A model generated the notes under the pieces. The model saw nothing but the letters and a program-made list of their open reading frames with translations, had not been told where the DNA came from and did not search any database. A DNA stretch of 64,000 nucleotides. It comes from Bacteroidia bacterium (GTDB taxonomy: Bacteria; Bacteroidota; Bacteroidia; Flavobacteriales_D; Cryomorphaceae). How positions within the stretch are numbered: the first letter of the stretch is position 1; the number at the start of each line of letters is the position of its first letter. A program made the translations under genes and the position numbers. Location: contig JAUICL010000003.1 in NCBI GenBank assembly GCA_030427905.1, positions 310,001-374,000 of the forward strand, in the 5' to 3' direction. Positions 1 through 64,000 of the stretch are shown piece after piece.

Positions 1-1
1 T

Positions 2-88
2 ACGTTAGGAAAAGATTGGACGAGAGTAGGTGATGATATTATAACGGTGCCATCACCTTTTCTTAACCTTAACCATAGCCTTTATTGA
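2..88 (+). CDS. C-terminal end of an unidentified gene (partial)
   Basis: An open frame enters from the left edge and stops with TGA at 86-88, giving 28 residues ending in Asn-His-Ser-Leu-Tyr. An open frame this short can occur by chance. The following gene starts 44 bp later in the same direction, which is compatible with a real upstream gene. No family can be assigned from so little sequence. Confidence 0.3.
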   Translation, partial: TLGKDWTRVGDDIITVPSPFLNLNHSLY

Positions 89-132
89 GCTTATAGCTAG
101 ATGTTTGCGGCAAACATTAAAGAAACTAAATC

Positions 133-465
133 ATGAAAAAGAACATCATTCTGAGCATCTTATTTTGCTTGACAATCTTCACTGGGGCGATAGCATCAAA
201 CGGTGGAAGTGAACCTTTAACCAAGGTAATTCGAAAAAGCGTAAACTACCCTTCATTTGCCAAAGAAGACCAATTGCACGGTTTGGTTTTGGTAGAGTTT
301 GAAGTGGATGAAAATGGAGTTATTTCAGTAAACCGTATCAATTCGTCGGACGAGAGTCTTGGATCTCATGTGAAGCAGGTCTTGGAGGGAATCGAATTGA
401 ATGACATGAACGCTGTTGGGACGCACTTTGCAAAATTTCACTTCAAGTATGTAGCACTGAAATAA
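133..465 (+). CDS. small secreted TonB C-terminal-like protein
   Basis: A 110-residue protein with a clear N-terminal signal peptide (MKKNIILSILFCLTIFTG, cleavage likely near residue 21). The rest resembles the C-terminal domain of TonB: a segment of the form Gly-Leu-Val-Leu-Val-Glu-Phe-Glu-Val-Asp-Glu-Asn-Gly (about residues 49-61), then a helix ending near residue 88 and a closing strand. It lacks the TonB membrane anchor and Pro-rich linker, so it is not a complete energy transducer. Bacteroidota commonly encode such stand-alone periplasmic TonB_C-like proteins of unknown role. A hairpin with a T-run follows at 491-519, suggesting a monocistronic transcript. Partner unknown. Confidence 0.7.
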   Translation: MKKNIILSILFCLTIFTGAIASNGGSEPLTKVIRKSVNYPSFAKEDQLHGLVLVEFEVDENGVISVNRINSSDESLGSHVKQVLEGIELNDMNAVGTHFAKFHFKYVALK

Positions 466-490
466 GAATACGATACATTTTTTCACCAAG

Positions 491-519
491 ACCGCCTTCT
501 TTTTCAGGGGCGGTTTTTT
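491..519 (+). terminator. intrinsic terminator after the TonB-like gene
   Basis: ACCGCC at 491-496 pairs with GGCGGT at 509-514, and a run of T follows (514-519). It lies 25 bp after the stop of the small TonB-like gene and just before the GSCFA gene, so it should separate the two transcripts. Confidence 0.75.
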
Positions 520-537
520 CGTTTTCTTTGCAGTGGT

Positions 538-1524
538 ATGAAGTGGTATACAGAAATAGAATTCCCCAAAGTAACTGAGAAGATAGATTACAAAAGTAAA
601 GTATGCTTTATGGGGAGCTGCTTTGCCGAGGACATCGGAAAGTGGGCGGGAAGAATGAAGCTGAACTCAAAGCAAAACCTTCTCGGCATTAGCTATAATC
701 CGGTAAGTATTGGCAAGCACATCGAGCGATCGCTGGCCGGCGGAGCCTTTAGCGCTGATGAACTGGTTGATGCCAATGGCAAATTCGCTCATTTGGATTT
801 GCACAGCAGTTTCAATTATTCCGATACCAACAAGTTTCTGAGCTACGCCAATCAAAAACTGGCCGAGCAACAGTTGGTGCTGCAGAAAGCTAATTTTCTT
901 TTCTTGACTTTCGGTTCGTCCATCGTATTTCGCGAAAAGGCAAGTGATAAGATTGTGAATAATTGCCACAAGCTTCCGGGTAATCTTTTTCAAAAGGAAA
1001 TGCTCGATGCAGATGTTATGGTCAGTGAAATGAGTCGAGCACTGTTTAAGTTGACCGAGGCAAACCCGAATGTGAAGATCTTCGTCACCGTGTCGCCTAT
1101 TCGTCATTTACGGCACGGAGCAATCGACAATTCCAGATCAAAAGCTAGGCTGATATCCCTTTGTCAAAAGCTAGAAGAAGTATTCGAGCAGTGCACCTAT
1201 TTGCCGATTTACGAACTGGTGATGGATGAAATGCGAGATTATCGTTTTTACAGATCGGATGATATGATTCACCTGAACGAGCAAGGAATCGAGCATATTC
1301 AGGAAAAAATCAAGATGCATGTACTATCAGATGCCGAAATGCCTTTAATGAATCGTATAGACAAGTGGCAACGTACCCTGCGGCATCGAATTCAAGATGG
1401 TCAATCAGACCAAGCCAAGGCTTTTATCGATTCATGCTTAAAAGAAACAGAGGCTTTGCAAGAAATCTTGCCCGGCAGGTTTGACAATGAGCTTAATGGG
1501 TTGTTGTTGCTTTCGCAGAGGTAG
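538..1524 (+). CDS. GSCFA domain-containing protein
   Basis: A 328-residue cytoplasmic-looking protein without a signal peptide. The family-naming motif Gly-Ser-Cys-Phe-Ala is at residues 26-30, followed by Glu-Asp-Ile-Gly. Other conserved-looking points are Thr-Phe-Gly-Ser-Ser (about 125-129), Thr-Val-Ser-Pro-Ile-Arg-His (about 184-190) and Asp-Met-Ile-His-Leu (about 242-246). GSCFA proteins (PF08885) are SGNH-hydrolase-like and are widespread in Bacteroidota, and their substrate is not established. In SGNH enzymes the GSCFA serine and the late Asp-x-x-His would be catalytic; here these are Ser27 and D242/H245, by inference. It is transcribed alone between the terminator at 491-519 and a gene-free stretch. 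Confidence 0.85.
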   Translation: MKWYTEIEFPKVTEKIDYKSKVCFMGSCFAEDIGKWAGRMKLNSKQNLLGISYNPVSIGKHIERSLAGGAFSADELVDANGKFAHLDLHSSFNYSDTNKFLSYANQKLAEQQLVLQKANFLFLTFGSSIVFREKASDKIVNNCHKLPGNLFQKEMLDADVMVSEMSRALFKLTEANPNVKIFVTVSPIRHLRHGAIDNSRSKARLISLCQKLEEVFEQCTYLPIYELVMDEMRDYRFYRSDDMIHLNEQGIEHIQEKIKMHVLSDAEMPLMNRIDKWQRTLRHRIQDGQSDQAKAFIDSCLKETEALQEILPGRFDNELNGLLLLSQR

Positions 1525-2070
1525 TAAATCAATTTCAAATTCAGCTCTTCAAAGGTATATGTTCGTTTATTCAAACGAAGTTTACTTCACCTCTTTGAAC
1601 ATCTTGGACTTCACGATTCTTTCTTTTAGCTCCCTTCGCTCTTCCAGACGCACAGGAGATTATAATCTCCGCTGGTCGTGATCCACTTTCAATGATTTTA
1701 AGAGAAAGGTGGATTGAAGCCAAAAGAAACAAAAGCTTTGTCCTAAATTACGCTTCTGCCCGCTTTCTTAGATTTCTAAAAGTCAATCAAAGTAGTCCCT
1801 AGTTTCCAATTAATAATGTTTTGCGCTTAGAGCCAATTATGCGCATAGCGCTTTATTTTCAAAGGAATGCGCATGATCCCTTCGCTTCACTCGGGATTCA
1901 CAGCCACCGCCGGCCCGCAATTTAGGACGGGCCCGCGCTCAGGTCGCAGGAATCATGTACAAAGATTAACTTTCATTATAGATGATTGCTACTTCAGATA
2001 TCACCCTTTGCTCAACATAGAGTTCCATACTAATCGATTTAAGTAACAGACTTAGATGTTCTAGACATGA
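1525..2070. other. gene-free, palindrome-rich intergenic stretch
   Basis: This 546-bp stretch has no credible gene: the only frame (ending at 1681) begins inside the GSCFA gene and is low in coding character. It holds several inverted repeats. TTCGTTT/AAACGAA (1562-1568 and 1573-1579) may end the GSCFA transcript. A perfect 16-bp palindrome is at 1655-1670. ATCCC/GGGAT arms flank about 1876-1897. GGCCCG/CGGGCC is at 1912-1917 and 1928-1933, in a patch about 1900-1950 that is visibly richer in G+C than its surroundings. This looks like a mobile-repeat remnant or a dispersed palindromic repeat rather than a gene. Confidence 0.6.
1655..1670. repeat. perfect 16-bp palindrome, REP-like
   Basis: GGAGATTATAATCTCC is identical to its reverse complement and is followed by GCTGGTCG. 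Short palindromes of this kind resemble repetitive extragenic palindromes mobilised by Y1 (RAYT-type) transposases. No transposase gene is present in the window, and I noticed no second copy. Confidence 0.5.
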
Positions 2071-2526
2071 TTATTCGAGCCTTGAAAAATTGAAGTGTAG
2101 GGCTTGATCTTCGCTTCCCCCATCAACAATGGTAGTCAGAGAATCTGATGAATGGAATACGTACTGTATTCGCTTTGGAAAATCGTGCTGGTAGTTGGAG
2201 AAGAGAAAAGCATCGCCACTATGTTCTTCTAAGGTAAATGGAATGGCTTGACCATTGTTTTGGCCAGATGCTTTGATGTAAAGTGCGTAGCTTTCTCCTG
2301 TGTCCTGAATCCAAAACTCTTCACCAAAAACTGTATCGTTCCTTTCTATTCGAAAGGCGTATCCACTCACACCTTCTGAGCTACATTTCCACGTTTCTAC
2401 AAACTTTGTATCATCTGACACTTGAATCCATTGTCCACAAAAGGGTTCGAATTGATTTGCTGGTTTACACCCCAATGCAAACAAAAAGATCAGAGAGAAT
2501 AAGCTATGGATATAAGTCTTCTTCAC
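2071..2526 (-). CDS. DUF6265-type lipoprotein
   Basis: A 151-residue predicted lipoprotein: hydrophobic N-terminus followed by a lipobox Ala-Leu-Gly-Cys with Cys20. The mature part starts with Phe-Cys-Gly-x-Trp and carries Glu-Thr-Trp (about 44-46) and a run of beta strands ending in Gln-His-Asp-Phe-Pro-x-Arg-Ile-x-Tyr (about 113-122). This pattern is seen in DUF6265 and related lipocalin-like domains of unknown function. Its start overlaps the end of the upstream gene (2504-3292) by 23 bp, so it is the last gene of the long minus-strand operon and probably translationally coupled. Function unknown. Confidence 0.7.
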   Translation of the reverse strand: MKKTYIHSLFSLIFLFALGCKPANQFEPFCGQWIQVSDDTKFVETWKCSSEGVSGYAFRIERNDTVFGEEFWIQDTGESYALYIKASGQNNGQAIPFTLEEHSGDAFLFSNYQHDFPKRIQYVFHSSDSLTTIVDGGSEDQALHFNFSRLE

Positions 2527-3292
2527 GGGAGCTCAAGTTAAATTCATTTTGGGTCAATAATCCGTTCACTTTTTTACCTCGTGAACGATCATTTTGGTCA
2601 AACTCGGGAAGGGGTAACGCAAGTCTTTCGGCCGAAGAGCGATAGAATGACTCGCGATCTGGATGATAAGCTGAGACTCCGTGATAGACCGTCCTGTCGA
2701 GGTTTGGTGAAAGTAGTATTTTCTCAATCAAATTTATAACCGATTGTCGATCAATTAAATTGATGGGATGTAGCCTTCCACTGACATTGGAACGACCAGA
2801 GAGATAGCGCACAGGATGTCTATCTCCACCCACCAAACCACCTAACCGCACCACAATTGAATCAGAATTAAAGGATTTAGACCAAAAGCGTTCTAGTACT
2901 TTCAAATCCGACCCACGTTCCGAATCGGGTTCTGGAATGGTTGACTCGTCTACTTCAAGTTGATTTGATCCAAAAACTCCAATAGAAGAAATCAAGACAG
3001 CTTTCCCCGAAAATTCATTTGCCATTTCGGCTAGAAACCTACGTAGCTTTTGGTTTTCTATATAATCACGAAGCCACGAAGATGGGGGTATCGCAAACAC
3101 GAGCACTTCAGCGCTAGCAAGCTTTTTACCGAGATCTCGAAGTGGCGTACGGCCAATTTCAAAAGGGAGCGCAGTGGGAAAATCGATCGGCTTAGTGCCT
3201 CGGTATGTTCCTGAAACATCATGGCCTTTTTCCACAAGGGATCGCCCTAAAGGCCCTCCGAGCCAACCCATTCCCATTATAAAAACCTTCAT
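2504..3292 (-). CDS. NAD(P)-binding epimerase-like protein (YeeZ type)
   Basis: A 262-residue protein with a Rossmann nucleotide-binding start, Met-Gly-Met-Gly-Trp-Leu-Gly-Gly (residues 6-13), typical of the atypical short-chain dehydrogenase/NAD-dependent epimerase group that includes E. coli YeeZ. Further support is the strand Val-Leu-Val-Phe-Ala-Ile-Pro-Pro (about 64-71) and Leu-Ile-Ser-Ser-Ile-Gly-Val-Phe-Gly (about 99-107), the usual Ser/Thr-x-x-x-Val-Tyr region in which the Tyr is replaced by Phe. The substrate is unknown, and loss of the Tyr argues against a standard dehydrogenase reaction. Its first codons overlap the upstream ABC ATPase by 4 bp (ATGA type). Confidence 0.75.
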   Translation of the reverse strand: MKVFIMGMGWLGGPLGRSLVEKGHDVSGTYRGTKPIDFPTALPFEIGRTPLRDLGKKLASAEVLVFAIPPSSWLRDYIENQKLRRFLAEMANEFSGKAVLISSIGVFGSNQLEVDESTIPEPDSERGSDLKVLERFWSKSFNSDSIVVRLGGLVGGDRHPVRYLSGRSNVSGRLHPINLIDRQSVINLIEKILLSPNLDRTVYHGVSAYHPDRESFYRSSAERLALPLPEFDQNDRSRGKKVNGLLTQNEFNLSSREEDLYP

Positions 3293-4059
3293 GGATCAGG
3301 CTTGTAATTAAAACTCCTTCCTTCGAATTCAATACCACTCTTATCGAGAAAGCGATGCATTAAATCTGACTTAATCACCATTTCGGGCGTTCCATACAAG
3401 TGGTCTCCTCCATCGATCACGAGAATTTGATGAGCAAAGTTGAATGCCAAAGGCATGTCGTGAGTAGAGAAAATCACCGTCTTTTGATACTGCTCAACCG
3501 CTGTGGCGAGCTGCCGAACAAAAGCTACGGATGTAGGCATGTCGAGGTGGGCCATCGGTTCATCAAGGATCATGGTATCGGCTTCTTGCGCCCACATTCT
3601 CGCAAACATCACCTTTCGATATTCTCCATCGCTTAGATTCTCAACCATGGCATTGGCCAAACTTGAAATACCCAATTGAGAAATCGTTTGGTCCACGACT
3701 TGCCAATCGCTTGATTTGAGCTTCCCGAAAATCCCTGTATAGGGCTGGCGACCGAACGCGATTAAGTCTCTTGCAATCATACCCGCTACACGTTGGTAGG
3801 ATGAAAATAAGTTTGCAGCCAATTTGGGTCTGGTGGTCCCAGGGATATCAGCGAGTTGAACGCCATTCCATTTCACCACTCCCCCATTGGGATCTTGCAG
3901 CCCAGCAAGAACTCTGAGCAAGCTCGACTTTCCAGAGCCATTGGCACCTACCACCGCAATAAGCTCATTTGAACTCGCCGAAAAGCTAAGCGCACGAATC
4001 AGATTTCGCTCACGACCGGGGTAGGTAATATCTATATGCTGGGCTTCGATCGAACTCAT
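3289..4059 (-). CDS. ABC importer ATPase, FecE/BtuD type
   Basis: A 256-residue nucleotide-binding subunit. Walker A is Gly-Ala-Asn-Gly-Ser-Gly-Lys-Ser-Ser (about 38-46), the signature is Leu-Ser-Asp-Gly-Glu (about 142-146), Walker B is Thr-Met-Ile-Leu-Asp-Glu-Pro, and the switch His is in Ser-Thr-His-Asp. The signature has Asp where LSGGE is usual. It overlaps the permease gene by 4 bp, so the two are coupled. With the permease and the binding protein upstream it forms a cobalamin/ferric-siderophore/heme-type importer. The ligand cannot be decided from the sequence. Confidence 0.88.
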   Translation of the reverse strand: MSSIEAQHIDITYPGRERNLIRALSFSASSNELIAVVGANGSGKSSLLRVLAGLQDPNGGVVKWNGVQLADIPGTTRPKLAANLFSSYQRVAGMIARDLIAFGRQPYTGIFGKLKSSDWQVVDQTISQLGISSLANAMVENLSDGEYRKVMFARMWAQEADTMILDEPMAHLDMPTSVAFVRQLATAVEQYQKTVIFSTHDMPLAFNFAHQILVIDGGDHLYGTPEMVIKSDLMHRFLDKSGIEFEGRSFNYKPDP

Positions 4060-5051
4060 ATCAGCATCCTGCTTTTACGGCCTTTTAATATCAAATAAAT
4101 AACGACAGGAGCTCCCATAAAGGCACAAACCGAGTTGAGGGGAATCGCCATATCGGTACCAGGAAGGCGCGCGATCAAATCACAGAAAAGAGCGATCGAG
4201 CTTCCACCCAAGATAGAACCCGGAAGGATGATTCGGTGATCATTGGACTTAAAAAACAAGCGAACAATGTGTGGGGTTGCTAAGCCTAAAAAAGCAATTG
4301 GGCCACAAAAAGCCGTAACCGTTCCCGCTACCACACCCGAGAAAAGGATGGCACCTAGTTTGAGCTGCTTTACATTGACCCCCATCGATGTAGCGTGCAT
4401 TTCCCCAAGCAAGAGGGAATTTAGACCTTTTATGAGAAACGGGGAAGCCAAAAGGGCTACAAGGATGGGAACAGTCAGGTAGATAAGTTGGTCGGATCCC
4501 AACCCTGCGAAACTACCGAAACCCCAGAAGATAAAAGCCTTGATCTGCGACTCTGACGCAAAGGCCTGTAGCAGCGAAACAATTGATGATGTGAAAAAAC
4601 TCAACATCAAACCAATGATTAGCACGGTCGCGATATCCGCAAAGCGATTGGCCGCCCAAAGTATAAGTAGCAAAACCAGAAGAGAACCGGCTATAGCAGC
4701 GATCATTTGAACATTCGGACTAGACGCGAGCCCAAAGCTCCCGAGAGTGACAACAGCCACCATCAAACTTGCGCCAGAAGAAACCCCGAGTACAGAAGGA
4801 CCTGCAAGCGGATTTCTAAACAAGGTCTGCATAACCAATCCAGCGGCAGCCAGCCCTGCTCCAGCCAACACGGCTACGATTGTTCGCGGAAAACGCGATT
4901 CCCAAAGGATGACCCTTTCCAGTTCAGAAAGGTTTCCAGAAAATATGTTGGACAGGGGAATATGCACAGTGCCAACAAACACACTCATCAACATCAAGAC
5001 GAGCAGGACTGTTGCAGACAGCGCCCAAAAACCGAATCGCGATTTGGTCAT
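4056..5051 (-). CDS. FecCD/BtuC-family ABC permease
   Basis: A 331-residue inner-membrane permease with about ten hydrophobic segments. Family features are the early Arg-x-Pro-Arg-Thr segment (about 53-57), Ala-Gly-Ala-Gly-Leu-Ala-Ala-Ala-Gly, and the late cytoplasmic motif Gly-Pro-Ile-Ala-Phe-Leu-Gly-Leu with Pro-His (about 256-270) that contacts the ATPase. Length matches BtuC and FecD. It would work as a homodimer with the downstream ATPase, moving an iron chelate or cobalamin across the inner membrane. It lies 21 bp after the binding-protein gene. Confidence 0.9.
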   Translation of the reverse strand: MTKSRFGFWALSATVLLVLMLMSVFVGTVHIPLSNIFSGNLSELERVILWESRFPRTIVAVLAGAGLAAAGLVMQTLFRNPLAGPSVLGVSSGASLMVAVVTLGSFGLASSPNVQMIAAIAGSLLVLLLILWAANRFADIATVLIIGLMLSFFTSSIVSLLQAFASESQIKAFIFWGFGSFAGLGSDQLIYLTVPILVALLASPFLIKGLNSLLLGEMHATSMGVNVKQLKLGAILFSGVVAGTVTAFCGPIAFLGLATPHIVRLFFKSNDHRIILPGSILGGSSIALFCDLIARLPGTDMAIPLNSVCAFMGAPVVIYLILKGRKSRMLI

Positions 5052-5072
5052 GGCGCAAAGATAAGCTTCGAA

Positions 5073-6227
5073 TCAATTTGGTATCAAATCGAAGAAATAC
5101 TTCGATTGGTGATCGGGAAGGTAGTCTGGGTGAATAATCTTGACTAAATCGGCGAGTACTACATCGGGTTCCATCACAGCATCTCCAAAATAGTCGGAAG
5201 TAGCCGCGTTGCACACGAATACATTTCCGTCTCGATAAGACTTAAACAGTTCAGCATTCTCATGAGCTGCTTGAAAATCTTCGATGGTGTATTCGCCATC
5301 TTGAGAAACCACCATACCCCAATAATCTGCAACTGTGATGGTTTTCAAGGCAGCTTCATACTCAATCTCAATGGAGCCCTTTTCATTGAATTCTTGAAAC
5401 GAATACACAGCCCCAGCATCGCGGATGTAGTTGGCAATGTAACTGTCATTTCCTGGAGCATACCACAGCCCTTTGTAATTACTTCCGGTGAAAACAGTGG
5501 GATTAAAAGAACTCAACATGGCTTTAGTACTGATATCCATATAACGCTTCTCAAGTGCTTGAAAAACGGCAATAGCTTCTTCGAGTTGGCCCGTAAAACA
5601 CCCGATGAGCTTGATCCATTCTGCTCTGCCTAAGGGGGTGCTTTCGAGATACTCTAGATTGTGAACAACGTGAATTCCCTGGTCAGCGATCCTGGCATAA
5701 TCTGAATCTTCAAATCCATAAACCATAAAGACTTCGGGATGGACCGAAAGTACTTTCTCAAAATCCAATTCTCCTGCTGATGTCAACTCAACAATCTGCC
5801 CTTCCGAAATTCGCTGTTTCAGTGTTTGATTCAAGACCCGATCAGTGTATGTCATCCCCTTAATTGCCGAGAGTAATCCAATCCGATCAAAAAAGGCTGC
5901 GAAGGTGGTACTACTCAAACCAAACGACTGGACGGGGCCCGAAATGGTGTCTTCTCCAAAATTGCCAGGTGACTTTGAAACAACATAGGAACCAATCAAC
6001 TCAGTAGAGTCTTTTGGATTAAATACCTGAATATTGTAAAATAAGGGCGTGTCGCGGATTTGAAGACCTACTGAATGGCTGATTTCGATAACAGAGCCTG
6101 TATCCAGCGACGGATCGCTCGTCGAATTATTTTTGGCAGGAGAACACGCTGCCAGGCCAATTAGTAAAAGGCTGAATAATCTACTAACCTTCAGCTGGTT
6201 TCGGCTGGTTCCACATTTTAATTTCAT
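5073..6227 (-). CDS. periplasmic binding lipoprotein of the BtuF/FepB class
   Basis: Substrate-binding protein (Peripla_BP_2 fold) for the adjacent permease and ATPase. From the start chosen here (ATG at 6227) it has 384 residues with a signal reading Leu-Phe-Ser-Leu-Leu-Leu-Ile-Gly-Leu-Ala-Ala-Cys, a good lipobox. A longer frame from 6269 would put charged residues in front of the signal, so I prefer 6227. Even so, the start lies inside the 3' end of the adaptor gene, a 44-bp overlap suggesting coupling. The lobes carry the expected Val-His-Pro-Glu-Val-Phe-Met-Val-Tyr-Gly segment and a C-terminal lobe ending in Val-Leu-Ala-Asp-Leu-Val-Lys-Ile-Ile-His-Pro. The ligand is unknown, and no TonB-dependent receptor is in the operon. 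Confidence 0.82.
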   Translation of the reverse strand: MKLKCGTSRNQLKVSRLFSLLLIGLAACSPAKNNSTSDPSLDTGSVIEISHSVGLQIRDTPLFYNIQVFNPKDSTELIGSYVVSKSPGNFGEDTISGPVQSFGLSSTTFAAFFDRIGLLSAIKGMTYTDRVLNQTLKQRISEGQIVELTSAGELDFEKVLSVHPEVFMVYGFEDSDYARIADQGIHVVHNLEYLESTPLGRAEWIKLIGCFTGQLEEAIAVFQALEKRYMDISTKAMLSSFNPTVFTGSNYKGLWYAPGNDSYIANYIRDAGAVYSFQEFNEKGSIEIEYEAALKTITVADYWGMVVSQDGEYTIEDFQAAHENAELFKSYRDGNVFVCNAATSDYFGDAVMEPDVVLADLVKIIHPDYLPDHQSKYFFDLIPN

Positions 6228-7287
6228 CGCTTTCATTGACCCCAGAGATAATTTCCACCTTGATTCCATCAGACAAACCTAATGAAACTTCTCGCTTCTC
6301 GAATTGCTGATCGCCAATGCGCACCTCAACAAATGTAGCTGTATCATTCTCGTACTGGATCAAACTTTCGTTGATAACGAGCACACTATCTCGCTTATCC
6401 AAAACCACATTCGCATTTGCAGAATACCCTGCTCTGATAAATTGATTTTCCTTCAAATCTACGGCAGCTTTAATCTCAAATTGAATCGCTCCGTTTTCTT
6501 CCACTCCTTTTGGCGAGATATACTCTAAGATCGCATCAAACTCTTCATTTTCAATGGCACCGACGGTGAGCACTAAAGCCATTCCTTCTTTGACTTTTCC
6601 GACTTCCGATTCATCCACTTTTCCTTCAAAGATCAGGTCGGTCATATCAGCCACTGTCGCTATGGTTGTTCCATCGTTGAAGTTATTTAGTTCAATAACC
6701 GAGTTACCAATTTCGACAGGCACATCCAAAACCATCCCTGAAATGGTACTTTTCACCAAGGTATTTGCCGATGCGCTGTTCTTTGAAGAGACACCTTCCC
6801 TTATAATTTTCAAATTATCTTCTGCAGCTTCCAATTCGGCTTTCGCATTCTTTTTCGCCAAATCGAAGGGCTGAAAATTGGCGTACGAAATAACGCCTTC
6901 GTCATAGAGTTTCTTATTTCGATCATAGTCCACGATCGTATTATCATAGCCGATCTGAGCCATGTTTACACGGTTTTCTGCATTGTTTAAGCTCACCATA
7001 TCGGGAATAACCTTGATGCGGGCAATGACTTCACCACGCTTTACCAATTCTCCTGGTTCTACGAATATCTCTTCGATAATTCCCGAAACTACGGGCTTGA
7101 TCTCAATCTCCTTTCTTGGAACGACTGACCCCGTAGCAACCGTTTTCTTCACGACATCAGAGTAAAAGGGCGTTTCGGTGTCAAATACAATTGGCTTTTC
7201 TTGTGACTTTCCGTAAACATACTTAAGGGTGTAGCCGAGCAATGCCAGGGCTACAACGGAAGCGAATATAAAAATGGCCTTCTTCAT
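6184..7287 (-). CDS. MacA/HlyD-type periplasmic adaptor
   Basis: A 367-residue membrane-fusion protein. A single N-terminal membrane helix (about 5-22) precedes a biotinyl-lipoyl-like hairpin domain (Val-Ser-Gly-Ile-Ile-Glu-Glu-Ile-Phe-Val-Glu-Pro-Gly, about 68-80). A short coiled-coil follows (about 100-165), the second lipoyl half is near 175-200, and a beta-barrel region follows. It should link the FtsX-type permeases encoded just upstream to the outer membrane or periplasm, as MacA does with MacB. It lies 11 bp after the second permease gene. No TolC-like gene accompanies it in the window. Confidence 0.88.
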   Translation of the reverse strand: MKKAIFIFASVVALALLGYTLKYVYGKSQEKPIVFDTETPFYSDVVKKTVATGSVVPRKEIEIKPVVSGIIEEIFVEPGELVKRGEVIARIKVIPDMVSLNNAENRVNMAQIGYDNTIVDYDRNKKLYDEGVISYANFQPFDLAKKNAKAELEAAEDNLKIIREGVSSKNSASANTLVKSTISGMVLDVPVEIGNSVIELNNFNDGTTIATVADMTDLIFEGKVDESEVGKVKEGMALVLTVGAIENEEFDAILEYISPKGVEENGAIQFEIKAAVDLKENQFIRAGYSANANVVLDKRDSVLVINESLIQYENDTATFVEVRIGDQQFEKREVSLGLSDGIKVEIISGVNESDEIKMWNQPKPAEG

Positions 7288-7298
7288 TGGTTTAATAT

Positions 7299-8549
7299 TT
7301 ATTCAGTTCTAAGGGCTTCAACAGGTTTGATGCGGGCGGCTCTAAATGCGGGTAAAATTCCCGAGACAAGGCCACAAAAAATTAATACGACAAGTGCGAG
7401 AAACAATACGTCAAAGGGAACTCCTGGATTCCGGAATACCCCGGCATCATCTCCCATAAGTGAGCTGACGCCTTCCAGAGCCCAAACTCCCAAAATGATT
7501 CCTACAAATCCAGCAATGCTCGATAAGAAAAGTGACTCGAGCATGATTTGCGAAACGATCGTGAAAGGCGTGGCTCCCATGGCTTTTCGAACACCTATTT
7601 CCTTGGTTCGTTCTTTTATGATGACGAGCATGATGTTGCTCACCCCAATCACTCCAGCAAATAGCGTTAAAATTCCAACAAACCACGAAAGCGACCTTAT
7701 GCCAAAAAATAGACCTTGCATCTCCAAATATTCACTTTCGCCATTGTAATGGCCGAACGCACGGTCATCATCTGGATGTATTTTGTGTCTAACTTTTAGT
7801 TTGGCTATGATTTCTTCCTCAAGCGCTGAGACACGAACATCTGGCTTGCTGGTAATGCTCATCCATCCTACAATATCGCCAAAGTTGAAAGCCTTTTGAA
7901 AAGTGGTGATGGGTATATAAATGCTCTTGGTATCTTCTTCGGCACGTTCTCCAGTAAAATTCGAACCGTACATCCCGACAACTTGAAAGTTGACTCCGTT
8001 TATTTTGATGTACTCACCAATCGGGTCTTCACCTTTCTCAAAAAGCTCATTAAAAACTCCTTCGCCGATAATGCACACCTTGCGGAGCTCATCGAGATCG
8101 GCTTTATTAATAAATCGTCCCGCTTCGATTGGATGGGGGTCGATCTTAAAGTAATCTTGTGTATCGCCATAGATTCCAAAAGCTCCGGTCAAAGTACCTC
8201 GGGTCACATTGTTTGACCCCCTATAGCCACCTAACTGATTTCGCGGCGAAAGGATATCGATATTTGGAACTGTTTCTTTCAGGAAGTCTACGTCGGCTGA
8301 CCGCAGATAAAAGCTTCGCCCACGGTTGAATCCTGCATAGGGCTTGGTAGTGGTCTGTGTCCAGATATAAGTACAATTGGTCACTCGGTTTACATTTCCG
8401 CGAACGCCGTTTTCAAGCCCATTAGCCGACCCGATCATGATGATGAGCATCAGAATTCCCCAAACCACACCAAATGCAGTGGCTGCAGTTCTGAACGGAT
8501 TCTTGCTCAGCACTTCAAATACTTCTGCCCATTTTTCTCTATCAAACAT
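7299..8549 (-). CDS. MacB-type ABC permease (second copy)
   Basis: A 416-residue membrane protein with the MacB/FtsX plan: one N-terminal membrane helix (about 20-42), a large periplasmic core domain (about 45-275) and three C-terminal helices carrying the FtsX motif Val-Ser-Asn-Ile-Met-Leu followed by [14 protein letters not shown]. It starts 1 bp after the other permease and is clearly its paralogue. The two probably form a heterodimer served by the separate ATPase. Substrates of such modules in Bacteroidota are mostly unknown; lipids, peptides and antibiotics are candidates. Confidence 0.9.
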   Translation of the reverse strand: MFDREKWAEVFEVLSKNPFRTAATAFGVVWGILMLIIMIGSANGLENGVRGNVNRVTNCTYIWTQTTTKPYAGFNRGRSFYLRSADVDFLKETVPNIDILSPRNQLGGYRGSNNVTRGTLTGAFGIYGDTQDYFKIDPHPIEAGRFINKADLDELRKVCIIGEGVFNELFEKGEDPIGEYIKINGVNFQVVGMYGSNFTGERAEEDTKSIYIPITTFQKAFNFGDIVGWMSITSKPDVRVSALEEEIIAKLKVRHKIHPDDDRAFGHYNGESEYLEMQGLFFGIRSLSWFVGILTLFAGVIGVSNIMLVIIKERTKEIGVRKAMGATPFTIVSQIMLESLFLSSIAGFVGIILGVWALEGVSSLMGDDAGVFRNPGVPFDVLFLALVVLIFCGLVSGILPAFRAARIKPVEALRTE

Positions 8550-8550
8550 A

Positions 8551-9780
8551 TTACTGATCTCTTAGGGCTACAACTGGTTTTATTCGAGCGGCGCGTAAAG
8601 CAGGAAAGAAACCGGCCAAAGCACCAGCAAACACCATAATTACCAAAGTGACGATAGCCACTGTAAAATTAACTTCAGGTCGGTCGAACATTTGCTGCTG
8701 GCCGATCAGTGAACCCACTAGCTCAAGTACAAAAACACCTGCCACCAAACCTATGTATCCGGCTATAGCCGTGATAAAAATAGACTCATGAAGAATAAGG
8801 CTAACCACCGAAAAGGGGGTAGCTCCCAGGGCTTTGCGCACACCTATTTCTTTGGTACGCTCTTTCACAACAATACTCATGATATTGCTGACACCCACCA
8901 CTCCGGCTATAATTGTAAAAATTCCAATAATCCAGACAAACGTCTTGATTCCGAGAAGGATGTCGGTAATCTCCTTCATCTCCTCATTGTTATTTCTCAC
9001 ACGTATGGCGTTTTGATCGTCGGGATGTACGATGTGCTTTTGCTTGAGTAAATACTCAATCTCGTTGCGCATCTGAATGGTGCGTGGCAAGGGCTGGGTA
9101 CCGGTGGTAACCATAAACATGTTGATGTCATTTCCCGCACCGAAAATCTGCTGCCCCGTGGTAATAGGAATGTAGATATACCGCATTTCACGCGGATTCC
9201 CCGTATCTTCAAAAACGCCAGCTACCTTAAAGGGAATCCCATATACTTCTATAAACTGGCCAATCGGATCTTCATCGGGAAACAAGTCCTTTTGGACATC
9301 ACGACCTATTACAGCCAGCTTTCTTTTTTCTTCGATATCCTTTGGACTTAAAAAGCGGCCATCTGTAATCAGCGAATTTTCTAGATAACGATGTGCTGGA
9401 TGCACGGCTCGAAGCGGATAGGTATTATATTCATTGCCACGGTTTACTTGGGCGTTCCACACCATGTATCGTCCCGTACTGTGCTCAATATCTTCTACCT
9501 TTTGGAGTACGAGTTCGTAATCTTCTGAAGTAAACTGAATGGTACGCCCTGATTGCAATCCTTTGTAGGGTTTGGTGGTGCGCCCACTAAACACCCAAAT
9601 ACTGTTGAAAGCATCGTCGCTGAACGATCTGATGACCCCGTTTTGCAATCCCTGGCTCACGCCAAGAAGAATAACGAGCATGAAAATGCCCCACATCACA
9701 GAGAATGCGGTGAGGAAAGTTCGGAGTTTGTTCTTCCCAATGGTCGATAGTATTTCCTGCCATTTATCGAGATCAAACAT
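8551..9780 (-). CDS. MacB-type ABC permease (first copy)
   Basis: A 409-residue paralogue of the neighbouring permease with the same layout: one N-terminal helix, a MacB periplasmic core domain, and a C-terminal FtsX three-helix unit with [14 protein letters not shown]. Unlike E. coli MacB it carries no fused ATPase domain; that function is the separate gene whose end overlaps this start by 8 bp. Duplicate permeases in tandem point to a heterodimeric exporter or mechanotransducer. Confidence 0.9.
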
Positions 9781-10456
9781 CTACCAAAGCATTGTGCGAC
9801 TCAATCACTCCATCTTTGAGTTTGATGAGTCTGTCAGTCATTTCGGCTATATCTTGTTCGTGCGTGACAATTACCACCGTCATACCTTCTTTATTTACCT
9901 GCCGAAGAGTATCCATTACGGCGTACGATGTTTTGGTGTCGAGGGCTCCGGTCGGCTCATCAGCCAAGATAATTTTGGGTTGGGTGATCAGCGCTCGCGC
10001 GATAGCTACCCGTTGTTTTTGCCCACCACTCAATTCTGTGGGCAGGTGGTCAGCCCAGTCTAGGAGTCCCACTTTATCGAGGTATTTTCTCGCCAGTTCG
10101 TTGCGCTTTTTTCGACTCACACCTTGGTAATACAAAGGAAGTGCTACGTTATCGAGGGCTGTCTTAAATGAGATTAGATTAAATGACTGGAATACGAAAC
10201 CGATAAGATCGCTTCGCAAGCGCGCTGCCTTGGTTTCACTCACATTTTTAATGAGTTTCCCATCTAAACGGTACTCGCCTTCATCATAAGAGTCGAGAAT
10301 ACCTAGGATGTTGAGCATGGTAGATTTCCCAGAACCAGAAGATCCCATGATCGAAACCATCTCTCCTTCTTTGATCTCCATATCGATGCCTTTCAGCACC
10401 TGTAGCGGGCGAGATCCCACCATGTAGCTCTTGTTGACATTTTCTAACCTAATCAT
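9773..10456 (-). CDS. ABC ATPase of the LolD/MacB class
   Basis: A 227-residue ATPase and first gene of the nine-gene operon. Walker A is Gly-Ser-Ser-Gly-Ser-Gly-Lys-Ser-Thr (about 38-46), the signature is Leu-Ser-Gly-Gly-Gln-Lys-Gln-Arg (about 142-149), Walker B is Ile-Ile-Leu-Ala-Asp-Glu-Pro, and the H-loop is Val-Thr-His-Glu. Phe-Val-Phe-Gln-Ser-Phe-Asn-Leu in the Q-loop and the short length are typical of the LolD/MacB/FtsE group. It should energise the two FtsX-type permeases that follow. The 155 bp upstream would hold the operon promoter, but I see no strong TAnnTTTG box there. Confidence 0.92.
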
Positions 10457-10552
10457 GTCATCCAGTTTGTATTAAAACGAAGATATGTTTAAGAATTGTA
10501 GGCTGCCACGTTATTACGCAAGCGGTATTTTAACAAGATGTACGGAAATGCG

Positions 10553-10586
10553 AGAGCCACCGATCATTTTCACGAAAGGTGGCTCT
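10553..10586 (-). terminator. 9-bp stem hairpin after the last gene of the susCD operon
   Basis: AGAGCCACC (10553-10561) pairs with GGTGGCTCT (10578-10586), with a smaller TTTC/GAAA stem possible in the loop. It is 26 bp past the stop of the gene ending at 10612. The minus-strand side lacks a U-tract, so it may be a 3'-end protecting hairpin rather than a classical terminator. Confidence 0.45.
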
Positions 10587-10611
10587 TTAAGCAAGGAAGA
10601 AGTTTTAACAA

Positions 10612-11475
10612 CTATTCACATCCCGGGATCAGCCTGATAGGCTGAGTAAAAGGCGGAACGTTGATTGGAGCCTTGGTAATGAAGGCGTCGATATAGGTCA
10701 ACTCATCACCTTCCTGTAGTTCGAAATACTCTTCAGGAATCATGGACAGCGAGAATAATCCATCGCCATCGTAGTTCATTTTATACTTATCTGTTTCATC
10801 TCGATAAATGATTTCAGACCCACCATTGATGCTCACTCGAAACCAGATCAAGCATTCATCAGGCCCCATATTCTGGAGAAACCCGATGGTCTCCTGATTA
10901 TTGTCGTAGTTGATGAAAAAGTACTGATCTTGGAAAAAGGTAGTAGGAAACGGACATATCTTCTCAAAACAACCGATTGGTTCAAGAACAATATTCATGT
11001 CGTCCGACTTCTGTTCTGGCTCTCCATCGCCAGGAGAATTTCCATTTTTTTCTTTGATCAGAAAGTCGATTCCAGTGTCGTAGAATGACGCAGCCGGTGC
11101 TTGGTAGTAGTTAACCAGGGTGGCTCCAACAAAATCGTAGTACCACAGGTTTGGGTTTTCGGGATCTTGACTCATGACCATACTTTCATTAGAACTATCC
11201 CAACTCCCATTTGTAATGTCGTAGTCTGTACCGTCTACTGAAATTACACCTCTGGCTTCGTTTGGATTCCAGGTCCAAATGTAAATTGGATTCGTGTCAG
11301 GATCGGCATCCTGGAGGGCGCCACAATTGCTACAGTCGGGCGATGAGATATCGACATAGAGTCTTGCATTTCCTGTGACATCTGTTGGTGATGGGTCGAA
11401 GTACACACCTTGCCCTAATGCGAGGCCAGAGATCAAGCTGGCTAAAACAATTAATATGTTAGCTATTTTCATCAT
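10612..11475 (-). CDS. exported accessory protein of the susCD operon
   Basis: A 287-residue protein with a signal peptide ending near Ala-Leu-Gly-Gln (about residue 22), no lipobox Cys and no T9SS sorting domain. I do not recognise a named family. The text is all-beta in character, with Tyr-Phe-Asp-Pro-Ser-Pro-Thr-Asp near the mature N-terminus, a Trp/Tyr-rich middle (Ile-Tyr-Ile-Trp-Thr-Trp, Leu-Trp-Tyr-Tyr-Asp-Phe) and two short Cys pairs. Its place as last gene after susC, susD and a lipoprotein is where SusE/SusF-type glycan-binding proteins usually sit, so a carbohydrate-binding role is plausible by context. It begins in the stop codon of the previous gene (TAATG), indicating coupling. 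Confidence 0.7.
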   Translation of the reverse strand: MMKIANILIVLASLISGLALGQGVYFDPSPTDVTGNARLYVDISSPDCSNCGALQDADPDTNPIYIWTWNPNEARGVISVDGTDYDITNGSWDSSNESMVMSQDPENPNLWYYDFVGATLVNYYQAPAASFYDTGIDFLIKEKNGNSPGDGEPEQKSDDMNIVLEPIGCFEKICPFPTTFFQDQYFFINYDNNQETIGFLQNMGPDECLIWFRVSINGGSEIIYRDETDKYKMNYDGDGLFSLSMIPEEYFELQEGDELTYIDAFITKAPINVPPFTQPIRLIPGCE

Positions 11476-11981
11476 TACTCTTCGATTCTGTTAAACACAA
11501 CACGGTACCCTAATACTGGCTTAGACTCACCATCTATCTGACAATACTCTCGTTCAAACCTGATCTTCAGTTGGGAATCAACGATTCGAGTTGGTCCATC
11601 TAATGGTGCTGTTATAACTTCGCCATTATCACCAACAAAAATGATCGATGTAGGAGCGGCATTGTCATTAAAACTCCAGGTACCAGTCAAAGGAAGGAAT
11701 GCAATTCCATCGCCTTCTATCACTTCGTATGAACCATCAGCACTGAAGTTGATCTCTAGGAGATTATCCGAACTCGTATAGTATTCCGAGATATCTTGTT
11801 CGGGCTTGGCTGGGTTATTTTCATCAACTAGAAAAGCTTCCGCAATTTGCCATCCCGTTGCAGTAATTCCTTCTATTTTGCTAAACGGTTCACCTATTTC
11901 TGGCTCATCGTCTTTACAGCCTGTTAAGGCCATCACGAAAGCCGTGGTGTAGAACGCGTATCTAAAAAATTTAAATTTCAT
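11475..11981 (-). CDS. susCD-associated lipoprotein (DUF5004-like)
   Basis: From the ATG at 11981 this is a 168-residue lipoprotein with the signal Phe-Val-Met-Ala-Leu-Thr-Gly-Cys (Cys22). A longer frame to 12023 would place polar residues before the signal and overlap susD, so I reject it. The mature part has a lipocalin-like strand pattern: Gly-Trp-Gln-Ile-Ala-Glu-Ala-Phe, then Gly-Ser-Tyr-Glu-Val, Gly-Thr-Trp-Ser-Phe and a late Leu-Lys-Ile-Arg-Phe. This recalls DUF5004-type proteins found next to SusD genes. It is third in the susC-susD operon and probably a surface glycan-binding or chaperoning partner, in place of SusE. Confidence 0.72.
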   Translation of the reverse strand: MKFKFFRYAFYTTAFVMALTGCKDDEPEIGEPFSKIEGITATGWQIAEAFLVDENNPAKPEQDISEYYTSSDNLLEINFSADGSYEVIEGDGIAFLPLTGTWSFNDNAAPTSIIFVGDNGEVITAPLDGPTRIVDSQLKIRFEREYCQIDGESKPVLGYRVVFNRIEE

Positions 11982-11994
11982 CTTTTGTTCTGAT

Positions 11995-13398
11995 TTAGCA
12001 ACCACCACCGGGGTTGAGTTCAAATGACTCTGTTCCTTCTACTGCTGGAAACTGAAGAATCATTCCATTACAATCATACGGATATCCTAGAATATCGGGA
12101 TTTTCGCCCTGAGCACCAATCCGCTTTAAGTCATGGTATCGCTGAGCGTTGAAAGGGAATTCCATTCGTCGTTCGTTTCGTGCAGCTTCAATCACCACAT
12201 CGGCTGAAGCAGTTGGAAGCAGATTGAGCACTGGCGATGCATATGCCCTTTCTCTAATGGCGTTTATGTCATCAATTGCCTGGGTTAAATCCATTCCAAG
12301 TTCAGCCATAGACTCGGCCCTGATAAGCATCATTTGAGTGAGTGTCAAAATTGGAATATTAAAACTCTGATCGTCAAACATGGTCGTCACGTAAGTGATG
12401 TTACCATCTTGATTGTTTTCCTGATACAGCGCTCCACGCGGTACACCCGTACCCTGCGAGGTCAACATATCGTAGAGGTCTTCCTGGATGCGAAGCGCTG
12501 GACTTCCACCGAGTGAATTGTAATTATCTCTGAAAAAAGTATTTCTGTTGTCCGTGTCTCCATTCGACAATTCAGCGCTATAGATATAGAAATAAGCTTC
12601 TGGACTAGCTTGGGGCCATTGGTATTTGTTTACCTCAGTGTCAAACATAACAGCATTACCTTCTATCACCTGGTTTGCAAGCTCGTAGGCTAGATCGTAT
12701 TCATGCATTTGAAACCTCACTTCAGCTTCTAGTGCCAAAGCAGCCCATCTGGTAGCATACACATCATTCACATCAGGTAAGGACGCCTGTGCATCAGCCA
12801 GGTCTTGAAGGATAAAGTTATAGACTTCGCCCACTGTTGATCTGCTTACGTTCTCTGGGGAGCTTCTCGTTCTAATTGCAACTCCAGGGTGTGTGTTTGA
12901 AGGAGTATGGCCATATGGATGAGCCCATCCCCTAACAGCATCGAAATGGCAGAGAGCTCTGATGAACTTCGCTTCTCCGGTGGTTCTCGTTGCATCAGCT
13001 TCTGAAAGACCACTCACATTCGGTAGATCTTCGAGAATGGTATTGGCCCGAAAAACGGCAATATAAATTTCGCCAAAAGCATCACCAACAGAACCATTAA
13101 AGATGGTGGTTTGTCGGAGCCAAACTGACTCATAATCATTCTGATTGAATGGTCTAACCAAGTTATCGGAAAGCAAGTTTGCCGGATTCTGAACTCGACC
13201 GTTGTAGCCGTTCGCCAAAACATCGTAAGCTGAGTTAAGCAATTGCTGAAGATCTTCAGGTGTTTCTACGGCATTGTCAGGGAGAATCACCCCTCCAGAC
13301 TCATCGGGTTCTTTGTCCAAGAGTTTCTCGCACGAAACTAGAGACATACCACCTACTAGTGCAAAGATCCAGAGTATTGATTTGTATTGCTTCTTCAT
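11995..13398 (-). CDS. susD: SusD/RagB family glycan-binding lipoprotein
   Basis: A 467-residue outer-membrane lipoprotein with lipobox Gly-Met-Ser-Leu-Val-Ser-Cys (Cys23) followed at once by Glu-Lys-Leu-Leu-Asp-Lys-Glu-Pro, the classic mature start of SusD proteins. Helical TPR-like regions include Ala-Lys-Phe-Ile-Arg-Ala-Leu-Cys-His-Phe-Asp (about 148-158), and the C-terminal SusD segment has Ile-Asn-Ala-Ile-Arg-Glu-Arg-Ala and Glu-Arg-Arg-Met-Glu-Phe-Pro-Phe. It sits 3 bp after susC and would act as the lid on that porin, binding maltodextrin by genomic context. Confidence 0.93.
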   Translation of the reverse strand: MKKQYKSILWIFALVGGMSLVSCEKLLDKEPDESGGVILPDNAVETPEDLQQLLNSAYDVLANGYNGRVQNPANLLSDNLVRPFNQNDYESVWLRQTTIFNGSVGDAFGEIYIAVFRANTILEDLPNVSGLSEADATRTTGEAKFIRALCHFDAVRGWAHPYGHTPSNTHPGVAIRTRSSPENVSRSTVGEVYNFILQDLADAQASLPDVNDVYATRWAALALEAEVRFQMHEYDLAYELANQVIEGNAVMFDTEVNKYQWPQASPEAYFYIYSAELSNGDTDNRNTFFRDNYNSLGGSPALRIQEDLYDMLTSQGTGVPRGALYQENNQDGNITYVTTMFDDQSFNIPILTLTQMMLIRAESMAELGMDLTQAIDDINAIRERAYASPVLNLLPTASADVVIEAARNERRMEFPFNAQRYHDLKRIGAQGENPDILGYPYDCNGMILQFPAVEGTESFELNPGGGC

Positions 13399-13401
13399 GT
13401 C

Positions 13402-16400
13402 TTAAAATCTTAGGTTCATAGCTAGGTTAAACGACATCTCCTGGGGTGGAGTCAAGTAGGTGATATTCGCACTCAGGTTTCGATCATTCACGTTTTCAAA
13501 GTCACGAGCGATCTCTGGATCGAGCCCGTCGTAGTTTGTGAATGTCAAAAAGTTAACAGCCGAAAGGGTGATGTTTGCCGATTCGAATTTCATACTGCCG
13601 ACCTTGAATGCGTTGAATGTGTACCCAACACTCAATCTTCTCAAGCGCAGATAGTCTCCTTTCTTCAAAAATTGAGTTGTGTTGTTATCCCAAATTCCCG
13701 GAAGGCCATAATTCTCTGGCAAACGGCTTAATTGTGCGTATTCCGCATCATCGCCGTCCTGACGCCACCGATCAAAGATCTCCGTGGTCATGTTCCAATC
13801 TGAAACAACTCCGTTCTGTCTTTTGCGCGACGAGTCGTAGATATTGCTTCCAAAACTGTACACCATAACCAACCCAACATTCCAATTTCCAAACTCAAAT
13901 GTATTGGTGAATCCGCCAATGGCCTTTGGTAAGACACGACCTACTTCCACACGGTTGTCAGGATCCCAAGTATATGTCTCTTTACCATTAATATCGAGGT
14001 ATACCGGTCGACCTGACTCTGGGTCCACATGCGAAAATCGAACGAGGTAGTTAGCTCCTACTGGCGCTCCTTCTACTACCCTTGTATCATTGGTACCGCC
14101 GCTGATGGCATCTGGGCTATATCCTCCAAGATCTACGATTTCATTGTAGTTGTAAGAAACATTAAGTGATGACTTCCAAATGAACTTTTTCTTATCAATG
14201 TTTACGGTGTTCACTTGGAACTCCACTCCGCGATTTAGGATTTCTCCTGCGTTATCCCAATAGTTCTCTACCCCAGTGCTACTCTGTGGAGTCACGTTAA
14301 GAAGGACATCCGTTGTATTCTTGTTGTAGAACGAAAGGGATGTTGTAATGCGGTCTCTGTATAGTCCAAGTTCGATAGTCAGGTCGACTACATTAGCCGT
14401 TTCCCATTGAATATCTGGGTTCGGTGCAATGCTCTGATAGCGATACAATTCGTTGTTATAACCCGTTTGTGAAGAGAGCCTATACTCACCAGTTGGAAGA
14501 TACGCTGGGATGTCAGCGTTTCCGGTCAATCCCCATCCAGCTCTAATTTTCAAGAATGAAATGGTCTCGTTGTCTTTTAGGAAATCTTCTTCACTGATCA
14601 CCCATCCTGCCGAAACCGATGGAAAGAACCCGTAACGGTTGTTGTCTCCAAATTTGGAAGATCCATCTACACGAGCCGTGAATTGAGCAAAGTACTTATC
14701 GGCATGTGAATAGTTGATCCGACCAAACCCACTGATAAAGTTGTAGTTTGTTCTTCCAATTTCTGGCATGTCTACTCCATCTAGATAATCAGGATTTGAT
14801 CTGATTAAACCGTCAATATCATCGCCAGCCACCGATACGTAACCAAGGTCCTTAAGGAGTGTTTCTTGGTATTCACCACCTATCATGTAAGTAAAGGAAT
14901 TCTTATCGTCTAGATTGTGAATGTAGTTAGCGGTCAGGTTTATGTTGTAGTTAACTGATGTGTTAGCCCATCTTTCTGTTAGGTTAGGCAGTTCGTTTGT
15001 CGATCTATTTCCTTCTCGCAGAAAGGTATCGGTAAACTTATCATCATCCAGACTCATCAGGTCAAGTCCCACGTACCCTTTGATAAACATATTGTCAAAA
15101 GGCTTATAGTCGATAGACACGTTATTAATCATTCTGCGTTCCACGGTTTCCCACTCAGTAAGCTCTCTTTGGCGCACCGGGTTAGAACCTTGATCCCAGT
15201 AGTCACCTGCAGCATACATCAGCTCCCCATTTGAGTTGTACACATCTTCGGTGTAGAAAATCGGGTAAATAGGAAGTGCGGTAGACATTGCATCTCCGTA
15301 TCCACCACTCCATGCGGCATCTACACGTTGATTTACCCCTTGACTCAATGAGAGATTAGCACCGATCGATACTTTATCTGAAAGGGTAAAATTAAAGTTG
15401 TTTCGAACCGATGTACGCTTGTAGGCGTTTGACTCGAGGTAACTTTGATTATCATCGTATCCAACAGAAAGCATCCAATTAAACCACTTATTTCCGTAAG
15501 TAGAACTAAAATTGTATGCTTGCTTAAAGCCCACTCTGGTCGTTTCGTCTATCCAATCTGTATCCGTGTTTCGAGCTTGTTCCCATGTTCTTCCACCTGG
15601 CAATGGCGCCAATCCCACGTTTCCATCGTTCTCCCAAGCTTCCTGGTAGAGTTGTAGCCATTCACTTGAATTAAGCATGTCTGGATTGGCCGTTGGCATA
15701 CTTACACCGTGACGTGTACTCAGATTAAACGACCAACCCTGGGCTCCTTTACCCGATTTAGTCGTAATCAGAATAACACCATTTGCTCCTCTAGAACCGT
15801 AGATTCCTGTAGCCGCAGCATCTTTCAAGACTTCTACACTGGCTATATCATTCGGGTTTATGGTAGCTAGCGGGTTGTTGTTGAATGCACCACGGTTTCC
15901 TGCCAAGAAGTAATCCTGAACAATCGGAATTCCATCTACTACGTAAAGGGGGTCACCACCTGCCGAAATAGACGCAATACCACGTACGCGGATAACCGAA
16001 CCCGAACCTGCGAGACCACTACCCTGGGTAACCTGCACACCGGCAGCCTTTCCCTGCAGGGCGGCTTCAAAACTCGGAGCGGGAATGTCGGTAATCTCTT
16101 TGGAGTCTACTTTAGCGATGGAACCTGTTACTTCCTTTTTGCGCTGCACTCCATACCCCACTACGATGTATTCATCGAGTTGCTGTGCATCACCTTCCAT
16201 TTGATGGTTTACCACAACTTCTCCCGTAGCAGGTACCTGAATGGTTTCTCTGTACTCTTTAAATCCGATGAAGGAGAATATCAATGTTTGTTGACCAACT
16301 TCCACATTCTTGATCTCGTACTCTCCATTCATATTCGCTGATGCTCCCTGAGTCGTTCCATCAATTCGAATGGTAACACCCGGCATCGGAATTCCATCTT

Positions 16401-16497
16401 CGTCTGTCACCGTACCTTTTACAACTTGCGCCAAAAGGGTGGATGAAGAAACAATGCAAAGCAAGAAAAGAATACTTCGCGCATAAAGTTTTATCAT
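13402..16497 (-). CDS. susC: SusC/RagA family TonB-dependent receptor
   Basis: A 1031-residue outer-membrane transporter. A signal peptide (about 1-23) is followed by a CarboxypepD_reg-like domain (Val-Lys-Gly-Thr-Val-Thr-Asp-Glu-Asp-Gly, about 26-35). The SusC-type linker Val-Val-Gly-Tyr-Gly-Val-Gln-Arg-Lys-Lys-Glu-Val-Thr-Gly-Ser (about 112-126) precedes the plug with Gly-Ile-Tyr-Gly-Ser-Arg-Gly-Ala-Asn-Gly-Val-Ile-Leu-Ile-Thr-Thr, and a long barrel ends in Met-Asn-Leu-Arg-Phe. It is the first gene of the susC-susD operon, with a GTGT-N7-ACAC palindrome 44 bp before its start. It should import oligosaccharides released by the neighbouring amylase. Confidence 0.95.
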   Translation of the reverse strand: MIKLYARSILFLLCIVSSSTLLAQVVKGTVTDEDGIPMPGVTIRIDGTTQGASANMNGEYEIKNVEVGQQTLIFSFIGFKEYRETIQVPATGEVVVNHQMEGDAQQLDEYIVVGYGVQRKKEVTGSIAKVDSKEITDIPAPSFEAALQGKAAGVQVTQGSGLAGSGSVIRVRGIASISAGGDPLYVVDGIPIVQDYFLAGNRGAFNNNPLATINPNDIASVEVLKDAAATGIYGSRGANGVILITTKSGKGAQGWSFNLSTRHGVSMPTANPDMLNSSEWLQLYQEAWENDGNVGLAPLPGGRTWEQARNTDTDWIDETTRVGFKQAYNFSSTYGNKWFNWMLSVGYDDNQSYLESNAYKRTSVRNNFNFTLSDKVSIGANLSLSQGVNQRVDAAWSGGYGDAMSTALPIYPIFYTEDVYNSNGELMYAAGDYWDQGSNPVRQRELTEWETVERRMINNVSIDYKPFDNMFIKGYVGLDLMSLDDDKFTDTFLREGNRSTNELPNLTERWANTSVNYNINLTANYIHNLDDKNSFTYMIGGEYQETLLKDLGYVSVAGDDIDGLIRSNPDYLDGVDMPEIGRTNYNFISGFGRINYSHADKYFAQFTARVDGSSKFGDNNRYGFFPSVSAGWVISEEDFLKDNETISFLKIRAGWGLTGNADIPAYLPTGEYRLSSQTGYNNELYRYQSIAPNPDIQWETANVVDLTIELGLYRDRITTSLSFYNKNTTDVLLNVTPQSSTGVENYWDNAGEILNRGVEFQVNTVNIDKKKFIWKSSLNVSYNYNEIVDLGGYSPDAISGGTNDTRVVEGAPVGANYLVRFSHVDPESGRPVYLDINGKETYTWDPDNRVEVGRVLPKAIGGFTNTFEFGNWNVGLVMVYSFGSNIYDSSRKRQNGVVSDWNMTTEIFDRWRQDGDDAEYAQLSRLPENYGLPGIWDNNTTQFLKKGDYLRLRRLSVGYTFNAFKVGSMKFESANITLSAVNFLTFTNYDGLDPEIARDFENVNDRNLSANITYLTPPQEMSFNLAMNLRF

Positions 16498-16540
16498 AAT
16501 GAGCAGATTAATCAGATTTTAAATTTAGAATAAAATTCTT

Positions 16541-16557
16541 TGTGTCAAATTCACACA
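16541..16557 (-). promoter_or_regulatory. candidate operator upstream of susC
   Basis: TGTGT-CAAATTC-ACACA: perfect 5-bp arms around a 7-bp spacer, 44-60 bp before the susC start. Read on the minus strand the spacer contains TGAATTTG, one base away from the Bacteroidota -7 box TAnnTTTG. A bound protein would therefore cover the promoter. It has the same geometry as the copies at 19435, 26901 and 40356. Confidence 0.65.
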
Positions 16558-16580
16558 TAGGTTTTATTCGCGGTTATCAC

Positions 16581-19424
16581 CTAGTTTTTAATGACGATTT
16601 TACTTGTATAGATCTCATTATCACAGATCATCCGTATCAAATAGAAACCAGCAGAAAGTTTTCCACCGTTTTCATCACGTCCATCCCAAAGAATTTCCTG
16701 CACCCCTTCGTTAAGATATCCAGTATGAATATTGGCTACTACACTCCCATTGATATCCAGCACATCTATTCTCCCTTGACTCGTTGATTCTGCCACATTA
16801 AAAAGAATGCGGGTTTGGTCAGTTACTGGATTGGGGAAAGCGCCAATTCTGAACTCAAGGGGTGAGTTTTTAATACCCTCAATTCCAACACTCAAATCGG
16901 GGGTTTCCAGCTCAGCATCGGTGTAAATGACATACTCGCCCGGTTGGAGCGAGATTGAAGCCGCAAGATCTGACACTTCAACCGCTTCACCCAACATATA
17001 ATTGTACCAGGAACCTGTATGGGTAAACCCAGGAACGATGTCGATAGGCGTCACGGCAAAGTTTGCAATGATCACGGCGTCCATTTCTTCATGCTCAATG
17101 ACCAATCTCTTTCCGCTACTTGAGACATCCCAGGTATAGTCTTGGCTCGCAAAGGTGGCGTTCTCATTTCTCAGCTTGTTGATAGCGGCATATACCTTAT
17201 AAAGGTAAAGTCGGTCCGCTTCATCGAGATAGTCCCAGCGGATTGGTTTATTGGCTGTTCGGCAATCTGGACTTATCGTCCCATCTGGACAGTGGTTGAT
17301 GCTGTAATCGTAACCCTGTTCTCCAAATTGCCAGATCATCTTTGGCCCTGGTAGTGGAAGAAACATAGCCGCCACCGCTTCTTGTCTTTGCAGAGCTGTG
17401 GGCAAGTCTGTCACATCGTAATCACCTGATGAGTTTCCATACTCCAGGTTTTTGAACATCAAACGCTCTTCATCATGGCTCTCGGCATAAGCTACGAGCT
17501 TAGGGTCGTCCCAGCCTCGGTTTTGATAATCGGCCCAATTCAGGTTACTCGAGTAGCCCATTGAAGCTTCGTTGTATTCATGGTTGATGTTTCCCCAGAG
17601 ATACATTCCTTCTTCTGCAAGTACTGTTTCTTCTGAATTGTCAGCGAAGTGCTCCAGTATTAAATAAACTTCAGGGTCATATTGAGCCACTTCGTCACGT
17701 ATGCGGGTCCAATGGTCTATTCGCGACTGATCGTATTGGCCCCAAGCTCCTACATCAGAAGAGTAGTTTTGAGTGAATCCTTTACTCAGGTCAAAGCGGA
17801 ACCCATCGATGTGATACTCTTCTACCCAAAATTGCAGGTTTCTCCTCATAAATTCTTGGGTATGCGGAGAGTCGTGGTTGTAGTCATACCCTACGTTGAA
17901 AGGGTGTTTTGCTTCCACATTAAAGAATGGGCTATTCTCAGCTGGTGGACCAGCCGGACCGCCACTTTGTGAATACATGCGGAGCTGCGGATTCTGGCCA
18001 AAGGAATGATTGAAAACGATATCTTGAATAACAGCGATACCATTTTGATGACAAGCATCTACCAGCGCTTTGAGATCGTCGCGTGTGCCGTAGTACTTGT
18101 CTGGCGCGAAGAAAAACATCGGGTTGTAGCCCCAGCTTTCATTCCCTTCAAACTCAGCGAATGGCATCAACTCTATCGCGTTAATTCCCAATTCAATGAG
18201 ATAAGGAAGACGGTCGATCACAGACTGATATGAGTGATCTTCGTCAAAATCGCGGATTAACAACTCATAAACCACCAAGTTAGACATATCAGGTCGCTCA
18301 AATTCTTCAACAACCCAGTCGTATGGAGCTTGGTTGGTTTCCAAAACAGAGACAATCTCTGATGTGAGTCCATCTGGATAGGGCTTCAAATTAGGATAAA
18401 TCGATTCTGGAATCCACTGATCGTTCCATGGGTCTAGAATCTTATCGGCATATGGATCCGCCACCCGCATTTGCTCCTGACCAATCACATACTGGAATGC
18501 GTATTCTACATTGGGTTCGAGACCCGATATTTCTAACCAGAACCGATCCCCTTCCGGAGTGATGTTCATAAAGTAATCGAGATCATTCTGCCAATTGTTG
18601 AAATCTCCAAACACATAGACAAAGTCTTTGAACGGAGCAAAAAGCTGAAGGACTACGGTCTCATCGTCGATGTAATTAATACCATCAACGGTTCCAGCTG
18701 GAGCAGCAGCCACTATCGGGTCGCCTTGGTATATAACCGGAACAGAATCAAACTTGGTTTCGGCTCCATTGGATGCTTCAAGCCAAATCCAGTATTGTCC
18801 CTGGCCCAATCCAGTGAAATCTACTTGCGTAGCAATATTGTCAGTCTCCGATTCTGTGTAGATTAGATCATCTCCTAAGTAGATTGAAAAAGATGATTCA
18901 GCATTTGCTGTGGCTTCGACATCTACGATTCCGGGATTTTCATTCGAGATGAGTGCTTCGAAAGGGTTGGTAATGAAAGCTGCATATTCTGATGAATACA
19001 AATCGACGAAAATATCGCCACCATCAGCGGCACGGCCTACAATAGACCCATTGGCATTCCGGAAAACAAATGCGAGCTGTTCTACCACATCACCTTCTTC
19101 TAATTCGTAAAAATCTGAAATATTGATGGTGAGTTCGTGAATATTGCTTCCTTGTGGCGACATCAGGACATTTGGATCTGCTGTACCCCATTCTCCCTGG
19201 ACGTTTTGCCAGCCTTCCTGCCCAGCTAACACTACCCCAGTGTGTGCGTACACGGGTACCACGCCTGTAAGATCGCCATTCCCCAAACTTGCATCGTAAA
19301 TGATGGTTACTTCATCATCTTGCGTAGCAAAAGTGGGGTCGAGTGTCACGACCTGAGCTCTGGAGCCAATCAAAAAAAGTAAAGCGCAAATCGTGAAACA
19401 GAATTTAAGGGATAATGTTCTCAT
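16581..19424 (-). CDS. secreted GH13 alpha-amylase with T9SS sorting domain
   Basis: A 947-residue exported alpha-glucan hydrolase. A signal peptide (about 1-23) is followed by beta-rich N-terminal modules and a CBM48-like module around 255-340 (Tyr-Val-Phe-Gly-Asp-Phe-Asn-Asn-Trp). The GH13 barrel spans about 375-790 and shows region I Asp-Ile-Val-Phe-Asn-His, region II Gly-Phe-Arg-Phe-Asp (nucleophile), region III Ile-Leu-Glu-His (acid/base) and region IV Ala-Glu-Ser-His-Asp. The last about 80 residues (Gly-Ala-Phe-Pro-Asn-Pro-Val-Thr-Asp to Lys-Ile-Val-Ile-Lys-Asn) form a type IX secretion sorting domain, so it is probably on the cell surface or released. A 7-bp-arm copy of the shared operator lies 10 bp before the start. 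Starch or glycogen is the likely substrate. Confidence 0.93.
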   Translation of the reverse strand: MRTLSLKFCFTICALLFLIGSRAQVVTLDPTFATQDDEVTIIYDASLGNGDLTGVVPVYAHTGVVLAGQEGWQNVQGEWGTADPNVLMSPQGSNIHELTINISDFYELEEGDVVEQLAFVFRNANGSIVGRAADGGDIFVDLYSSEYAAFITNPFEALISNENPGIVDVEATANAESSFSIYLGDDLIYTESETDNIATQVDFTGLGQGQYWIWLEASNGAETKFDSVPVIYQGDPIVAAAPAGTVDGINYIDDETVVLQLFAPFKDFVYVFGDFNNWQNDLDYFMNITPEGDRFWLEISGLEPNVEYAFQYVIGQEQMRVADPYADKILDPWNDQWIPESIYPNLKPYPDGLTSEIVSVLETNQAPYDWVVEEFERPDMSNLVVYELLIRDFDEDHSYQSVIDRLPYLIELGINAIELMPFAEFEGNESWGYNPMFFFAPDKYYGTRDDLKALVDACHQNGIAVIQDIVFNHSFGQNPQLRMYSQSGGPAGPPAENSPFFNVEAKHPFNVGYDYNHDSPHTQEFMRRNLQFWVEEYHIDGFRFDLSKGFTQNYSSDVGAWGQYDQSRIDHWTRIRDEVAQYDPEVYLILEHFADNSEETVLAEEGMYLWGNINHEYNEASMGYSSNLNWADYQNRGWDDPKLVAYAESHDEERLMFKNLEYGNSSGDYDVTDLPTALQRQEAVAAMFLPLPGPKMIWQFGEQGYDYSINHCPDGTISPDCRTANKPIRWDYLDEADRLYLYKVYAAINKLRNENATFASQDYTWDVSSSGKRLVIEHEEMDAVIIANFAVTPIDIVPGFTHTGSWYNYMLGEAVEVSDLAASISLQPGEYVIYTDAELETPDLSVGIEGIKNSPLEFRIGAFPNPVTDQTRILFNVAESTSQGRIDVLDINGSVVANIHTGYLNEGVQEILWDGRDENGGKLSAGFYLIRMICDNEIYTSKIVIKN

Positions 19425-19434
19425 AGTCTTTATT

Positions 19435-19455
19435 AAAGTGTCTAATGTACACTTT
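19435..19455 (-). promoter_or_regulatory. candidate operator upstream of the secreted amylase (best copy)
   Basis: AAAGTGT-CTAATGT-ACACTTT: perfect 7-bp arms around a 7-bp spacer, ending 10 bp before the amylase start. This is the most symmetrical copy of the palindrome shared with the susC, MFS and pfkA/regulator upstream regions. Confidence 0.72.
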
Positions 19456-19525
19456 ATCGGTTTATGTGTATGGTGATTTCCAATCTAAACTAGCGCAAAA
19501 TCAAATTCTCAAATGACCACTTAAG

Positions 19526-21745
19526 TTACTCAGAAAGTACGACTAATCGATGTGCAACTCGATCTGATCTCAAGATATAGACCCCTGGAGACCATCCAAT
19601 AACAGAAAGGTGGTCTGAAGTACCTTCTTCGATCAGTTTTCCATGAAGGTCAAACACTTGATAAGAAATAGGTTTCGAAAAATTGAAAAATGAAGTTGCT
19701 GGATTGGGATAGACTTCTAGTGTGGAAGACTCGCTTGGACCTTCCACATTTAAAGGTTCACCGTTTGGTGCATTGGGAGTAGTTTCTTCGAAAAGGACCC
19801 ATTCTTCGGCCCCATCGGTTTCTCTCCCCCACGAGTAGTCGGCCGGAATACTGGGCACATCTACGAAGTCTACTAACCGAATCCCATTAAAGAGCTTTTT
19901 AAAAAGGAAGAGCTTCTCACCCGTATTATTGAGTCTAAAATTTGTGTGCTTAGCTCCTTGAACGATCGTTTTATCGGCCCAAAAGAGCTGGTGCGAACCT
20001 GGCTCCAACGTAATTCCCGGAAGAGCCCACTTTGTAGGAGCTGATGAATTGTCGGTCAAGTAATAGCCGGTAGAATTGACCAAAGAGCCACCCGCGTGAT
20101 ATATCTCCACCCAATCATCATATTCACCAAAAGGGTCCTGAATGGTCTCATCATTTGATGTCATCACTTCGTTGATAACAAATGTGGATTGGTCACCCAA
20201 ACCAATGGTTCGATCCTGGCAAAAAGCCATCCGGACCTGCCCATCAGCCCCCTGCACAGCCACATTATATGTAAGCTCACTTGGCCAGTTGCTTATAGGG
20301 AGGGTAAATTCATAGAACTCACTATCACCCGTTTGCACCAATGTGAATTCTTCACTTGAAACAGTGTAGGTCAGCGTCGCAGTTTGTGTAGCAGGGCCAT
20401 CGACTTCCACACGCACAGAAAATGATTCAGGGACGTTGTCAAAATCTTCGACTACTTTGGCAATGATTGGAGCTATATTGCTGTCTTCCAACTGCTCTTG
20501 AGCGGAAGTTTTCCGAATTTCAATGAACTCTCCTACTCCAAAATCGACATGCCCACCAGCTGCTTCTTCAATGGCTAAGAGAAAATCATTGACCGAGAAT
20601 GAAAAATCCAGTGGTCGATACGTGTCGGCAATGGCGTCTGCAGAAATTTGATCGTGTACTTGATTGATGGCTTCTATGTGGGACTCCGTTCCATAAAAAT
20701 GAATCAGAAGATCATTCATATACCAAGAGAACATGGCGCGGTATTTTTCAGAGTCCATCAACCTGTTAAACAAGGGTCTATCGGCAAAGGATTGGCTCCA
20801 GGTGTAAATATTTCGATCCGACCAATCGCGGTCTAACCAATCGATACCCCAGGTATTATCAATATCGTAGGGAATGAACTGAAACTGGTCAGTTAGAGGG
20901 TTGTGGTAGAGGTAATAGTTATTCTGGTTGTAGATATACCCATCCCAGTTTCCTAGGAGAATATCCACGACAGCCAATTTGAGATAGGAGTTAACATCAA
21001 AAAACTGATTGAATTTACAGTCAAACTCGGCGTTGCTCATTTGGTTGAGCTCTGTGATAAACTCTGCCAGGTCGGCGTAATCATCAAGCTCTTCATTGGT
21101 TTTTAGTTCATATGTACGTTCACCCCAAGGTGCCTGTTTATAGTCATCAGGATTGGAAGAGATAAAATCCAGATTGGCAGGATAACGGCACTTGTAGAGA
21201 TTTCCAGTTTGATTTCCGAACCAAGATTCGACAAATTCATCATCAATGTGCTCGGCGTTTTGGTATAGGCCGTAGTATTCTTCATTGATGAAAAGTTTGA
21301 CGTGGTTAGAGCGCGGAGCTGGTACTCCCATGTAGTGATAGAGCTCCCAGCCGCTATAGGAACGCACCATGGAAGGGTCGTTGACTTCGGCATTGATGTT
21401 AAGTTTCTCCACATTTTGAAACTTCCTTCCCTGTTCATAAGTATTGAACGAAATCTTGAATGACTTCTTGATCTTTTCTCGCGATGTATTCCCTCGAAAA
21501 CGGATACCCACATCTTGGAGCGTATCGGTAAGTTGAGAGGAGTGAAAAACAAACTCGACTGGATATTCGTGATCTTCGTACCAGTTTTCTGGAAGGTATA
21601 GCTGATCAAGGCTATCTTGGTCTATAGTGATCCGTATTTCTGGAATCTCAGCGGAAGAATATAGAATTCCATTAGGAAGAATCTGTGCCGACACATGTAG
21701 AATGGTGAAGGCAAAGCAGACTAAGGTACAGCAGAATTTCGCCAT
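19526..21745 (-). CDS. secreted CotH-kinase-like protein with lamin-tail domain and T9SS sorting domain
   Basis: A 739-residue exported protein with a signal peptide of about 20 residues. Residues about 30-400 match the CotH family: Gly-Asn-Thr-Ser-Arg-x-Lys-x-Lys-x-Ser-Phe-Lys-Ile (about 88-101), Leu-Asn-Ile-Asn-Ala, Glu-Tyr-Tyr-Gly-Leu-Tyr (about 153-158) and the Asp-rich Ile-Pro-Tyr-Asp-Ile-Asp-Asn-Thr-Trp-Gly (about 290-299), expected to bind metal in the kinase-like fold. A lamin-tail (LTD) domain follows at about 510-630 (Phe-Val-Ile-Asn-Glu-Val-Met to the Gly-Glu-Lys-Leu-Phe-Leu-Phe strand) and a T9SS sorting domain ends the protein. CotH proteins act as atypical protein kinases in spore coats, and their role on a bacterial surface near a starch locus is not known. 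It may share a transcript with the gene upstream across a hairpin. Confidence 0.85.
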   Translation of the reverse strand: MAKFCCTLVCFAFTILHVSAQILPNGILYSSAEIPEIRITIDQDSLDQLYLPENWYEDHEYPVEFVFHSSQLTDTLQDVGIRFRGNTSREKIKKSFKISFNTYEQGRKFQNVEKLNINAEVNDPSMVRSYSGWELYHYMGVPAPRSNHVKLFINEEYYGLYQNAEHIDDEFVESWFGNQTGNLYKCRYPANLDFISSNPDDYKQAPWGERTYELKTNEELDDYADLAEFITELNQMSNAEFDCKFNQFFDVNSYLKLAVVDILLGNWDGYIYNQNNYYLYHNPLTDQFQFIPYDIDNTWGIDWLDRDWSDRNIYTWSQSFADRPLFNRLMDSEKYRAMFSWYMNDLLIHFYGTESHIEAINQVHDQISADAIADTYRPLDFSFSVNDFLLAIEEAAGGHVDFGVGEFIEIRKTSAQEQLEDSNIAPIIAKVVEDFDNVPESFSVRVEVDGPATQTATLTYTVSSEEFTLVQTGDSEFYEFTLPISNWPSELTYNVAVQGADGQVRMAFCQDRTIGLGDQSTFVINEVMTSNDETIQDPFGEYDDWVEIYHAGGSLVNSTGYYLTDNSSAPTKWALPGITLEPGSHQLFWADKTIVQGAKHTNFRLNNTGEKLFLFKKLFNGIRLVDFVDVPSIPADYSWGRETDGAEEWVLFEETTPNAPNGEPLNVEGPSESSTLEVYPNPATSFFNFSKPISYQVFDLHGKLIEEGTSDHLSVIGWSPGVYILRSDRVAHRLVVLSE

Positions 21746-21757
21746 GTTTTTAATTTA

Positions 21758-21785
21758 AAAAGGGTAGCCAAACGGCTACCCTTTT
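21758..21785 (-). terminator. hairpin between the starch-binding-repeat gene and the CotH gene
   Basis: AAAAGGGTAGCC (21758-21769) and GGCTACCCTTTT (21774-21785) form a 12-bp stem with a 4-base AAAC loop. On the minus strand it ends in T-rich sequence just past the stop of the repeat gene and only 13 bp before the CotH start. It would act as a terminator or attenuator that lowers CotH expression relative to the repeat protein. Confidence 0.75.
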
Positions 21786-21804
21786 AATCAAATCAACTAA
21801 CTAA

Positions 21805-23484
21805 TTATTCGACCATTAGCTTAAATACTGCTCGCTCATTGCTTTCATTCACAATGTTGAGGAAGTACAAGCCGCTAGTCAAGTCCGTGGTATTCAGTTC
21901 AAATCGGGTAGAATTGATTACCGTAAAGTCTCTTACTTCTTTTCCAGTGATATCGATGATATTCATGCGAAGCGTGTGACCATTTGGATTTTCGAGCTCC
22001 AAGTATGTCACTCCGTTCGTTGGGTTCGGGAAAAGGTTTACGTTTCCGAGTTCTAGGTCAGAGGTAGAAAGTGGCTCGCAAGAGTTGAATGCAACAGCGT
22101 CGAGAATTTCATCTTCTCCGCTTCTTGTATGCGTTCTATTAAATCCACCAATTCCATTATCAACTCCACAACCACCAGTTGCAAAATCTCCACTTTCTTC
22201 GTTTTCAGGAGTGTTCACATCTCCATTAACGAACTTGTATTGAATATCAGCTGGACCATCAATTTCAACAGTAACTTCAAAGATACCATCAGAATCATCA
22301 TCTGACATTGCCAAGGCTCCACCTTGCCAAGCTGGGTTTGTAAATCCACCCATAAGGAAAACGCCATCACCTGAAACAGTCTCGTCATTCATATCAACAC
22401 GGAAGGTAATGTTGGCTGGATCTGGATCCAAAACACACTCTTCAGTACATTGATTAAAGCAAGCCAAATAAGTAATCGGATCTTCTCCAACGTCTACGAA
22501 ACGGTTTCCGTTCTGATTACAAGCAGGAGGTACAGATTCTCCAAAGTCCCAGCTATTTCCGTTAACGAATTTGAATTCATAGAGACCCTGATCTACCATC
22601 AAAACAACTTCATAAATTCCATCTGAATCATCATCAGTCATAGCAGTAGCACCCGGCAACCACCCTTGAAACGCTCCAGCGACACTTACACCATCTGGGT
22701 TTGCTCCTTCTTGGCTCAAGTCAACTTGAAAAGTAACTTCGGTCTGCGGCGCACAAAGGTCGCAAGTACCATAACAGTATGCATCTGTAGTAAGGTCTTC
22801 AGAACCAACAACAGCTTGTCTGTTTCCATCGACAGCACAACCATCTGGAACGGCTTCATCCATTCCCCAGTCATTACCGTTGATGAATTTGTATGCGTAA
22901 GAAGCTTCAGGAGCCACATTTGCTACAAAAGCGTATTTCCCATTTGCAACTTCGAATGCTTTAGAAAGCTGTGGAGTCCATTCTGGGTTTGAAAAGTTAC
23001 CAGCAACGTGTACACCTAAGTCTCCCACTTCTTGATTTGCCATATCAATCATGAGTCTTACAGCCACTTCTCCAGCTGGGGCTGAACCACCCCAAGTGAT
23101 AGCAGGTAAAACCAATCCATCAGTGGCGTGCCAATCGCTAATTGCAAAAACGCGATTATCGTTTCCACCACCTTTTTGGTTTACTAAAGGAACACTTTCC
23201 ACACCTGGCCAATCGTTGTCGTTCACAAACTTGTATTCGTATTGTCCAGCAGGAAGAGATGCAGTATACTCATAGATTCCATCGCTATCTCCATCAGTCA
23301 ACTCAGCTGTACCGGGCTGCCAGTCACCAGGAAGGCCAGCGGCCGCTTGCCAATTACCAGCTACATGAAGACCATTATCAGACACAGTCTGACCGGTCAT
23401 ATCAACGCGAAAAGTCACGTCGACTTGCGCCAGTAGGGAAGTCCCAAAAAGGCCAGCCAACGCCATTAAGTAGATTTTCTTCAT
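21805..23484 (-). CDS. secreted protein with four starch-binding-like repeats and T9SS sorting domain
   Basis: A 559-residue exported protein: signal peptide (about 1-20), then four related modules of about 100 residues beginning near residues 22, 138, 247 and 357. Each starts with Val-Thr-Phe-x-Val-Asp-Met/Leu or close variants, continues with a Gly-Val-x-Val-Ala-Gly-x-Phe turn, an Asp-Asp-Asp-Ser-Asp-Gly-Ile-Tyr-Glu acidic turn and Tyr-x-x-Lys-Phe-Val-Asn-Gly-Asn. This is the pattern of starch-binding CBM20/CBM48-like beta sandwiches. Modules 2 and 3 are followed by Cys-containing Gly-Asn-Arg-x-x-x-Val-Gly segments. A T9SS sorting domain starts near Leu-Phe-Pro-Asn-Pro-Thr-Asn-Gly (about 483-490). 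No catalytic domain is present, so it probably holds starch at the surface, like a SusE/SusF substitute. Confidence 0.88.
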   Translation of the reverse strand: MKKIYLMALAGLFGTSLLAQVDVTFRVDMTGQTVSDNGLHVAGNWQAAAGLPGDWQPGTAELTDGDSDGIYEYTASLPAGQYEYKFVNDNDWPGVESVPLVNQKGGGNDNRVFAISDWHATDGLVLPAITWGGSAPAGEVAVRLMIDMANQEVGDLGVHVAGNFSNPEWTPQLSKAFEVANGKYAFVANVAPEASYAYKFINGNDWGMDEAVPDGCAVDGNRQAVVGSEDLTTDAYCYGTCDLCAPQTEVTFQVDLSQEGANPDGVSVAGAFQGWLPGATAMTDDDSDGIYEVVLMVDQGLYEFKFVNGNSWDFGESVPPACNQNGNRFVDVGEDPITYLACFNQCTEECVLDPDPANITFRVDMNDETVSGDGVFLMGGFTNPAWQGGALAMSDDDSDGIFEVTVEIDGPADIQYKFVNGDVNTPENEESGDFATGGCGVDNGIGGFNRTHTRSGEDEILDAVAFNSCEPLSTSDLELGNVNLFPNPTNGVTYLELENPNGHTLRMNIIDITGKEVRDFTVINSTRFELNTTDLTSGLYFLNIVNESNERAVFKLMVE

Positions 23485-23514
23485 AATATCTTAATTAAGG
23501 ATTGTGATTTAGTT

Positions 23515-23531
23515 ATTGTTCTTTTTACACT
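23515..23531 (-). promoter_or_regulatory. degenerate operator copy upstream of the starch-binding-repeat gene
   Basis: ATTGT-TCTTTTT-ACACT matches the shared xGTGT-N7-ACACx pattern with one arm mismatch. It lies directly downstream of the minus-strand promoter box at 23534-23541, where a repressor would block the transcription start. It is in the divergent region with the GH13 gene at 23614 and could serve both. Confidence 0.4.
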
Positions 23532-23533
23532 AA

Positions 23534-23541
23534 CAAATTTA
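23534..23541 (-). promoter_or_regulatory. -7 promoter box of the starch-binding-repeat gene
   Basis: On the minus strand this reads TAAATTTG, a full match to the Bacteroidota consensus TAnnTTTG, about 50 bp before the ATG at 23484. A matching -33 TTTG is not obvious. Confidence 0.5.
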
Positions 23542-23613
23542 AATTAATTTCAACAACTCCAATGAGAAACTTGATCAAATCCACTAAAACCACCATTTTA
23601 TAACTCATTTTCA

Positions 23614-25473
23614 ATGCATTACCACCACCCCAACAATACATTCATTCATGCACTCCTTACTGCTGTATTGGTATGCGTAGGACATTTCTACAGTTTTGAA
23701 TCAAATGCTCAAGGCTTTGAACATGTCGATCCGCCCTACTGGTGGACAGGAATGCCGAGCGACACATTGGAAATTCTAATCCATGAAACGAATATTGGTC
23801 ACGTCGAGCTAAAAATTGAGACACCACAGGGCGTGGAATGGATCGAGAACAAAAGGTTTGAGAACCCAAACTACCAATTGATCAAAGTGAGTATTGGTGA
23901 AAAGGCAAAGCCTGGAACGATCCATATTTCAGGAAAGGCGAAAGGAAAAAAGTACAAGCATGACTATCCTATCGAGGCCAGAGATGCGAACCCGCTTGGG
24001 CTCAATGGATCGGATGTGGTATACCTTATCACCCCTGATCGCTTTGCAAACGGAGACGTGAAAAACGATGCCCTCGATGGTTTTCATCAAAACACCGTTG
24101 ACCGAGATGAACCTTACGAGCGCCATGGAGGGGATATACAAGGCATACTAGACCACTTAGATTACATCGAAGAACTGAACATGACGGCCTTGTGGATCAA
24201 CCCTCTACTGGAGAATGACCAGCCACATGAGTCATATCACGGGTACGCCATAACCAATAGCTTCGAGATTGACCAACGATTTGGCACAAACGAATTGTAT
24301 CGCAAATTGATCGATGAGCTACATAGTCGGGATATGAAGATCATTCAAGATGTGATCTACAATCACATAGGAAATGAGCACTACTTGTACTCCGACATGC
24401 CCGACTCCACATGGTTTCACTTTTGGCCTGAGTTTCAAAGAACCAATTACAGAGCACCATCCTTAATGGATCCCTACGCTTCTGAACACGATAGATCTAT
24501 CATGACCGACGGCTGGTTTGACAAACATATGCCCGACTTAAACCAGCAGAACCCGCATGTGGCTCGCTATTTCATCCAACAAACCATTTGGTGGATCGAA
24601 GCCTTCCACATTGACGCCTTGCGCATTGACACCTACGCATACCCCGATCAAGGATTTATGCGCACGTGGGGGCAAGAATTGAAAGCTGCCTTCCCCGATC
24701 TTTTTCTATTTGCAGAAACGTGGGTGCATGGCCCTACGGTTCAAGGGTGGTTCGTAGGCAATGCCCTAGCACCAGCCCCCAACTACATCGATGGCGTGAC
24801 CGATTTTCAAGTATACTACGCCATCAACGATGCCTTGACCAGAGATCAGGGCTGGGCCGAAGGACTTTCGCGATTGTACTACACCCTTTCAGCCGATTAC
24901 ATCTACGAAGAACCCAATGATCTGGTCACTTTTCTGGATAATCACGATCTCGCCAGGTTTTTAGGCTATGTAAACGGAGACTTAAACAAGATGAAAATCG
25001 GTCTCGGCTGGTTGTACACTCTTCGTGGAATTCCGAGTGTATACTACGGTACTGAGATTTTGATGAAGGAAACCGATGGCCACGGCAAGATTCGCGAAGA
25101 CTTCCCAGGCGGATGGGCGGCCGACAGCCTCAATAAATCCACACCTACCATGCGCAGTTCATCTGAGAATGAGATTTTCGACTGCATCAAATCGCTGGGC
25201 CAATTGCGCAAGGAAAGCACGGCTATCCAGAACGGCAACACAACACAGTTTGTACCGGTAGATGACGTTTATGTCTACTTTCGATATGATGAAAATGAGA
25301 CTTATATGATCATAACAAACGCTGGAAAAAAGGAGCGTGAAGTGAAGATGGATCGATTCGAAGAACAACTGAAGGGTCAAAAAACGGGAACCCTACTGAA
25401 CGGTAGCTCCGTGGAGTGGACTGATGTAATGACACTGCCGCCATTCACGCAGCATATACTTAGGATTCGGTAG
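23614..25473 (+). CDS. periplasmic GH13 cyclomaltodextrinase/neopullulanase (SusA-like)
   Basis: A 619-residue enzyme with a signal peptide ending near Ser-Asn-Ala-Gln-Gly (about 33). An N-terminal cyclomaltodextrinase-type beta domain (about 35-125, Pro-Tyr-Trp-Trp-Thr-Gly-Met) precedes the GH13 barrel: region I Asp-Val-Ile-Tyr-Asn-His, region II Ala-Leu-Arg-Ile-Asp (nucleophile), region III Leu-Phe-Ala-Glu-Thr-Trp (acid/base), region IV Phe-Leu-Asp-Asn-His-Asp. There is no lipobox and no T9SS domain, so a periplasmic location is likely. It would cut imported maltodextrins and cyclodextrins to maltose-size products. It is divergent from the repeat gene and its 3' end overlaps the MFS gene by 14 bp tail to tail. 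Confidence 0.9.
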   Translation: MHYHHPNNTFIHALLTAVLVCVGHFYSFESNAQGFEHVDPPYWWTGMPSDTLEILIHETNIGHVELKIETPQGVEWIENKRFENPNYQLIKVSIGEKAKPGTIHISGKAKGKKYKHDYPIEARDANPLGLNGSDVVYLITPDRFANGDVKNDALDGFHQNTVDRDEPYERHGGDIQGILDHLDYIEELNMTALWINPLLENDQPHESYHGYAITNSFEIDQRFGTNELYRKLIDELHSRDMKIIQDVIYNHIGNEHYLYSDMPDSTWFHFWPEFQRTNYRAPSLMDPYASEHDRSIMTDGWFDKHMPDLNQQNPHVARYFIQQTIWWIEAFHIDALRIDTYAYPDQGFMRTWGQELKAAFPDLFLFAETWVHGPTVQGWFVGNALAPAPNYIDGVTDFQVYYAINDALTRDQGWAEGLSRLYYTLSADYIYEEPNDLVTFLDNHDLARFLGYVNGDLNKMKIGLGWLYTLRGIPSVYYGTEILMKETDGHGKIREDFPGGWAADSLNKSTPTMRSSSENEIFDCIKSLGQLRKESTAIQNGNTTQFVPVDDVYVYFRYDENETYMIITNAGKKEREVKMDRFEEQLKGQKTGTLLNGSSVEWTDVMTLPPFTQHILRIR

Positions 25474-26857
25474 ACGAATCGGGGGTGTATGTGATGGCTT
25501 GCGGGTTGACGATAAGCAAATTGCTCAATCCACCTAAGATCAACGAAGCACCAGCAACGATCATGGCATAGATGGATGCATCGCCGAGAAGCCCTGAGAT
25601 AAAATTGACCCCTCCGGTAGCCGCAATAATCTGCGGGATAACGATAAACATGTTGAATATCCCCATGTAGAGCCCCATTTTTTTAGGGTCAATGGAGCTT
25701 GAAAGCATAGCGTAAGGCATCGAAAGAATAGATCCCCATGCAATACCGATCAAAATGAACGAGCCGATCAGATAGGAAGGGTCATCCATAAAATACATCC
25801 AAATGAAGCCAAGCCCTCCGAGAATCAAGCTAAACATGTGTACTAGTTTCCGGTTGATTCTACGCTCGGAAGTGTAAAAAGTAAGCAGCAAGGCAAAGGC
25901 CATGGACGACAATCCGTAGATCCCCATATACGACCCTACCAGGTCAGCTGCATCGTTGTAGGCGATATTAGCCACAGAGTAGGCTTCTTCTTGAATAGGG
26001 TCAGCCATATCATACGACGCTCTGTCCGGAATTGGAGAATGAAAAACATGATCTGTCAAAGCAGGTGTAGCCAGGCTCCACATAGTAAAGAATGCGAACC
26101 AACTAAAAAACTGCACAAGCCCCAACTTAGCCATGGTTTTTGGCATCGACATGAAATTCTCGAGAATGGTTTTAACACCTACGAGTAGTCCACCTGATTC
26201 GCGTTTTTCTGCTTCAAAAGCTTCCATATCTTCAGGAGGGTACTCCTTAGTGGTAAGCACAGTGTACAATATGGACAAGAAAAAAACGAAAGCACCAATA
26301 GTAAAAGCGATCTTGACACTCATAGGCACAGCACCATCAATAGCTTCATTAGAAACTCCTAGTTTGGCAATAGCCCAAGGCAAATTACTAGCTATCCAAG
26401 TACCAATACCGATAATGAGCGTTTGCATCACAAATCCGTACGAGCGCTGTGAATCTGGCAGCTTATCGGCGACCAGAGCTCTAAACGGCTCCATCGAAAT
26501 GTTGATCGATGCGTCGAGTACCCACAAGCAGCCTGCGGCCATCCACAAGGCAGAAGAATGCGGGACAAAAATTAGAGTGATGGAACTTAAAATCGCACCG
26601 ATCAAGAAAAAGGGTCTTCTTCTACCCCATCTCGGGTGCCACGTGCGATCACTAATATACCCGATTATGGGCTGCACAATCAGCCCAGTTAGCGGTGCTG
26701 CGATCCAGAGCATAGGTATCTCATGCTCACTAGCACCTAGGGTTTGAAAAATACGAGACATAAATCCACCCTGAAGGGCAAATCCAAACTGAATTCCCAG
26801 GAATCCAAAACTCATATTCCAGATATCCCAAAACTTTAGACGCGGCTTATTACTCAT
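25460..26857 (-). CDS. MFS maltose/maltodextrin transporter (SLC45-like)
   Basis: A 465-residue inner-membrane carrier with about 12 hydrophobic segments. The loop Gly-Tyr-Ile-Ser-Asp-Arg-Thr-Trp-His-Pro-Arg-Trp-Gly-Arg-Arg-Arg-Pro (about 66-82) is the hallmark of the glycoside/SLC45 branch of the major facilitator superfamily, which includes bacterial maltose and sucrose importers. The Asn-Met-Ser-Phe-Gly-Phe-Leu-Gly-Ile-Gln-Phe-Gly start (about 14-25) also fits. By context it moves maltose or short maltodextrins into the cytoplasm for GH65. A shared-operator palindrome lies 44-60 bp upstream. Confidence 0.9.
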   Translation of the reverse strand: MSNKPRLKFWDIWNMSFGFLGIQFGFALQGGFMSRIFQTLGASEHEIPMLWIAAPLTGLIVQPIIGYISDRTWHPRWGRRRPFFLIGAILSSITLIFVPHSSALWMAAGCLWVLDASINISMEPFRALVADKLPDSQRSYGFVMQTLIIGIGTWIASNLPWAIAKLGVSNEAIDGAVPMSVKIAFTIGAFVFFLSILYTVLTTKEYPPEDMEAFEAEKRESGGLLVGVKTILENFMSMPKTMAKLGLVQFFSWFAFFTMWSLATPALTDHVFHSPIPDRASYDMADPIQEEAYSVANIAYNDAADLVGSYMGIYGLSSMAFALLLTFYTSERRINRKLVHMFSLILGGLGFIWMYFMDDPSYLIGSFILIGIAWGSILSMPYAMLSSSIDPKKMGLYMGIFNMFIVIPQIIAATGGVNFISGLLGDASIYAMIVAGASLILGGLSNLLIVNPQAITYTPDSSTES

Positions 26858-26900
26858 CGTATTTTTTTAGTTCAGGAGCGGAAGATAGGAAATTTCTTAG

Positions 26901-26917
26901 AGTGTAATTGCGACACT
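26901..26917 (-). promoter_or_regulatory. candidate operator upstream of the MFS transporter
   Basis: AGTGT-AATTGCG-ACACT: perfect 5-bp arms with a 7-bp spacer, 44-60 bp before the start at 26857, the same distance as at susC. It belongs to the shared palindrome set. Confidence 0.65.
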
Positions 26918-26930
26918 ATTCAAACCCTAT

Positions 26931-26960
26931 TCAAAGAAAAAGGCGGCCAATGGCCGCCTT
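26931..26960 (-). terminator. intrinsic terminator of the T9SS gene at 26988-28451
   Basis: AAGGCGGCCA and TGGCCGCCTT (26940-26949 and 26951-26960) form a near-continuous palindrome. On the minus strand it is followed by TTTTCTTTG. It lies 28 bp past the stop and separates this gene from the operator and start of the MFS gene. Confidence 0.8.
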
Positions 26961-26987
26961 AAAGTATTAAGTTCATTACCTGATAGC

Positions 26988-28451
26988 TTATAGCTTAACT
27001 ACTCGAGCAATTTGCATTCCGCCAGTGTGGTAAAATTTGAACACGTATGTTCCACTATCGTGGGTTGTCAAATCAAAATGCATCTGACGTTTTTGAGCGT
27101 AACTGCGTGTTGCGATCATAATTCCTTCAGGAGAGTACACTCTCATGTATCCGGTTTTAATTCCATCAAAATCAAAAATTACTCGATGGTGAGTAGGGTT
27201 AGGAAAGGCGTGAACAGAAGCATCTGTTAAAGTATGGCTCTGGCTAAAAATACCTAAGGCGCCTGAAAGCTCCACAGCGTCCACAATAAGGGTACTACCT
27301 TCCATGGGGGTAAGCCCTTCACCTTCTTTACTCGAAGTCAAAGAAACGGCGATATGATCTGCACTCAATCCGTTTGTTTCGAACTCTTCCATAAAGTTAA
27401 ATTCTACCAAAGTATATTCATCAGCAGCCACCAAATCAAAGGACTTTTCCATTACCATGTCGAAGCCTCCTTCATTGTCAGCTTTGAAGAAATGAAAAGT
27501 TACTTCACCTATATCAGATCCAACTCCTTCATACTTATACATCATCGAAACATGCGTCTGGTCAGCTCCAATTTCGTTAGTCGGTACAATACCACCTTCT
27601 TCATCAACATCTCCAAGCACAGTAGAGCCCATTTCTAGGTCACCTTCTCTTACGATTGATGTCAATCCTAGCGCCCAGCTACCGTCAAATGACTCTGCCG
27701 TTCTGAAAAATGTTCTTTCCATCTGGTCGGCATCAACTTCGCATTGGTTTGGATAGTAAAACGGCGTTAGGTTTAACCATGAATCCATGTCGCCCCCAGG
27801 AATTTCTTGATCAGATCCCACCCAAGAAATGTTGTCTATTTGCATGAATGCGCCGTTCTCAAAAGTCACATCGTTGTTAACTAGATCAGCAGATGCGAAA
27901 GCAATTACACATACATTTGTGTTAGGGTCTAGTGTTTCATCAAACGAAAACTCCATATTGGTCCAGTCTTGCGTACCAGCCACTGGAAAAACATAGGTTC
28001 CAGGCCCCATATTTCCGGGCCCCACAGGTTGATTTCCATTTTTAAATTGAACAATCACGATTCCTTCATTTTCTTCGGGAATTTCCATTTTCATATCCAC
28101 TGATAGACCAGTAATACCGTCTGGAGTCATGTCGAATCCACCCCCAAATACGAGGCCTTCACCTTCAGCATTAGGCTCAGTACCACAGATATAATATCCA
28201 GGAACTACATTTCCATCAATGTCAATATTGGAAATGTGCATAGATGAATTTCCTTCACTCAACTTTTTAACCACATTGAGCTCACCATTCATGAAATACG
28301 TCTCGTAATTAGATGATGTGTTGGGGATACCAATGCTCGGCATTTCGAAAAGATTGACTTTCGTCCAATCTTCGAAATTTCCATTGGCGATTTGCGCATT
28401 AGACGTAAGTCCAAAAGCACAGAAAATTGCGGGGAGTAAAAACTTTTTCAT
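26988..28451 (-). CDS. secreted two-module protein with T9SS sorting domain
   Basis: From the ATG at 28451 (preferred over an in-frame ATG at 28469, because it begins the signal MKKFLLPAIF) it has 487 residues. A signal peptide ends near Ser-Asn-Ala-Gln. Two similar beta-sandwich segments follow, one starting Ala-Asn-Gly-Asn-Phe-Glu-Asp-Trp (about 22-29) and the other Pro-Gly-Gly-Asp-Met-Asp-Ser-Trp (about 226-233). Each later has an Ile-Asp-Asn/Val-Asp-Ala strand, as in PCMD-like carbohydrate-binding modules. A T9SS sorting domain begins near His-Ala-Phe-Pro-Asn-Pro-Thr. No enzyme motif is seen. It could be a surface glycan-binding protein, and context in the starch locus is the only guide. 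No copy of the shared operator was seen upstream. Confidence 0.75.
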   Translation of the reverse strand: MKKFLLPAIFCAFGLTSNAQIANGNFEDWTKVNLFEMPSIGIPNTSSNYETYFMNGELNVVKKLSEGNSSMHISNIDIDGNVVPGYYICGTEPNAEGEGLVFGGGFDMTPDGITGLSVDMKMEIPEENEGIVIVQFKNGNQPVGPGNMGPGTYVFPVAGTQDWTNMEFSFDETLDPNTNVCVIAFASADLVNNDVTFENGAFMQIDNISWVGSDQEIPGGDMDSWLNLTPFYYPNQCEVDADQMERTFFRTAESFDGSWALGLTSIVREGDLEMGSTVLGDVDEEGGIVPTNEIGADQTHVSMMYKYEGVGSDIGEVTFHFFKADNEGGFDMVMEKSFDLVAADEYTLVEFNFMEEFETNGLSADHIAVSLTSSKEGEGLTPMEGSTLIVDAVELSGALGIFSQSHTLTDASVHAFPNPTHHRVIFDFDGIKTGYMRVYSPEGIMIATRSYAQKRQMHFDLTTHDSGTYVFKFYHTGGMQIARVVKL

Positions 28452-28541
28452 TGTAGAGGGTTTGTTCACAGCCTTCGTTTGGCTGGATAGTTTGCCCCAG
28501 TCTACGCCCCTATTGAAATAAAAGTTTCAGATTCTCAGTTC

Positions 28542-30191
<1,650 letters not shown>

Positions 30192-31253
30192 TTAATTTCT
30201 ATTCAAGCAATTGAGATCTTCAAAAGCTACTTTGAGTCGATCTACAAAGCTCTCTTCGCCTTTTCTAAGCCATACGCGTGGATCGTAGTACTTTTTGTTC
30301 GGCTTATCGTCCCCTTCCGGATTTCCGATTTGGGTCTGAAGGTAGGCTTCATTGGCTTTGTAGTAGTCCATTACACCTTTCCAGCATGCCCACTGCATAT
30401 CTGTATCAATGTTCATTTTGATAGCGCCATAAGAAATTGCTTCGCGAATTTCTTCTTGAGAAGATCCACTTCCACCGTGAAAAACGAAGTTGACAGGCTT
30501 GGCTGCCGTATTGAACTTTTCTTGGATGAAGTTTTGAGAATTGTGAAGAATAATCGGTTCGAGGGAAACATTGCCTGGCTTGTACACGCCGTGCACGTTT
30601 CCAAAGGCCGCAGCCACAGTAAAGTTCGGGCTGATTTTCGAAAGGCGCTCAAAGGCGTAAGCCACTTCTTCGGGCTGCGTGTAGAGCTTTGAACTATCGA
30701 CATCAGTATTATCAACTCCATCTTCTTCTCCACCAGTCACGCCGAGTTCGATCTCTATGGTCATTCCCATTTTGTTCATCCGCTCGAAGTATTTGCAGCT
30801 GATGTCGAGGTTCTCTTCGATTGGCTCCTCGCTTAGGTCAAGCATATGCGAACTGAACAAGGGCTGACCGTTTTTCTTATAAAACTCTTCACCAGCATCG
30901 AGCAATCCATCGATCCACGGGAGCAATTTCTTAGCTGCGTGATCGGTGTGAAGCACAACAGGTACGCCGTATGCTTTTGCCATTTCGTGCACATGAAGTG
31001 CTCCGCTTACTCCTCCAGCAATGGCTCCTTTTTGATCTTCTTTGGTAATGGCTTTACCAGCAAAAAAGTGTGCTCCACCGTTCGAAAACTGGATGATGAC
31101 TGGCGAATTGAGCTCGCGAGCTGTTTCCAGAACAGCGTTTACTGAGTTTGTTCCAACAACATTTACGGCCGGAAGGGCAAAGCCTTGCTCATTGGCGTAG
31201 TTAAACAAATCTGTTACTTCCTGTCCGTGTAATACTCCTGCTCTAAATTTCAT
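30192..31253 (-). CDS. fba: class II fructose-bisphosphate aldolase
   Basis: From the ATG at 31253 it has 353 residues. The in-frame ATG at 31277 would add only eight atypical residues. It cleaves fructose-1,6-bisphosphate to dihydroxyacetone phosphate and glyceraldehyde-3-phosphate using a divalent metal. Strong similarity to E. coli FbaA can be read directly: Phe-Ala-Leu-Pro-Ala-Val-Asn, Val-Ile-Ile-Gln-Phe-Ser-Asn-Gly-Gly-Ala, the zinc-ligand loop Leu-His-Thr-Asp-His-Ala-Ala-Lys-Lys-Leu-Leu-Pro-Trp, and Gly-Ser-Gly-Ser for phosphate binding. It is first of a two-gene fba-pgi unit with its own TAGTTTTG box upstream. Confidence 0.95.
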   Translation of the reverse strand: MKFRAGVLHGQEVTDLFNYANEQGFALPAVNVVGTNSVNAVLETARELNSPVIIQFSNGGAHFFAGKAITKEDQKGAIAGGVSGALHVHEMAKAYGVPVVLHTDHAAKKLLPWIDGLLDAGEEFYKKNGQPLFSSHMLDLSEEPIEENLDISCKYFERMNKMGMTIEIELGVTGGEEDGVDNTDVDSSKLYTQPEEVAYAFERLSKISPNFTVAAAFGNVHGVYKPGNVSLEPIILHNSQNFIQEKFNTAAKPVNFVFHGGSGSSQEEIREAISYGAIKMNIDTDMQWACWKGVMDYYKANEAYLQTQIGNPEGDDKPNKKYYDPRVWLRKGEESFVDRLKVAFEDLNCLNRN

Positions 31254-31291
31254 GATAATACGAGTGGTTAACTTCAATTAATAGATTGGTG

Positions 31292-31299
31292 CAAAACTA
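31292..31299 (-). promoter_or_regulatory. -7 promoter box upstream of fba
   Basis: Reads TAGTTTTG on the minus strand, a match to TAnnTTTG, 39-46 bp before the fba ATG. A TTTG lies 25 bp further upstream (31325-31328), somewhat far for a -33 box. This suggests fba-pgi can be transcribed separately from the mgsA-to-pfkA genes. No shared operator is seen here. Confidence 0.45.
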
Positions 31300-31355
31300 A
31301 CCGAAAAGGAAGAATTGAGTCCCTCAAATCGAACAGAAATTAAGGTCGAATAGAA

Positions 31356-31736
31356 TTAGGATTCTTTTCGCTGTACGATAGACTCAATAATCATATCGGC
31401 AGTAGCTGGGTTTGTGGCTAATGGCACGTTGTGCACATCGCAAAGCCTCATCAGCATGGCTATATCTGGTTCATGCGGATGTTTGTCAAGCGGATCCCGA
31501 AAGAAAAGCACAGCATCAAGCTCACCTTGTGTCACCATCGCGCCAATCTGCGCATCTCCGCCAAGCGGGCCAGAAGCTACCTTTTCGACTTCCATTCCTC
31601 CACGCTCTACGTGGGTTCCGGTGGTACCTGTAGCGACTAAGGCTACTTCAGCACTTTTCAAAAATGTCTTGTGCTCGGTAAGGAATTGTACCATTTCGGC
31701 TTTCTTACCGTCATGAGCTATGATGGCTATTTTCAT
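31356..31736 (-). CDS. mgsA: methylglyoxal synthase
   Basis: A 126-residue enzyme converting dihydroxyacetone phosphate to methylglyoxal and free phosphate. The catalytic Asp is in Pro-Leu-Gly-Gly-Asp-Ala-Gln (Asp61). The second family motif is Phe-Phe-Arg-Asp-Pro-Leu-Asp (Asp81), followed by Pro-His-Glu-Pro-Asp and Ala-Thr-Asn-Pro-Ala-Thr-Ala-Asp. It lacks the extra N-terminal segment of E. coli MgsA (152 residues). It overlaps the GH13 gene by 4 bp (ATGA), so it is clearly part of the maltodextrin operon, an uncommon location. Confidence 0.95.
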   Translation of the reverse strand: MKIAIIAHDGKKAEMVQFLTEHKTFLKSAEVALVATGTTGTHVERGGMEVEKVASGPLGGDAQIGAMVTQGELDAVLFFRDPLDKHPHEPDIAMLMRLCDVHNVPLATNPATADMIIESIVQRKES

Positions 31737-33115
31737 TTGGCGTAATATACGTGATATTCAAAAGGCTTCAACTCATATCCACCAGTAAGTGCAGATAAAT
31801 CGGGACTTTCAAACAACGCTTCGAAGATCCCATCAGGCATTCCTTCTATTTTGACTTGCTCGGGAGCATCCGAAAAATTGCATATTACAATCACCTTGCT
31901 ATCATCTTTGGCACGTACGAAGGCGTACACATCTTCATCAGCGCCAGTCTCGAGTCTTTCGAAACTTCCGCGATGTGTACCGTTCCAAAGGGCAGGCTGA
32001 TTTTGATTTAACTGAAGCAGCTTGGTATAGAAATCTTGTAATTGATAATCACCCCACTCGATGGTGTCTTTCTCGAAGAATTCTAGCGCATAGTCCATTC
32101 CTGCTTCTTGTCCGGAGTAGAGTAATGGCATGCCGGCAATAGTATAAGCTAATACCGCATAGGTTTTATGGCCTTCTTCACCGTAGCGCTCCATCACCGT
32201 ACCATTCCATGAGTTCTCATCGTGGTTTGTAGTGAAGTACATTCTATAGTCCTTTTTGGCGAAGTTGGTGTCTTCCTTCGCAAGGTAATTATCAAGGTCG
32301 TTCAAGTTCATCTCTCCTTTAGCGATATGATTGATGATATGCATAAACTCCCAAGCATACCCCATATCAAATGCCTTTTCTTGCAGTTCGGGAGATTCAG
32401 CTTCAGCGAGCATAAATACATCCGGACGAACACGCTCTAGGCTATCGCGGCAATCGTTCCAGAACTCAACTGGTACCATACTAGCCACATCACAACGAAA
32501 ACCGTCAACGTTATATTCGCTCAGCCAGTATTGCATCGAAGCGATCATCTCAGCTCTCATTTCAGGGTTTTCATAGTCCAAGTCGGCTACATCCCACCAA
32601 TCGGTACCCGCAGGTGGCTGAAGATTTCCTAACGAGTCTAAATTGTACCATTCTTTGTGAGTTTCAGTCCACACATTATCGAAAGCACTGTGGTTAGCTA
32701 CCCAGTCAATGATCACCTTCATGCCCAAACTATGAGCCTTTTCAACGAGCTCGTGAAAATCTTCCTCCGTACCAAACTCCGGGTTGATTCCCTTGTAATC
32801 TTTTACAGAATAATAACTCCCCTTTTCACCCTTTCTATTCTCTTCTCCAATGGGGTGGATTGGCATCAACCATATAATGGTAATTCCCATGTCTTTGATT
32901 CGCTCCAAATCAGCGGTAAACGCATCAAAAGTTCCTTCGGGGGAGTACTGACGAATATTAGCTTCGTAAATCGTGGCGTTCTTTGACCAAGCATCGTGCG
33001 ATGTAGCCACCTGAGCTTCGGGAGTTTCATCATTCTTTTCGACCTTCGTACTTTCTCCTGTACTACAGGAAATCAAAGCAGCGATAGGAATGGCGAGAAA
33101 AAAATTCTTGAGCAT
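31733..33115 (-). CDS. GH13 alpha-amylase lipoprotein
   Basis: A 460-residue glycoside hydrolase. Lipobox Ala-Leu-Ile-Ser-Cys (Cys17) is followed by a short acidic linker and a single GH13 barrel. Regions: I Asp-Trp-Val-Ala-Asn-His, II Gly-Phe-Arg-Cys-Asp (nucleophile), III Met-Leu-Ala-Glu-Ala (acid/base), IV Thr-Thr-Asn-His-Asp. No extra starch-binding module is seen. It is probably periplasmic or surface-anchored and trims maltodextrins alongside its neighbour, one base away. The compact size recalls SusG-related oligosaccharide-active members. Confidence 0.92.
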   Translation of the reverse strand: MLKNFFLAIPIAALISCSTGESTKVEKNDETPEAQVATSHDAWSKNATIYEANIRQYSPEGTFDAFTADLERIKDMGITIIWLMPIHPIGEENRKGEKGSYYSVKDYKGINPEFGTEEDFHELVEKAHSLGMKVIIDWVANHSAFDNVWTETHKEWYNLDSLGNLQPPAGTDWWDVADLDYENPEMRAEMIASMQYWLSEYNVDGFRCDVASMVPVEFWNDCRDSLERVRPDVFMLAEAESPELQEKAFDMGYAWEFMHIINHIAKGEMNLNDLDNYLAKEDTNFAKKDYRMYFTTNHDENSWNGTVMERYGEEGHKTYAVLAYTIAGMPLLYSGQEAGMDYALEFFEKDTIEWGDYQLQDFYTKLLQLNQNQPALWNGTHRGSFERLETGADEDVYAFVRAKDDSKVIVICNFSDAPEQVKIEGMPDGIFEALFESPDLSALTGGYELKPFEYHVYYAK

Positions 33116-33116
33116 A

Positions 33117-35501
33117 TTATTGGGTTAAAATTTCAAATGATTGTGGTTCAAGGTCGATTCGGAGCTTACCACCTTCTTGTGTAAACGCCGAACCAAAATG
33201 CGATGCAAAAATGGAATTCAAATGCGGCTTATCTAGGTCAATTTCAACGGTGGTTTCAGAGCCCGTATTAAAAAACACGAGTACAGACTCACCGAGGTAA
33301 GTTCTGGCATAAGCATACACATGCTCATCTAAGTAGAGCCTTTGGAGCTCACCATAGTTCAGCGGCATTAACTCTTTCCGGAGCTTAGTAATTTTACGAA
33401 CTGTTTGAAGAAGTTCAACTTCTGTACTGTCGAGCTGGTCGCCAAAACGCATCATACGACGATTGTCTGGATCATTAGCTCCTACCATTCCAAACTCATC
33501 GCCATAATAGATGACTGGAATACCAGGGATCGTAAAGTTGAACGCATGAAGCATGGCCAATTTTCTATATCCTTCTGTACCGTTGGGCTCAATATCTCTT
33601 GTCCAGCCTGCATTCTTCGGATCTTCAGAAAAATCTACCGAACCATCAGCATATGAAATGAACCGCGTTCGATCTTGATTACCAGACATATTGCCCATCA
33701 AATGGTGCGAACCATATACACTCAACCCCTCCTTTAAGACCCGATCGAGATTAGCCAAGTCGCCGTCTTCCTTTGCAAAGGCATTTACGGCGGCGTCATA
33801 GAGATTAAAATCAAACTGAGCATCGAGAAGACCTGTACCAATATAGCTGTCAATCAATTTTGGGTTTCCATAGGTTTCCCCAATTTGAAAAATTGGTCGG
33901 CTATCTGGGATAACCACTTGACTCTTCAGCTTGTACGTCAATTCTCTCCAAAACTTTGTCGGGATATGCTTCGTGGCATCGTGTCTAAATCCATCAATTT
34001 CAAAACTCTTGAACCAATACAGCGCTGAATCGGTCATTGCTTCAACTACTTCATCTTTCCGAAGATCAAGAGTAGGAAGGAAGGTATCGAACCAAGTGGT
34101 CAACCTGTGTTCGTCCCATCTTTCAGTATTGAGTGATCCATCTGGCAGGTATAGGTCTGTGGCCCACTCAGGGTGGTTCTGATACACGGGGTGATCTTGA
34201 TGCACGTGGTTGGCAACATAGTCGAGCAGAATGTTTTGATCGCTTTGGTGGACACTAGCAATCAGATCAGTCAATTCCTGGTTCGTACCGAAGCGGAAAT
34301 CAACCTTTGAAGACGATGCTGGCCAATACCCATGGTAGCCAGAAAACTTGCTACGCACACCGTTTTTATCCCACAAACCATAGGCGCCTATTGGATTTAA
34401 GCCTATTGGCGACAGCCAAACCGTATTGACATTCAGCCCATCGAAATAACCTTGGTTTAAAACGGAATCTATACCTGTGAGATCACCTCCCATGTAATTT
34501 GCCAACGGGTGAATCTCCGGGTCATCAACAGGGTGATCGTTAGCCGTATCGCCATTAAAGAATCGATCAACCATCAAAAAGTACATCGAATACGCATGCT
34601 TATCCGTTCGATCAATCTGAGAAGTGGATTGAACCGGTGTACCATCTGCCAGCGGGATGAGAATATCGTTGGTCATTCCACCTGGGCCATACCCCACTAC
34701 AGACAAGTGGGCGCGCGCTTTGCTGGATTGAATCTTGGGAAGTCTAAGAACTAAGGAGTCTGCTCTTCGCTCCCAATACGTTGCTGGTAGAAGTTGATTT
34801 TCAACTCTAATCAATGGGTCTGCCAGAACTGACGAGTAGTCGATAAAGCAAGTGCGCTGCTCCGAATCGTACCCAAGGGATGCAATATGAACGGGGTCAC
34901 TGGTTTCGCCTACCTGAAATGTGGAGTTCTCTCCACCCATTCCATTGTCCTTTTTGTTTGAATTAGTTCGATCGAGCATTTCCACCCCATCTTCTACGAT
35001 GAGATACTCGTAAAGGCCTGGACTCAGATTCAACGTCGTTGTCCAACTGCTACCATCCCGATCTAAAACAGTAGCATTTGCATTCCATCCATTAAAGCTC
35101 CCTTTTATTCGGACATCTGCCACGGCTAGGCTTGTCGCTTCATAAGCGAATTCCACTTTTTCAATGTCACTCCCGAGCACTGGAACAACGTACTGCTGCC
35201 CTTTGTAGCCTAGGTGCATGGTGCTGAGCAGGTGGTGCTTCGATCCAGACCACAACTCTACAATTCCATGCTCAGCATCGAAAGTGTAATGCATATCGTC
35301 TGAGAATGAAATCGAATCAACTTGATCTGCGTAAAGGACATAGTCTTGGATGTAAACTATTGTCGTATCCGGCTGAAGCTTGATTGGGCTTGCGACACCT
35401 ACAATATCCTGCCCTATCTCCATCGTCTCTTCGACTACTTGCTCCGAAGAACAGGCTGCAAGAAAAATGATGGCTAATAGAGCTATGCTCGTTTTTTTCA
35501 T
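33117..35501 (-). CDS. GH13 amylase lipoprotein with N-terminal CBM48-like module
   Basis: A 794-residue enzyme with lipobox Phe-Leu-Ala-Ala-Cys (Cys17). After a beta-rich N-terminal region comes a CBM48-like module (about 125-200, Lys-Gly-Ser-Phe-Asn-Gly-Trp). Then the GH13 barrel: region I Asp-Tyr-Val-Ala-Asn-His, region II Gly-Phe-Arg-His-Asp (nucleophile), region III Gln-Ile-Gly-Glu-Thr (acid/base), region IV Ser-Gly-Asn-Gln-Asp-Arg. Region IV has Gln where most GH13 enzymes have the transition-state His of Asn-His-Asp. That may be a subfamily trait, but it could change activity. It starts inside the end of the GH65 gene (4-bp overlap). Confidence 0.9.
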   Translation of the reverse strand: MKKTSIALLAIIFLAACSSEQVVEETMEIGQDIVGVASPIKLQPDTTIVYIQDYVLYADQVDSISFSDDMHYTFDAEHGIVELWSGSKHHLLSTMHLGYKGQQYVVPVLGSDIEKVEFAYEATSLAVADVRIKGSFNGWNANATVLDRDGSSWTTTLNLSPGLYEYLIVEDGVEMLDRTNSNKKDNGMGGENSTFQVGETSDPVHIASLGYDSEQRTCFIDYSSVLADPLIRVENQLLPATYWERRADSLVLRLPKIQSSKARAHLSVVGYGPGGMTNDILIPLADGTPVQSTSQIDRTDKHAYSMYFLMVDRFFNGDTANDHPVDDPEIHPLANYMGGDLTGIDSVLNQGYFDGLNVNTVWLSPIGLNPIGAYGLWDKNGVRSKFSGYHGYWPASSSKVDFRFGTNQELTDLIASVHQSDQNILLDYVANHVHQDHPVYQNHPEWATDLYLPDGSLNTERWDEHRLTTWFDTFLPTLDLRKDEVVEAMTDSALYWFKSFEIDGFRHDATKHIPTKFWRELTYKLKSQVVIPDSRPIFQIGETYGNPKLIDSYIGTGLLDAQFDFNLYDAAVNAFAKEDGDLANLDRVLKEGLSVYGSHHLMGNMSGNQDRTRFISYADGSVDFSEDPKNAGWTRDIEPNGTEGYRKLAMLHAFNFTIPGIPVIYYGDEFGMVGANDPDNRRMMRFGDQLDSTEVELLQTVRKITKLRKELMPLNYGELQRLYLDEHVYAYARTYLGESVLVFFNTGSETTVEIDLDKPHLNSIFASHFGSAFTQEGGKLRIDLEPQSFEILTQ

Positions 35502-37807
35502 CTTTTTCGGTTTACATCAACGCTATCTCGCCCCGCTATCTCGTAGGTGGTTCCATAAACATCTACCGCCATCGATTCACCTGATTGGTTTGAAATCTTG
35601 ACTTTATCCTGATCCACCTCAAGTACCACGGTTGATTCTCTGTACAAAATGCTAAACTTGAAGCTATCCCATTCTTTGGGTAGCCTAGGACTAAAGGAAA
35701 GTCTGCCATCCACTACGCGCTTTCCTCCAAAGCCTTCAACCACGGCCATCCATGTACCCGCCATCGATGTGATATGCAGACCTTCGTCGGCTTCATGGTT
35801 GTAGTCGTCCAAATCTAGTCTGGCTGTACGCAGATACATTTCGTAGGCCTTTTCATCCATACCGAGTTTGCTAGCCAAGACGGCATGTACACAGGGTGAA
35901 AGTGATGATTCGTGAACTGTTCTGGGCTCGTAGTAGAGAAAGTTATCGCGTATCGTTGCTTCATCAAAGTGATCTTCGAAGAAGTACATTCCTTGAAGCA
36001 CATCAGCCTGCTTGATAAAGATAGAGCGCAAAATCCGGTCCCAAGACCAGTTTTGATTAATCGGCCTTTCGGAAGCGGGAAGATCATCTACTGTCAAATC
36101 CACTTTATCGAGAAAACCATCTTGTTGTAGAAAAATGTTCGTTCCATCGAGTTTGGGCTGGTACATTTTCGATGAAATATCGCTCCATGTACTCAACTCA
36201 TCTTCTTTGAAATTGGTCTTAGCAACGAAATCAGACCAGAAACGATCGTCGGACATGCATGCCTTAGCGGCATCTCTAGTGTATTCTAAGGTCCACTTGG
36301 CTATGTAGTTTGTGTACCAATTGTTGTTGACGTTGTTTTCGTATTCGTTTGGCCCTGTCACTCCAAGCATCACGTACTTTTCACGTAGTTTGCTCCAATT
36401 CACACGTTGCGCCCAGAATCTGGAAATACCAAGCAAAACTTCCAATCCACCTTCCTTCAGATAATTTTGATCGCCACTGTGATCTATGTAGTTTTTGATT
36501 GCAAAGGCAATGGCACCATTTCGGTGAATTTCTTCAAAAGTGATTTCCCATTCGTTGTGGCACTCTTCACCATTCATGGTAACCATAGGGTAAAGCGCCG
36601 CCCCGTCGGTGAAGCCTAGCTTCCCAGCGTTTTGAATGGCCTTATCGAGTTGCTTATAACGATATAGCAGGAGCTTTTTTGCCACATCATTTCCCGCTGT
36701 AAGCATGTAAAAAGGTAGGCAATATGCTTCGGTGTCCCAATAAGTAGACCCTCCGTACTTTTCACCGGTAAAGCCTTTGGGGCCAATATTCAGTCTATCA
36801 TCAGCTCCAGTGTAAGTTTGACTGAGTTGGAAAATATTGAACCGAATTGCCTGCTGCGCCGCTACGTCTCCTTCAATAATGATATCGTTGTTTGCCCATC
36901 GGTTCCGCCAATTTTCAGCGTGCCTTTGTAGCATTTCATTAAAGCCAATTTCTTTTGCACGGCTTGCGGCTTCAATGGATTTAGAGCTTAGCTCACTCAA
37001 TGAATAATTAAGTGATGACACGTTGGATGCGTACTTGAGAACTGCGATCTCATCACCCTGAGCTATAGAGATGTCAAAGACATTTTCAACGTATTTCTCC
37101 GTTGATGCTTCTACACTCGAAAGGTCTAGTTCGTCGCCATTTTTAGTCAGCACTATTTGCTGAGCGGTACTCACATGGAAATCCAGTTTTTTGGTCTTCA
37201 TCGTAAGCTCAGATCCATGTGCCCATGTCTGCTTACTTACTTCAGCCCAAAACTTCTCATCGTAATTCGAGTCTTGATTGACTATATCTCCATCTATAGC
37301 TGCAGCAATCTTAAGTTTTCCCGAATAGTTTCGCGACTTGATTGTATACTTGATTGCGGCGGTTTCATCATCGGCCATACTCATAAAACGGATGCTCTCT
37401 ACATCGAGCTCAGCGCCATTCTTTAGCTTAGCGGTGAACACCCTCTTGAGTGTTCCGGCCCTCATATCAAGTTCTCTCCTGAAATTGGAGACCTGAGCCG
37501 TGGCTAGATCGAGCTTTTCGCCTTCTATCTCGGGCTGAATGATGATCCAATTGGCGGCATTGAGCACTTTCGCAAAGTACTCCGGATAGCCGTTTTTCCA
37601 CCACCCAACTCTAGTCTTGTCTGGATAATAGACTCCGGCTATGTAATTTCCTTGAAGGGTTTCTCCAGAATACCCTTCTTCAAAGTTTGCACGCTGGCCC
37701 ATTCGGCCATTTCCAAGGCTAAAAATACTTTCCGAAGACATTTGCATCTCTGGATGAAAGCCTTCTTCAACAATAGACCACGGTTCTTCTTTATAATGCT
37801 TTTTCAT
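35498..37807 (-). CDS. GH65 maltose phosphorylase
   Basis: A 769-residue cytoplasmic phosphorylase without a signal peptide. The central alpha/alpha barrel carries Gly-Glu-Glu-Cys-His-Asn-Glu-Trp-Glu-Ile-Thr-Phe-Glu-Glu-Ile-His-Arg-Asn-Gly (about 417-435), which includes the general-acid Glu and matches the maltose-phosphorylase rather than the trehalose-phosphorylase branch. The C-terminal Gly-Ala/Gly-Thr-Trp and beta-sheet domains follow. The reaction is maltose plus phosphate to glucose plus beta-glucose-1-phosphate. PgmB, encoded 9 bp upstream, is the usual partner consuming the phosphate ester. Kojibiose or nigerose specificity cannot be excluded, but the GH13 and SusCD context supports maltose. 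Confidence 0.93.
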   Translation of the reverse strand: MKKHYKEEPWSIVEEGFHPEMQMSSESIFSLGNGRMGQRANFEEGYSGETLQGNYIAGVYYPDKTRVGWWKNGYPEYFAKVLNAANWIIIQPEIEGEKLDLATAQVSNFRRELDMRAGTLKRVFTAKLKNGAELDVESIRFMSMADDETAAIKYTIKSRNYSGKLKIAAAIDGDIVNQDSNYDEKFWAEVSKQTWAHGSELTMKTKKLDFHVSTAQQIVLTKNGDELDLSSVEASTEKYVENVFDISIAQGDEIAVLKYASNVSSLNYSLSELSSKSIEAASRAKEIGFNEMLQRHAENWRNRWANNDIIIEGDVAAQQAIRFNIFQLSQTYTGADDRLNIGPKGFTGEKYGGSTYWDTEAYCLPFYMLTAGNDVAKKLLLYRYKQLDKAIQNAGKLGFTDGAALYPMVTMNGEECHNEWEITFEEIHRNGAIAFAIKNYIDHSGDQNYLKEGGLEVLLGISRFWAQRVNWSKLREKYVMLGVTGPNEYENNVNNNWYTNYIAKWTLEYTRDAAKACMSDDRFWSDFVAKTNFKEDELSTWSDISSKMYQPKLDGTNIFLQQDGFLDKVDLTVDDLPASERPINQNWSWDRILRSIFIKQADVLQGMYFFEDHFDEATIRDNFLYYEPRTVHESSLSPCVHAVLASKLGMDEKAYEMYLRTARLDLDDYNHEADEGLHITSMAGTWMAVVEGFGGKRVVDGRLSFSPRLPKEWDSFKFSILYRESTVVLEVDQDKVKISNQSGESMAVDVYGTTYEIAGRDSVDVNRKR

Positions 37808-37816
37808 CTGCTTTGG

Positions 37817-38467
37817 TTAAAGCCTATTGAACAATTTTAAATCTTGGTTCTCAAAACCTGGGATCACCACATGAGCACGGTCAAGCACAGTTTCGTCACC
37901 AACACCTATGGTATACATTCCACCTCTATTGCCTGCTTCTACACCAGCTTGAGAGTCTTCAAAAACTACACACTCTGATGGATGAGCTCCTGTGGCTTCC
38001 GCACCAAGGGTGAAGGTCTGCGGATCGGGTTTACCTTTAGACACTTTGGTTCCGTCAATCACGGCGTCAAAATAAGGGAGCAATTCCACTTTTTTCAAAA
38101 TGAGCATCGCGTTTTTACTCGCACTTCCCAAAGCGATTTTTATCCCCGCACCCTTTAAAAGATCCAAAAAGTGAACTACTCCTGGTAAAATTTCATCAGG
38201 GTTCATCGAATCGACAAATTCCAGGTACCAGTCATTCTTTTTAACCAGCCATTCATCCTTTTCTTCCTGAGTCAGGATCACTCCACCCAATTTGAGTAAT
38301 ATCTCGAGTGACTCTACCCGACTGATACCCTTGAGCGATTCGTTCTCTTCTTCTGTGAGGTCAAAACCGAGCTCATTACAGAGCCTTCTCCAAGCCAGAA
38401 AGTGATACTTGGCTGTATCGACAATTACCCCATCTAAATCAAAAAGACAAGCTTTGATATCAGCCAT
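37817..38467 (-). CDS. pgmB: beta-phosphoglucomutase
   Basis: From the ATG at 38467 it has 216 residues, the usual size. The longer frame to 38521 lies inside the kinase gene and begins without family similarity. It converts beta-glucose-1-phosphate to glucose-6-phosphate. HAD-fold motifs: Phe-Asp-Leu-Asp-Gly-Val-Ile-Val-Asp (nucleophile Asp10, acid/base Asp12), Leu-Gly-Ser-Ala-Ser-Lys-Asn (about 115-121), Lys-Gly-Lys-Pro-Asp-Pro (about 146-151) and Phe-Glu-Asp-Ser-Gln-Ala-Gly (about 168-174). The start overlaps the kinase stop by 8 bp, consistent with coupled translation. It sits beside GH65, as expected. Confidence 0.95.
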   Translation of the reverse strand: MADIKACLFDLDGVIVDTAKYHFLAWRRLCNELGFDLTEEENESLKGISRVESLEILLKLGGVILTQEEKDEWLVKKNDWYLEFVDSMNPDEILPGVVHFLDLLKGAGIKIALGSASKNAMLILKKVELLPYFDAVIDGTKVSKGKPDPQTFTLGAEATGAHPSECVVFEDSQAGVEAGNRGGMYTIGVGDETVLDRAHVVIPGFENQDLKLFNRL

Positions 38468-39329
38468 TAAAAGGAATTTTTGAAAAATAGTGCTTAATGT
38501 GATAATTGTAGAGACCTTCAATCGGTTTCTTTACAATTCTACCGATTCTAACATTCAATTCAGCTGCCACTTTTCGAAGCGTGTCTTCATGAAAATAGGC
38601 AACCGAACCGATAAAGTTTGTCTCCATATTTTGATAGTCGCGTACGCACTGAACATGCGTTTGCATAAACTCCTTGAGTCCTGAATAGATCATATTTTGA
38701 ACATAAGGCTCATTCTTTCTTTCTGTGATAAACCGCATAAATGAAGCGAGGTACACGTTGGCATGCGGCTTCATGTACACACGATCCATGATTACGTCTT
38801 TGTTCAGACCAAACTCATCAATCAAATCACTATGGATGTTTTCTGGTAGTCGCTTGTAGAGAAAATCTGTCAAAAGCTTTTTCCCGAAATAGCTCCCACT
38901 CCCTTCATCACCAAGAATGTAGGCCAATGCCGGCACATCTTCACGTACAATATCACCATCAAAATGGCAGGAATTGGATCCAGTCCCCAATATACAAGCA
39001 ATACACGGCTCATCTTCATACACAGCAAAAGCCGCTGCTACCAAATCGTGATCTACGTAGATCTGTGCATTTGTAAATATGGCGCCCAATCCTCGATCAA
39101 CAATGCGCTTGAGCTCTACTGATGAGCAACCTGCTCCATAAAAAAAGACGGCTGAAACTTTGTCGGCATATTCGAGCAACCCATCACTCTGATCTAGGAA
39201 TGACTTTATCATTCTCTCGTCATGGAAGTATGGATTTATACCCGGCGATTTAAAATCCTGGTAGGATTTATCTTCAGCCACCAATCTCCAATCACATTTC
39301 GTCGATCCACTATCGGCAATTAATAACAT
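38460..39329 (-). CDS. BadF/BadG-type sugar kinase (NagK-like)
   Basis: A 289-residue ASKHA-fold kinase. The phosphate-1 loop is Ile-Ala-Asp-Ser-Gly-Ser-Thr-Lys-Cys-Asp-Trp (residues 4-14). The second ATP-binding segment is Ile-Leu-Gly-Thr-Gly-Ser-Asn-Ser (about 111-118), followed by Gly-Asp-Glu-Gly-Ser-Gly-Ser-Tyr-Phe-Gly-Lys (about 137-147). Family members are annotated as N-acetylglucosamine kinases. In this operon, between pfkA and pgmB and with maltose phosphorylase releasing free glucose, a glucokinase role is a reasonable inference, because no other sugar kinase is seen. No GlcNAc-specific gene is nearby. Confidence 0.88.
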   Translation of the reverse strand: MLLIADSGSTKCDWRLVAEDKSYQDFKSPGINPYFHDERMIKSFLDQSDGLLEYADKVSAVFFYGAGCSSVELKRIVDRGLGAIFTNAQIYVDHDLVAAAFAVYEDEPCIACILGTGSNSCHFDGDIVREDVPALAYILGDEGSGSYFGKKLLTDFLYKRLPENIHSDLIDEFGLNKDVIMDRVYMKPHANVYLASFMRFITERKNEPYVQNMIYSGLKEFMQTHVQCVRDYQNMETNFIGSVAYFHEDTLRKVAAELNVRIGRIVKKPIEGLYNYHIKHYFSKIPFNG

Positions 39330-39355
39330 ATCTTCTTTTTGTTTCTCAGTTCATT

Positions 39356-40336
39356 TTAGATTGACAGGATATCAGCGATTCTGATAAGCTCCTGATCAAG
39401 TGTCAACTTATCCGAAATAGCATCTGAAAACGGTGTCAACACAATCTTTTGATTGATCATTCCCACCATGCAATCTCTTTTTCCTTGCAGAAGGTTTTCA
39501 ACTGCAGCAACCCCCAAACGGCTGGCCAAATTCCGGTCAAAACAAGAAGGCGACCCTCCGCGTTGGATATGCCCCAAGATGGTAACCTTGGTGTCGTAAT
39601 ACGGAGCGAGTTCGTTTACTCTTCTGGCTATTTCAGTAGCGTTACCACTTTTCCCTCCTTCGGCAACTATCACGATAGACGAAGACTTATTATGCCTTCT
39701 GGCTTCATTGAGCCGTTCTACAAGTTGCTCTATTTTCATTTCTCTTTCGGGAATGAGAACAGCCAAGGCCCCAGACGCCACCCCAGCGTGGGCAGCTATG
39801 AAGCCGGCATCTCTACCCATTACTTCCACAAAGAACAACCTATTGTGCGAAGCAGCGGTATCTCGAATCTTGTCGACGGCATCTACTACTGTGTTCAAAG
39901 CCGTGTCAAAACCAATGGTGTAATCTGTACCGACAAGGTCATTGTCTATGGTGCCAGGCACGCCAATGATCGGAAAATCAAATTCTTTATTAAAAGTATG
40001 AGCCCCGGTGAATGTACCATCACCACCAATGGCCACGATGGCATCAATGCCATTCGATTTCAACTTTTCGTAGGCTCTTTCACGACCGGCCTTTTCTCTA
40101 AAATCAGCGCTTCTAGCCGATTTCAAGAAGGTTCCGCCGCGCTGTAGAATTTGATTTACAGAGCGCGCACTCAAGGCTTCTATATCACCTTCTATGAGTC
40201 CTTGATACCCTCGAAAAATCCCTCCAACTTGCAGATTATTGTAAATTGCCGTACGCACTACAGCACGTACAGCAGCATTCATACCGGGGGCATCACCTCC
40301 CGATGTAAACACGGCAATTTTTTTTATTGAATTCAT
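39356..40336 (-). CDS. pfkA: ATP-dependent 6-phosphofructokinase
   Basis: From the ATG at 40336 (which begins MNSIKKIAVFTSGGDAPGMN, the standard PfkA start) it has 326 residues. It phosphorylates fructose-6-phosphate to fructose-1,6-bisphosphate. Motifs: Thr-Ser-Gly-Gly-Asp-Ala-Pro-Gly-Met-Asn, Gly-Gly-Asp-Gly-Thr-Phe for ATP, the catalytic loop Gly-Thr-Ile-Asp-Asn-Asp, and Val-Glu-Val-Met-Gly-Arg. It is the first gene of the minus-strand operon running to mgsA, with the shared operator 20 bp before its start. A frame from 40372 would run across that operator and is rejected. Confidence 0.95.
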   Translation of the reverse strand: MNSIKKIAVFTSGGDAPGMNAAVRAVVRTAIYNNLQVGGIFRGYQGLIEGDIEALSARSVNQILQRGGTFLKSARSADFREKAGRERAYEKLKSNGIDAIVAIGGDGTFTGAHTFNKEFDFPIIGVPGTIDNDLVGTDYTIGFDTALNTVVDAVDKIRDTAASHNRLFFVEVMGRDAGFIAAHAGVASGALAVLIPEREMKIEQLVERLNEARRHNKSSSIVIVAEGGKSGNATEIARRVNELAPYYDTKVTILGHIQRGGSPSCFDRNLASRLGVAAVENLLQGKRDCMVGMINQKIVLTPFSDAISDKLTLDQELIRIADILSI

Positions 40337-40355
40337 GAAGTGCTGATGAGCAATA

Positions 40356-40374
40356 AAGTGTAAATATAACACTT
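40356..40374. promoter_or_regulatory. candidate operator in the pfkA/regulator divergent promoter
   Basis: AAGTGT-AAATATA-ACACTT: perfect 6-bp arms with a 7-bp spacer, between pfkA (minus) and the NrtR-like regulator (plus). On the minus strand the spacer region reads TATATTTA, one base off TAnnTTTG, with TTTC 19 bases before it, so the operator overlaps the likely pfkA promoter. A further AGTGT at 40379-40383 extends the array (ACACT-N5-AGTGT), suggesting more than one binding position and possible autoregulation. Confidence 0.68.
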
Positions 40375-40452
40375 ACATAGTGTCATAGAAACATTACACA
40401 AATTAATTAATACTTTAGCGGGCTGTACCACGATCGAAAACATTGATCCTTA

Positions 40453-41208
40453 ATGAGCGACAATACTTTATCAAAATCCAATTTAAATCCGAACGTATCT
40501 GTTGACTGCGTAATTTTTGGATTTGACGGAGAAAAGTTAAAGATTCTTTTGATTGACCGGGAACAGGTCATGGTAGGAGATGATGGTGAGAAAGTGTATG
40601 CATTGCCAGGAAACCTCATCAGAAATGATGAAAACTTAGACAGTGCGGCGCACCGTGTCCTTAATGAGTTGACCGGTCTTCACGACATCTTTCTCGAGCA
40701 ATTTGGGAGCTTTGGCGATCCAGATCGTTTGACAAAGAAGACTGACTTGGCTTGGCTTAAATCAATCAGAGCACAGCCTGATGCTAGAGTTATAACGGTA
40801 GCCTACTATTCGCTGGTTAGAGCAGATCAGTTGGAGCTTCACGCAAGTGGATTTGCCAAAGACGCGCTCTGGCACGACATTGATAAATTACCAAGTTTGG
40901 GGTTTGATCACGATAAAATTATTGACTCGGCGCTGAAAGAACTTCGATTCAAAAGCAAATATCAACCGCTCGGTTTCGAACTGCTGCCAGAAAAATTTAC
41001 ACTGGGCCAGCTCCAAAAGCTGTACGAAGCTATCCTCAACACCGAACTCGATAAGCGAAACTTTAGAAGGAAGATTTTGAAGATGAGCTTTTTGGTGCCC
41101 CTTCAGGAAAAGCAAATTGGCGTGCCGCACAAACCTGCGCGATACTACACATTCGATAAAGACATGTATCAGAACTATAAGTCAAACGACTTTTACTTCA
41201 CGCTGTAA
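40453..41208 (+). CDS. NrtR-like transcriptional regulator (Nudix domain plus winged helix)
   Basis: A 251-residue protein. Residues about 14-145 form a Nudix-like domain, but its Nudix box (53-76, Gly-Asn-Leu-Ile-Arg to Asn-Glu-Leu-Thr-Gly-Leu) lacks two catalytic glutamates: Val69 and Leu73 replace them. It should therefore bind, not hydrolyse, its ligand. Residues about 165-245 form the winged-helix domain of NrtR-family regulators (Phe-Thr-Leu-Gly-Gln-Leu-Gln-Lys-Leu-Tyr-Glu-Ala-Ile, then Asn-Phe-Arg-Arg-Lys-Ile). Members control NAD or sugar metabolism (for example Bacteroides AraR). Divergent placement from pfkA makes it the likely regulator of the maltodextrin/glycolysis locus. It ends at a bidirectional terminator. 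Confidence 0.88.
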   Translation: MSDNTLSKSNLNPNVSVDCVIFGFDGEKLKILLIDREQVMVGDDGEKVYALPGNLIRNDENLDSAAHRVLNELTGLHDIFLEQFGSFGDPDRLTKKTDLAWLKSIRAQPDARVITVAYYSLVRADQLELHASGFAKDALWHDIDKLPSLGFDHDKIIDSALKELRFKSKYQPLGFELLPEKFTLGQLQKLYEAILNTELDKRNFRRKILKMSFLVPLQEKQIGVPHKPARYYTFDKDMYQNYKSNDFYFTL

Positions 41209-41213
41209 AAGCA

Positions 41214-41243
41214 AAAGCGCCCCGAATCTCTTCGAGGCGCTTT
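41214..41243. terminator. bidirectional terminator between the regulator and hsp20
   Basis: AAAGCGCC (41214-41221) pairs with GGCGCTTT (41236-41243), with an inner CGAA/TTCG stem. A-rich on one side and T-rich on the other, it can end the plus-strand regulator transcript and the minus-strand hsp20 transcript. Confidence 0.8.
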
Positions 41244-41269
41244 CTACCTTTAACCAATCAATCATGAAA

Positions 41270-41695
41270 CTATTTTACTTCGATCAACTTTGTTGACGGA
41301 GTTTCTTTTTGCTTTCTGCTCATTTCAATTTTGAGCACGCCATTTTCAAATTCAGCTTTGATCTCATCTGTATCAAACTCTTCATTGAGGGTAAAAGCCC
41401 GTTTAAATTTGGTGTAGGAAAATTCCTTTTTCAAATACTCACGCTCTTCTGACTTCTTTTCACCCGAAATAGTGATTAGGTCATCTTTTACCTCAATCCT
41501 GATATTTTCTTTTGAGAATCCCGGCAGTGGCATTTCCATTGACACAAGCCCATCTTTTTCTGCGACGTTCACCTTCGGGGTGAATGATCCTTCAGACTTA
41601 GACACTGGAGAGAATTCTCCTTCGAAAAAAGAGTTAAAAAATGAATCAAACGGATCGTAGTATCTACTCGGCTTTTTTGTTCTTACTAATGACAT
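41270..41695 (-). CDS. Hsp20 small heat-shock protein
   Basis: A 141-residue chaperone that holds unfolding proteins for refolding by DnaK. The alpha-crystallin domain fills about 40-141, with the marker segments Met-Pro-Leu-Pro-Gly-Phe-Ser-Lys-Glu-Asn-Ile and, near the end, Phe-Glu-Asn-Gly-Val-Leu-Lys-Ile-Glu. The N-terminal arm (Tyr-Asp-Pro-Phe-Asp-Ser-Phe-Phe-Asn-Ser-Phe-Phe) is typical of IbpA-like proteins in Bacteroidota. It is monocistronic, with a TGTCA/TGAC inverted repeat upstream that resembles one before dnaK. Confidence 0.94.
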   Translation of the reverse strand: MSLVRTKKPSRYYDPFDSFFNSFFEGEFSPVSKSEGSFTPKVNVAEKDGLVSMEMPLPGFSKENIRIEVKDDLITISGEKKSEEREYLKKEFSYTKFKRAFTLNEEFDTDEIKAEFENGVLKIEMSRKQKETPSTKLIEVK

Positions 41696-41778
41696 AGTTA
41701 TTTCTTTTTAATGTTTTCAAATGGGTTCGATTCCAGATAATCAATTCAAATACCAATTGGAAAACAAAGTAAAGCACC

Positions 41779-41790
41779 TGTCATTTTGAC
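41779..41790 (-). promoter_or_regulatory. TGTCA-containing inverted repeat upstream of hsp20
   Basis: GTCA-TTT-TGAC (41780-41790), 85-95 bp before the hsp20 start. The half-sites match those of the palindrome upstream of dnaK (44625-44645), though the spacing differs. A heat-shock control site is possible. Confidence 0.35.
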
Positions 41791-41836
41791 GCAACACCTG
41801 TTTTTATCGCGCCATAAAGTCAGTAAACTTGAAATT

Positions 41837-42526
41837 CTACTGCCCAAATGCCACCCAAACCGGATCTTCGGGCAACGGCGCTTCGATATAAACCGGCTCT
41901 TTCTTTACTGGATGATGGAAGTTAATAGCGCGAGCATGGAGGTGAATTCCTCCATCGGGATTGGAGCGCGGAGCCCCGTATTTCAAATCGCCTTTGATAG
42001 GGCATCCCATATGAGCCAACTGCACCCTTATCTGATGGTGCCTTCCAGTGATGGGCTTTACCTCGAGAATGGTGTACTTATCGGTACGGCCAATAATTTC
42101 GTAATCTAGAGTAGCCTCTTTTGCCTTGGGAGACTTGGCCGATCGCACAAAGGATTTATTCTTCCCTCCATCTTTGACAAGATGATTTACCAGTCTACCA
42201 CTGGTATCAGGAGGGGATTTACACACTGCGGCCCAGTACGTTTTTTTAACATCGCGTTCGCGAAACTGGTTGACCAACCTCGAAAGCGCTTTGCTGGTCT
42301 TGGCAAAGACCACAACCCCACTAACGGGTCTATCTATCCGGTGGACCACACCAGTAAATACATTACCAGGTTTATTGTACTTTATTCTCAACCACTCTTT
42401 CACGACATCAGACAAAGGCTGATCTCCTGTTTTGTCACCTTGTACAATATCGGAGCTGCGCTTATTGACCGCTATGATGTGGTTATCTTCATAGAGCACT
42501 TGAAGATTTTGAGCACTCGATCTCAC
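41837..42526 (-). CDS. RluA-family RNA pseudouridine synthase
   Basis: A 229-residue enzyme that isomerises uridine in rRNA or tRNA. The catalytic Asp is in Val-His-Arg-Ile-Asp-Arg-Pro-Val-Ser-Gly (about 61-70). Other family segments are the N-terminal Val-Leu-Tyr-Glu-Asp-Asn-His-Ile-Ile-Ala-Val-Asn-Lys, Thr-Gly-Arg-His-His-Gln-Ile-Arg-Val-Gln (about 159-168) and Leu-His-Ala-Arg-Ala near 196. There is no S4 domain, so it is closer to short RluA/TruC types than to RluD. The target uridine is unknown. It shares a base with the panB stop, so panB and this gene form a two-gene operon. Confidence 0.9.
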   Translation of the reverse strand: MRSSAQNLQVLYEDNHIIAVNKRSSDIVQGDKTGDQPLSDVVKEWLRIKYNKPGNVFTGVVHRIDRPVSGVVVFAKTSKALSRLVNQFRERDVKKTYWAAVCKSPPDTSGRLVNHLVKDGGKNKSFVRSAKSPKAKEATLDYEIIGRTDKYTILEVKPITGRHHQIRVQLAHMGCPIKGDLKYGAPRSNPDGGIHLHARAINFHHPVKKEPVYIEAPLPEDPVWVAFGQ

Positions 42527-43341
42527 TAATATTGTTCCTTTTCGTTTGGAAAATCTCTCGACCGAACATCTTGGACGTAATTTCCAACTGCACCCTTAAT
42601 TTCTTCGTAAAGATTGTGATACCTGCGTAAGAATCGCGGGTTAAACTCGTTGGTGATACCCAGCATATCGTGAACCACCAAGACCTGACCGTCTACATCG
42701 GCACCTGCACCAATACCTATGGTTGGCGCATAGACCAGCTCAGATACTTCTTTAGAAAGAGCCGCGGGGATTTTTTCCAAGACAATCCCAAAGCACCCAA
42801 TCTCATCGAGCATCTTGGCGTCTCGAAGCAGCGTTTTTGCTTCTTCATCTTCTCTGGCACGTACCGTATACGTCCCAAACTTGTATATACTCTGCGGGGT
42901 TAACCCGAGGTGCCCCATAACCGGAATTCCAGCCGACAATATTCGCTCTATACTCTCTCTGACCTCAGCGCCACCCTCGAGCTTTACAGCGTGCGCCCCA
43001 CTTTCCTTCATGATTCGAATTGCCGACGTCAAAGCTTCCTTACTATTACCTTGATAAGCGCCAAAAGGCAAATCGACCACAACCAAGGCACGCTGTACCG
43101 CACGCACTACTGACGAAGCGTGGTAAATCATTTGATCAAGGGTAATTGGTAGCGTGGTTTCGTGCCCCGCCATAACATTGGAGGCAGAATCGCCTACCAA
43201 AATGACATCAACACCTGCCGCGTCTACCATTCTTGCCATCGAAAAATCATAGGAAGTTAGCATCGCTATTTTCTCCCCTTTTATTTTCATTTCCTGAAGG
43301 GTATGGGTCGTGACGCGTTTAACTTCAGAGTGTATAGACAT
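42526..43341 (-). CDS. panB: 3-methyl-2-oxobutanoate hydroxymethyltransferase
   Basis: From the ATG at 43341 ([15 protein letters not shown]) it has 271 residues. The frame from 43368 adds nine unlikely residues. It catalyses the first step of pantothenate synthesis, ketoisovalerate plus methylene-tetrahydrofolate to ketopantoate. Markers: Leu-Thr-Ser-Tyr-Asp-Phe-Ser-Met-Ala, the metal-binding [11 protein letters not shown], Val-Lys-Leu-Glu-Gly-Gly and Gly-His-Leu-Gly-Leu-Thr-Pro-Gln. A TATATTTG promoter box is found 48-55 bp upstream. Confidence 0.95.
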
Positions 43342-43388
43342 AGTTGTTCTAGGTTTGCCTTCTCCCAAAGAGAAGAACTATTGGATTG

Positions 43389-43396
43389 CAAATATA
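43389..43396 (-). promoter_or_regulatory. -7 promoter box of panB
   Basis: TATATTTG on the minus strand, matching TAnnTTTG, 48-55 bp before the panB start. Confidence 0.5.
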
Positions 43397-43438
43397 AGCC
43401 GTTCCTAAACTATGCACTATCAATATGCTCTAATATCA

Positions 43439-43446
43439 TACATTTG
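43439..43446 (+). promoter_or_regulatory. -7 promoter box of the DUF4249 gene
   Basis: TACATTTG matches TAnnTTTG and lies 22 bp before the ATG at 43468, in the divergent region shared with panB. A -33 TTTG is not clear. Confidence 0.45.
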
Positions 43447-43467
43447 CAGAAACTGCGTTTTTACGAA

Positions 43468-44595
43468 ATGAATACCATATACCGATTCCGATCTCAGCTC
43501 TTTTTAGTTTTGGTTGCCTTAACCACTTTAACTGCCTGCGAAACAGAAGTAGACCTTGTGGCTCCCTATAAAACCACACCGGTGATAGTGGGTGTATTGG
43601 ACCAAACAGCTGACACGCAGTTCGTCAGAATTAACCGAACGTACCTTTCAAACAACAATGCTGTTCAATACGCAGGAGTAAAAGACTCGGTAGAATACGA
43701 CCCATCGGAAGTGCAAGCGCGCTTGGTAAAGCTGAATAACGAAACTGAGATAGGTTCGATAGAACTCGAGCACATCACACTTCCTTCCAGAGATCCAGGT
43801 GTGTTTTACGATGAAGACGTGAGCTTTTGGTACACATCGGAAACCCTATTTTCAGAGTCAGAGTGGAATAATATTGGGCAGAGTGCTAACTCGCCATATC
43901 GTTACAGAATTGATGTAGAGCTGAGAGGCGAAAGCTATACAGCCACCACAGATTTTCCGCGTTTGATCGATGGCCATATTGCATACCCTTCTGCCGGAAA
44001 TGATTTCATCAAGATTGAAATGGTTCAAACCAATGGAAACTATAGCCAGCAAACCTTTTCATACAAAGCGTACAGCCCTACTTATAGATTTCAAGGTGTA
44101 TTCCGATTCAACTTTAGCTACGAAAAAACAGATGGGACACTTGTTGAAGACCAGTACATAGATTATCAACTTGGTATCAATCAGCTCAACCTTTCTAGCC
44201 AAGACGGCTCAAGCCAAATTTACCCATTCAACCCAGAGGCGTGGTTTCAGTTTATCGGTCCGAAAATTAAAGCTATCCCAGATTTGGATCGTGTAAGAAT
44301 TCAGAATGTAGAGGTTCGCATTTCAGGTGGAAACCGCGTGATAAACGACTACATCAACGTGTCCCAGCCTATCAGTGACTTCACTCCTACTTTGACCACT
44401 TACTCGAATATCGACGGTGGAGCAATCGGTATCTTAGGTTCAAAGACTTTGGCCAAGTCATTGGCCATTCTCGGAAACAACACGGTAGAGCTTTTGAATG
44501 ATGGTGACGACACAGGCGGGACTGATGGTCCTTGCTACTGCACAGAAAGCTGGCCTGGCTCCAACTTTGATTGTGACATCACAAGCTGTAACTAA
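43468..44595 (+). CDS. DUF4249 lipoprotein
   Basis: From the ATG at 43468 it is a 375-residue lipoprotein with signal Leu-Thr-Thr-Leu-Thr-Ala-Cys (Cys24). The upstream in-frame extension overlaps panB and its promoter and is rejected. The mature start Glu-Thr-Glu-Val-Asp-Leu, then Lys-Thr-Thr-Pro-Val-Ile-Val-Gly-Val-Leu-Asp and Val-Arg-Ile-Asn-Arg-Thr-Tyr-Leu, are typical of DUF4249. Such proteins usually accompany a TonB-dependent receptor as a surface partner, but none is adjacent here. The C-terminus is Cys-rich (Cys-Tyr-Cys near the end, then two more Cys). Function unknown. Confidence 0.82.
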   Translation: MNTIYRFRSQLFLVLVALTTLTACETEVDLVAPYKTTPVIVGVLDQTADTQFVRINRTYLSNNNAVQYAGVKDSVEYDPSEVQARLVKLNNETEIGSIELEHITLPSRDPGVFYDEDVSFWYTSETLFSESEWNNIGQSANSPYRYRIDVELRGESYTATTDFPRLIDGHIAYPSAGNDFIKIEMVQTNGNYSQQTFSYKAYSPTYRFQGVFRFNFSYEKTDGTLVEDQYIDYQLGINQLNLSSQDGSSQIYPFNPEAWFQFIGPKIKAIPDLDRVRIQNVEVRISGGNRVINDYINVSQPISDFTPTLTTYSNIDGGAIGILGSKTLAKSLAILGNNTVELLNDGDDTGGTDGPCYCTESWPGSNFDCDITSCN

Positions 44596-44624
44596 ACCTG
44601 ACTTCCTGTCTTTTTGTCACCGAC

Positions 44625-44645
44625 TTTGACATAAAAAGTGTCAAA
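44625..44645 (+). promoter_or_regulatory. perfect 21-bp inverted repeat upstream of dnaK
   Basis: TTTGACA-TAAAAAG-TGTCAAA: 7-bp perfect arms with a 7-bp spacer, 83 bp before the dnaK ATG. A nearby TTTTGTCA at 44612-44619 adds another half-site. It may be a heat-shock operator or alternative promoter element. It is not the CIRCE sequence. Confidence 0.5.
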
Positions 44646-44727
44646 ACCGGTCATTTCCTTCCAAAAATCCCATTGGTACGGTGCTTGATTAAGGCTGTTC
44701 AGTTTTTAATCACAAGCACAAGCAGTA

Positions 44728-46632
44728 ATGAGTAAAATAATTGGAATTGACTTAGGAACAACGAACTCATGCGTTTCTGTAATGGAGGGTAATGAACCAG
44801 TTGTTATCGCGAACAGCGAAGGGAAGAGAACGACCCCATCTATAGTTGCCTTTGTGGAAGGTGGAGAGCGCAAAGTGGGAGATCCTGCCAAGCGTCAAGC
44901 CATTACTAACCCAGAGAAGACTATCTACTCGATTAAGCGTTTCATGGGAAATAGCTTCGATGAAGTTTCCAAAGAAATTGCACGAGTACCTTATAAAGTG
45001 GTGAAAGGTGACAACAATACACCTCGCGTACAGATCGATGACCGAATGTACACACCACAAGAAATCTCAGCCATGGTTCTTCAGAAAATGAAGAAAACTG
45101 CTGAAGACTTCCTCGGAACAGGAGTTTCGGAAGCCGTAATCACAGTACCTGCATACTTTAACGACGCACAGCGCCAAGCTACTAAGGAAGCTGGTGAAAT
45201 TGCTGGTCTTAAAGTAAGACGAATCATCAATGAGCCTACAGCAGCTGCATTGGCTTATGGCCTCGACAAGAAGTCGGAAGACGTAAAAGTTGTTGTTTTT
45301 GACCTCGGTGGTGGTACGCATGATGTATCTATCCTAGAGTTAGGAGATGGTGTATTTGAAGTACTTTCTACAGATGGTGATACACACTTGGGTGGTGATG
45401 ATTTCGACCAAGTTATTATCGACTGGTTGGTAGAAGAGTTTAAAGCTGACAATGGTATTAACCTGACAGCTGACCCAATGGCACTTCAGCGTTTGAAAGA
45501 AGCTGCAGAAAAGGCGAAAATTGAGCTTTCGAGCTCTGGATCTACAGAGATCAACCTGCCTTATATCATGCCGGTTGATGGTGTGCCAAAGCACTTGGTG
45601 AGAAGTTTGAGCAAATCAAAATTCGAGCAGCTTTGCGATCACTTGATCAAGAAGACAATCGACCCTTGTCAGAAAGCGCTTAGCGCTGCAGGATTGAGCA
45701 AAAGCGATATCGATGAAGTAATTCTTGTTGGTGGGTCTACTCGTATTCCAGCAGTACAAGAAGCAGTAAAATCTTTCTTTGGGAAAGAGCCTTCTAAGGG
45801 TGTAAACCCAGATGAAGTAGTTTCTATCGGTGCGGCTATCCAAGGTGGTGTATTGACAGGTGAAGTAAAAGATGTACTTCTTCTAGATGTTACTCCGCTT
45901 TCATTGGGTATCGAAACAATGGGAGGTGTTTTCACCAAGTTGATCGACGCTAACACGACGATCCCGACGAAGAAATCTGAGACTTTCTCGACAGCTTCTG
46001 ACAATCAGCCTTCAGTAGACATTCACGTGTTACAAGGTGAGCGTCCGATGGCAAACGATAACAGAACGATCGGAAGGTTCCAGCTTTCTGACATTCCACC
46101 AGCACCACGTGGAGTTCCGCAAATCGAAGTGACATTCGATATTGATGCCAACGGTATCATGAATGTTTCGGCTAAGGATAAAGCCACTGGTAAAGAACAA
46201 AGCATCAAAATCGAAGCTTCGAGCGGATTGACGGATGCCGAGATCGACAGAATGAAGAAAGAAGCTGAAGCAAATGCCGATGCTGACAAGCAAGCGAAGG
46301 AAAAAGTTGAAGCAATCAACAAAGCCGATTCAATGATTTTCCAAACGGAGAAACAATTGAACGAGTTTGGCGACAAGATTCCTGCTGACAAAAGAGCACC
46401 TATTGACGAAGCGCTTGCCGAGTTGAAAAAGGCTCACGAATCGCAAGACGTAGATGGTTGTAACGCGGCAATGGAAAAACTAAACACTGTATTCCAGGCT
46501 GCATCGCAAGACATGTACAACGCACAACAACAGGCTCAACCTAATGCAGGCGAAGAAGCTCAAGCTTCTAATGCTGGCGCTGATGAAGAAGTGACTGATG
46601 TTGACTTCGAAGAAGTAAGCGACGAGAAGTAA
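44728..46632 (+). CDS. dnaK: molecular chaperone DnaK (Hsp70)
   Basis: A 634-residue Hsp70. The ATPase domain begins [11 protein letters not shown] and has [10 protein letters not shown] (about 192-201) and Leu-Val-Gly-Gly-Ser-Thr-Arg-Ile-Pro (about 333-341). The linker [10 protein letters not shown] leads to the substrate-binding domain, and the tail is acidic (ending Glu-Glu-Val-Ser-Asp-Glu-Lys). Phosphate-2 has His (GGTHD) where many DnaKs have Phe (GGTFD). It is monocistronic with no dnaJ or grpE alongside, and a strong terminator follows. Confidence 0.98.
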
Positions 46633-46653
46633 TCGTCAACCTATAGATTTGAG

Positions 46654-46686
46654 AACCGCCCTGAATTGATTCGGGGCGGTTTTTTT
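46654..46686 (+). terminator. intrinsic terminator of dnaK
   Basis: AACCGCCC (46654-46661) pairs with GGGCGGTT (46674-46681) and runs into a T-tract. It lies 22 bp after the dnaK stop. Confidence 0.88.
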
Positions 46687-46722
46687 ATGTATTAATTTCC
46701 GAAATTTACGGTCACGAAAAGC

Positions 46723-48963
46723 ATGACCAAAAAACTCGCCTGGATAACCATTTCAATTCTCGTCATCGTTACGGCGTACATTTCATCCTTTTTACCGCAA
46801 CTCTATTTCGATTACGATTTCAATTCGTTTTTCAACCCTTCTGACTCTTCCACCTACGCTTACAAGCAACACCAGGAAAAATTTGGAACAGACAACGATT
46901 TTATCTTAATAGGAATAGAATCGGAAACCACAGCCCTAGACTCGGCATACCTATCTCGTATTGAATCGCTAACAGCGCATTTAAAGACAGGGCCGTATAT
47001 AGAAGATGTCGTGTCAGCAACGACACTCCAATCGTTGGTGCGAGAACCGCTCACTGGCGCCCTGATTAAGAGACCCTACATAACCTATCGCCCATCCGAT
47101 GTAGAGCGAATTGGAGCCGATCATTCGAACTTCCGGACCCTGTTCTCAGATGATTTCAAGAGCAGTTCCGTTTTGGTATCGCACCAAGATGGATTGTCGA
47201 AATCAAAATGCGACACCCTTTCCCGATTTGTTGAAGATGCGCTTGCCGATTGGCCAGATTCAAAAGTTCATGTAGCCGGGCGTTCCATCGGTCAGGCCGT
47301 GTACATTGAAACCATCGAAAGTGAGTTCTTTCTATTCCTGATTTTGAGTCTCGTGTTTGTGATTTCCTTTCTATGGCTCATGTTCAGGAATCTCATCGGA
47401 ATTTTGGTTCCATTGATAGCTGTAGGATTTTCAGTGATCTGGACTATGGGGATCATTTACGCATCCAACATTGGCATCAGTCTGTTGATGACGATGATTC
47501 CACCGGTCATTTTTGTAGTTGGCATTAGCGATTGCATCCATCTCTACGCCCGCTTTCTGGAAGAGTTTCGCGAGGGAAACACACTGGATGAGTCCATCAA
47601 AATTATGATAAAAAAGACTGGGGTAGCTACATTGATCACGAGCGTGACCACAGCTATCGGGTTTGCGAGTCTCTACTTCACCCAAGTCCCGGCACTTCAA
47701 AACTTTGGGTTTGTTACCGCTGCGGGAGTACTGGCCACATACTTTGTATCTATAGCGCTCATGCCCGCACTTTTAAAAATCTCAACGCACCGAGCGGCAA
47801 AGCAGCAAAGAGACACCCGGATCGAAAACACCATTGAAAAATTGGTTCGATTTTCTGTCAATCGATACCGCCAGGTGCGGGTGGCTTCCCTTCTACTCAT
47901 CATCGTTTTGGCCTGGGCGGGATATCAGGTTGAGCAGAACAATTTCCTTTTGGAAGATATGAGAGAAGGGACGAAAATTAAGGATGATTTCGATTTTTTC
48001 GACAGCCATTTTTCTGGAGTCCGTCCATTTGAAATGGGTATTCAGCTTCATGAAAATTTCGATTTAACCCGAGAGAAAATCGAAAAACTCAACGGAATAG
48101 ATCAATATCTGGAAACCAACTATGGCGTTGGAGCCATTCAATCGCTGCCACAAGTAGCCAAAGAGCTCAATAAAACATACCACGCAGGCAAGCCGGCATA
48201 CTATCGGCTACCTAATACTGAGCGGGCCTGGAACTTTGTTTTAAGCAATATGGAAAAGCTCATACAAAGTGGTAAACTGGATCATATTGTAGCTCAAGGC
48301 CATAACTACTTGCGCATTTTTGGGAGAGCACCAGATTATGGGGGCAAGGTATTTACTCAAAAGAACACCGAATTAAACCAATTTTTAAGTGGGGAGTCGG
48401 CAACTTTGGGGAAATTTATCCTGACCGGGACAGGGCACTTGATTGATTTGACAAATCAGAATTTGGTTTACAGCTTGGGTACAGGACTCGGGCTGGCTTT
48501 TGCTCTGATTTCCGTCCTTATGGCCTTCCTTTTCCGTTCGGTGCGAATGCTAGTTATTTCACTGATTCCGAACCTACTCCCATTGTTAGCGGTAACGGCA
48601 ATTATGGCTGCTACAGGCATCGATTTAAAACTGACGACCGGAATCATTTTCACCATTACTTTTGGAATTGCCGTTGATGACACCATACACATATTGAGCC
48701 GGTATATTCTTGAGCTGCGCGACGGGAAGTCGAAAAATGAAGCCCTGATGAACGCCTTTTCCCACACAGGGAAGGCCTTAGTGATAACCACATTGATTTT
48801 AGTAGGCGGATTCTCAACACTGTGCGCAAGCTCTTTTCAAGGCACATTCTACATCGGACTACTGGTTACCCTTACCTTGATCTTAGCTCTTGTATTCGAC
48901 TTGGTGGCATTACCAGCTTGGCTTTATTCATCGGCCAACGGCACTTCTTTCCCCAAAAAGTGA
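46723..48963 (+). CDS. RND-superfamily exporter (MMPL/HAE2 type)
   Basis: A 746-residue inner-membrane protein with the duplicated RND plan: an N-terminal helix, a periplasmic loop (about 30-200), five or six helices, then a second copy with a periplasmic loop (about 415-575) and final helices. Each half carries the family motif in the fourth helix: Val-Gly-Ile-Ser-Asp-Cys-Ile-His-Leu-Tyr in the first, Ile-Ala-Val-Asp-Asp-Thr-Ile-His-Ile-Leu in the second. These Asp residues likely carry the proton relay. Members move hydrophobic molecules or lipids. Its 3' end overlaps the convergent NhaC-type gene by 40 bp. Confidence 0.88.
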   Translation: MTKKLAWITISILVIVTAYISSFLPQLYFDYDFNSFFNPSDSSTYAYKQHQEKFGTDNDFILIGIESETTALDSAYLSRIESLTAHLKTGPYIEDVVSATTLQSLVREPLTGALIKRPYITYRPSDVERIGADHSNFRTLFSDDFKSSSVLVSHQDGLSKSKCDTLSRFVEDALADWPDSKVHVAGRSIGQAVYIETIESEFFLFLILSLVFVISFLWLMFRNLIGILVPLIAVGFSVIWTMGIIYASNIGISLLMTMIPPVIFVVGISDCIHLYARFLEEFREGNTLDESIKIMIKKTGVATLITSVTTAIGFASLYFTQVPALQNFGFVTAAGVLATYFVSIALMPALLKISTHRAAKQQRDTRIENTIEKLVRFSVNRYRQVRVASLLLIIVLAWAGYQVEQNNFLLEDMREGTKIKDDFDFFDSHFSGVRPFEMGIQLHENFDLTREKIEKLNGIDQYLETNYGVGAIQSLPQVAKELNKTYHAGKPAYYRLPNTERAWNFVLSNMEKLIQSGKLDHIVAQGHNYLRIFGRAPDYGGKVFTQKNTELNQFLSGESATLGKFILTGTGHLIDLTNQNLVYSLGTGLGLAFALISVLMAFLFRSVRMLVISLIPNLLPLLAVTAIMAATGIDLKLTTGIIFTITFGIAVDDTIHILSRYILELRDGKSKNEALMNAFSHTGKALVITTLILVGGFSTLCASSFQGTFYIGLLVTLTLILALVFDLVALPAWLYSSANGTSFPKK

Positions 48964-50873
48964 ACTACACCAAAAAGAATGGCCAAACCACTGGGTATTC
49001 CGATAAACCATGGCAAATTAAAAAGCCCCGAAAGGGTAGTAAACACTAAGGCTACAACACCCACAGTAAGTGCGTACGGCAACTGTGTTCGAACGTGAGC
49101 AATGTGATCACACTTCGTAGCCAAAGAGCTCAAAATGGTGGTGTCGCTGATGGGAGAACAATGATCGCCGAGCACGGCTCCAGACAATACGCATGATGTA
49201 ACATTGAGAAAGAGTCCCATCAAAGCTCCAGACTCCAAGTCTACTTGTAAGCCAATTTCCCACGCCAGTGGCAACATAAGCGGGTAGACAATAGCCATTG
49301 TGCCCCACGATGAACCGGTAGAAAATGCAACGATAGCAGAGATGAGAAAGGTCAATCCTGGAATGAGCCAATGGGCCACGTTTCCTGCAACTAGACCGGC
49401 TAGAAAATCAGCAGTATGAAGATCATCTGTTACGGCAGCAAGAGACCATGCGAGAATTAATATGGCCATTGCCCCAACCATAGACTTAAAGCCATCGATA
49501 GCTGATTCAATTGACTGACTCAGGCTTAGTGTTTTACTTGCCAATGATACTACCACAGCAGAAAACAGTCCGGAGAGCGAAGCCCACAATAGCGCTACGT
49601 AAGAGTCTGAATTTCCGATTGTCATAGACAGCTTCTTACCGATTCCAGTTGACGTATCGTCCCATACGGCTTGATCCCACCCCGTATAAAGGAGCCCAAA
49701 CACGGTCCCCAAAACGATAATTGAAATTGGAATAATAGCCCACCACGGATTGGGCTTAGTTCCCGGTTCAGGTTCAAATTCTGACAAATCAACCGCACCT
49801 GTTTCAGTGGACTGCTTAGAACCATTCCCGAGTCGGGCAGCTTTCTCTGCCTTATACATTGGACCAAAATCCTTGTTCTTCCAGATCAGAAAGAATATAA
49901 AACCCAAACAGAATATGGGGTAGTACGCGTATTCAAGCGAACCTAGAAAAATAGCATAGGAGCTTTGAGCAACTTCTGATCCGCTTGTGCGAATTGTGTC
50001 CAAAGCATCATCGATATACCCCAACTCAGCTCCTATCCACGTAGTGATAAGCGCTATTGCTGCCACAGGCGCCGCAGTAGAATCTACAATATAGCTGAGT
50101 TTTTCTCTTGAAATTTTCAGTCGATCTGTTAGCGGCCGCATGGTGTTTCCAACCACCAACGTGTTTGCATAGTCGTCGAAAAATATAGCTATCCCCAGAA
50201 ACCAAGTTGCGAATTGTCCCTTTTTAGCATCCGTAGCCTTTCGCGATACGACTTCGACAACTCCTTTCATCCCACCATTTTTAGACACAACAGCTACAAC
50301 CCCACCAATCATGACTGAAAATAGAATCACTGCAGCATGATCTGGATCAGCAAGAGCTTGAACAACATAGGTATCGATGATTCGAAAGAACCCTGACAAA
50401 AAGGACCCTTCAAAGCCATAGTGCCCTGTAATACCCGCTCCTATGAAGACGCCGAACAGAAGAGAAGAAATAACTTCTTTGGTAATGAGCGCCAGCCCAA
50501 TCACCAATAGCGGTGGTATGATTGACATCCACAGTGGAATTGGATCTATTTCGCGCACAAACGCAAACCCTTCAGCTTTGATTGAAAGCGGTTCGGGCCG
50601 ATCAAAAACCATGTGTATTTCGGCCCGGCCATTTTTGAACTCAAGCGTCTCGCGATTGCCATTTACAACAACCGAAACGAGATTTCCACGACTTTCCAGT
50701 TTTTGAAGATCAGTACAAATAAGGGCTCCAGAGCTCTCAATTCCATCAATAAAGAAATTTGGAATCTCCACTTCGAAATCCGTGGCCCCGAATCTTGTTT
50801 CCGTCTGCGAAAACGAGCTCATCGCAACCAGAAATGCAGCGAAAAGCGTGAGTAAAAACGTCCGTAATTGCAT
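48924..50873 (-). CDS. NhaC-family Na+/H+ antiporter with an N-terminal exported domain
   Basis: A 649-residue protein. The C-terminal about 530 residues form an NhaC-type transporter with about 12 hydrophobic segments, including Phe-Phe-Asp-Asp-Tyr-Ala-Asn (about 230-236), Ser-Thr-Gly-Ser-Ser-Trp-Gly-Thr (about 516-523) and Gly-Asp-His-Cys-Ser-Pro-Ile-Ser-Asp-Thr-Thr (about 570-580), which are ion-site motifs of the family. Before it lies a signal peptide (about 1-22) and an about 85-residue beta-rich segment (Phe-Glu-Val-Glu-Ile-Pro-Asn-Phe-Phe-Ile-Asp-Gly) that should be periplasmic and is not part of standard NhaC. Sodium or malate/lactate exchange is possible. Confidence 0.88.
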   Translation of the reverse strand: MQLRTFLLTLFAAFLVAMSSFSQTETRFGATDFEVEIPNFFIDGIESSGALICTDLQKLESRGNLVSVVVNGNRETLEFKNGRAEIHMVFDRPEPLSIKAEGFAFVREIDPIPLWMSIIPPLLVIGLALITKEVISSLLFGVFIGAGITGHYGFEGSFLSGFFRIIDTYVVQALADPDHAAVILFSVMIGGVVAVVSKNGGMKGVVEVVSRKATDAKKGQFATWFLGIAIFFDDYANTLVVGNTMRPLTDRLKISREKLSYIVDSTAAPVAAIALITTWIGAELGYIDDALDTIRTSGSEVAQSSYAIFLGSLEYAYYPIFCLGFIFFLIWKNKDFGPMYKAEKAARLGNGSKQSTETGAVDLSEFEPEPGTKPNPWWAIIPISIIVLGTVFGLLYTGWDQAVWDDTSTGIGKKLSMTIGNSDSYVALLWASLSGLFSAVVVSLASKTLSLSQSIESAIDGFKSMVGAMAILILAWSLAAVTDDLHTADFLAGLVAGNVAHWLIPGLTFLISAIVAFSTGSSWGTMAIVYPLMLPLAWEIGLQVDLESGALMGLFLNVTSCVLSGAVLGDHCSPISDTTILSSLATKCDHIAHVRTQLPYALTVGVVALVFTTLSGLFNLPWFIGIPSGLAILFGVVHFLGKEVPLADE

Positions 50874-50946
50874 AGTAAGCCGCTAAAGATAGAATTTTAC
50901 TCTTCGTTTAAATCAATAGACCATTTCAACTTTCTTAGCTTTGAGC

Positions 50947-51495
50947 ATGCGAACATTTCTTAGTTTGGTTTGCCTACTGGTGGTCGTTTCTAGTTGCAGT
51001 ATAAAGTCGGAAGAATTTCAAGTTCACAATGGCTACAAGGTCTCATTAAACCGACTTTTAGAGAATAAGAAAGGGGGAGTTATCTATTTTATTTCTCCTG
51101 TTTGTCCGCTGTGTCAGAACTACGCCGAGCGATTTAGGCAATTGTCGGAGCAGGGAGAATCTCTATTTGTAGTAGGTGTGGTGAGTGGAAATTACCACAG
51201 CGAAAAAGAACTGGAGACGTATGTCAGAGATTACGAAATAGATTTCCCGGTCATCCTCGACCCCGAATTTAGCCTCGCAAACCACTTCGAAGCCACAACA
51301 ACACCTGAGGCTTTACTAGTCGATTCTTTAGGGGAAAAGCAATACCAAGGCGCCATCGACAATTGGGCCATAGACCTAGGGCGAAAGCGATTGAAGGCAA
51401 CCGAGTGGTATCTCAACGACGCAATAGCGTTATATCTAAATGGAAAAGAAATTGAAACCAAGTACACAAAACCAGTAGGATGCTATATCGAGTAG
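50947..51495 (+). CDS. thioredoxin-fold lipoprotein with CPLC motif
   Basis: From the ATG at 50947 (a TTG at 50941 is also in frame) it has 182 residues: lipobox Leu-Val-Val-Val-Ser-Ser-Cys, then a thioredoxin/AhpC-like fold with Phe-Ile-Ser-Pro-Val-Cys-Pro-Leu-Cys-Gln (the redox pair Cys-Pro-Leu-Cys), Phe-Val-Val-Gly-Val-Val, Phe-Pro-Val-Ile-Leu-Asp-Pro and the cis-Pro region Thr-Thr-Thr-Pro-Glu-Ala. Likely a periplasmic thiol-disulfide or redoxin protein. It overlaps the next gene by 16 bp, a heme/copper protein, which suggests a shared redox task such as copper delivery or cysteine reduction. Confidence 0.83.
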   Translation: MRTFLSLVCLLVVVSSCSIKSEEFQVHNGYKVSLNRLLENKKGGVIYFISPVCPLCQNYAERFRQLSEQGESLFVVGVVSGNYHSEKELETYVRDYEIDFPVILDPEFSLANHFEATTTPEALLVDSLGEKQYQGAIDNWAIDLGRKRLKATEWYLNDAIALYLNGKEIETKYTKPVGCYIE

Positions 51496-52877
51496 GATGC
51501 ATTTTTACAATTCTGCTGTTCTTCGCTGTTGGATGTGAGAGCCCAGATTCAAGTCAATTGACAAAAGTCGAATCGAGCGAATCTGATGTAGATCAGAGCA
51601 CGGACACACTTTACTTCTGGGCAGATATTGCACCTATTATTGAGGAACACTGCACGGCTTGCCACAATCAGGATGGTTCAGCACCGTTTGCCTTTCACAA
51701 ATTTGAAGATTTGAAACGGCGCACAAAAACCATTAGGTACGTCGTTTCTAGCAAGATCATGCCACCCTGGCCCGCCGATCCAACATTTTCTCGGTTTAAA
51801 GACGAGAAATTTCTACCAGAAGCAAAACGAGAAAAGCTAGTGAGATGGATAGATCAGGGTGCATTGGAAGGAGAACTCACAACAAACCAAGAGCTCCGTG
51901 CCCAACCTGTTTCGCCCGAATTAGCCCAACCAGATTTCGTAATTAAATTTCCCGACACTGTATTTATTGCTGGCGATAGTCGTGATCGGTTTATGCTCAC
52001 CAAACTGGCCTTCGAGTTGCCACGTGACACCATCGTGCGCGCGATCGAATTTGTGCCCGGAAACAGGCAACTTGTACACCATGTCAATGGTCATATGGTT
52101 AACTATGCTGATCGCCAAAAAACCAATCCAATGAATGGTAAGTGGATGTTGGATGCAGAAAAAGTTCCTTCTCTAGAAGCCTACGAATTGATGGAAGTAG
52201 CCAATGACGATGGCTCCTACCCCGCCCTTCGCGTTTCAGCTTTCAACTATTTGCCTGGAGTTGAACCGGCGGTGTATCCCGACAACCTGGGCAATCTCTA
52301 TTTGAATAAGAAAGGGGCATTCATATTAAACACCCTTCACTACGGCCCTTCAGCCAAGGATACTTTTGACCTGAGCGAAATCAGACTCTATTTTGATGAT
52401 CAAAAACCCAAGCGCACGCTCGAAGAGCTGCAGATGGGAACCCTGGGAGTTACCAAAGTTGAACCAGAATTTGTAATCTATGCAGATTCTATATCGTCTT
52501 TCAGTACGAGCTATACTGTGCCAAAAGATATATCAGTGCTCACTATTAATCCGCACATGCACCTGCTTGGTAAAGAATTTATCGCCTACGCTATTTCTCC
52601 GGCACAAGATGATACCATTCCTTTGATTTCGATTCCAAATTGGGATTTTAGATGGCAGTATTTTTACACTTATGAAACGATGCTTCACATCCCAAAAGGT
52701 TATACCATCAAAGTCTTGGCTACCTTTGACAATACCATTGACAATCCTTTAAACCCAAATTTTCCACCCGAAACACTATACGAAGGTGGAGAGCATATGA
52801 AAACAACTGACGAAATGTTTCAGTTTTTCATAACTTTCACCAACTATCAGGAAGGTGATGAAAACATCAAACTTTAA
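51480..52877 (+). CDS. cytochrome c-like lipoprotein fused to a copper type II monooxygenase domain
   Basis: A 465-residue protein with lipobox Phe-Phe-Ala-Val-Gly-Cys (Cys19). Heme site Cys58-Thr-Ala-Cys-His62 is followed by a candidate distal ligand in Ile-Met-Pro-Pro-Trp (about 98-102), making an N-terminal c-type cytochrome. The rest resembles the ascorbate-dependent copper monooxygenase fold: a His pair in Leu-Val-His-His-Val-Asn-Gly-His, His-Met-His in Ile-Asn-Pro-His-Met-His-Leu-Leu-Gly, and a late Met in Gly-Glu-His-Met, which would give the CuA and CuB ligands of PHM/DBM enzymes. Substrate unknown. The cytochrome could replace ascorbate as electron donor. This is an inference. Confidence 0.82.
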   Translation: MLYRVGCIFTILLFFAVGCESPDSSQLTKVESSESDVDQSTDTLYFWADIAPIIEEHCTACHNQDGSAPFAFHKFEDLKRRTKTIRYVVSSKIMPPWPADPTFSRFKDEKFLPEAKREKLVRWIDQGALEGELTTNQELRAQPVSPELAQPDFVIKFPDTVFIAGDSRDRFMLTKLAFELPRDTIVRAIEFVPGNRQLVHHVNGHMVNYADRQKTNPMNGKWMLDAEKVPSLEAYELMEVANDDGSYPALRVSAFNYLPGVEPAVYPDNLGNLYLNKKGAFILNTLHYGPSAKDTFDLSEIRLYFDDQKPKRTLEELQMGTLGVTKVEPEFVIYADSISSFSTSYTVPKDISVLTINPHMHLLGKEFIAYAISPAQDDTIPLISIPNWDFRWQYFYTYETMLHIPKGYTIKVLATFDNTIDNPLNPNFPPETLYEGGEHMKTTDEMFQFFITFTNYQEGDENIKL

Positions 52878-52887
52878 ATTGAAAACC

Positions 52888-53259
52888 ATGAAAAGAATAG
52901 CACTTTTAGGATTTGCACTCACATTGACTGTTGGCGTAAACGCTCAAGACTCAGCCTTAGGAAAGTACGACACAAACAAGGAAATGACTGAGCAGATGAA
53001 GGTCATTGTAAACGAGCTTGGTCTCGAGAAAGAGAAGATTTATGAGCTAGGCCAAATCATGATTCAAAAGCAAGATCAGCAGACTGAAATTCTCGAGCAG
53101 ATCGACGTGCTAAAGAATCGCTTGAACAATGTAGAGCTTACATCTGAGAAGATGATTCAGGGTATGCTTACACCAGAGCAGTGGGAAAAGTACCAGACCG
53201 AGCTCAAGGGAAAAATAAAGGCCATTCATGAAAAACACATGAACAGCCTTGAAGATTGA
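52888..53259 (+). CDS. small exported helical protein, Spy/CpxP-like in form
   Basis: From the ATG at 52888 (first start giving the signal MKRIALLGFALTLTVGVNAQ) it has 123 residues. An in-frame ATG at 52855 lies inside the previous gene and precedes the signal. The mature part is almost wholly helical and charged, with Gln-Gln-Thr-Glu-Ile-Leu-Glu-Gln-Ile and a Leu-Thr-Pro-Glu-Gln-Trp-Glu-Lys-Tyr segment (about 99-107) reminiscent of the LTxxQ repeats of Spy/CpxP chaperones. Third gene of the redox/copper-monooxygenase group. A periplasmic chaperone or metal-stress sensor role is possible but unproven. Confidence 0.72.
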   Translation: MKRIALLGFALTLTVGVNAQDSALGKYDTNKEMTEQMKVIVNELGLEKEKIYELGQIMIQKQDQQTEILEQIDVLKNRLNNVELTSEKMIQGMLTPEQWEKYQTELKGKIKAIHEKHMNSLED

Positions 53260-53274
53260 GTTAAGGGGAAATCT

Positions 53275-53967
53275 TTAATTTGAGTACGGGTTAGCTACCC
53301 ATCGTACATTGTTGAGTTCGATACCCGTGCTGCGCTCACCTTCGAAGGTGATACCGCAAACCACTTCTACGCGTTCCATCATAATCTTGTTGAAGTGTCT
53401 GATTGGCACCACGATAGGTGTAAAAGTTGAATCGTTGAATGAGTGTGTTGAAATCTCGACATACTCACTGCGACGGTATGGCTCGCACTCCGCATTCTCG
53501 TGAATTTTTCCCGATATAAACAGGTTGAAGAATTCGGGTGCTCCATCGTCAGTATCCGAAACGCGGACATCCATTCTCAAGCTACCTTCAGCAAAATCGC
53601 GGGCATCGTGCTCATTGATCAGAGTGAAGTATGAGTGGTGCTCTGTCCCCCCACCTGTACCAAGATAAAGGGTTTTATCTACCGTAGATGAATCTCGAAT
53701 TTCTTCCAGGACGCTCTCTTCTCCAGCGCAAACTTCCAGACGGTAAGCACCTTCGTGTAAATCTCCATTCCAGCCACCACGAACTCCATCAGACCAAATC
53801 ATTTGAGTGTCTTGATTGTATTCGCAAGAGCCGTCTTCGGTTATTGCCGTGGGATTGTAATTGGCAGCGAGGTGATCCGTACAGCCGTGTTCTTGAGTAT
53901 CTTTCGAACAAGAAGATGCAAGGGTTACTACCATTCCGAGTGTGAGTACTTTTAAAAAGCGTTTCAT
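53275..53967 (-). CDS. lipoprotein with a GCTDxxAxNY calcium-loop-like repeat
   Basis: From the ATG at 53967 it has 230 residues with signal Leu-Ala-Ser-Ser-Cys. Right after it comes Gly-Cys-Thr-Asp-His-Leu-Ala-Ala-Asn-Tyr-Asn-Pro-x-Ala-x-x-Glu-Asp-Gly-Ser-Cys, a single copy of the Cys-bounded Asp-rich repeat common in marine Bacteroidota surface proteins. The remaining about 180 residues are a beta-sandwich-like domain (Leu-Tyr-Leu-Gly-Thr-Gly-Gly-Gly, Glu-Leu-Asn-Asn-Val-Arg-Trp at the end), a layout seen in carbohydrate-binding jelly rolls. No enzyme motif. It is convergent with the preceding gene. Confidence 0.72.
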   Translation of the reverse strand: MKRFLKVLTLGMVVTLASSCSKDTQEHGCTDHLAANYNPTAITEDGSCEYNQDTQMIWSDGVRGGWNGDLHEGAYRLEVCAGEESVLEEIRDSSTVDKTLYLGTGGGTEHHSYFTLINEHDARDFAEGSLRMDVRVSDTDDGAPEFFNLFISGKIHENAECEPYRRSEYVEISTHSFNDSTFTPIVVPIRHFNKIMMERVEVVCGITFEGERSTGIELNNVRWVANPYSN

Positions 53968-54087
53968 GTCTAAGGGTGTAAAAATGAATACCCCCATTTC
54001 TACTTAATTAGCTCGAAAAGGTTTCAAAAAAGTGGATTCTTATTTCTAGCTTTGTTTATTGAAAATCAATCTGAATAGATTTCCTCA

Positions 54088-55056
54088 ATGACCTTAATTC
54101 AGCTCAAGTATGTGGTAGCTGTTGACACATACCGACATTTTGCGACGGCAGCCGACCATTGCTTCGTTACCCAACCAACACTAAGTATGCAGATCAACAA
54201 GCTTGAGAAAGAGCTGGATGTTTTGATCTTTAATCGAAGTAAGCACCCGGTAGAACCGACAGAAATTGGTGCCGAGATTATAAAGCAGGCAAAAGTGATC
54301 TTGCACGAAGCCGATGTGATCAATGAAATGGTTAAGGTTTCTAAAGGACAGATATCTGGCGAGTTTAGATTGGGTATTATCCCAACCGTATCTCCAACTC
54401 TTTTGCCCCGTTTCCTGAAGACCACCATGGCCCAAAATCCCGATATTAAATTCCGGATTGAAGAGCTCCAGACCGATCAAATTCTCGAACGGCTTGAAAA
54501 TGATCAAATTGATGCGGGCATCATGGCCACACCACTCGACAATGGAAAGGTTATCGAATTACCTTTGTATTACGAACCGTTTATGGCGTACATTCCAGAG
54601 CAACACCGCCTAGACCAAGACGAGTTTATCCTTCACTCAGAACTTAAACTCAGCGACATTCTTCTGCTCAAAAACGGACACTGCTTCAGAGACAATGTTA
54701 TTAATCTGTGTAAATCAGCATTTCCGGAGACAGATAACAATAGCCACATCCTTGAGTTTGAAAGCGGCAACTTCGACACTTTGATCAAGTTGGCGAATCA
54801 AGGGTTTGGGATGACCTTGCTACCCTACCTTACAGCAGCCGATCTGGGTGAAACTGAACGACAACGGATAAAACCGATTGAGCACCCACAGCCCACACGA
54901 GAAATTAGTTTGGTTTACAGCAAATCGCAATTGAAGCTCAGCATCATTGAGATACTCGCCGAAGCCATCAAAGCAAGCGTTCCAGAAAAACTCCTCAGCA
55001 ACGACCAACACGAGGTGGTAAGCCCACGGCATAAGGGAAGTAAAAAATCAGCTTAG
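54088..55056 (+). CDS. oxyR: OxyR-type LysR regulator of peroxide response
   Basis: A 322-residue LysR regulator. The N-terminal winged helix (about 1-60) contains Phe-Ala-Thr-Ala-Ala-Asp-His-Cys-Phe-Val-Thr-Gln-Pro-Thr-Leu-Ser-Met-Gln, the OxyR version of the recognition helix. The effector domain has the peroxide-sensing pair in Gly-His-Cys-Phe-Arg-Asp-x5-Cys, nine residues apart as in E. coli OxyR (Cys199/Cys208), and Phe-Gly-Met-Thr-Leu-Leu-Pro near 252-258. The sequence therefore supports a true H2O2-sensing activator. No catalase or peroxidase gene is adjacent. Confidence 0.93.
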   Translation: MTLIQLKYVVAVDTYRHFATAADHCFVTQPTLSMQINKLEKELDVLIFNRSKHPVEPTEIGAEIIKQAKVILHEADVINEMVKVSKGQISGEFRLGIIPTVSPTLLPRFLKTTMAQNPDIKFRIEELQTDQILERLENDQIDAGIMATPLDNGKVIELPLYYEPFMAYIPEQHRLDQDEFILHSELKLSDILLLKNGHCFRDNVINLCKSAFPETDNNSHILEFESGNFDTLIKLANQGFGMTLLPYLTAADLGETERQRIKPIEHPQPTREISLVYSKSQLKLSIIEILAEAIKASVPEKLLSNDQHEVVSPRHKGSKKSA

Positions 55057-55069
55057 GAAAGTAAAGCAA

Positions 55070-55372
55070 ATGAACGAGAGAAAATGCCTGAACTGTGGCG
55101 AGTGGAACAACACGAGTTACAAGCATTGTTCGAAATGTGGTGCCCTGCTGAATCCTGAAGTAATCGCTGAAAAGGAAAAAGCCCTGCACGCTGAAGAAAG
55201 TTTGCGAGAAAAGCTCGAAAATGAAAACAGGTTTGAGCGTTGGATTCGAAAACTTGAAGCTTCAAACAAGCCGGGTCATAAGATTTTTTTGGCCGTTGCG
55301 AGAGTTGTATTCAATATTTATATGGGTTTCATTTCTTTTATTCTTTGGCTGATCGCATGGCTTGCGGGATGA
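55070..55372 (+). CDS. zinc-ribbon membrane protein
   Basis: A 100-residue protein. The N-terminus has two Cys pairs, Cys-Leu-Asn-Cys (6-9) and Cys-Ser-Lys-Cys (20-23), that form a zinc ribbon. A charged coiled stretch follows (about 33-65) and a single strongly hydrophobic segment ends the protein (about 73-98). It is likely cytoplasmic-facing and anchored in the inner membrane. It overlaps the next gene by 4 bp (ATGA). The function is not known. Confidence 0.72.
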   Translation: MNERKCLNCGEWNNTSYKHCSKCGALLNPEVIAEKEKALHAEESLREKLENENRFERWIRKLEASNKPGHKIFLAVARVVFNIYMGFISFILWLIAWLAG

Positions 55373-55764
55373 AAAAGGTTTCATATTGGTTTCTTGGCCT
55401 ATTGGTTAGCTATCTCATCTTTCACGTGTTGCAAAGCAGAGGGCTTGGACCAACATGGCTTCGGTGGTATGCAAAAGACCTAATCGTTGTTCCAGTGGTT
55501 TTTCTAGGAGCTTTTTTGGCTATGAATGAATTTAATAAATCACGTCATTTCAGAAGAAGGGACGTGCTGGCACTAGTGATCTATACTTCGCTCTTGTTTG
55601 AATGGTTCTTGCCTAAAGTTGGCTCTAAGTACCATTCTGATGGAATGGACGTTCTTATGTATATAATAGGCGGACTGATCTCGGTATGTTTTTTGCCTTC
55701 CTTAAACAACGTAAATTTGAAAATTAGGAATGTGGAGAACTCCTTAAAGGGGTCAAATGCATAA
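55369..55764 (+). CDS. four-helix membrane protein of unknown function
   Basis: From the ATG at 55369 it has 131 residues. The frame extends to 55345, but the 4-bp ATGA overlap with the previous gene and the MKKVSYWFLG start favour this site. Four hydrophobic helices are predicted, with Trp-Leu-Arg-Trp-Tyr-Ala-Lys-Asp-Leu in the first loop and Phe-Glu-Trp-Phe-Leu-Pro and Asp-Val-Leu-Met-Tyr later. This resembles small proteins in Bacteroidota databases labelled as magnesium/citrate transporters, but the label has no visible support here. Confidence 0.65.
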   Translation: MKKVSYWFLGLLVSYLIFHVLQSRGLGPTWLRWYAKDLIVVPVVFLGAFLAMNEFNKSRHFRRRDVLALVIYTSLLFEWFLPKVGSKYHSDGMDVLMYIIGGLISVCFLPSLNNVNLKIRNVENSLKGSNA

Positions 55765-55773
55765 GTTTGTGTT

Positions 55774-56520
55774 ATGAATGTGCTATCAAGAATTGTATTA
55801 ATAGGCTGTTTACTATTGTCTCAGGTGTCAGTGGGTCAGGAAGATTTCTCCGAACTTCCAGCCAAAGAGCGTATCGCAATCGCAAAGTCTGAAGAAGTAG
55901 ATGCAAAACGCGATGCTGTATTTCAGCAAAAAATGCAGGAGGGTCATGAGCTTTTTAAGGGGAAGCACTACTTAAAGGCCATTCACAAATACGAAGAAGC
56001 TCAGGCGCAGCGTCCTTATAACGTGTACCCTAAGGTTATCATAGCTGATATCGAGCTGTCGATGAAAGACACGCTTGAGATTTTGAGAGCTGAAGAAAGA
56101 ATTCAAAAAGAAGCACCAAAACCTAAGGTTGAAACACCTGAAAAACCAGAAACAAAGCCTGACAGTACAACCACGGAAGACAGAATGCGACGGCTTGATG
56201 AATGGGAAGCATCGGAAAGGAAACGACGCGAAGCCCAACGCGAAGCTGAAGAAAAGAAAGAGCCAGCACCTCAAACGATAACCGGCGATGTTGAGCAAAT
56301 GACGCTCGCAGATTATCAAAAGGAATTAGCTAATACGTTTCCAGAAGGCGTGTCTGAAACTGTGGAAAAAGAAGGTAACCGTACCACCACCACACGTGTA
56401 GTTGTGAAGGACGGATCTGGAAACGAATACAAAAAAGTGGTTCACGAATGGGGCGGCGTTTTTTACTTCAAAAACGGTGAAGCCGTAACAGAAAGAACCT
56501 GGAAATCGGAAACCGAATAG
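55774..56520 (+). CDS. exported TPR-like protein with a charged linker
   Basis: A 248-residue protein with a signal peptide ending near Val-Ser-Val-Gly-Gln (about 22). A helix-turn-helix pair with Gly-His-Glu-Leu-Phe-Lys-Gly-Lys-His-Tyr-Leu-Lys-Ala-Ile-His-Lys-Tyr-Glu-Glu-Ala (split over about 52-71) looks like a TPR unit. A Lys/Glu/Pro-rich linker (about 110-170) leads to a C-terminal beta-rich segment (about 180-248) with Arg-Thr-Thr-Thr-Thr-Arg-Val-Val-Val. No family recognised. It is 9 bp after the membrane protein gene and so likely in the same transcript. Confidence 0.68.
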   Translation: MNVLSRIVLIGCLLLSQVSVGQEDFSELPAKERIAIAKSEEVDAKRDAVFQQKMQEGHELFKGKHYLKAIHKYEEAQAQRPYNVYPKVIIADIELSMKDTLEILRAEERIQKEAPKPKVETPEKPETKPDSTTTEDRMRRLDEWEASERKRREAQREAEEKKEPAPQTITGDVEQMTLADYQKELANTFPEGVSETVEKEGNRTTTTRVVVKDGSGNEYKKVVHEWGGVFYFKNGEAVTERTWKSETE

Positions 56521-56521
56521 C

Positions 56522-57130
56522 TTAGTGCTCTTTCGGGTTTCTTGCGCCTGCCAACACTTTCGTTTTAATGTAGTTTTCACTCGGTGGCACTGGACACGAG
56601 TACCGATCGCTGTACGCACAATACGGATTGTAAACCAGGTTAAAGTCAACAATTATCGTGTCTTGGGTAGGCACATCCATATCGATGTATCTTCCGCCAC
56701 CGTATGTCTCATCGCCATTCGAATCGTCTGTGAACGGAATAAAAACATATGGCTTGGCCTCAGGTGTGCGCATATAATCTAAGTTTTGATAAGCCGACAA
56801 CTCCAAGGAATCACCATTGAGTTCAAAATTGATGACTCCCACTTTTTGATACGTGGCTTTTCGATCTGTTGACGTTTTAAACTTTTCTGGTTTCTGCCGG
56901 CTCATTCCAGTCCACACCGCTCTCACCCGATAAGCCGGATCAAAAGCAAACCTCGGCACACTATCAAATGATGCCAAATCTTCCTTTTTTAAAGGAGATA
57001 TATCTTCGCTTGCGAACACCGAATCAGTCTCATTCCAAAAGTTCAAATAATCCATATCTCCTTTGCTTTCCTGACCGATAACAAAAGAAGAAGCGCAAAC
57101 AAAAAAGCCGATAGTTAGTATCAATTTCAT
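56522..57130 (-). CDS. DUF1684 exported protein
   Basis: From the ATG at 57130 it has 202 residues with a signal peptide (MKLILTIGFFVCASSFVIGQ). The family pattern is clear: an early Phe-Trp-Asn-Glu-Thr segment, Ser-Pro-Leu and Phe-Asp, then Phe-Ile-Pro-Phe-Thr-Asp, Glu-Thr-Tyr-Gly-Gly-Gly-Arg-Tyr and Val-Asp-Phe-Asn-Leu-Val-Tyr-Asn-Pro-Tyr-Cys-Ala-Tyr near the C-terminus, which make up DUF1684. Function unknown in the family. It converges on the preceding gene with one base between stops and is divergent from the HEPN gene, whose ATG is 75 bp away. Confidence 0.85.
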   Translation of the reverse strand: MKLILTIGFFVCASSFVIGQESKGDMDYLNFWNETDSVFASEDISPLKKEDLASFDSVPRFAFDPAYRVRAVWTGMSRQKPEKFKTSTDRKATYQKVGVINFELNGDSLELSAYQNLDYMRTPEAKPYVFIPFTDDSNGDETYGGGRYIDMDVPTQDTIIVDFNLVYNPYCAYSDRYSCPVPPSENYIKTKVLAGARNPKEH

Positions 57131-57205
57131 AAGGCAAATATACGGTGAATAGATTCTGTTTAGAGTTATGGAAATTGGAGTCAATTTTTGCCATATTGCA
57201 GCTCG

Positions 57206-57982
57206 ATGGAAATAACCAAAGCCATATTCGATGCCGAGAACGCTTTACGCGATTTTGTTGAAGCCAGCTTAGCCAACCATTATGGCAAAGAGTGGCAGAC
57301 AAGTAGCGATATTTCAGCTGAAAAGATAGCCAGCTGGAATGAGATTAAAGCTGGAGTTGAGAACAATCTACCACCAGAATCGGCTGCCGAAGGGTTGATC
57401 TATCACGCTCCATTTTCTGACCTTGTTGAAGTGATCATTCAGCATTGGGACACCGATTTTCAAGAAGCCTTCGGAGACAAAGACATTTTCGTTACTTACC
57501 TGAAAATACTGGAGCTCTACAGAGATCCAAACATTCATCGAAGAGAGCTTTTTGTTCACCAGAAACATTTGATTTTAGGTGTATCGGGCGAAGTGCGCTC
57601 AAAGATCACAGCATACCGTGCTATGCGTGCTTCCAATGATGGTGGTTTTCCGATTATAGAGTATATTAAAGACAATTTCGGAAACCTGTGGGTACCCGGA
57701 AAGCCGCGTCGTGTAAAGACAAGCCTAAGCCTTAGTCCCGGTGATCGAATTGAATTTATCGTGAAGGCAAGCGACCCAGAAGACCTTCCTTTGGAATACC
57801 GTATCCAAGGTGAAAAATGGCAACCCGGCAACATCTTAATTTTCGATGTGCAAGAAAAGCATATCAAGCGCATTGCCACCTTCAGCATAGCCATCAGAAG
57901 TACCCGGAAACATCACGCATATCCACTTGGGTATGACGATCGCATCGTTTTTGAGTACCAGATTCTTCCGAAAGGCGAGTAA
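57206..57982 (+). CDS. Swt1-like HEPN domain protein with a C-terminal beta domain
   Basis: From the ATG at 57206 it has 258 residues. A TTG at 57188 is in frame but adds only six residues. Residues about 10-140 are helical and carry Tyr-Arg106-Asp-Pro-Asn-Ile-His111, an Arg-x4-His motif as found in HEPN RNases, in a context like the Swt1-type HEPN domain (Asn-Ala-Leu-Arg-Asp-Phe-Val-Glu-Ala early; Leu-Tyr-Arg-Asp-Pro-Asn-Ile-His-Arg late). Residues about 155-258 form a beta sandwich with Ser-Leu-Ser-Pro-Gly-Asp-Arg and Ala-Ser-Asp-Pro-Glu-Asp, like a PKD/cadherin-type domain. No signal peptide is present. It may be an RNase or RNA-binding protein. No cognate nucleotidyltransferase is adjacent. 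Confidence 0.65.
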   Translation: MEITKAIFDAENALRDFVEASLANHYGKEWQTSSDISAEKIASWNEIKAGVENNLPPESAAEGLIYHAPFSDLVEVIIQHWDTDFQEAFGDKDIFVTYLKILELYRDPNIHRRELFVHQKHLILGVSGEVRSKITAYRAMRASNDGGFPIIEYIKDNFGNLWVPGKPRRVKTSLSLSPGDRIEFIVKASDPEDLPLEYRIQGEKWQPGNILIFDVQEKHIKRIATFSIAIRSTRKHHAYPLGYDDRIVFEYQILPKGE

Positions 57983-58121
57983 TTACCGTTAGTCGTCATA
58001 ACCTACCACTTATTGTTTTCTTCTAATCGTTAATCCAACGCTTCAAGAATTATGGAAGAGTGTCTATAAATTAGAAGCAGTTAAGAAAAAACTTCTGATG
58101 GTTGCTTTGAGCAGAGCAATG
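57983..58121 (+). other. untranslated stretch between the HEPN gene and a strong terminator
   Basis: 140 bp without a credible reading frame between the HEPN stop and the terminator at 58122-58160. It could be a long 3' UTR or a small RNA with its own start. No -7 box of full consensus was seen. Confidence 0.3.
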
Positions 58122-58160
58122 AAAAGTGAACCCGCCTCAGGCAGTTCACTTTTCTTTTTT
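58122..58160 (+). terminator. strong intrinsic terminator upstream of the DUF1883 gene
   Basis: AAAAGTGAAC (58122-58131) and GTTCACTTTT (58144-58153) form a perfect 10-bp stem, followed by C and six T. It ends any transcript coming from the HEPN side, so the DUF1883 gene must have its own promoter downstream. Confidence 0.88.
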
Positions 58161-58203
58161 GGTTCATTTTTTCACTATCTTCCTTACACCAAATACGAAA
58201 GAC

Positions 58204-58548
58204 ATGAAGTTTTTACATCAACCATTCCAGGCGAAAGCGAAGGATCGGATTATAGTGGAATTTAGTCAGCCTACAAAGGTTATGCTTCTACACGAAAGTC
58301 AGATGAAGCCATACAAGCAAGGCCGAACATACGAGTATCGAGGAGGAGTTTCCGACAATTCGCCAGTAGAGTTCACTGTTCCCTTTGATGGGGTGTGGCA
58401 CGCCGTAATCGAAAAAGGCACACACAAGAACCCCTTGGATGTGAGTGGTAGCGCTAAACTCAAGCGCCCAAAACCAGCTACACTCAACGGCCCTGAGCAG
58501 ATGGAAACACACGAAAAAGTTGAAGAATACGACGACACACTAGAGTAA
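58204..58548 (+). CDS. DUF1883 domain protein
   Basis: From the ATG at 58204 it has 114 residues. The longer frame to 58126 would start inside the terminator stem and is rejected. The order Met-Lys-Phe-Leu-His, Val-Glu-Phe-Ser-Gln, Lys-Val-Met-Leu-Leu, Tyr-Lys-Gln-Gly-Arg, Tyr-Arg-Gly-Gly and Trp-His-Ala-Val-Ile fits DUF1883, a small beta domain of unknown function that also occurs fused to TIR domains. Here it stands alone and ends in an acidic tail. It lies 5 bp before the cyclophilin lipoprotein gene and may be cotranscribed with it. Confidence 0.78.
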   Translation: MKFLHQPFQAKAKDRIIVEFSQPTKVMLLHESQMKPYKQGRTYEYRGGVSDNSPVEFTVPFDGVWHAVIEKGTHKNPLDVSGSAKLKRPKPATLNGPEQMETHEKVEEYDDTLE

Positions 58549-58553
58549 GTTTA

Positions 58554-59351
58554 ATGAAATTATTTTCAATCGGGCTATTGGCGATACTCTTATCGACAAT
58601 AGCCTGTACCCCGCGTCAACCCGAAAGCAAAGTAAAAGACAAAAAAGAAAAGGCCAACCCAGAGAAAGTTGAGCAAAAAACAGATGAAGCCGATGCCGAC
58701 TCGCGGCCCAAGCACATCTTGCTAAACCAAGCCAACTACAAGGCTTTTCTCGAAGACTTTTTGAAAGATCATCCCGAGCGCAATTTCAAACTAACGACCC
58801 GCTTAGGTGTACTCAAATTTCGTTTGTTTGACGACACTCCCCTCCACACAGCCAATTTCATCATGCTTGTTGATCGCGGTTATTTTGATCAAACGGAGTT
58901 TACTAGAGTGGTCAAAAACTTTGTAGTGCAAGGAGGAAATAATGAAAAAGAATCGGAAGAAATTAAGCGCATGTTAATCGGAAATTACACGATCGAGTCT
59001 GAAATTTCTCCCAAACACAATCACCTGCGCGGAGCTCTTGCGATGGCTCGGAAATACGAAGACAATCCAGACAAAAGGTCTGCAGCCTACAATTTTTACT
59101 TCGTAGAAGGCCAGGTATTCAAAGAACCACAGCTACTAGCCATAGAACGAGATCACGAAATGAAAATTGAAGAGCCCCTTCGGTCCAAGTATCTTACCAT
59201 CGGTGGCGCACCACACCTCGATGGTGAGCATACCGTGTTTGGGGAGATCTACGAAGGATTGGATGTTCTCAAGAAGATGTCGGAAGTGAAAACCGACGAC
59301 AGCCGATGGCCATTGGAGCCACTAATCATGAAAATTGAAGTGATCGACTAA
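58554..59351 (+). CDS. cyclophilin-type peptidyl-prolyl isomerase lipoprotein
   Basis: A 265-residue lipoprotein: signal with Ser-Thr-Ile-Ala-Cys (Cys18), a Lys/Glu-rich linker (about 20-50), then the cyclophilin fold from about 80. Family marks are Leu-Gly-Val-Leu-Lys-Phe-Arg-Leu-Phe, Thr-Ala-Asn-Phe-Ile-Met-Leu-Val-Asp-Arg-Gly-Tyr-Phe, Phe-Thr-Arg-Val-Val-Lys-Asn-Phe-Val-Val-Gln-Gly-Gly and the closing Phe-Gly-Glu-Ile-Tyr-Glu-Gly-Leu-Asp-Val. The active Arg (in Phe-Thr-Arg-Val) and Gln (in Val-Gln-Gly-Gly) are kept. It should speed proline isomerisation in exported proteins. It ends one base before a convergent gene. Confidence 0.9.
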   Translation: MKLFSIGLLAILLSTIACTPRQPESKVKDKKEKANPEKVEQKTDEADADSRPKHILLNQANYKAFLEDFLKDHPERNFKLTTRLGVLKFRLFDDTPLHTANFIMLVDRGYFDQTEFTRVVKNFVVQGGNNEKESEEIKRMLIGNYTIESEISPKHNHLRGALAMARKYEDNPDKRSAAYNFYFVEGQVFKEPQLLAIERDHEMKIEEPLRSKYLTIGGAPHLDGEHTVFGEIYEGLDVLKKMSEVKTDDSRWPLEPLIMKIEVID

Positions 59352-60122
59352 TCACTTCTCTTCTTCCCCATCCTTTGGGGGTGGCACTCGAATGAAGTCC
59401 GGTGTTTGCTTTATTGCCAACATGATCTGCTCGAGTATTTCATCTGGACTGGCTTCATAATCTACATCCAAGGGGGAATAGAATTTCATAAGCAGTCTTG
59501 AGTCGCGCTTCTTTAACTTTAGTCCCTTTTTATCAAATGCTCTTCTAAACCCGTCTATATTAATTGGAACCACAATGGGCTTTGTTTCTTTGATCAGGTA
59601 AGCAGTCCCTTTTCGTCCTTGCTCAAAAGGCTTGGTGGTTCCTTGGGGAAATGTAACCAGCCAACCCGATTGTAAGGCCAACTGCATATTTTTTGGGTCA
59701 TCAGGGTTTACTTCACGGTCTATAGACTTTCCCGCCTCGCGCCATGTACGCTGCACCGTGACGGCTCCAGCATAGGCAAAAACCTTTGGAAGAAAGCCGC
59801 TTTTCATAGTTTCCTTGGCAGCTACATAGTACACGTTCAGCTTTGGCGCTAGGAGATAAATCGGATTTGAAATGCCATTTTTCATCTTCCATTTTGCCGC
59901 ACTGAATGCATGATACATCAAGGTGACATCGGCAAAGTAGGTTTGATGGTTGCTGACAAACAGAACATTTCTTTCGGGTAGCTCCTTCAGCACCTCCATC
60001 CCAGCTATAATAGAGCTGTTTATCCACATAAACCTTGGCCAAGTCACAGCACCAAAAAATGAAATTAAGAGGTACTTAATCCACAGCCAATGACCGAATA
60101 CGTTCTTGAACTTTAATGACAT
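59352..60122 (-). CDS. PlsC-family 1-acylglycerol-3-phosphate-type acyltransferase
   Basis: From the ATG at 60122 (MSLKFKNVFG) it has 256 residues. The frame to 60170 overlaps priA and begins without similarity. Acyltransferase motifs: Val-Ser-Asn-His-Gln-Thr-Tyr-Phe-Ala-Asp (His-x4-Asp), Gly-Ala-Val-Thr-Val-Gln-Arg and Thr-Phe-Pro-Gln-Gly-Thr-Thr (the Pro-Glu-Gly-Thr motif with Gln for Glu). It has a hydrophobic N-terminal anchor and acts at the inner membrane. It probably acylates lysophosphatidate or a related lysophospholipid. It follows priA by 31 bp in the same direction. Confidence 0.87.
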   Translation of the reverse strand: MSLKFKNVFGHWLWIKYLLISFFGAVTWPRFMWINSSIIAGMEVLKELPERNVLFVSNHQTYFADVTLMYHAFSAAKWKMKNGISNPIYLLAPKLNVYYVAAKETMKSGFLPKVFAYAGAVTVQRTWREAGKSIDREVNPDDPKNMQLALQSGWLVTFPQGTTKPFEQGRKGTAYLIKETKPIVVPINIDGFRRAFDKKGLKLKKRDSRLLMKFYSPLDVDYEASPDEILEQIMLAIKQTPDFIRVPPPKDGEEEK

Positions 60123-60153
60123 TGCGGGGGGAAAGATATGGGAAAATACCTTC

Positions 60154-62616
60154 CTATTGGGGGTCCACATCGATTATTAACCTAACAGGTCGAAACTGCT
60201 TTTTACTGAAAAACTGATCATTGAATGCCAGGAGTTTCTGTTTGGTTTGCTTGAGTGATGGGCCAAGAGGCAGTTTTAAGATGATTTGTTTGTGATAACG
60301 GTTCTTGACCCTTGCCACCGATGGATACTCGGGGCCAAGAATTCGATGGCTCTCAATAAATGTTTTCAGCCCTTTGAAGTATTCACCTGCTGTAAAGTCC
60401 ACCAGTTCCAATTCCTTGTGTCGGAACATCAAGGAAATCATTCGGGTGTATGGTGGATAGTGGAAATTCTTGCGCTCTGCCATCTCGTGCTGAAAAACGG
60501 GTAGGTAGTCGCCATTGATAACACGCTGTACAATCCATTGCTCTGGGTCGTAGGTCTGGACCAGTACCTTTCCACGCTTATCTCTACGCCCCGCGCGTCC
60601 TGCCACTTGGGTCATAAGCTGAAATGCTCTTTCGGTAGATCGGAAATCGGGATACCGAACCAAAAGATCAGCATTGAGAATACCCACCACCCGAACCCGA
60701 TCGAAGTCGAGCCCTTTGGTGACCATCTGTGTTCCAATCAAAATATCGATGTTTCCGTATTGAAAGTCAGAAATAATTTGTTGATAGGCATTTTTAGATC
60801 TTGTCGCGTCGAGATCCAAACGAGCGATTTTCGCCTTGGGAAAGTGTATGGCCACTTCTTCTTCGATGCGCTCCGTACCGTATCCGCCCACATCTAGTTT
60901 ATGCGATCCGCAAGAATGACATGTGACCGGCACAGTATACTTGCTTCCACAGTAATGGCACACCAACCGGTCCTTGCTCTTGTGGAATGTAGCGGTGACA
61001 TCACATCGAGTGCACTCAGGCGACCATCCACAAACCTGACAAATAACCACAGGGCTATACCCTCTTCTGTTTTGAAATAAGATTACCTGCTCTTGAGAAG
61101 CCAATGCTTCTGTAATAGATTGGATGAGATCGAGGGTAAAATACCCCTTGGCTCCTTGCTTTGCTCCTAGTTTCGCCGTAGTGATGGAAGGCATCAACAT
61201 CCCACCAAAACGCTCGCCCATCTCAACGTATCCATACTTGCCAGACTCGGCATTATGCATGGATTCAAACGAAGGGGTAGCCGAACCCAAAATGGTGTTA
61301 GCTCCATGTATTTGAGCCAGGACGATAGCCGAATCGCGCCCATTGTATCGCGGCGCAGGGTCCATTTGTTTGTAAGATGACTCGTGTTCTTCGTCAACCA
61401 CGATTAGCCCTAAATGGCTATAGGGCAAAAACACCGCGCTCCTAGCACCGAGAACTAGCTTACCTGATCCGGGCTTGTTGTAAAGCACTTTGTTCCAAAT
61501 CTCCACCCGCTCCTGTTGGTTGAATTTGGAGTGATAAACCAGTACGTCGTCACCGAAGTGTCGTTGCATCCTGCCAATCATTTGAGCCGTTAGGGCAATC
61601 TCCGGCACCATAAAGAGTACTTCTTCGCCTCGATCTAGACACTCTCTAATCAAATTTATATACACTTCTGTCTTCCCTGAAGCCGTAACTCCGTGAAGCA
61701 AGGTCACCTTGTTTTGCTCAAAAAAGCCTTTTATAGATCGAAGGGCTTTGTCTTGAATCTCACTTAATTCAGGTAGTGCTTTTGTGTCTCCCAAAAATGG
61801 TGCGATGCGATCGACAATAACTTCTTCCAGCTCAAGAATTCCCTTTTCTACCAAGGCCTTCACTTGTGTGGCAGTTGCATCTGCTTTTTTCTGGAGGAGC
61901 GTCTTGCTTATTATTTTCTGCCCTTCTGGCATCTCCTGAGTTTCACCTAAAAATGTGAGCAAAACGGCTTCCTGCTTAGCTGCCCGAGACACTTGTTCGA
62001 AAGCGAGCTGAAGCTCAGATTCAGATTTGATAGACGGACTGAGCTTCACGAGCGTTTCCGTTTTCGGAGTATATCGCTCCTTGACCCCTTCCATGATCAT
62101 CACCGCTCCAGTTTCCAAAAGTCTTTTGAGAATAGGTTGATACTTTTTCACCCCGAGCACCTTCGAAATCTCATCGGCCGATAGCACTTCGCGGTTCGAA
62201 ATAGCTTCTACAACCGTCATCTCACGCTCCGTAAAACCAGTGGTATCTCCATCGAAAGCTGGATTTAAGATAAAGGAACTCTCGCTCGATAGTCGCAATC
62301 CAGCAGGCAATGAAGCCAGTAAAACTTCGCCTCGGTGACAGAGATAATAGGTCGACATCCATTCCCAAAACTTGATTTGCTTCTGCGTAACTATTGGGTC
62401 AGTTTCGAGTATGCTATCAACGTACTTCGCTGTATAGTTTTTGGGCGGATTCTCATGAATGGCAATCACTACTCCAGTCATCAATTTCTGGACACCGAAA
62501 GGCACTATCACACGCATCCCGATTTGAATGTAGTCATTCAAATCTTGTGGAATGCGATAGGTAAAGGCATTGGGCACCGCCAAGGGCAAGACAATATCTG
62601 CGAAGTAGGTTTTCAA
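60154..62616 (-). CDS. priA: primosomal protein N' (PriA helicase)
   Basis: An 820-residue replication-restart helicase. The N-terminal DNA-binding domain starts Tyr-Phe-Ala-Asp-Ile-Val-Leu-Pro-Leu-Ala-Val-Pro. Walker A is Gly-Val-Thr-Ala-Ser-Gly-Lys-Thr-Glu, the DEAH-like box is Val-Asp-Glu-Glu-His-Glu, and eight Cys in Cys-x2-Cys groups (the Cys-Gln-Val-Cys to Cys-His-Ser-Cys region) bind two zinc ions. The C-terminal helicase half has Leu-Ile-Gly-Thr-Gln-Met-Val-Thr-Lys-Gly-Leu-Asp-Phe. It opens forks that have lost their replisome. It is divergent from the symporter gene and longer than E. coli PriA (732). Confidence 0.96.
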   Translation of the reverse strand: MKTYFADIVLPLAVPNAFTYRIPQDLNDYIQIGMRVIVPFGVQKLMTGVVIAIHENPPKNYTAKYVDSILETDPIVTQKQIKFWEWMSTYYLCHRGEVLLASLPAGLRLSSESSFILNPAFDGDTTGFTEREMTVVEAISNREVLSADEISKVLGVKKYQPILKRLLETGAVMIMEGVKERYTPKTETLVKLSPSIKSESELQLAFEQVSRAAKQEAVLLTFLGETQEMPEGQKIISKTLLQKKADATATQVKALVEKGILELEEVIVDRIAPFLGDTKALPELSEIQDKALRSIKGFFEQNKVTLLHGVTASGKTEVYINLIRECLDRGEEVLFMVPEIALTAQMIGRMQRHFGDDVLVYHSKFNQQERVEIWNKVLYNKPGSGKLVLGARSAVFLPYSHLGLIVVDEEHESSYKQMDPAPRYNGRDSAIVLAQIHGANTILGSATPSFESMHNAESGKYGYVEMGERFGGMLMPSITTAKLGAKQGAKGYFTLDLIQSITEALASQEQVILFQNRRGYSPVVICQVCGWSPECTRCDVTATFHKSKDRLVCHYCGSKYTVPVTCHSCGSHKLDVGGYGTERIEEEVAIHFPKAKIARLDLDATRSKNAYQQIISDFQYGNIDILIGTQMVTKGLDFDRVRVVGILNADLLVRYPDFRSTERAFQLMTQVAGRAGRRDKRGKVLVQTYDPEQWIVQRVINGDYLPVFQHEMAERKNFHYPPYTRMISLMFRHKELELVDFTAGEYFKGLKTFIESHRILGPEYPSVARVKNRYHKQIILKLPLGPSLKQTKQKLLAFNDQFFSKKQFRPVRLIIDVDPQ

Positions 62617-62731
62617 ATAATTCTGTTCAACTAATTGGAGAGCGAATTTACTTCAAATTACCAACAAAGATTAGTGGCAAGTTGATTGCCCCACTTCACC
62701 ACGCTCATGACAATTGAGTTATTTTTCGACT

Positions 62732-64000
62732 ATGGAATTACACTTTGTAGATTGGCTAATCATAGCCGGATTTCTAATTATCAGCTTATTGATCGGACTG
62801 TATTTTAGAAAGCGTGCATCCAAAAGTTTGGTCAGTTTTTTCTTAGGCGATCGCGATATGCCTTGGCTTATTGCCGGTATCTCGATGGTAGCCACCACTT
62901 TTGCTGCAGACACACCACTTGCTGTAACAGAACTAGTTGGACAAAATGGAATTTCCGGAAACTGGCTCTGGTGGAGTTTTCTGGCAGGTGGAATGCTGAC
63001 CACTTTTTTCTTCGCCAAGCTCTGGCGCCGGGCTGGTGTCTTGACCGAAATCGAACTGATCGAGCTTCGCTATGGTGGAGTTCCAGCCAAAATACTTCGC
63101 GCATTCAAGAGTGTGTATCTGGGACTTTTCATGAATATCATGATCATCGGTTGGGTGAATCTCGCCATGATTTCAATCCTACAGGCCTTTTTCGGACTCG
63201 AACTTTCAACGGTATACTGGATTCTAGGTGGCGCAATGATCTTTGCAGCCATCTACACTTCCCTTTCCGGAATTTGGGGCGTAGCGGTGACGGATGTGGT
63301 CCAGTTTTGTGTGGCGATCACTGGAACGATTATTCTTTCAGTTATTGTAGTCAATCAACCCGAAGTAGGTGGTTTAACTGGTCTTCGGACTTCCTTGCCC
63401 GATTCACTTTTTAGCTTCTTTCCCACTATCGGTGGTGATGATGGATTACAAAGTTTGTCGATTGGCGTTGGGTCATTTCTAGCCTATCTCGGTGTGCAGT
63501 GGTGGGCCAGCTGGTATCCCGGTCAGGAGCCAGGTGGTGGCGGATACGTTGCTCAGCGAATGATGAGTACTCGTACGGAGAAGGGAGCCGTGTATGCTAC
63601 GCTACTCTTCCAAGTCGCACATTATTGTCTTCGTCCATGGCCTTGGATATTGGTTGCTCTGTCGTGTCTTCTCATCTATCCCGAAATGAATCCCATGACC
63701 AACGAAGGTGTAACAGCCGCAGAATTCGGAAAAACATACGTCTGGGCCATGCGCGACTTTCTTCCAATTGGACTCAAGGGTCTATTGCTGGCTTCCTTTC
63801 TTGCAGCCTACTTGAGTACCATTTCCACTCAACTCAACTGGGGAGCTGGGTATTTGGTGAATGATTTGTATAAGCGTTTTATCAATCCCAATCTAAGTGA
63901 AAAGGGATATGTAGGTGCTTCGCGTATTACGACCGTTATATTGATGGCACTCGGTTTAGCAGTTACCACTCAAATGACATCCATCAGTGGAGTGTGGTCA
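62732..64000 (+). CDS. sodium/solute symporter (SSS family), truncated by the window edge
   Basis: An open frame from ATG at 62732 runs uninterrupted to the last base, 423 residues so far. About ten hydrophobic segments are visible, with the SSS-family plan: Phe-Leu-Gly-Asp-Arg-Asp-Met-Pro-Trp (about 41-49), Ser-Met-Val-Ala-Thr-Thr-Phe-Ala-Ala-Asp-Thr-Pro (about 54-65), and Tyr-Pro-Gly-Gln-Glu-Pro-Gly-Gly-Gly (about 263-271). Leu-Ser-Thr-Ile-Ser-Thr-Gln-Leu-Asn-Trp-Gly follows (about 361-371) in the Na+-site helix. Full members are about 550-600 residues, so roughly a quarter is missing. The substrate (sugar, amino acid or other) cannot be told. Confidence 0.9.
   Translation, partial: MELHFVDWLIIAGFLIISLLIGLYFRKRASKSLVSFFLGDRDMPWLIAGISMVATTFAADTPLAVTELVGQNGISGNWLWWSFLAGGMLTTFFFAKLWRRAGVLTEIELIELRYGGVPAKILRAFKSVYLGLFMNIMIIGWVNLAMISILQAFFGLELSTVYWILGGAMIFAAIYTSLSGIWGVAVTDVVQFCVAITGTIILSVIVVNQPEVGGLTGLRTSLPDSLFSFFPTIGGDDGLQSLSIGVGSFLAYLGVQWWASWYPGQEPGGGGYVAQRMMSTRTEKGAVYATLLFQVAHYCLRPWPWILVALSCLLIYPEMNPMTNEGVTAAEFGKTYVWAMRDFLPIGLKGLLLASFLAAYLSTISTQLNWGAGYLVNDLYKRFINPNLSEKGYVGASRITTVILMALGLAVTTQMTSISGVWS

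Follow-up and report, generated by a model that had tools for sequence, protein, structure and literature searches.

A predicted NrtR/AraR-type operator–regulator pair connecting starch use with central carbon metabolism in a Bacteroidia bacterium

A palindrome with the core GTGT-N7-ACAC, which recurs in the starch and pfkA locus of a 64,000-nucleotide stretch of Bacteroidia DNA (the window), is very probably bound by a single regulator protein, and together with the NrtR/AraR-type regulator encoded at 40453 it likely forms a sugar-released switch of central carbon metabolism, a reading in which we place considerable confidence. Bacteroidota are known for the breakdown of polysaccharides. Our literature search found no NrtR/Nudix protein described as regulating glycolysis, gluconeogenesis, or the use of starch in this phylum, and the pair is a candidate central-carbon switch for Flavobacteriales and relatives with a named operator and named targets. 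With the operator known, regulons can also be predicted for metagenome-assembled genomes. The initial annotation of the window had assigned the palindrome to the 40453 protein, which is borne out by the comparisons below, but its restriction of the regulator to starch genes was too narrow, as the predicted regulon also includes central carbon metabolism.

Predicted operators and genes of the locus

A motif scan recovered the four exact copies of the core that had been noticed initially (16542–16556, 19438–19452, 26902–26916, and 40358–40372), while shuffled versions of the window held 0.66 on average and reached four or more in 2 of 100 shuffles. The one-mismatch copy described near 23515 is also present, and a sixth copy, absent from the initial annotation, lies beside the pfkA operator (Table 1); the sixth copy was not found at the equivalent place in the related genome G003. 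The palindrome is 19 bp long with a 7-bp spacer and is thus of odd length. Judged from the sequence, the likely start of pfkA is the ATG at 40336, and therefore the predicted operator would lie just upstream of pfkA and not inside it. The probable pfkA operon contains a NagK-like kinase (38460–39329), a beta-phosphoglucomutase, a GH65 and two GH13 proteins, an MGS-domain protein, a class II FBP aldolase, and phosphoglucose isomerase, and the gene order of this cluster is kept in G003. As reported, the susC and MFS copies are equally far from their genes in the window (45 bp), which is not the case in G003 (about 54 and 42 bp, respectively). Because the distances in G003 differ, the equality is probably a coincidence, and it was rejected as evidence for ownership by the regulator.

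Table 1 Genes and predicted operators of the starch/pfkA locus (window positions).
Feature	Position	Strand	Remarks
SusD	11995–13398	-	
SusC	13402–16497	-	TIGR04056, 8.1e-216
Predicted operator	16540–16558		upstream of susC
Secreted alpha-amylase-family protein with T9SS tail	16581–19424	-	
Predicted operator	19436–19454		upstream of secreted (T9SS) amylase
X25/CBM starch-binding T9SS protein	21805–23484	-	
Predicted operator, one mismatch	23514–23532		between X25 starch-binding protein and cyclomaltodextrinase genes
Cyclomaltodextrinase-like GH13	23614–25473	+	
MFS transporter	25460–26857	-	weakly GPH-sucrose-like
Predicted operator	26900–26918		upstream of MFS transporter; also present in G003 and G004
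Rest of probable pfkA operon	28542–39329	-	operon inferred from spacing
6-Phosphofructokinase (pfkA)	39356–40372	-	TIGR02482, 5e-128
Predicted operator AAGTGT-N7-ACACTT	40356–40374		between pfkA and regulator; kept in relatives
Second, weaker predicted operator TAGTGT-N7-ACATTA	40378–40396		3 bp from the 40356–40374 operator; PWM score 12.3
NrtR/AraR-type regulator, impaired Nudix domain and winged HTH	40453–41208	+	251 aa

Conservation of the sites and predicted regulon

Comparison of orthologous upstream regions, which the initial annotation had called for, revealed conserved sites whose arms are kept above spacers and flanks. All five sites reported initially are found at orthologous positions in G003, where the arms retain 10–12 of the 12 letters and the spacers drift in four of the five sites. 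The site at 23514–23532 is preserved in G003 as an identical 19-mer at the same place and in G004 in a similar form. In the 20 genomes that have the regulator, the exact motif was counted 117 times (19 for the reversed control), as against 4 times (10 for the reversed control) in the 10 that lack it. Within genus g20, G025 and G037 have 16 and 15 sites, respectively, while G045, in which the regulator has no match, has none.

The predicted regulon is wider than starch and includes pfkA, gap, pckA, and gdhA, a membership that is supported by the comparison. When genomes with and without the regulator are compared, sites were found at pckA in 11 of 19 and 0 of 10, respectively (Fisher p = 0.002), at gap in 9 of 20 and 0 of 10 (p = 0.012), and at gdhA in 10 of 19 and 0 of 9 (p = 0.007), where the p values overstate the significance because the related genomes are not independent; the pckA site is absent from 8 of the 19 genomes with the regulator. 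The ppdk gene is perhaps another member (score of only 4.6 in the genome of the window), and its candidacy as a conserved one was set aside as weak, the gene being present in 3 of 30 relatives with scores of 6.3, 0.9, and −2.2. In G025, pgi, glgE, and idh are also among the predicted targets. Of 30 further exact sites with scanned neighbours, 16 had no evident carbon link. Many of the genomes contain NrtR paralogues, which may own some of the sites.

Operator position and proposed mode of action

The position of the predicted operator relative to the promoter, given as the distance of the site centre from the −7 box of promoters called by consensus matches, differs between genes in a manner supported by comparison. 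The median is −8 at pfkA (n = 34), −119 at pckA (n = 11), and −86.5 at gdhA (n = 10). At pfkA, 25 of the 34 sites fall between −24 and +10, and the others are over 30 bp away from the called box, six upstream and three downstream. The 21 sites of relatives at pckA and gdhA, from several families, all precede the best promoter call, at −53 to −177. In the genome of the window, gdhA has a promoter-like box near its site and a second box nearer the gene. In the f8 genomes (G040, G048, and G057), the site is upstream (−25 to −47) of the best gap match, which is only about 50% identical. Location over the promoter at glycolytic genes and upstream at gluconeogenic genes is thus an in silico tendency, with the f8 gap sites and 9 of the 34 pfkA sites as exceptions. 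The upstream sites gave an impression of helical phasing, on which we make no claim.

In the proposed mechanism, a dimer of the 40453 protein would contact both GTGT half-sites through its winged helices. Under sugar scarcity, the regulator would repress pfkA, gap, susC, and the gene of the X25 protein from positions at or beside their promoters, and fba and pgi would be repressed together with pfkA as parts of its probable operon. From sites upstream of the promoter at pckA and gdhA, and probably at ppdk, it would probably activate gluconeogenic genes. The regulator would be released by a sugar or sugar phosphate bound in the catalytically impaired Nudix pocket, as BtAraR is by L-arabinose, so that starch uptake and glycolysis are switched on and gluconeogenesis is switched off. 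We infer the sign of regulation at each promoter, including activation, and the effector. Cra/FruR of Enterobacteria represses glycolysis and activates gluconeogenesis and, unlike the present system, belongs to the LacI family and has an even-length operator. The layout at pfkA versus pckA and gdhA resembles that of the dual archaeal regulator TrmBL1 of Pyrococcus furiosus, which likewise uses one palindrome before genes of sugar uptake, glycolysis, and gluconeogenesis and represses when bound downstream of the promoter and activates when bound upstream (PMC4706686). TrmBL1 differs in belonging to the unrelated TrmB family and in its operator, TATCAC-N5-GTGATA (PMC4706686).

A less likely but appreciable alternative is that the regulator is a repressor only, in which case looping, unrecognised upstream promoters, or another form of repression would account for the upstream sites of pckA and gdhA. 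BtAraR has L-arabinose as a negative effector, and a repressor role has been described for several further NrtR regulators (PMC4666351); the pair of boxes at gdhA in the genome of the window and the upstream f8 gap site, in front of a mainly glycolytic GAPDH gene, also suit such a protein. The invariably upstream sites at pckA and gdhA, as against the clustering around the box at pfkA, and a layout that divides the genes by physiological direction argue instead for the dual switch.

The regulator protein and its effector

The 40453 protein is the sole NrtR_WHD match in its genome (1.4e-27) and also matches AraR_C (1.7e-13) and NUDIX (4.9e-6) in Pfam, all above the cut-off. Both an N-terminal Nudix-like domain and a C-terminal NrtR winged helix are present according to Pfam and AF2/Foldseek, and the Nudix catalytic signature is impaired, with RVLNEL in place of REUXEE in the alignment read by eye. 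The closest sequence in the PDB is BtAraR (1.9e-40), which among the solved structures matched there is the one sugar-responsive family member; the best folds for the AF2 model (pLDDT 85.9) are AraR structures, with 5bs6 first, followed by SoNrtR (3gz6).

BtAraR (BT0354) of Bacteroides thetaiotaomicron is an NrtR-family protein whose crystal operator is GTGT-N7-ACAC (PMC4666351). It shares with the predicted 40453 system the domain composition, this operator, tandem sites at some promoters, and control of SusCD genes. By numbering matched on KRNFRK, its base-reading residues Lys179, Arg180, Asn181, and Arg183 are kept in the 40453 protein, Lys184 is replaced by Arg, and the wing pair Lys204 and Arg205 is different. 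BtAraR regulates arabinose genes, while the predicted regulon here is starch and central carbon, and no arabinose genes are direct neighbours of the ten non-coding core sites in the genome of the window. BtXylR (BT0791), a xylose regulator, belongs to the same family and phylum (PMC4666351). The arabinose-binding triad (Arg34, Arg86, and His131) is complete by eye in the 40453 protein; it was rejected as proof of the effector, as the Arg34 position varies, being Gln (also by eye) in the f9 and f4 relatives. An insertion with D-x2-WL in the 40453 protein, missing from the aligned BtAraR and SoNrtR sequences, was rejected as a marker of glycolysis linkage, as it is also found in 26 of 44 unlinked proteins.

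The proposed effector is a sugar or sugar phosphate. It is unlikely to be a nucleotide such as ADP-ribose or NAD, by which the regulon would respond to redox or NAD status instead of sugar. The founding NrtR members do respond to ADP-ribose or NAD (PMC4666351), and SoNrtR and the NAD-type NrtR have a fold in common with the 40453 protein (3gz5/3gz6) but differ in their link to NAD metabolism and ADP-ribose. Against a nucleotide stand the score of the 40453 protein far below the cut-off of the NAD-type equivalog NF050029 of NCBIfam (109.4 vs. 400 bits), the sugar-binding AraR as closest structure, and the absence of NAD genes among the direct neighbours of the ten non-coding core sites.

Recognition residue and ownership of the operator

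The predicted operator arms change with one recognition residue, at the position of Lys179 in BtAraR, Lys going with GTGT and Asn with RCGT. GTGT-N7-ACAC is upstream in 66 of 98 regulator loci of the Lys class and in 0 of 7 of the Asn class, from a count over 110 loci that holds near-copies, as identical loci were fetched twice (L034/L238, L031/L236, L042/L249, and L027/L235), and in which L279 (Arg) was dropped for its upstream region of less than 60 bases and the loose pattern placed L045 in class L and L303 in class "?", both of which carry Lys and a GTGT operator. The Fisher p value is 0.0006 (computed with 67 of 99 Lys loci). RCGT-N7-ACGY is found at all five Asn-type regulators of one clade, and in the starch clusters of G033 and G050 it also precedes a susC. 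Genome-wide, neither G033 (1 vs. 11 in the control) nor G050 (5 vs. 8) is enriched in the relaxed RCGT pattern. TTGT-N7-ACAA was discarded as the mark of a third class, for it occurs at Thr-type L055 and Pro-type L273 yet also at Lys-type L300. The covariation suggests a natural residue-to-base code for the NrtR DNA-binding family. We slightly favour the wider view that a lineage of NrtR-family proteins is a dual central-carbon switch across Bacteroidota, invented independently of Cra and TrmBL1, whose operator drifted with the recognition residue at least twice.

Binding of the palindrome by the 40453 regulator is thus a well-supported prediction, and the identity and ownership of the operator are supported by five comparative lines: the identical core and spacer in the BtAraR crystal operator, the mostly kept base-reading residues, an exact core that adjoins the gene of the regulator at 23 of the 29 related loci, the scarcity of sites in genomes that lack it, and the covariation with the recognition residue. 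It is very unlikely that another factor (CRP-like, LacI-type, or of another kind) owns the operator and controls the same genes. LacI-type maltose regulators were said in the initial annotation to be usual in this group, and for Bacteroides a Crp-family protein, Crp (BT4338), is listed for multiple sugars, in the same phylum but outside the NrtR family (PMC3878776). The odd length and the 7-bp spacer equal to that of the AraR operator, the lack of pckA, gap, and gdhA sites where the regulator is missing, and arms that follow its recognition residue all speak against such an owner; the earlier rejection of a LacI site is upheld, the protein being of NrtR type.

The case for the palindrome rests on conservation, counts alone being weak. 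With up to three mismatches allowed, AAGTGT-N7-ACACTT occurs in the window about as often as expected by chance (35 vs. 29.8). Genome-wide, the core occurs at 30 places, of which 20 are within ORFs and 10 precede genes, compared with 43 for the reversed pattern, and longer words with one or two mismatches are below their reversed controls (24 vs. 61 and 158 vs. 265). Recurrence of a short palindrome by chance would fit these counts, but it is made negligible by the conservation of arms over spacers and flanks at orthologous places and by the contrast between genomes with and without the regulator. Own-genome counts were rejected as evidence, with no enrichment unless the word is exact and long. 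In the genome scan, which had been proposed initially, the exact long word WAGTGT-N7-ACACTW is rare, with four places in 3.8 Mb, and these precede pckA, the amylase, pfkA/regulator, and gdhA.

Similarity of the regulator to BtAraR

The window regulator carries NrtR_WHD, AraR_C and NUDIX domains, all above the Pfam cut-offs, and is the sole NrtR_WHD match in its own genome (G000). Its top PDB match is the arabinose regulator of Bacteroides thetaiotaomicron, BtAraR (E 1.9e-40), and the top fold match of its AF2 model (pLDDT 85.9) is 5bs6. In the BtAraR–DNA crystal, GTGT is followed after seven bases by ACAC on the bound strand (excerpt of PMC4666351), and the core and spacer are identical to those of the window palindrome. 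Among the DNA-reading residues, Lys179, Arg180, Asn181 and Arg183 of BtAraR are identical and Lys184 is replaced by Arg. The Nudix domain is probably a sensor and not an enzyme, because its signature reads RVLNEL in place of REUXEE.

Palindromes in the own genome

The four exact cores (GTGT-N7-ACAC) that the initial annotation ascribed to the window were found in place, and the one-mismatch copy between the X25 and cyclomaltodextrinase genes is also present. A scan of the whole genome (3.81 Mb, 13 contigs) gave 30 cores versus 43 for the reversed pattern, 158 versus 265 for AAGTGT-N7-ACACTT with up to two mismatches, and 24 versus 61 for WAGTGT-N7-ACACTW with up to one. These counts rank below the reversed controls and therefore prove nothing by themselves. 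Twenty of the 30 cores lie within ORFs and ten before genes, the short ORFs touched by the pckA and gdhA copies being discounted. The exact form WAGTGT-N7-ACACTW occurs at four places, namely pckA, amylase, pfkA/regulator and gdhA; the other intergenic one-mismatch places examined are near thioredoxin-like, DUF11 and unknown proteins.

Features of the window and gene-front cores of the own genome
Feature	Location	Remark
Regulator gene (+)	window 40453-41208	
Small kinase-like gene	window 38460-39329	289 aa; NagK-like match below cut-off
Sixth, weaker palindrome copy	window 40378-40396	3 bp past pfkA copy
Inverted repeat GGCGGCC-N3-GGCCGCC	window 26942-26958	GC-rich; upstream of MFS gene
Core, susC	window	
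Core, amylase	window	
Core, MFS	window	
Core, pfkA/regulator	window	
Core, pckA	G000	PEP carboxykinase
Core, gap	G000	GAPDH
Core, ppdk	G000	pyruvate phosphate dikinase
Core, gdhA	G000	Glu/Leu/Phe/Val dehydrogenase family
Core, ribonucleotide reductase small chain	G000	
Core, recQ/aminotransferase pair	G000	

Conservation in relatives

Regulator matches were present in 46 of 60 relatives. Among the 29 regulator loci examined (L027-L055), 23 have an exact core in the gap that separates the regulator from its neighbour, either pfkA or the kinase gene. The remaining six comprise two with a one-mismatch copy (L041, L042), two whose regulator has Asn at the position of BtAraR Lys179 (L038, L040), one contig end (L027) and one with a more distant Thr-type protein and TTGT-N7-ACAA (L055). 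The relative G003 shares 50-65% identity with the window in its starch proteins (81% for pfkA and the regulator), and all five reported sites recur there at orthologous places. Their arms keep 10, 11, 12, 10 and 12 of 12 positions and their spacers 3, 4, 7, 1 and 4 of 7, with 8-24 of 40 in the flanks. Kept arms and a mostly free spacer are the pattern of a dimer operator.

Candidate regulon of the regulator

A weight matrix built from 22 regulator-side sites of relatives was applied to pckA, gap and gdhA (400 bp upstream and 30 inside; site at a score of at least 9) in 20 of the 28 genomes that encode such a regulator and 10 of the 14 without any match, picked by completeness and spread. Sites were found at pckA in 11/19 genomes with the regulator versus 0/10 without, at gap in 9/20 versus 0/10, and at gdhA in 10/19 versus 0/9; G010 pckA and G052 gdhA (upstream sequence missing) and G030 (gdhA match missing) were left out. 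The top score was 8.3 both among regulator-less genomes (G017 gdhA) and in mid-gene control stretches. Because gap follows pfkA in family f9, no site of its own is expected there; the gap matches of families f8 and f3 are only ~47-51% identical. The ppdk gene is present in 3 of the 30 scored genomes (6.3, 0.9 and -2.2) and scores 4.6 in the own genome, so it is a tentative member, named solely for its exact G000 core.

Exact WAGTGT-N7-ACACTW sites number 117 in the 20 genomes with the regulator (reversed control 19) and 4 in the 10 without (reversed control 10). The same holds within genus g20 (G025 16, G037 15; G045, where a regulator match is absent, 0) and family f8 (G040 3, G048 4, G057 3; G024, G030 and G036, without the regulator, all 0). 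Genomes with a single NrtR match have 3 (G010), 7 (G015) and 16 (G025).

Forty further exact sites, excluding those of pfkA, pckA, gap and gdhA, were sampled from G001, G003, G004, G015, G025, G031, G048 and G052; 35 are intergenic by our ORF calls. Of 30 scanned for neighbours, 14 stand beside carbohydrate or central-carbon genes: pgi, glgE, isocitrate dehydrogenase, E1-alpha and E1-beta-type dehydrogenase components, five alpha-amylase-family, two X25/CBM, one susC and one GH16. For the other 16 (two lectins, dnaA, SHMT/DUF255, PagL-like, polyketide-cyclase-like, ketoacyl synthase III, two aminotransferase cases and seven without a Pfam match), a carbon link is not evident from the neighbours. 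In G025 (complete, one contig), carbon or starch genes lie directly behind 9 of the 16 exact sites, those of pfkA, pckA, gdhA and amylase included. The recQ/class IV aminotransferase intergenic operator is shared by the own genome and G003 (L019:2556, L183:2278). Exact operators were seen at legume-lectin-domain protein genes in G025 and G031 (L220, L179).

Phylogeny and paralogues

In a tree of 112 regulator proteins, 66 have pfkA, gap, a kinase or a starch-type gene within the fetched flank. These linked proteins span Flavobacteriales and Marivirga, with Mucilaginibacter and relatives as a separate well-supported clade and other Bacteroidota interleaved, and the linkage labels require 7 changes versus a shuffled mean of 35.8. 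BtAraR and three further proteins group apart from the main group, and the NAD-type SoNrtR is outermost; BtAraR and SoNrtR both sit on long branches. Many relatives (G001, G003, G031, G037 and others) encode a second NrtR-type paralogue, ~31-48% identical, and an exact GTGT operator directly adjoins a 31% identical one in G033:C52. Three MAG contigs titled Chryseobacterium gleum (L241, L269, L301) fall in two different tree parts, and these labels look doubtful.

Recognition residue and operator sequence

In the crystal, Lys179 of BtAraR contacts the leading G of GTGT (excerpt of PMC4666351), so this is the position at which a specificity switch would be expected. Among 109 regulators with sufficient upstream DNA, GTGT-N7-ACAC lies within 250 bp in 66/98 of the Lys class and 0/7 of the Asn class. 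Five of these Asn proteins group in a single clade, from Bacteroidales and further Bacteroidota MAGs, and all five (L252, L254, L268, L276, L287) have RCGT-N7-ACGY directly upstream of the regulator, a pattern with just 9 occurrences in 490,673 bases (80 loci). The other two (family f3: G033, G050) are a separate Asn lineage; there the RCGT palindrome is absent beside the regulator itself and lies 5-8 kb off in the same starch cluster, directly before a susC 29-34% identical to that of the window. G056, of the genus of G033 and possibly also with an Asn-type regulator, has it before susC too. Against a switch, the relaxed RCGT pattern was not found enriched across the G033 and G050 genomes, and the site was not seen at their pckA, gap and gdhA loci.

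Operator position and proposed regulation

Searches of open-licence papers, by title and start of abstract, turned up no Bacteroidota regulator of the NrtR/Nudix kind for glycolysis, gluconeogenesis or starch use; an earlier prediction elsewhere is possible. Related work in the phylum concerns the pentose regulators AraR and XylR (excerpts of PMC4666351, PMC3878776); in Proteobacteria, HexR and CceR are central-carbon regulators (PMC5507952, whose excerpt does not mention NrtR or Nudix).

Flavobacterial sigma-A promoters have the -7 box TAnnTTTG (excerpt of PMC9723704). In the own genome, the susC, X25 and gap operators cover or abut the predicted promoter, those of pckA and ppdk are followed at some distance downstream by a perfect -7 box, and the gdhA operator closely precedes a TTG-N18-TACCTTTG promoter, a further box being closer to the gene; a convincing -7 box was not found upstream of amylase and MFS. 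In relatives, the site centre was measured from the -7 box by a single rule for all genes. The median is -8 for pfkA (a site at 34 of the 46 loci supplied, including the own locus and near-copies; 25/34 from -24 to +10, with six past -30 and three past +30), +3 for gap (n=9; including -17 and +51; f8 -25 to -47), -119 for pckA (n=11; -56 to -177) and -86.5 for gdhA (n=10; -53 to -109). This predicted gene-dependent layout resembles that of TrmBL1, which represses when bound downstream of promoter elements and activates when bound upstream (excerpt of PMC4706686). BtAraR loses DNA upon arabinose binding (excerpt of PMC4666351). Given these two parallels, the simplest model is that the sugar-free regulator would repress sugar-use genes and activate gluconeogenesis genes, and that a sugar signal would free it from DNA; we infer both the sign of regulation and the nature of the effector.

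Kinase gene and hairpin

No Pfam match was found at 0.001 for the small kinase-like protein. In many loci its gene is next to pfkA or the regulator, and it adjoins the regulator even where pfkA is missing from the fetched flank (G040, G048). The protein is possibly a glucokinase for GH65-released glucose. The GC-rich inverted repeat before the MFS gene is a probable terminator of a neighbouring gene, and a similar hairpin occupies the equivalent position in G003.
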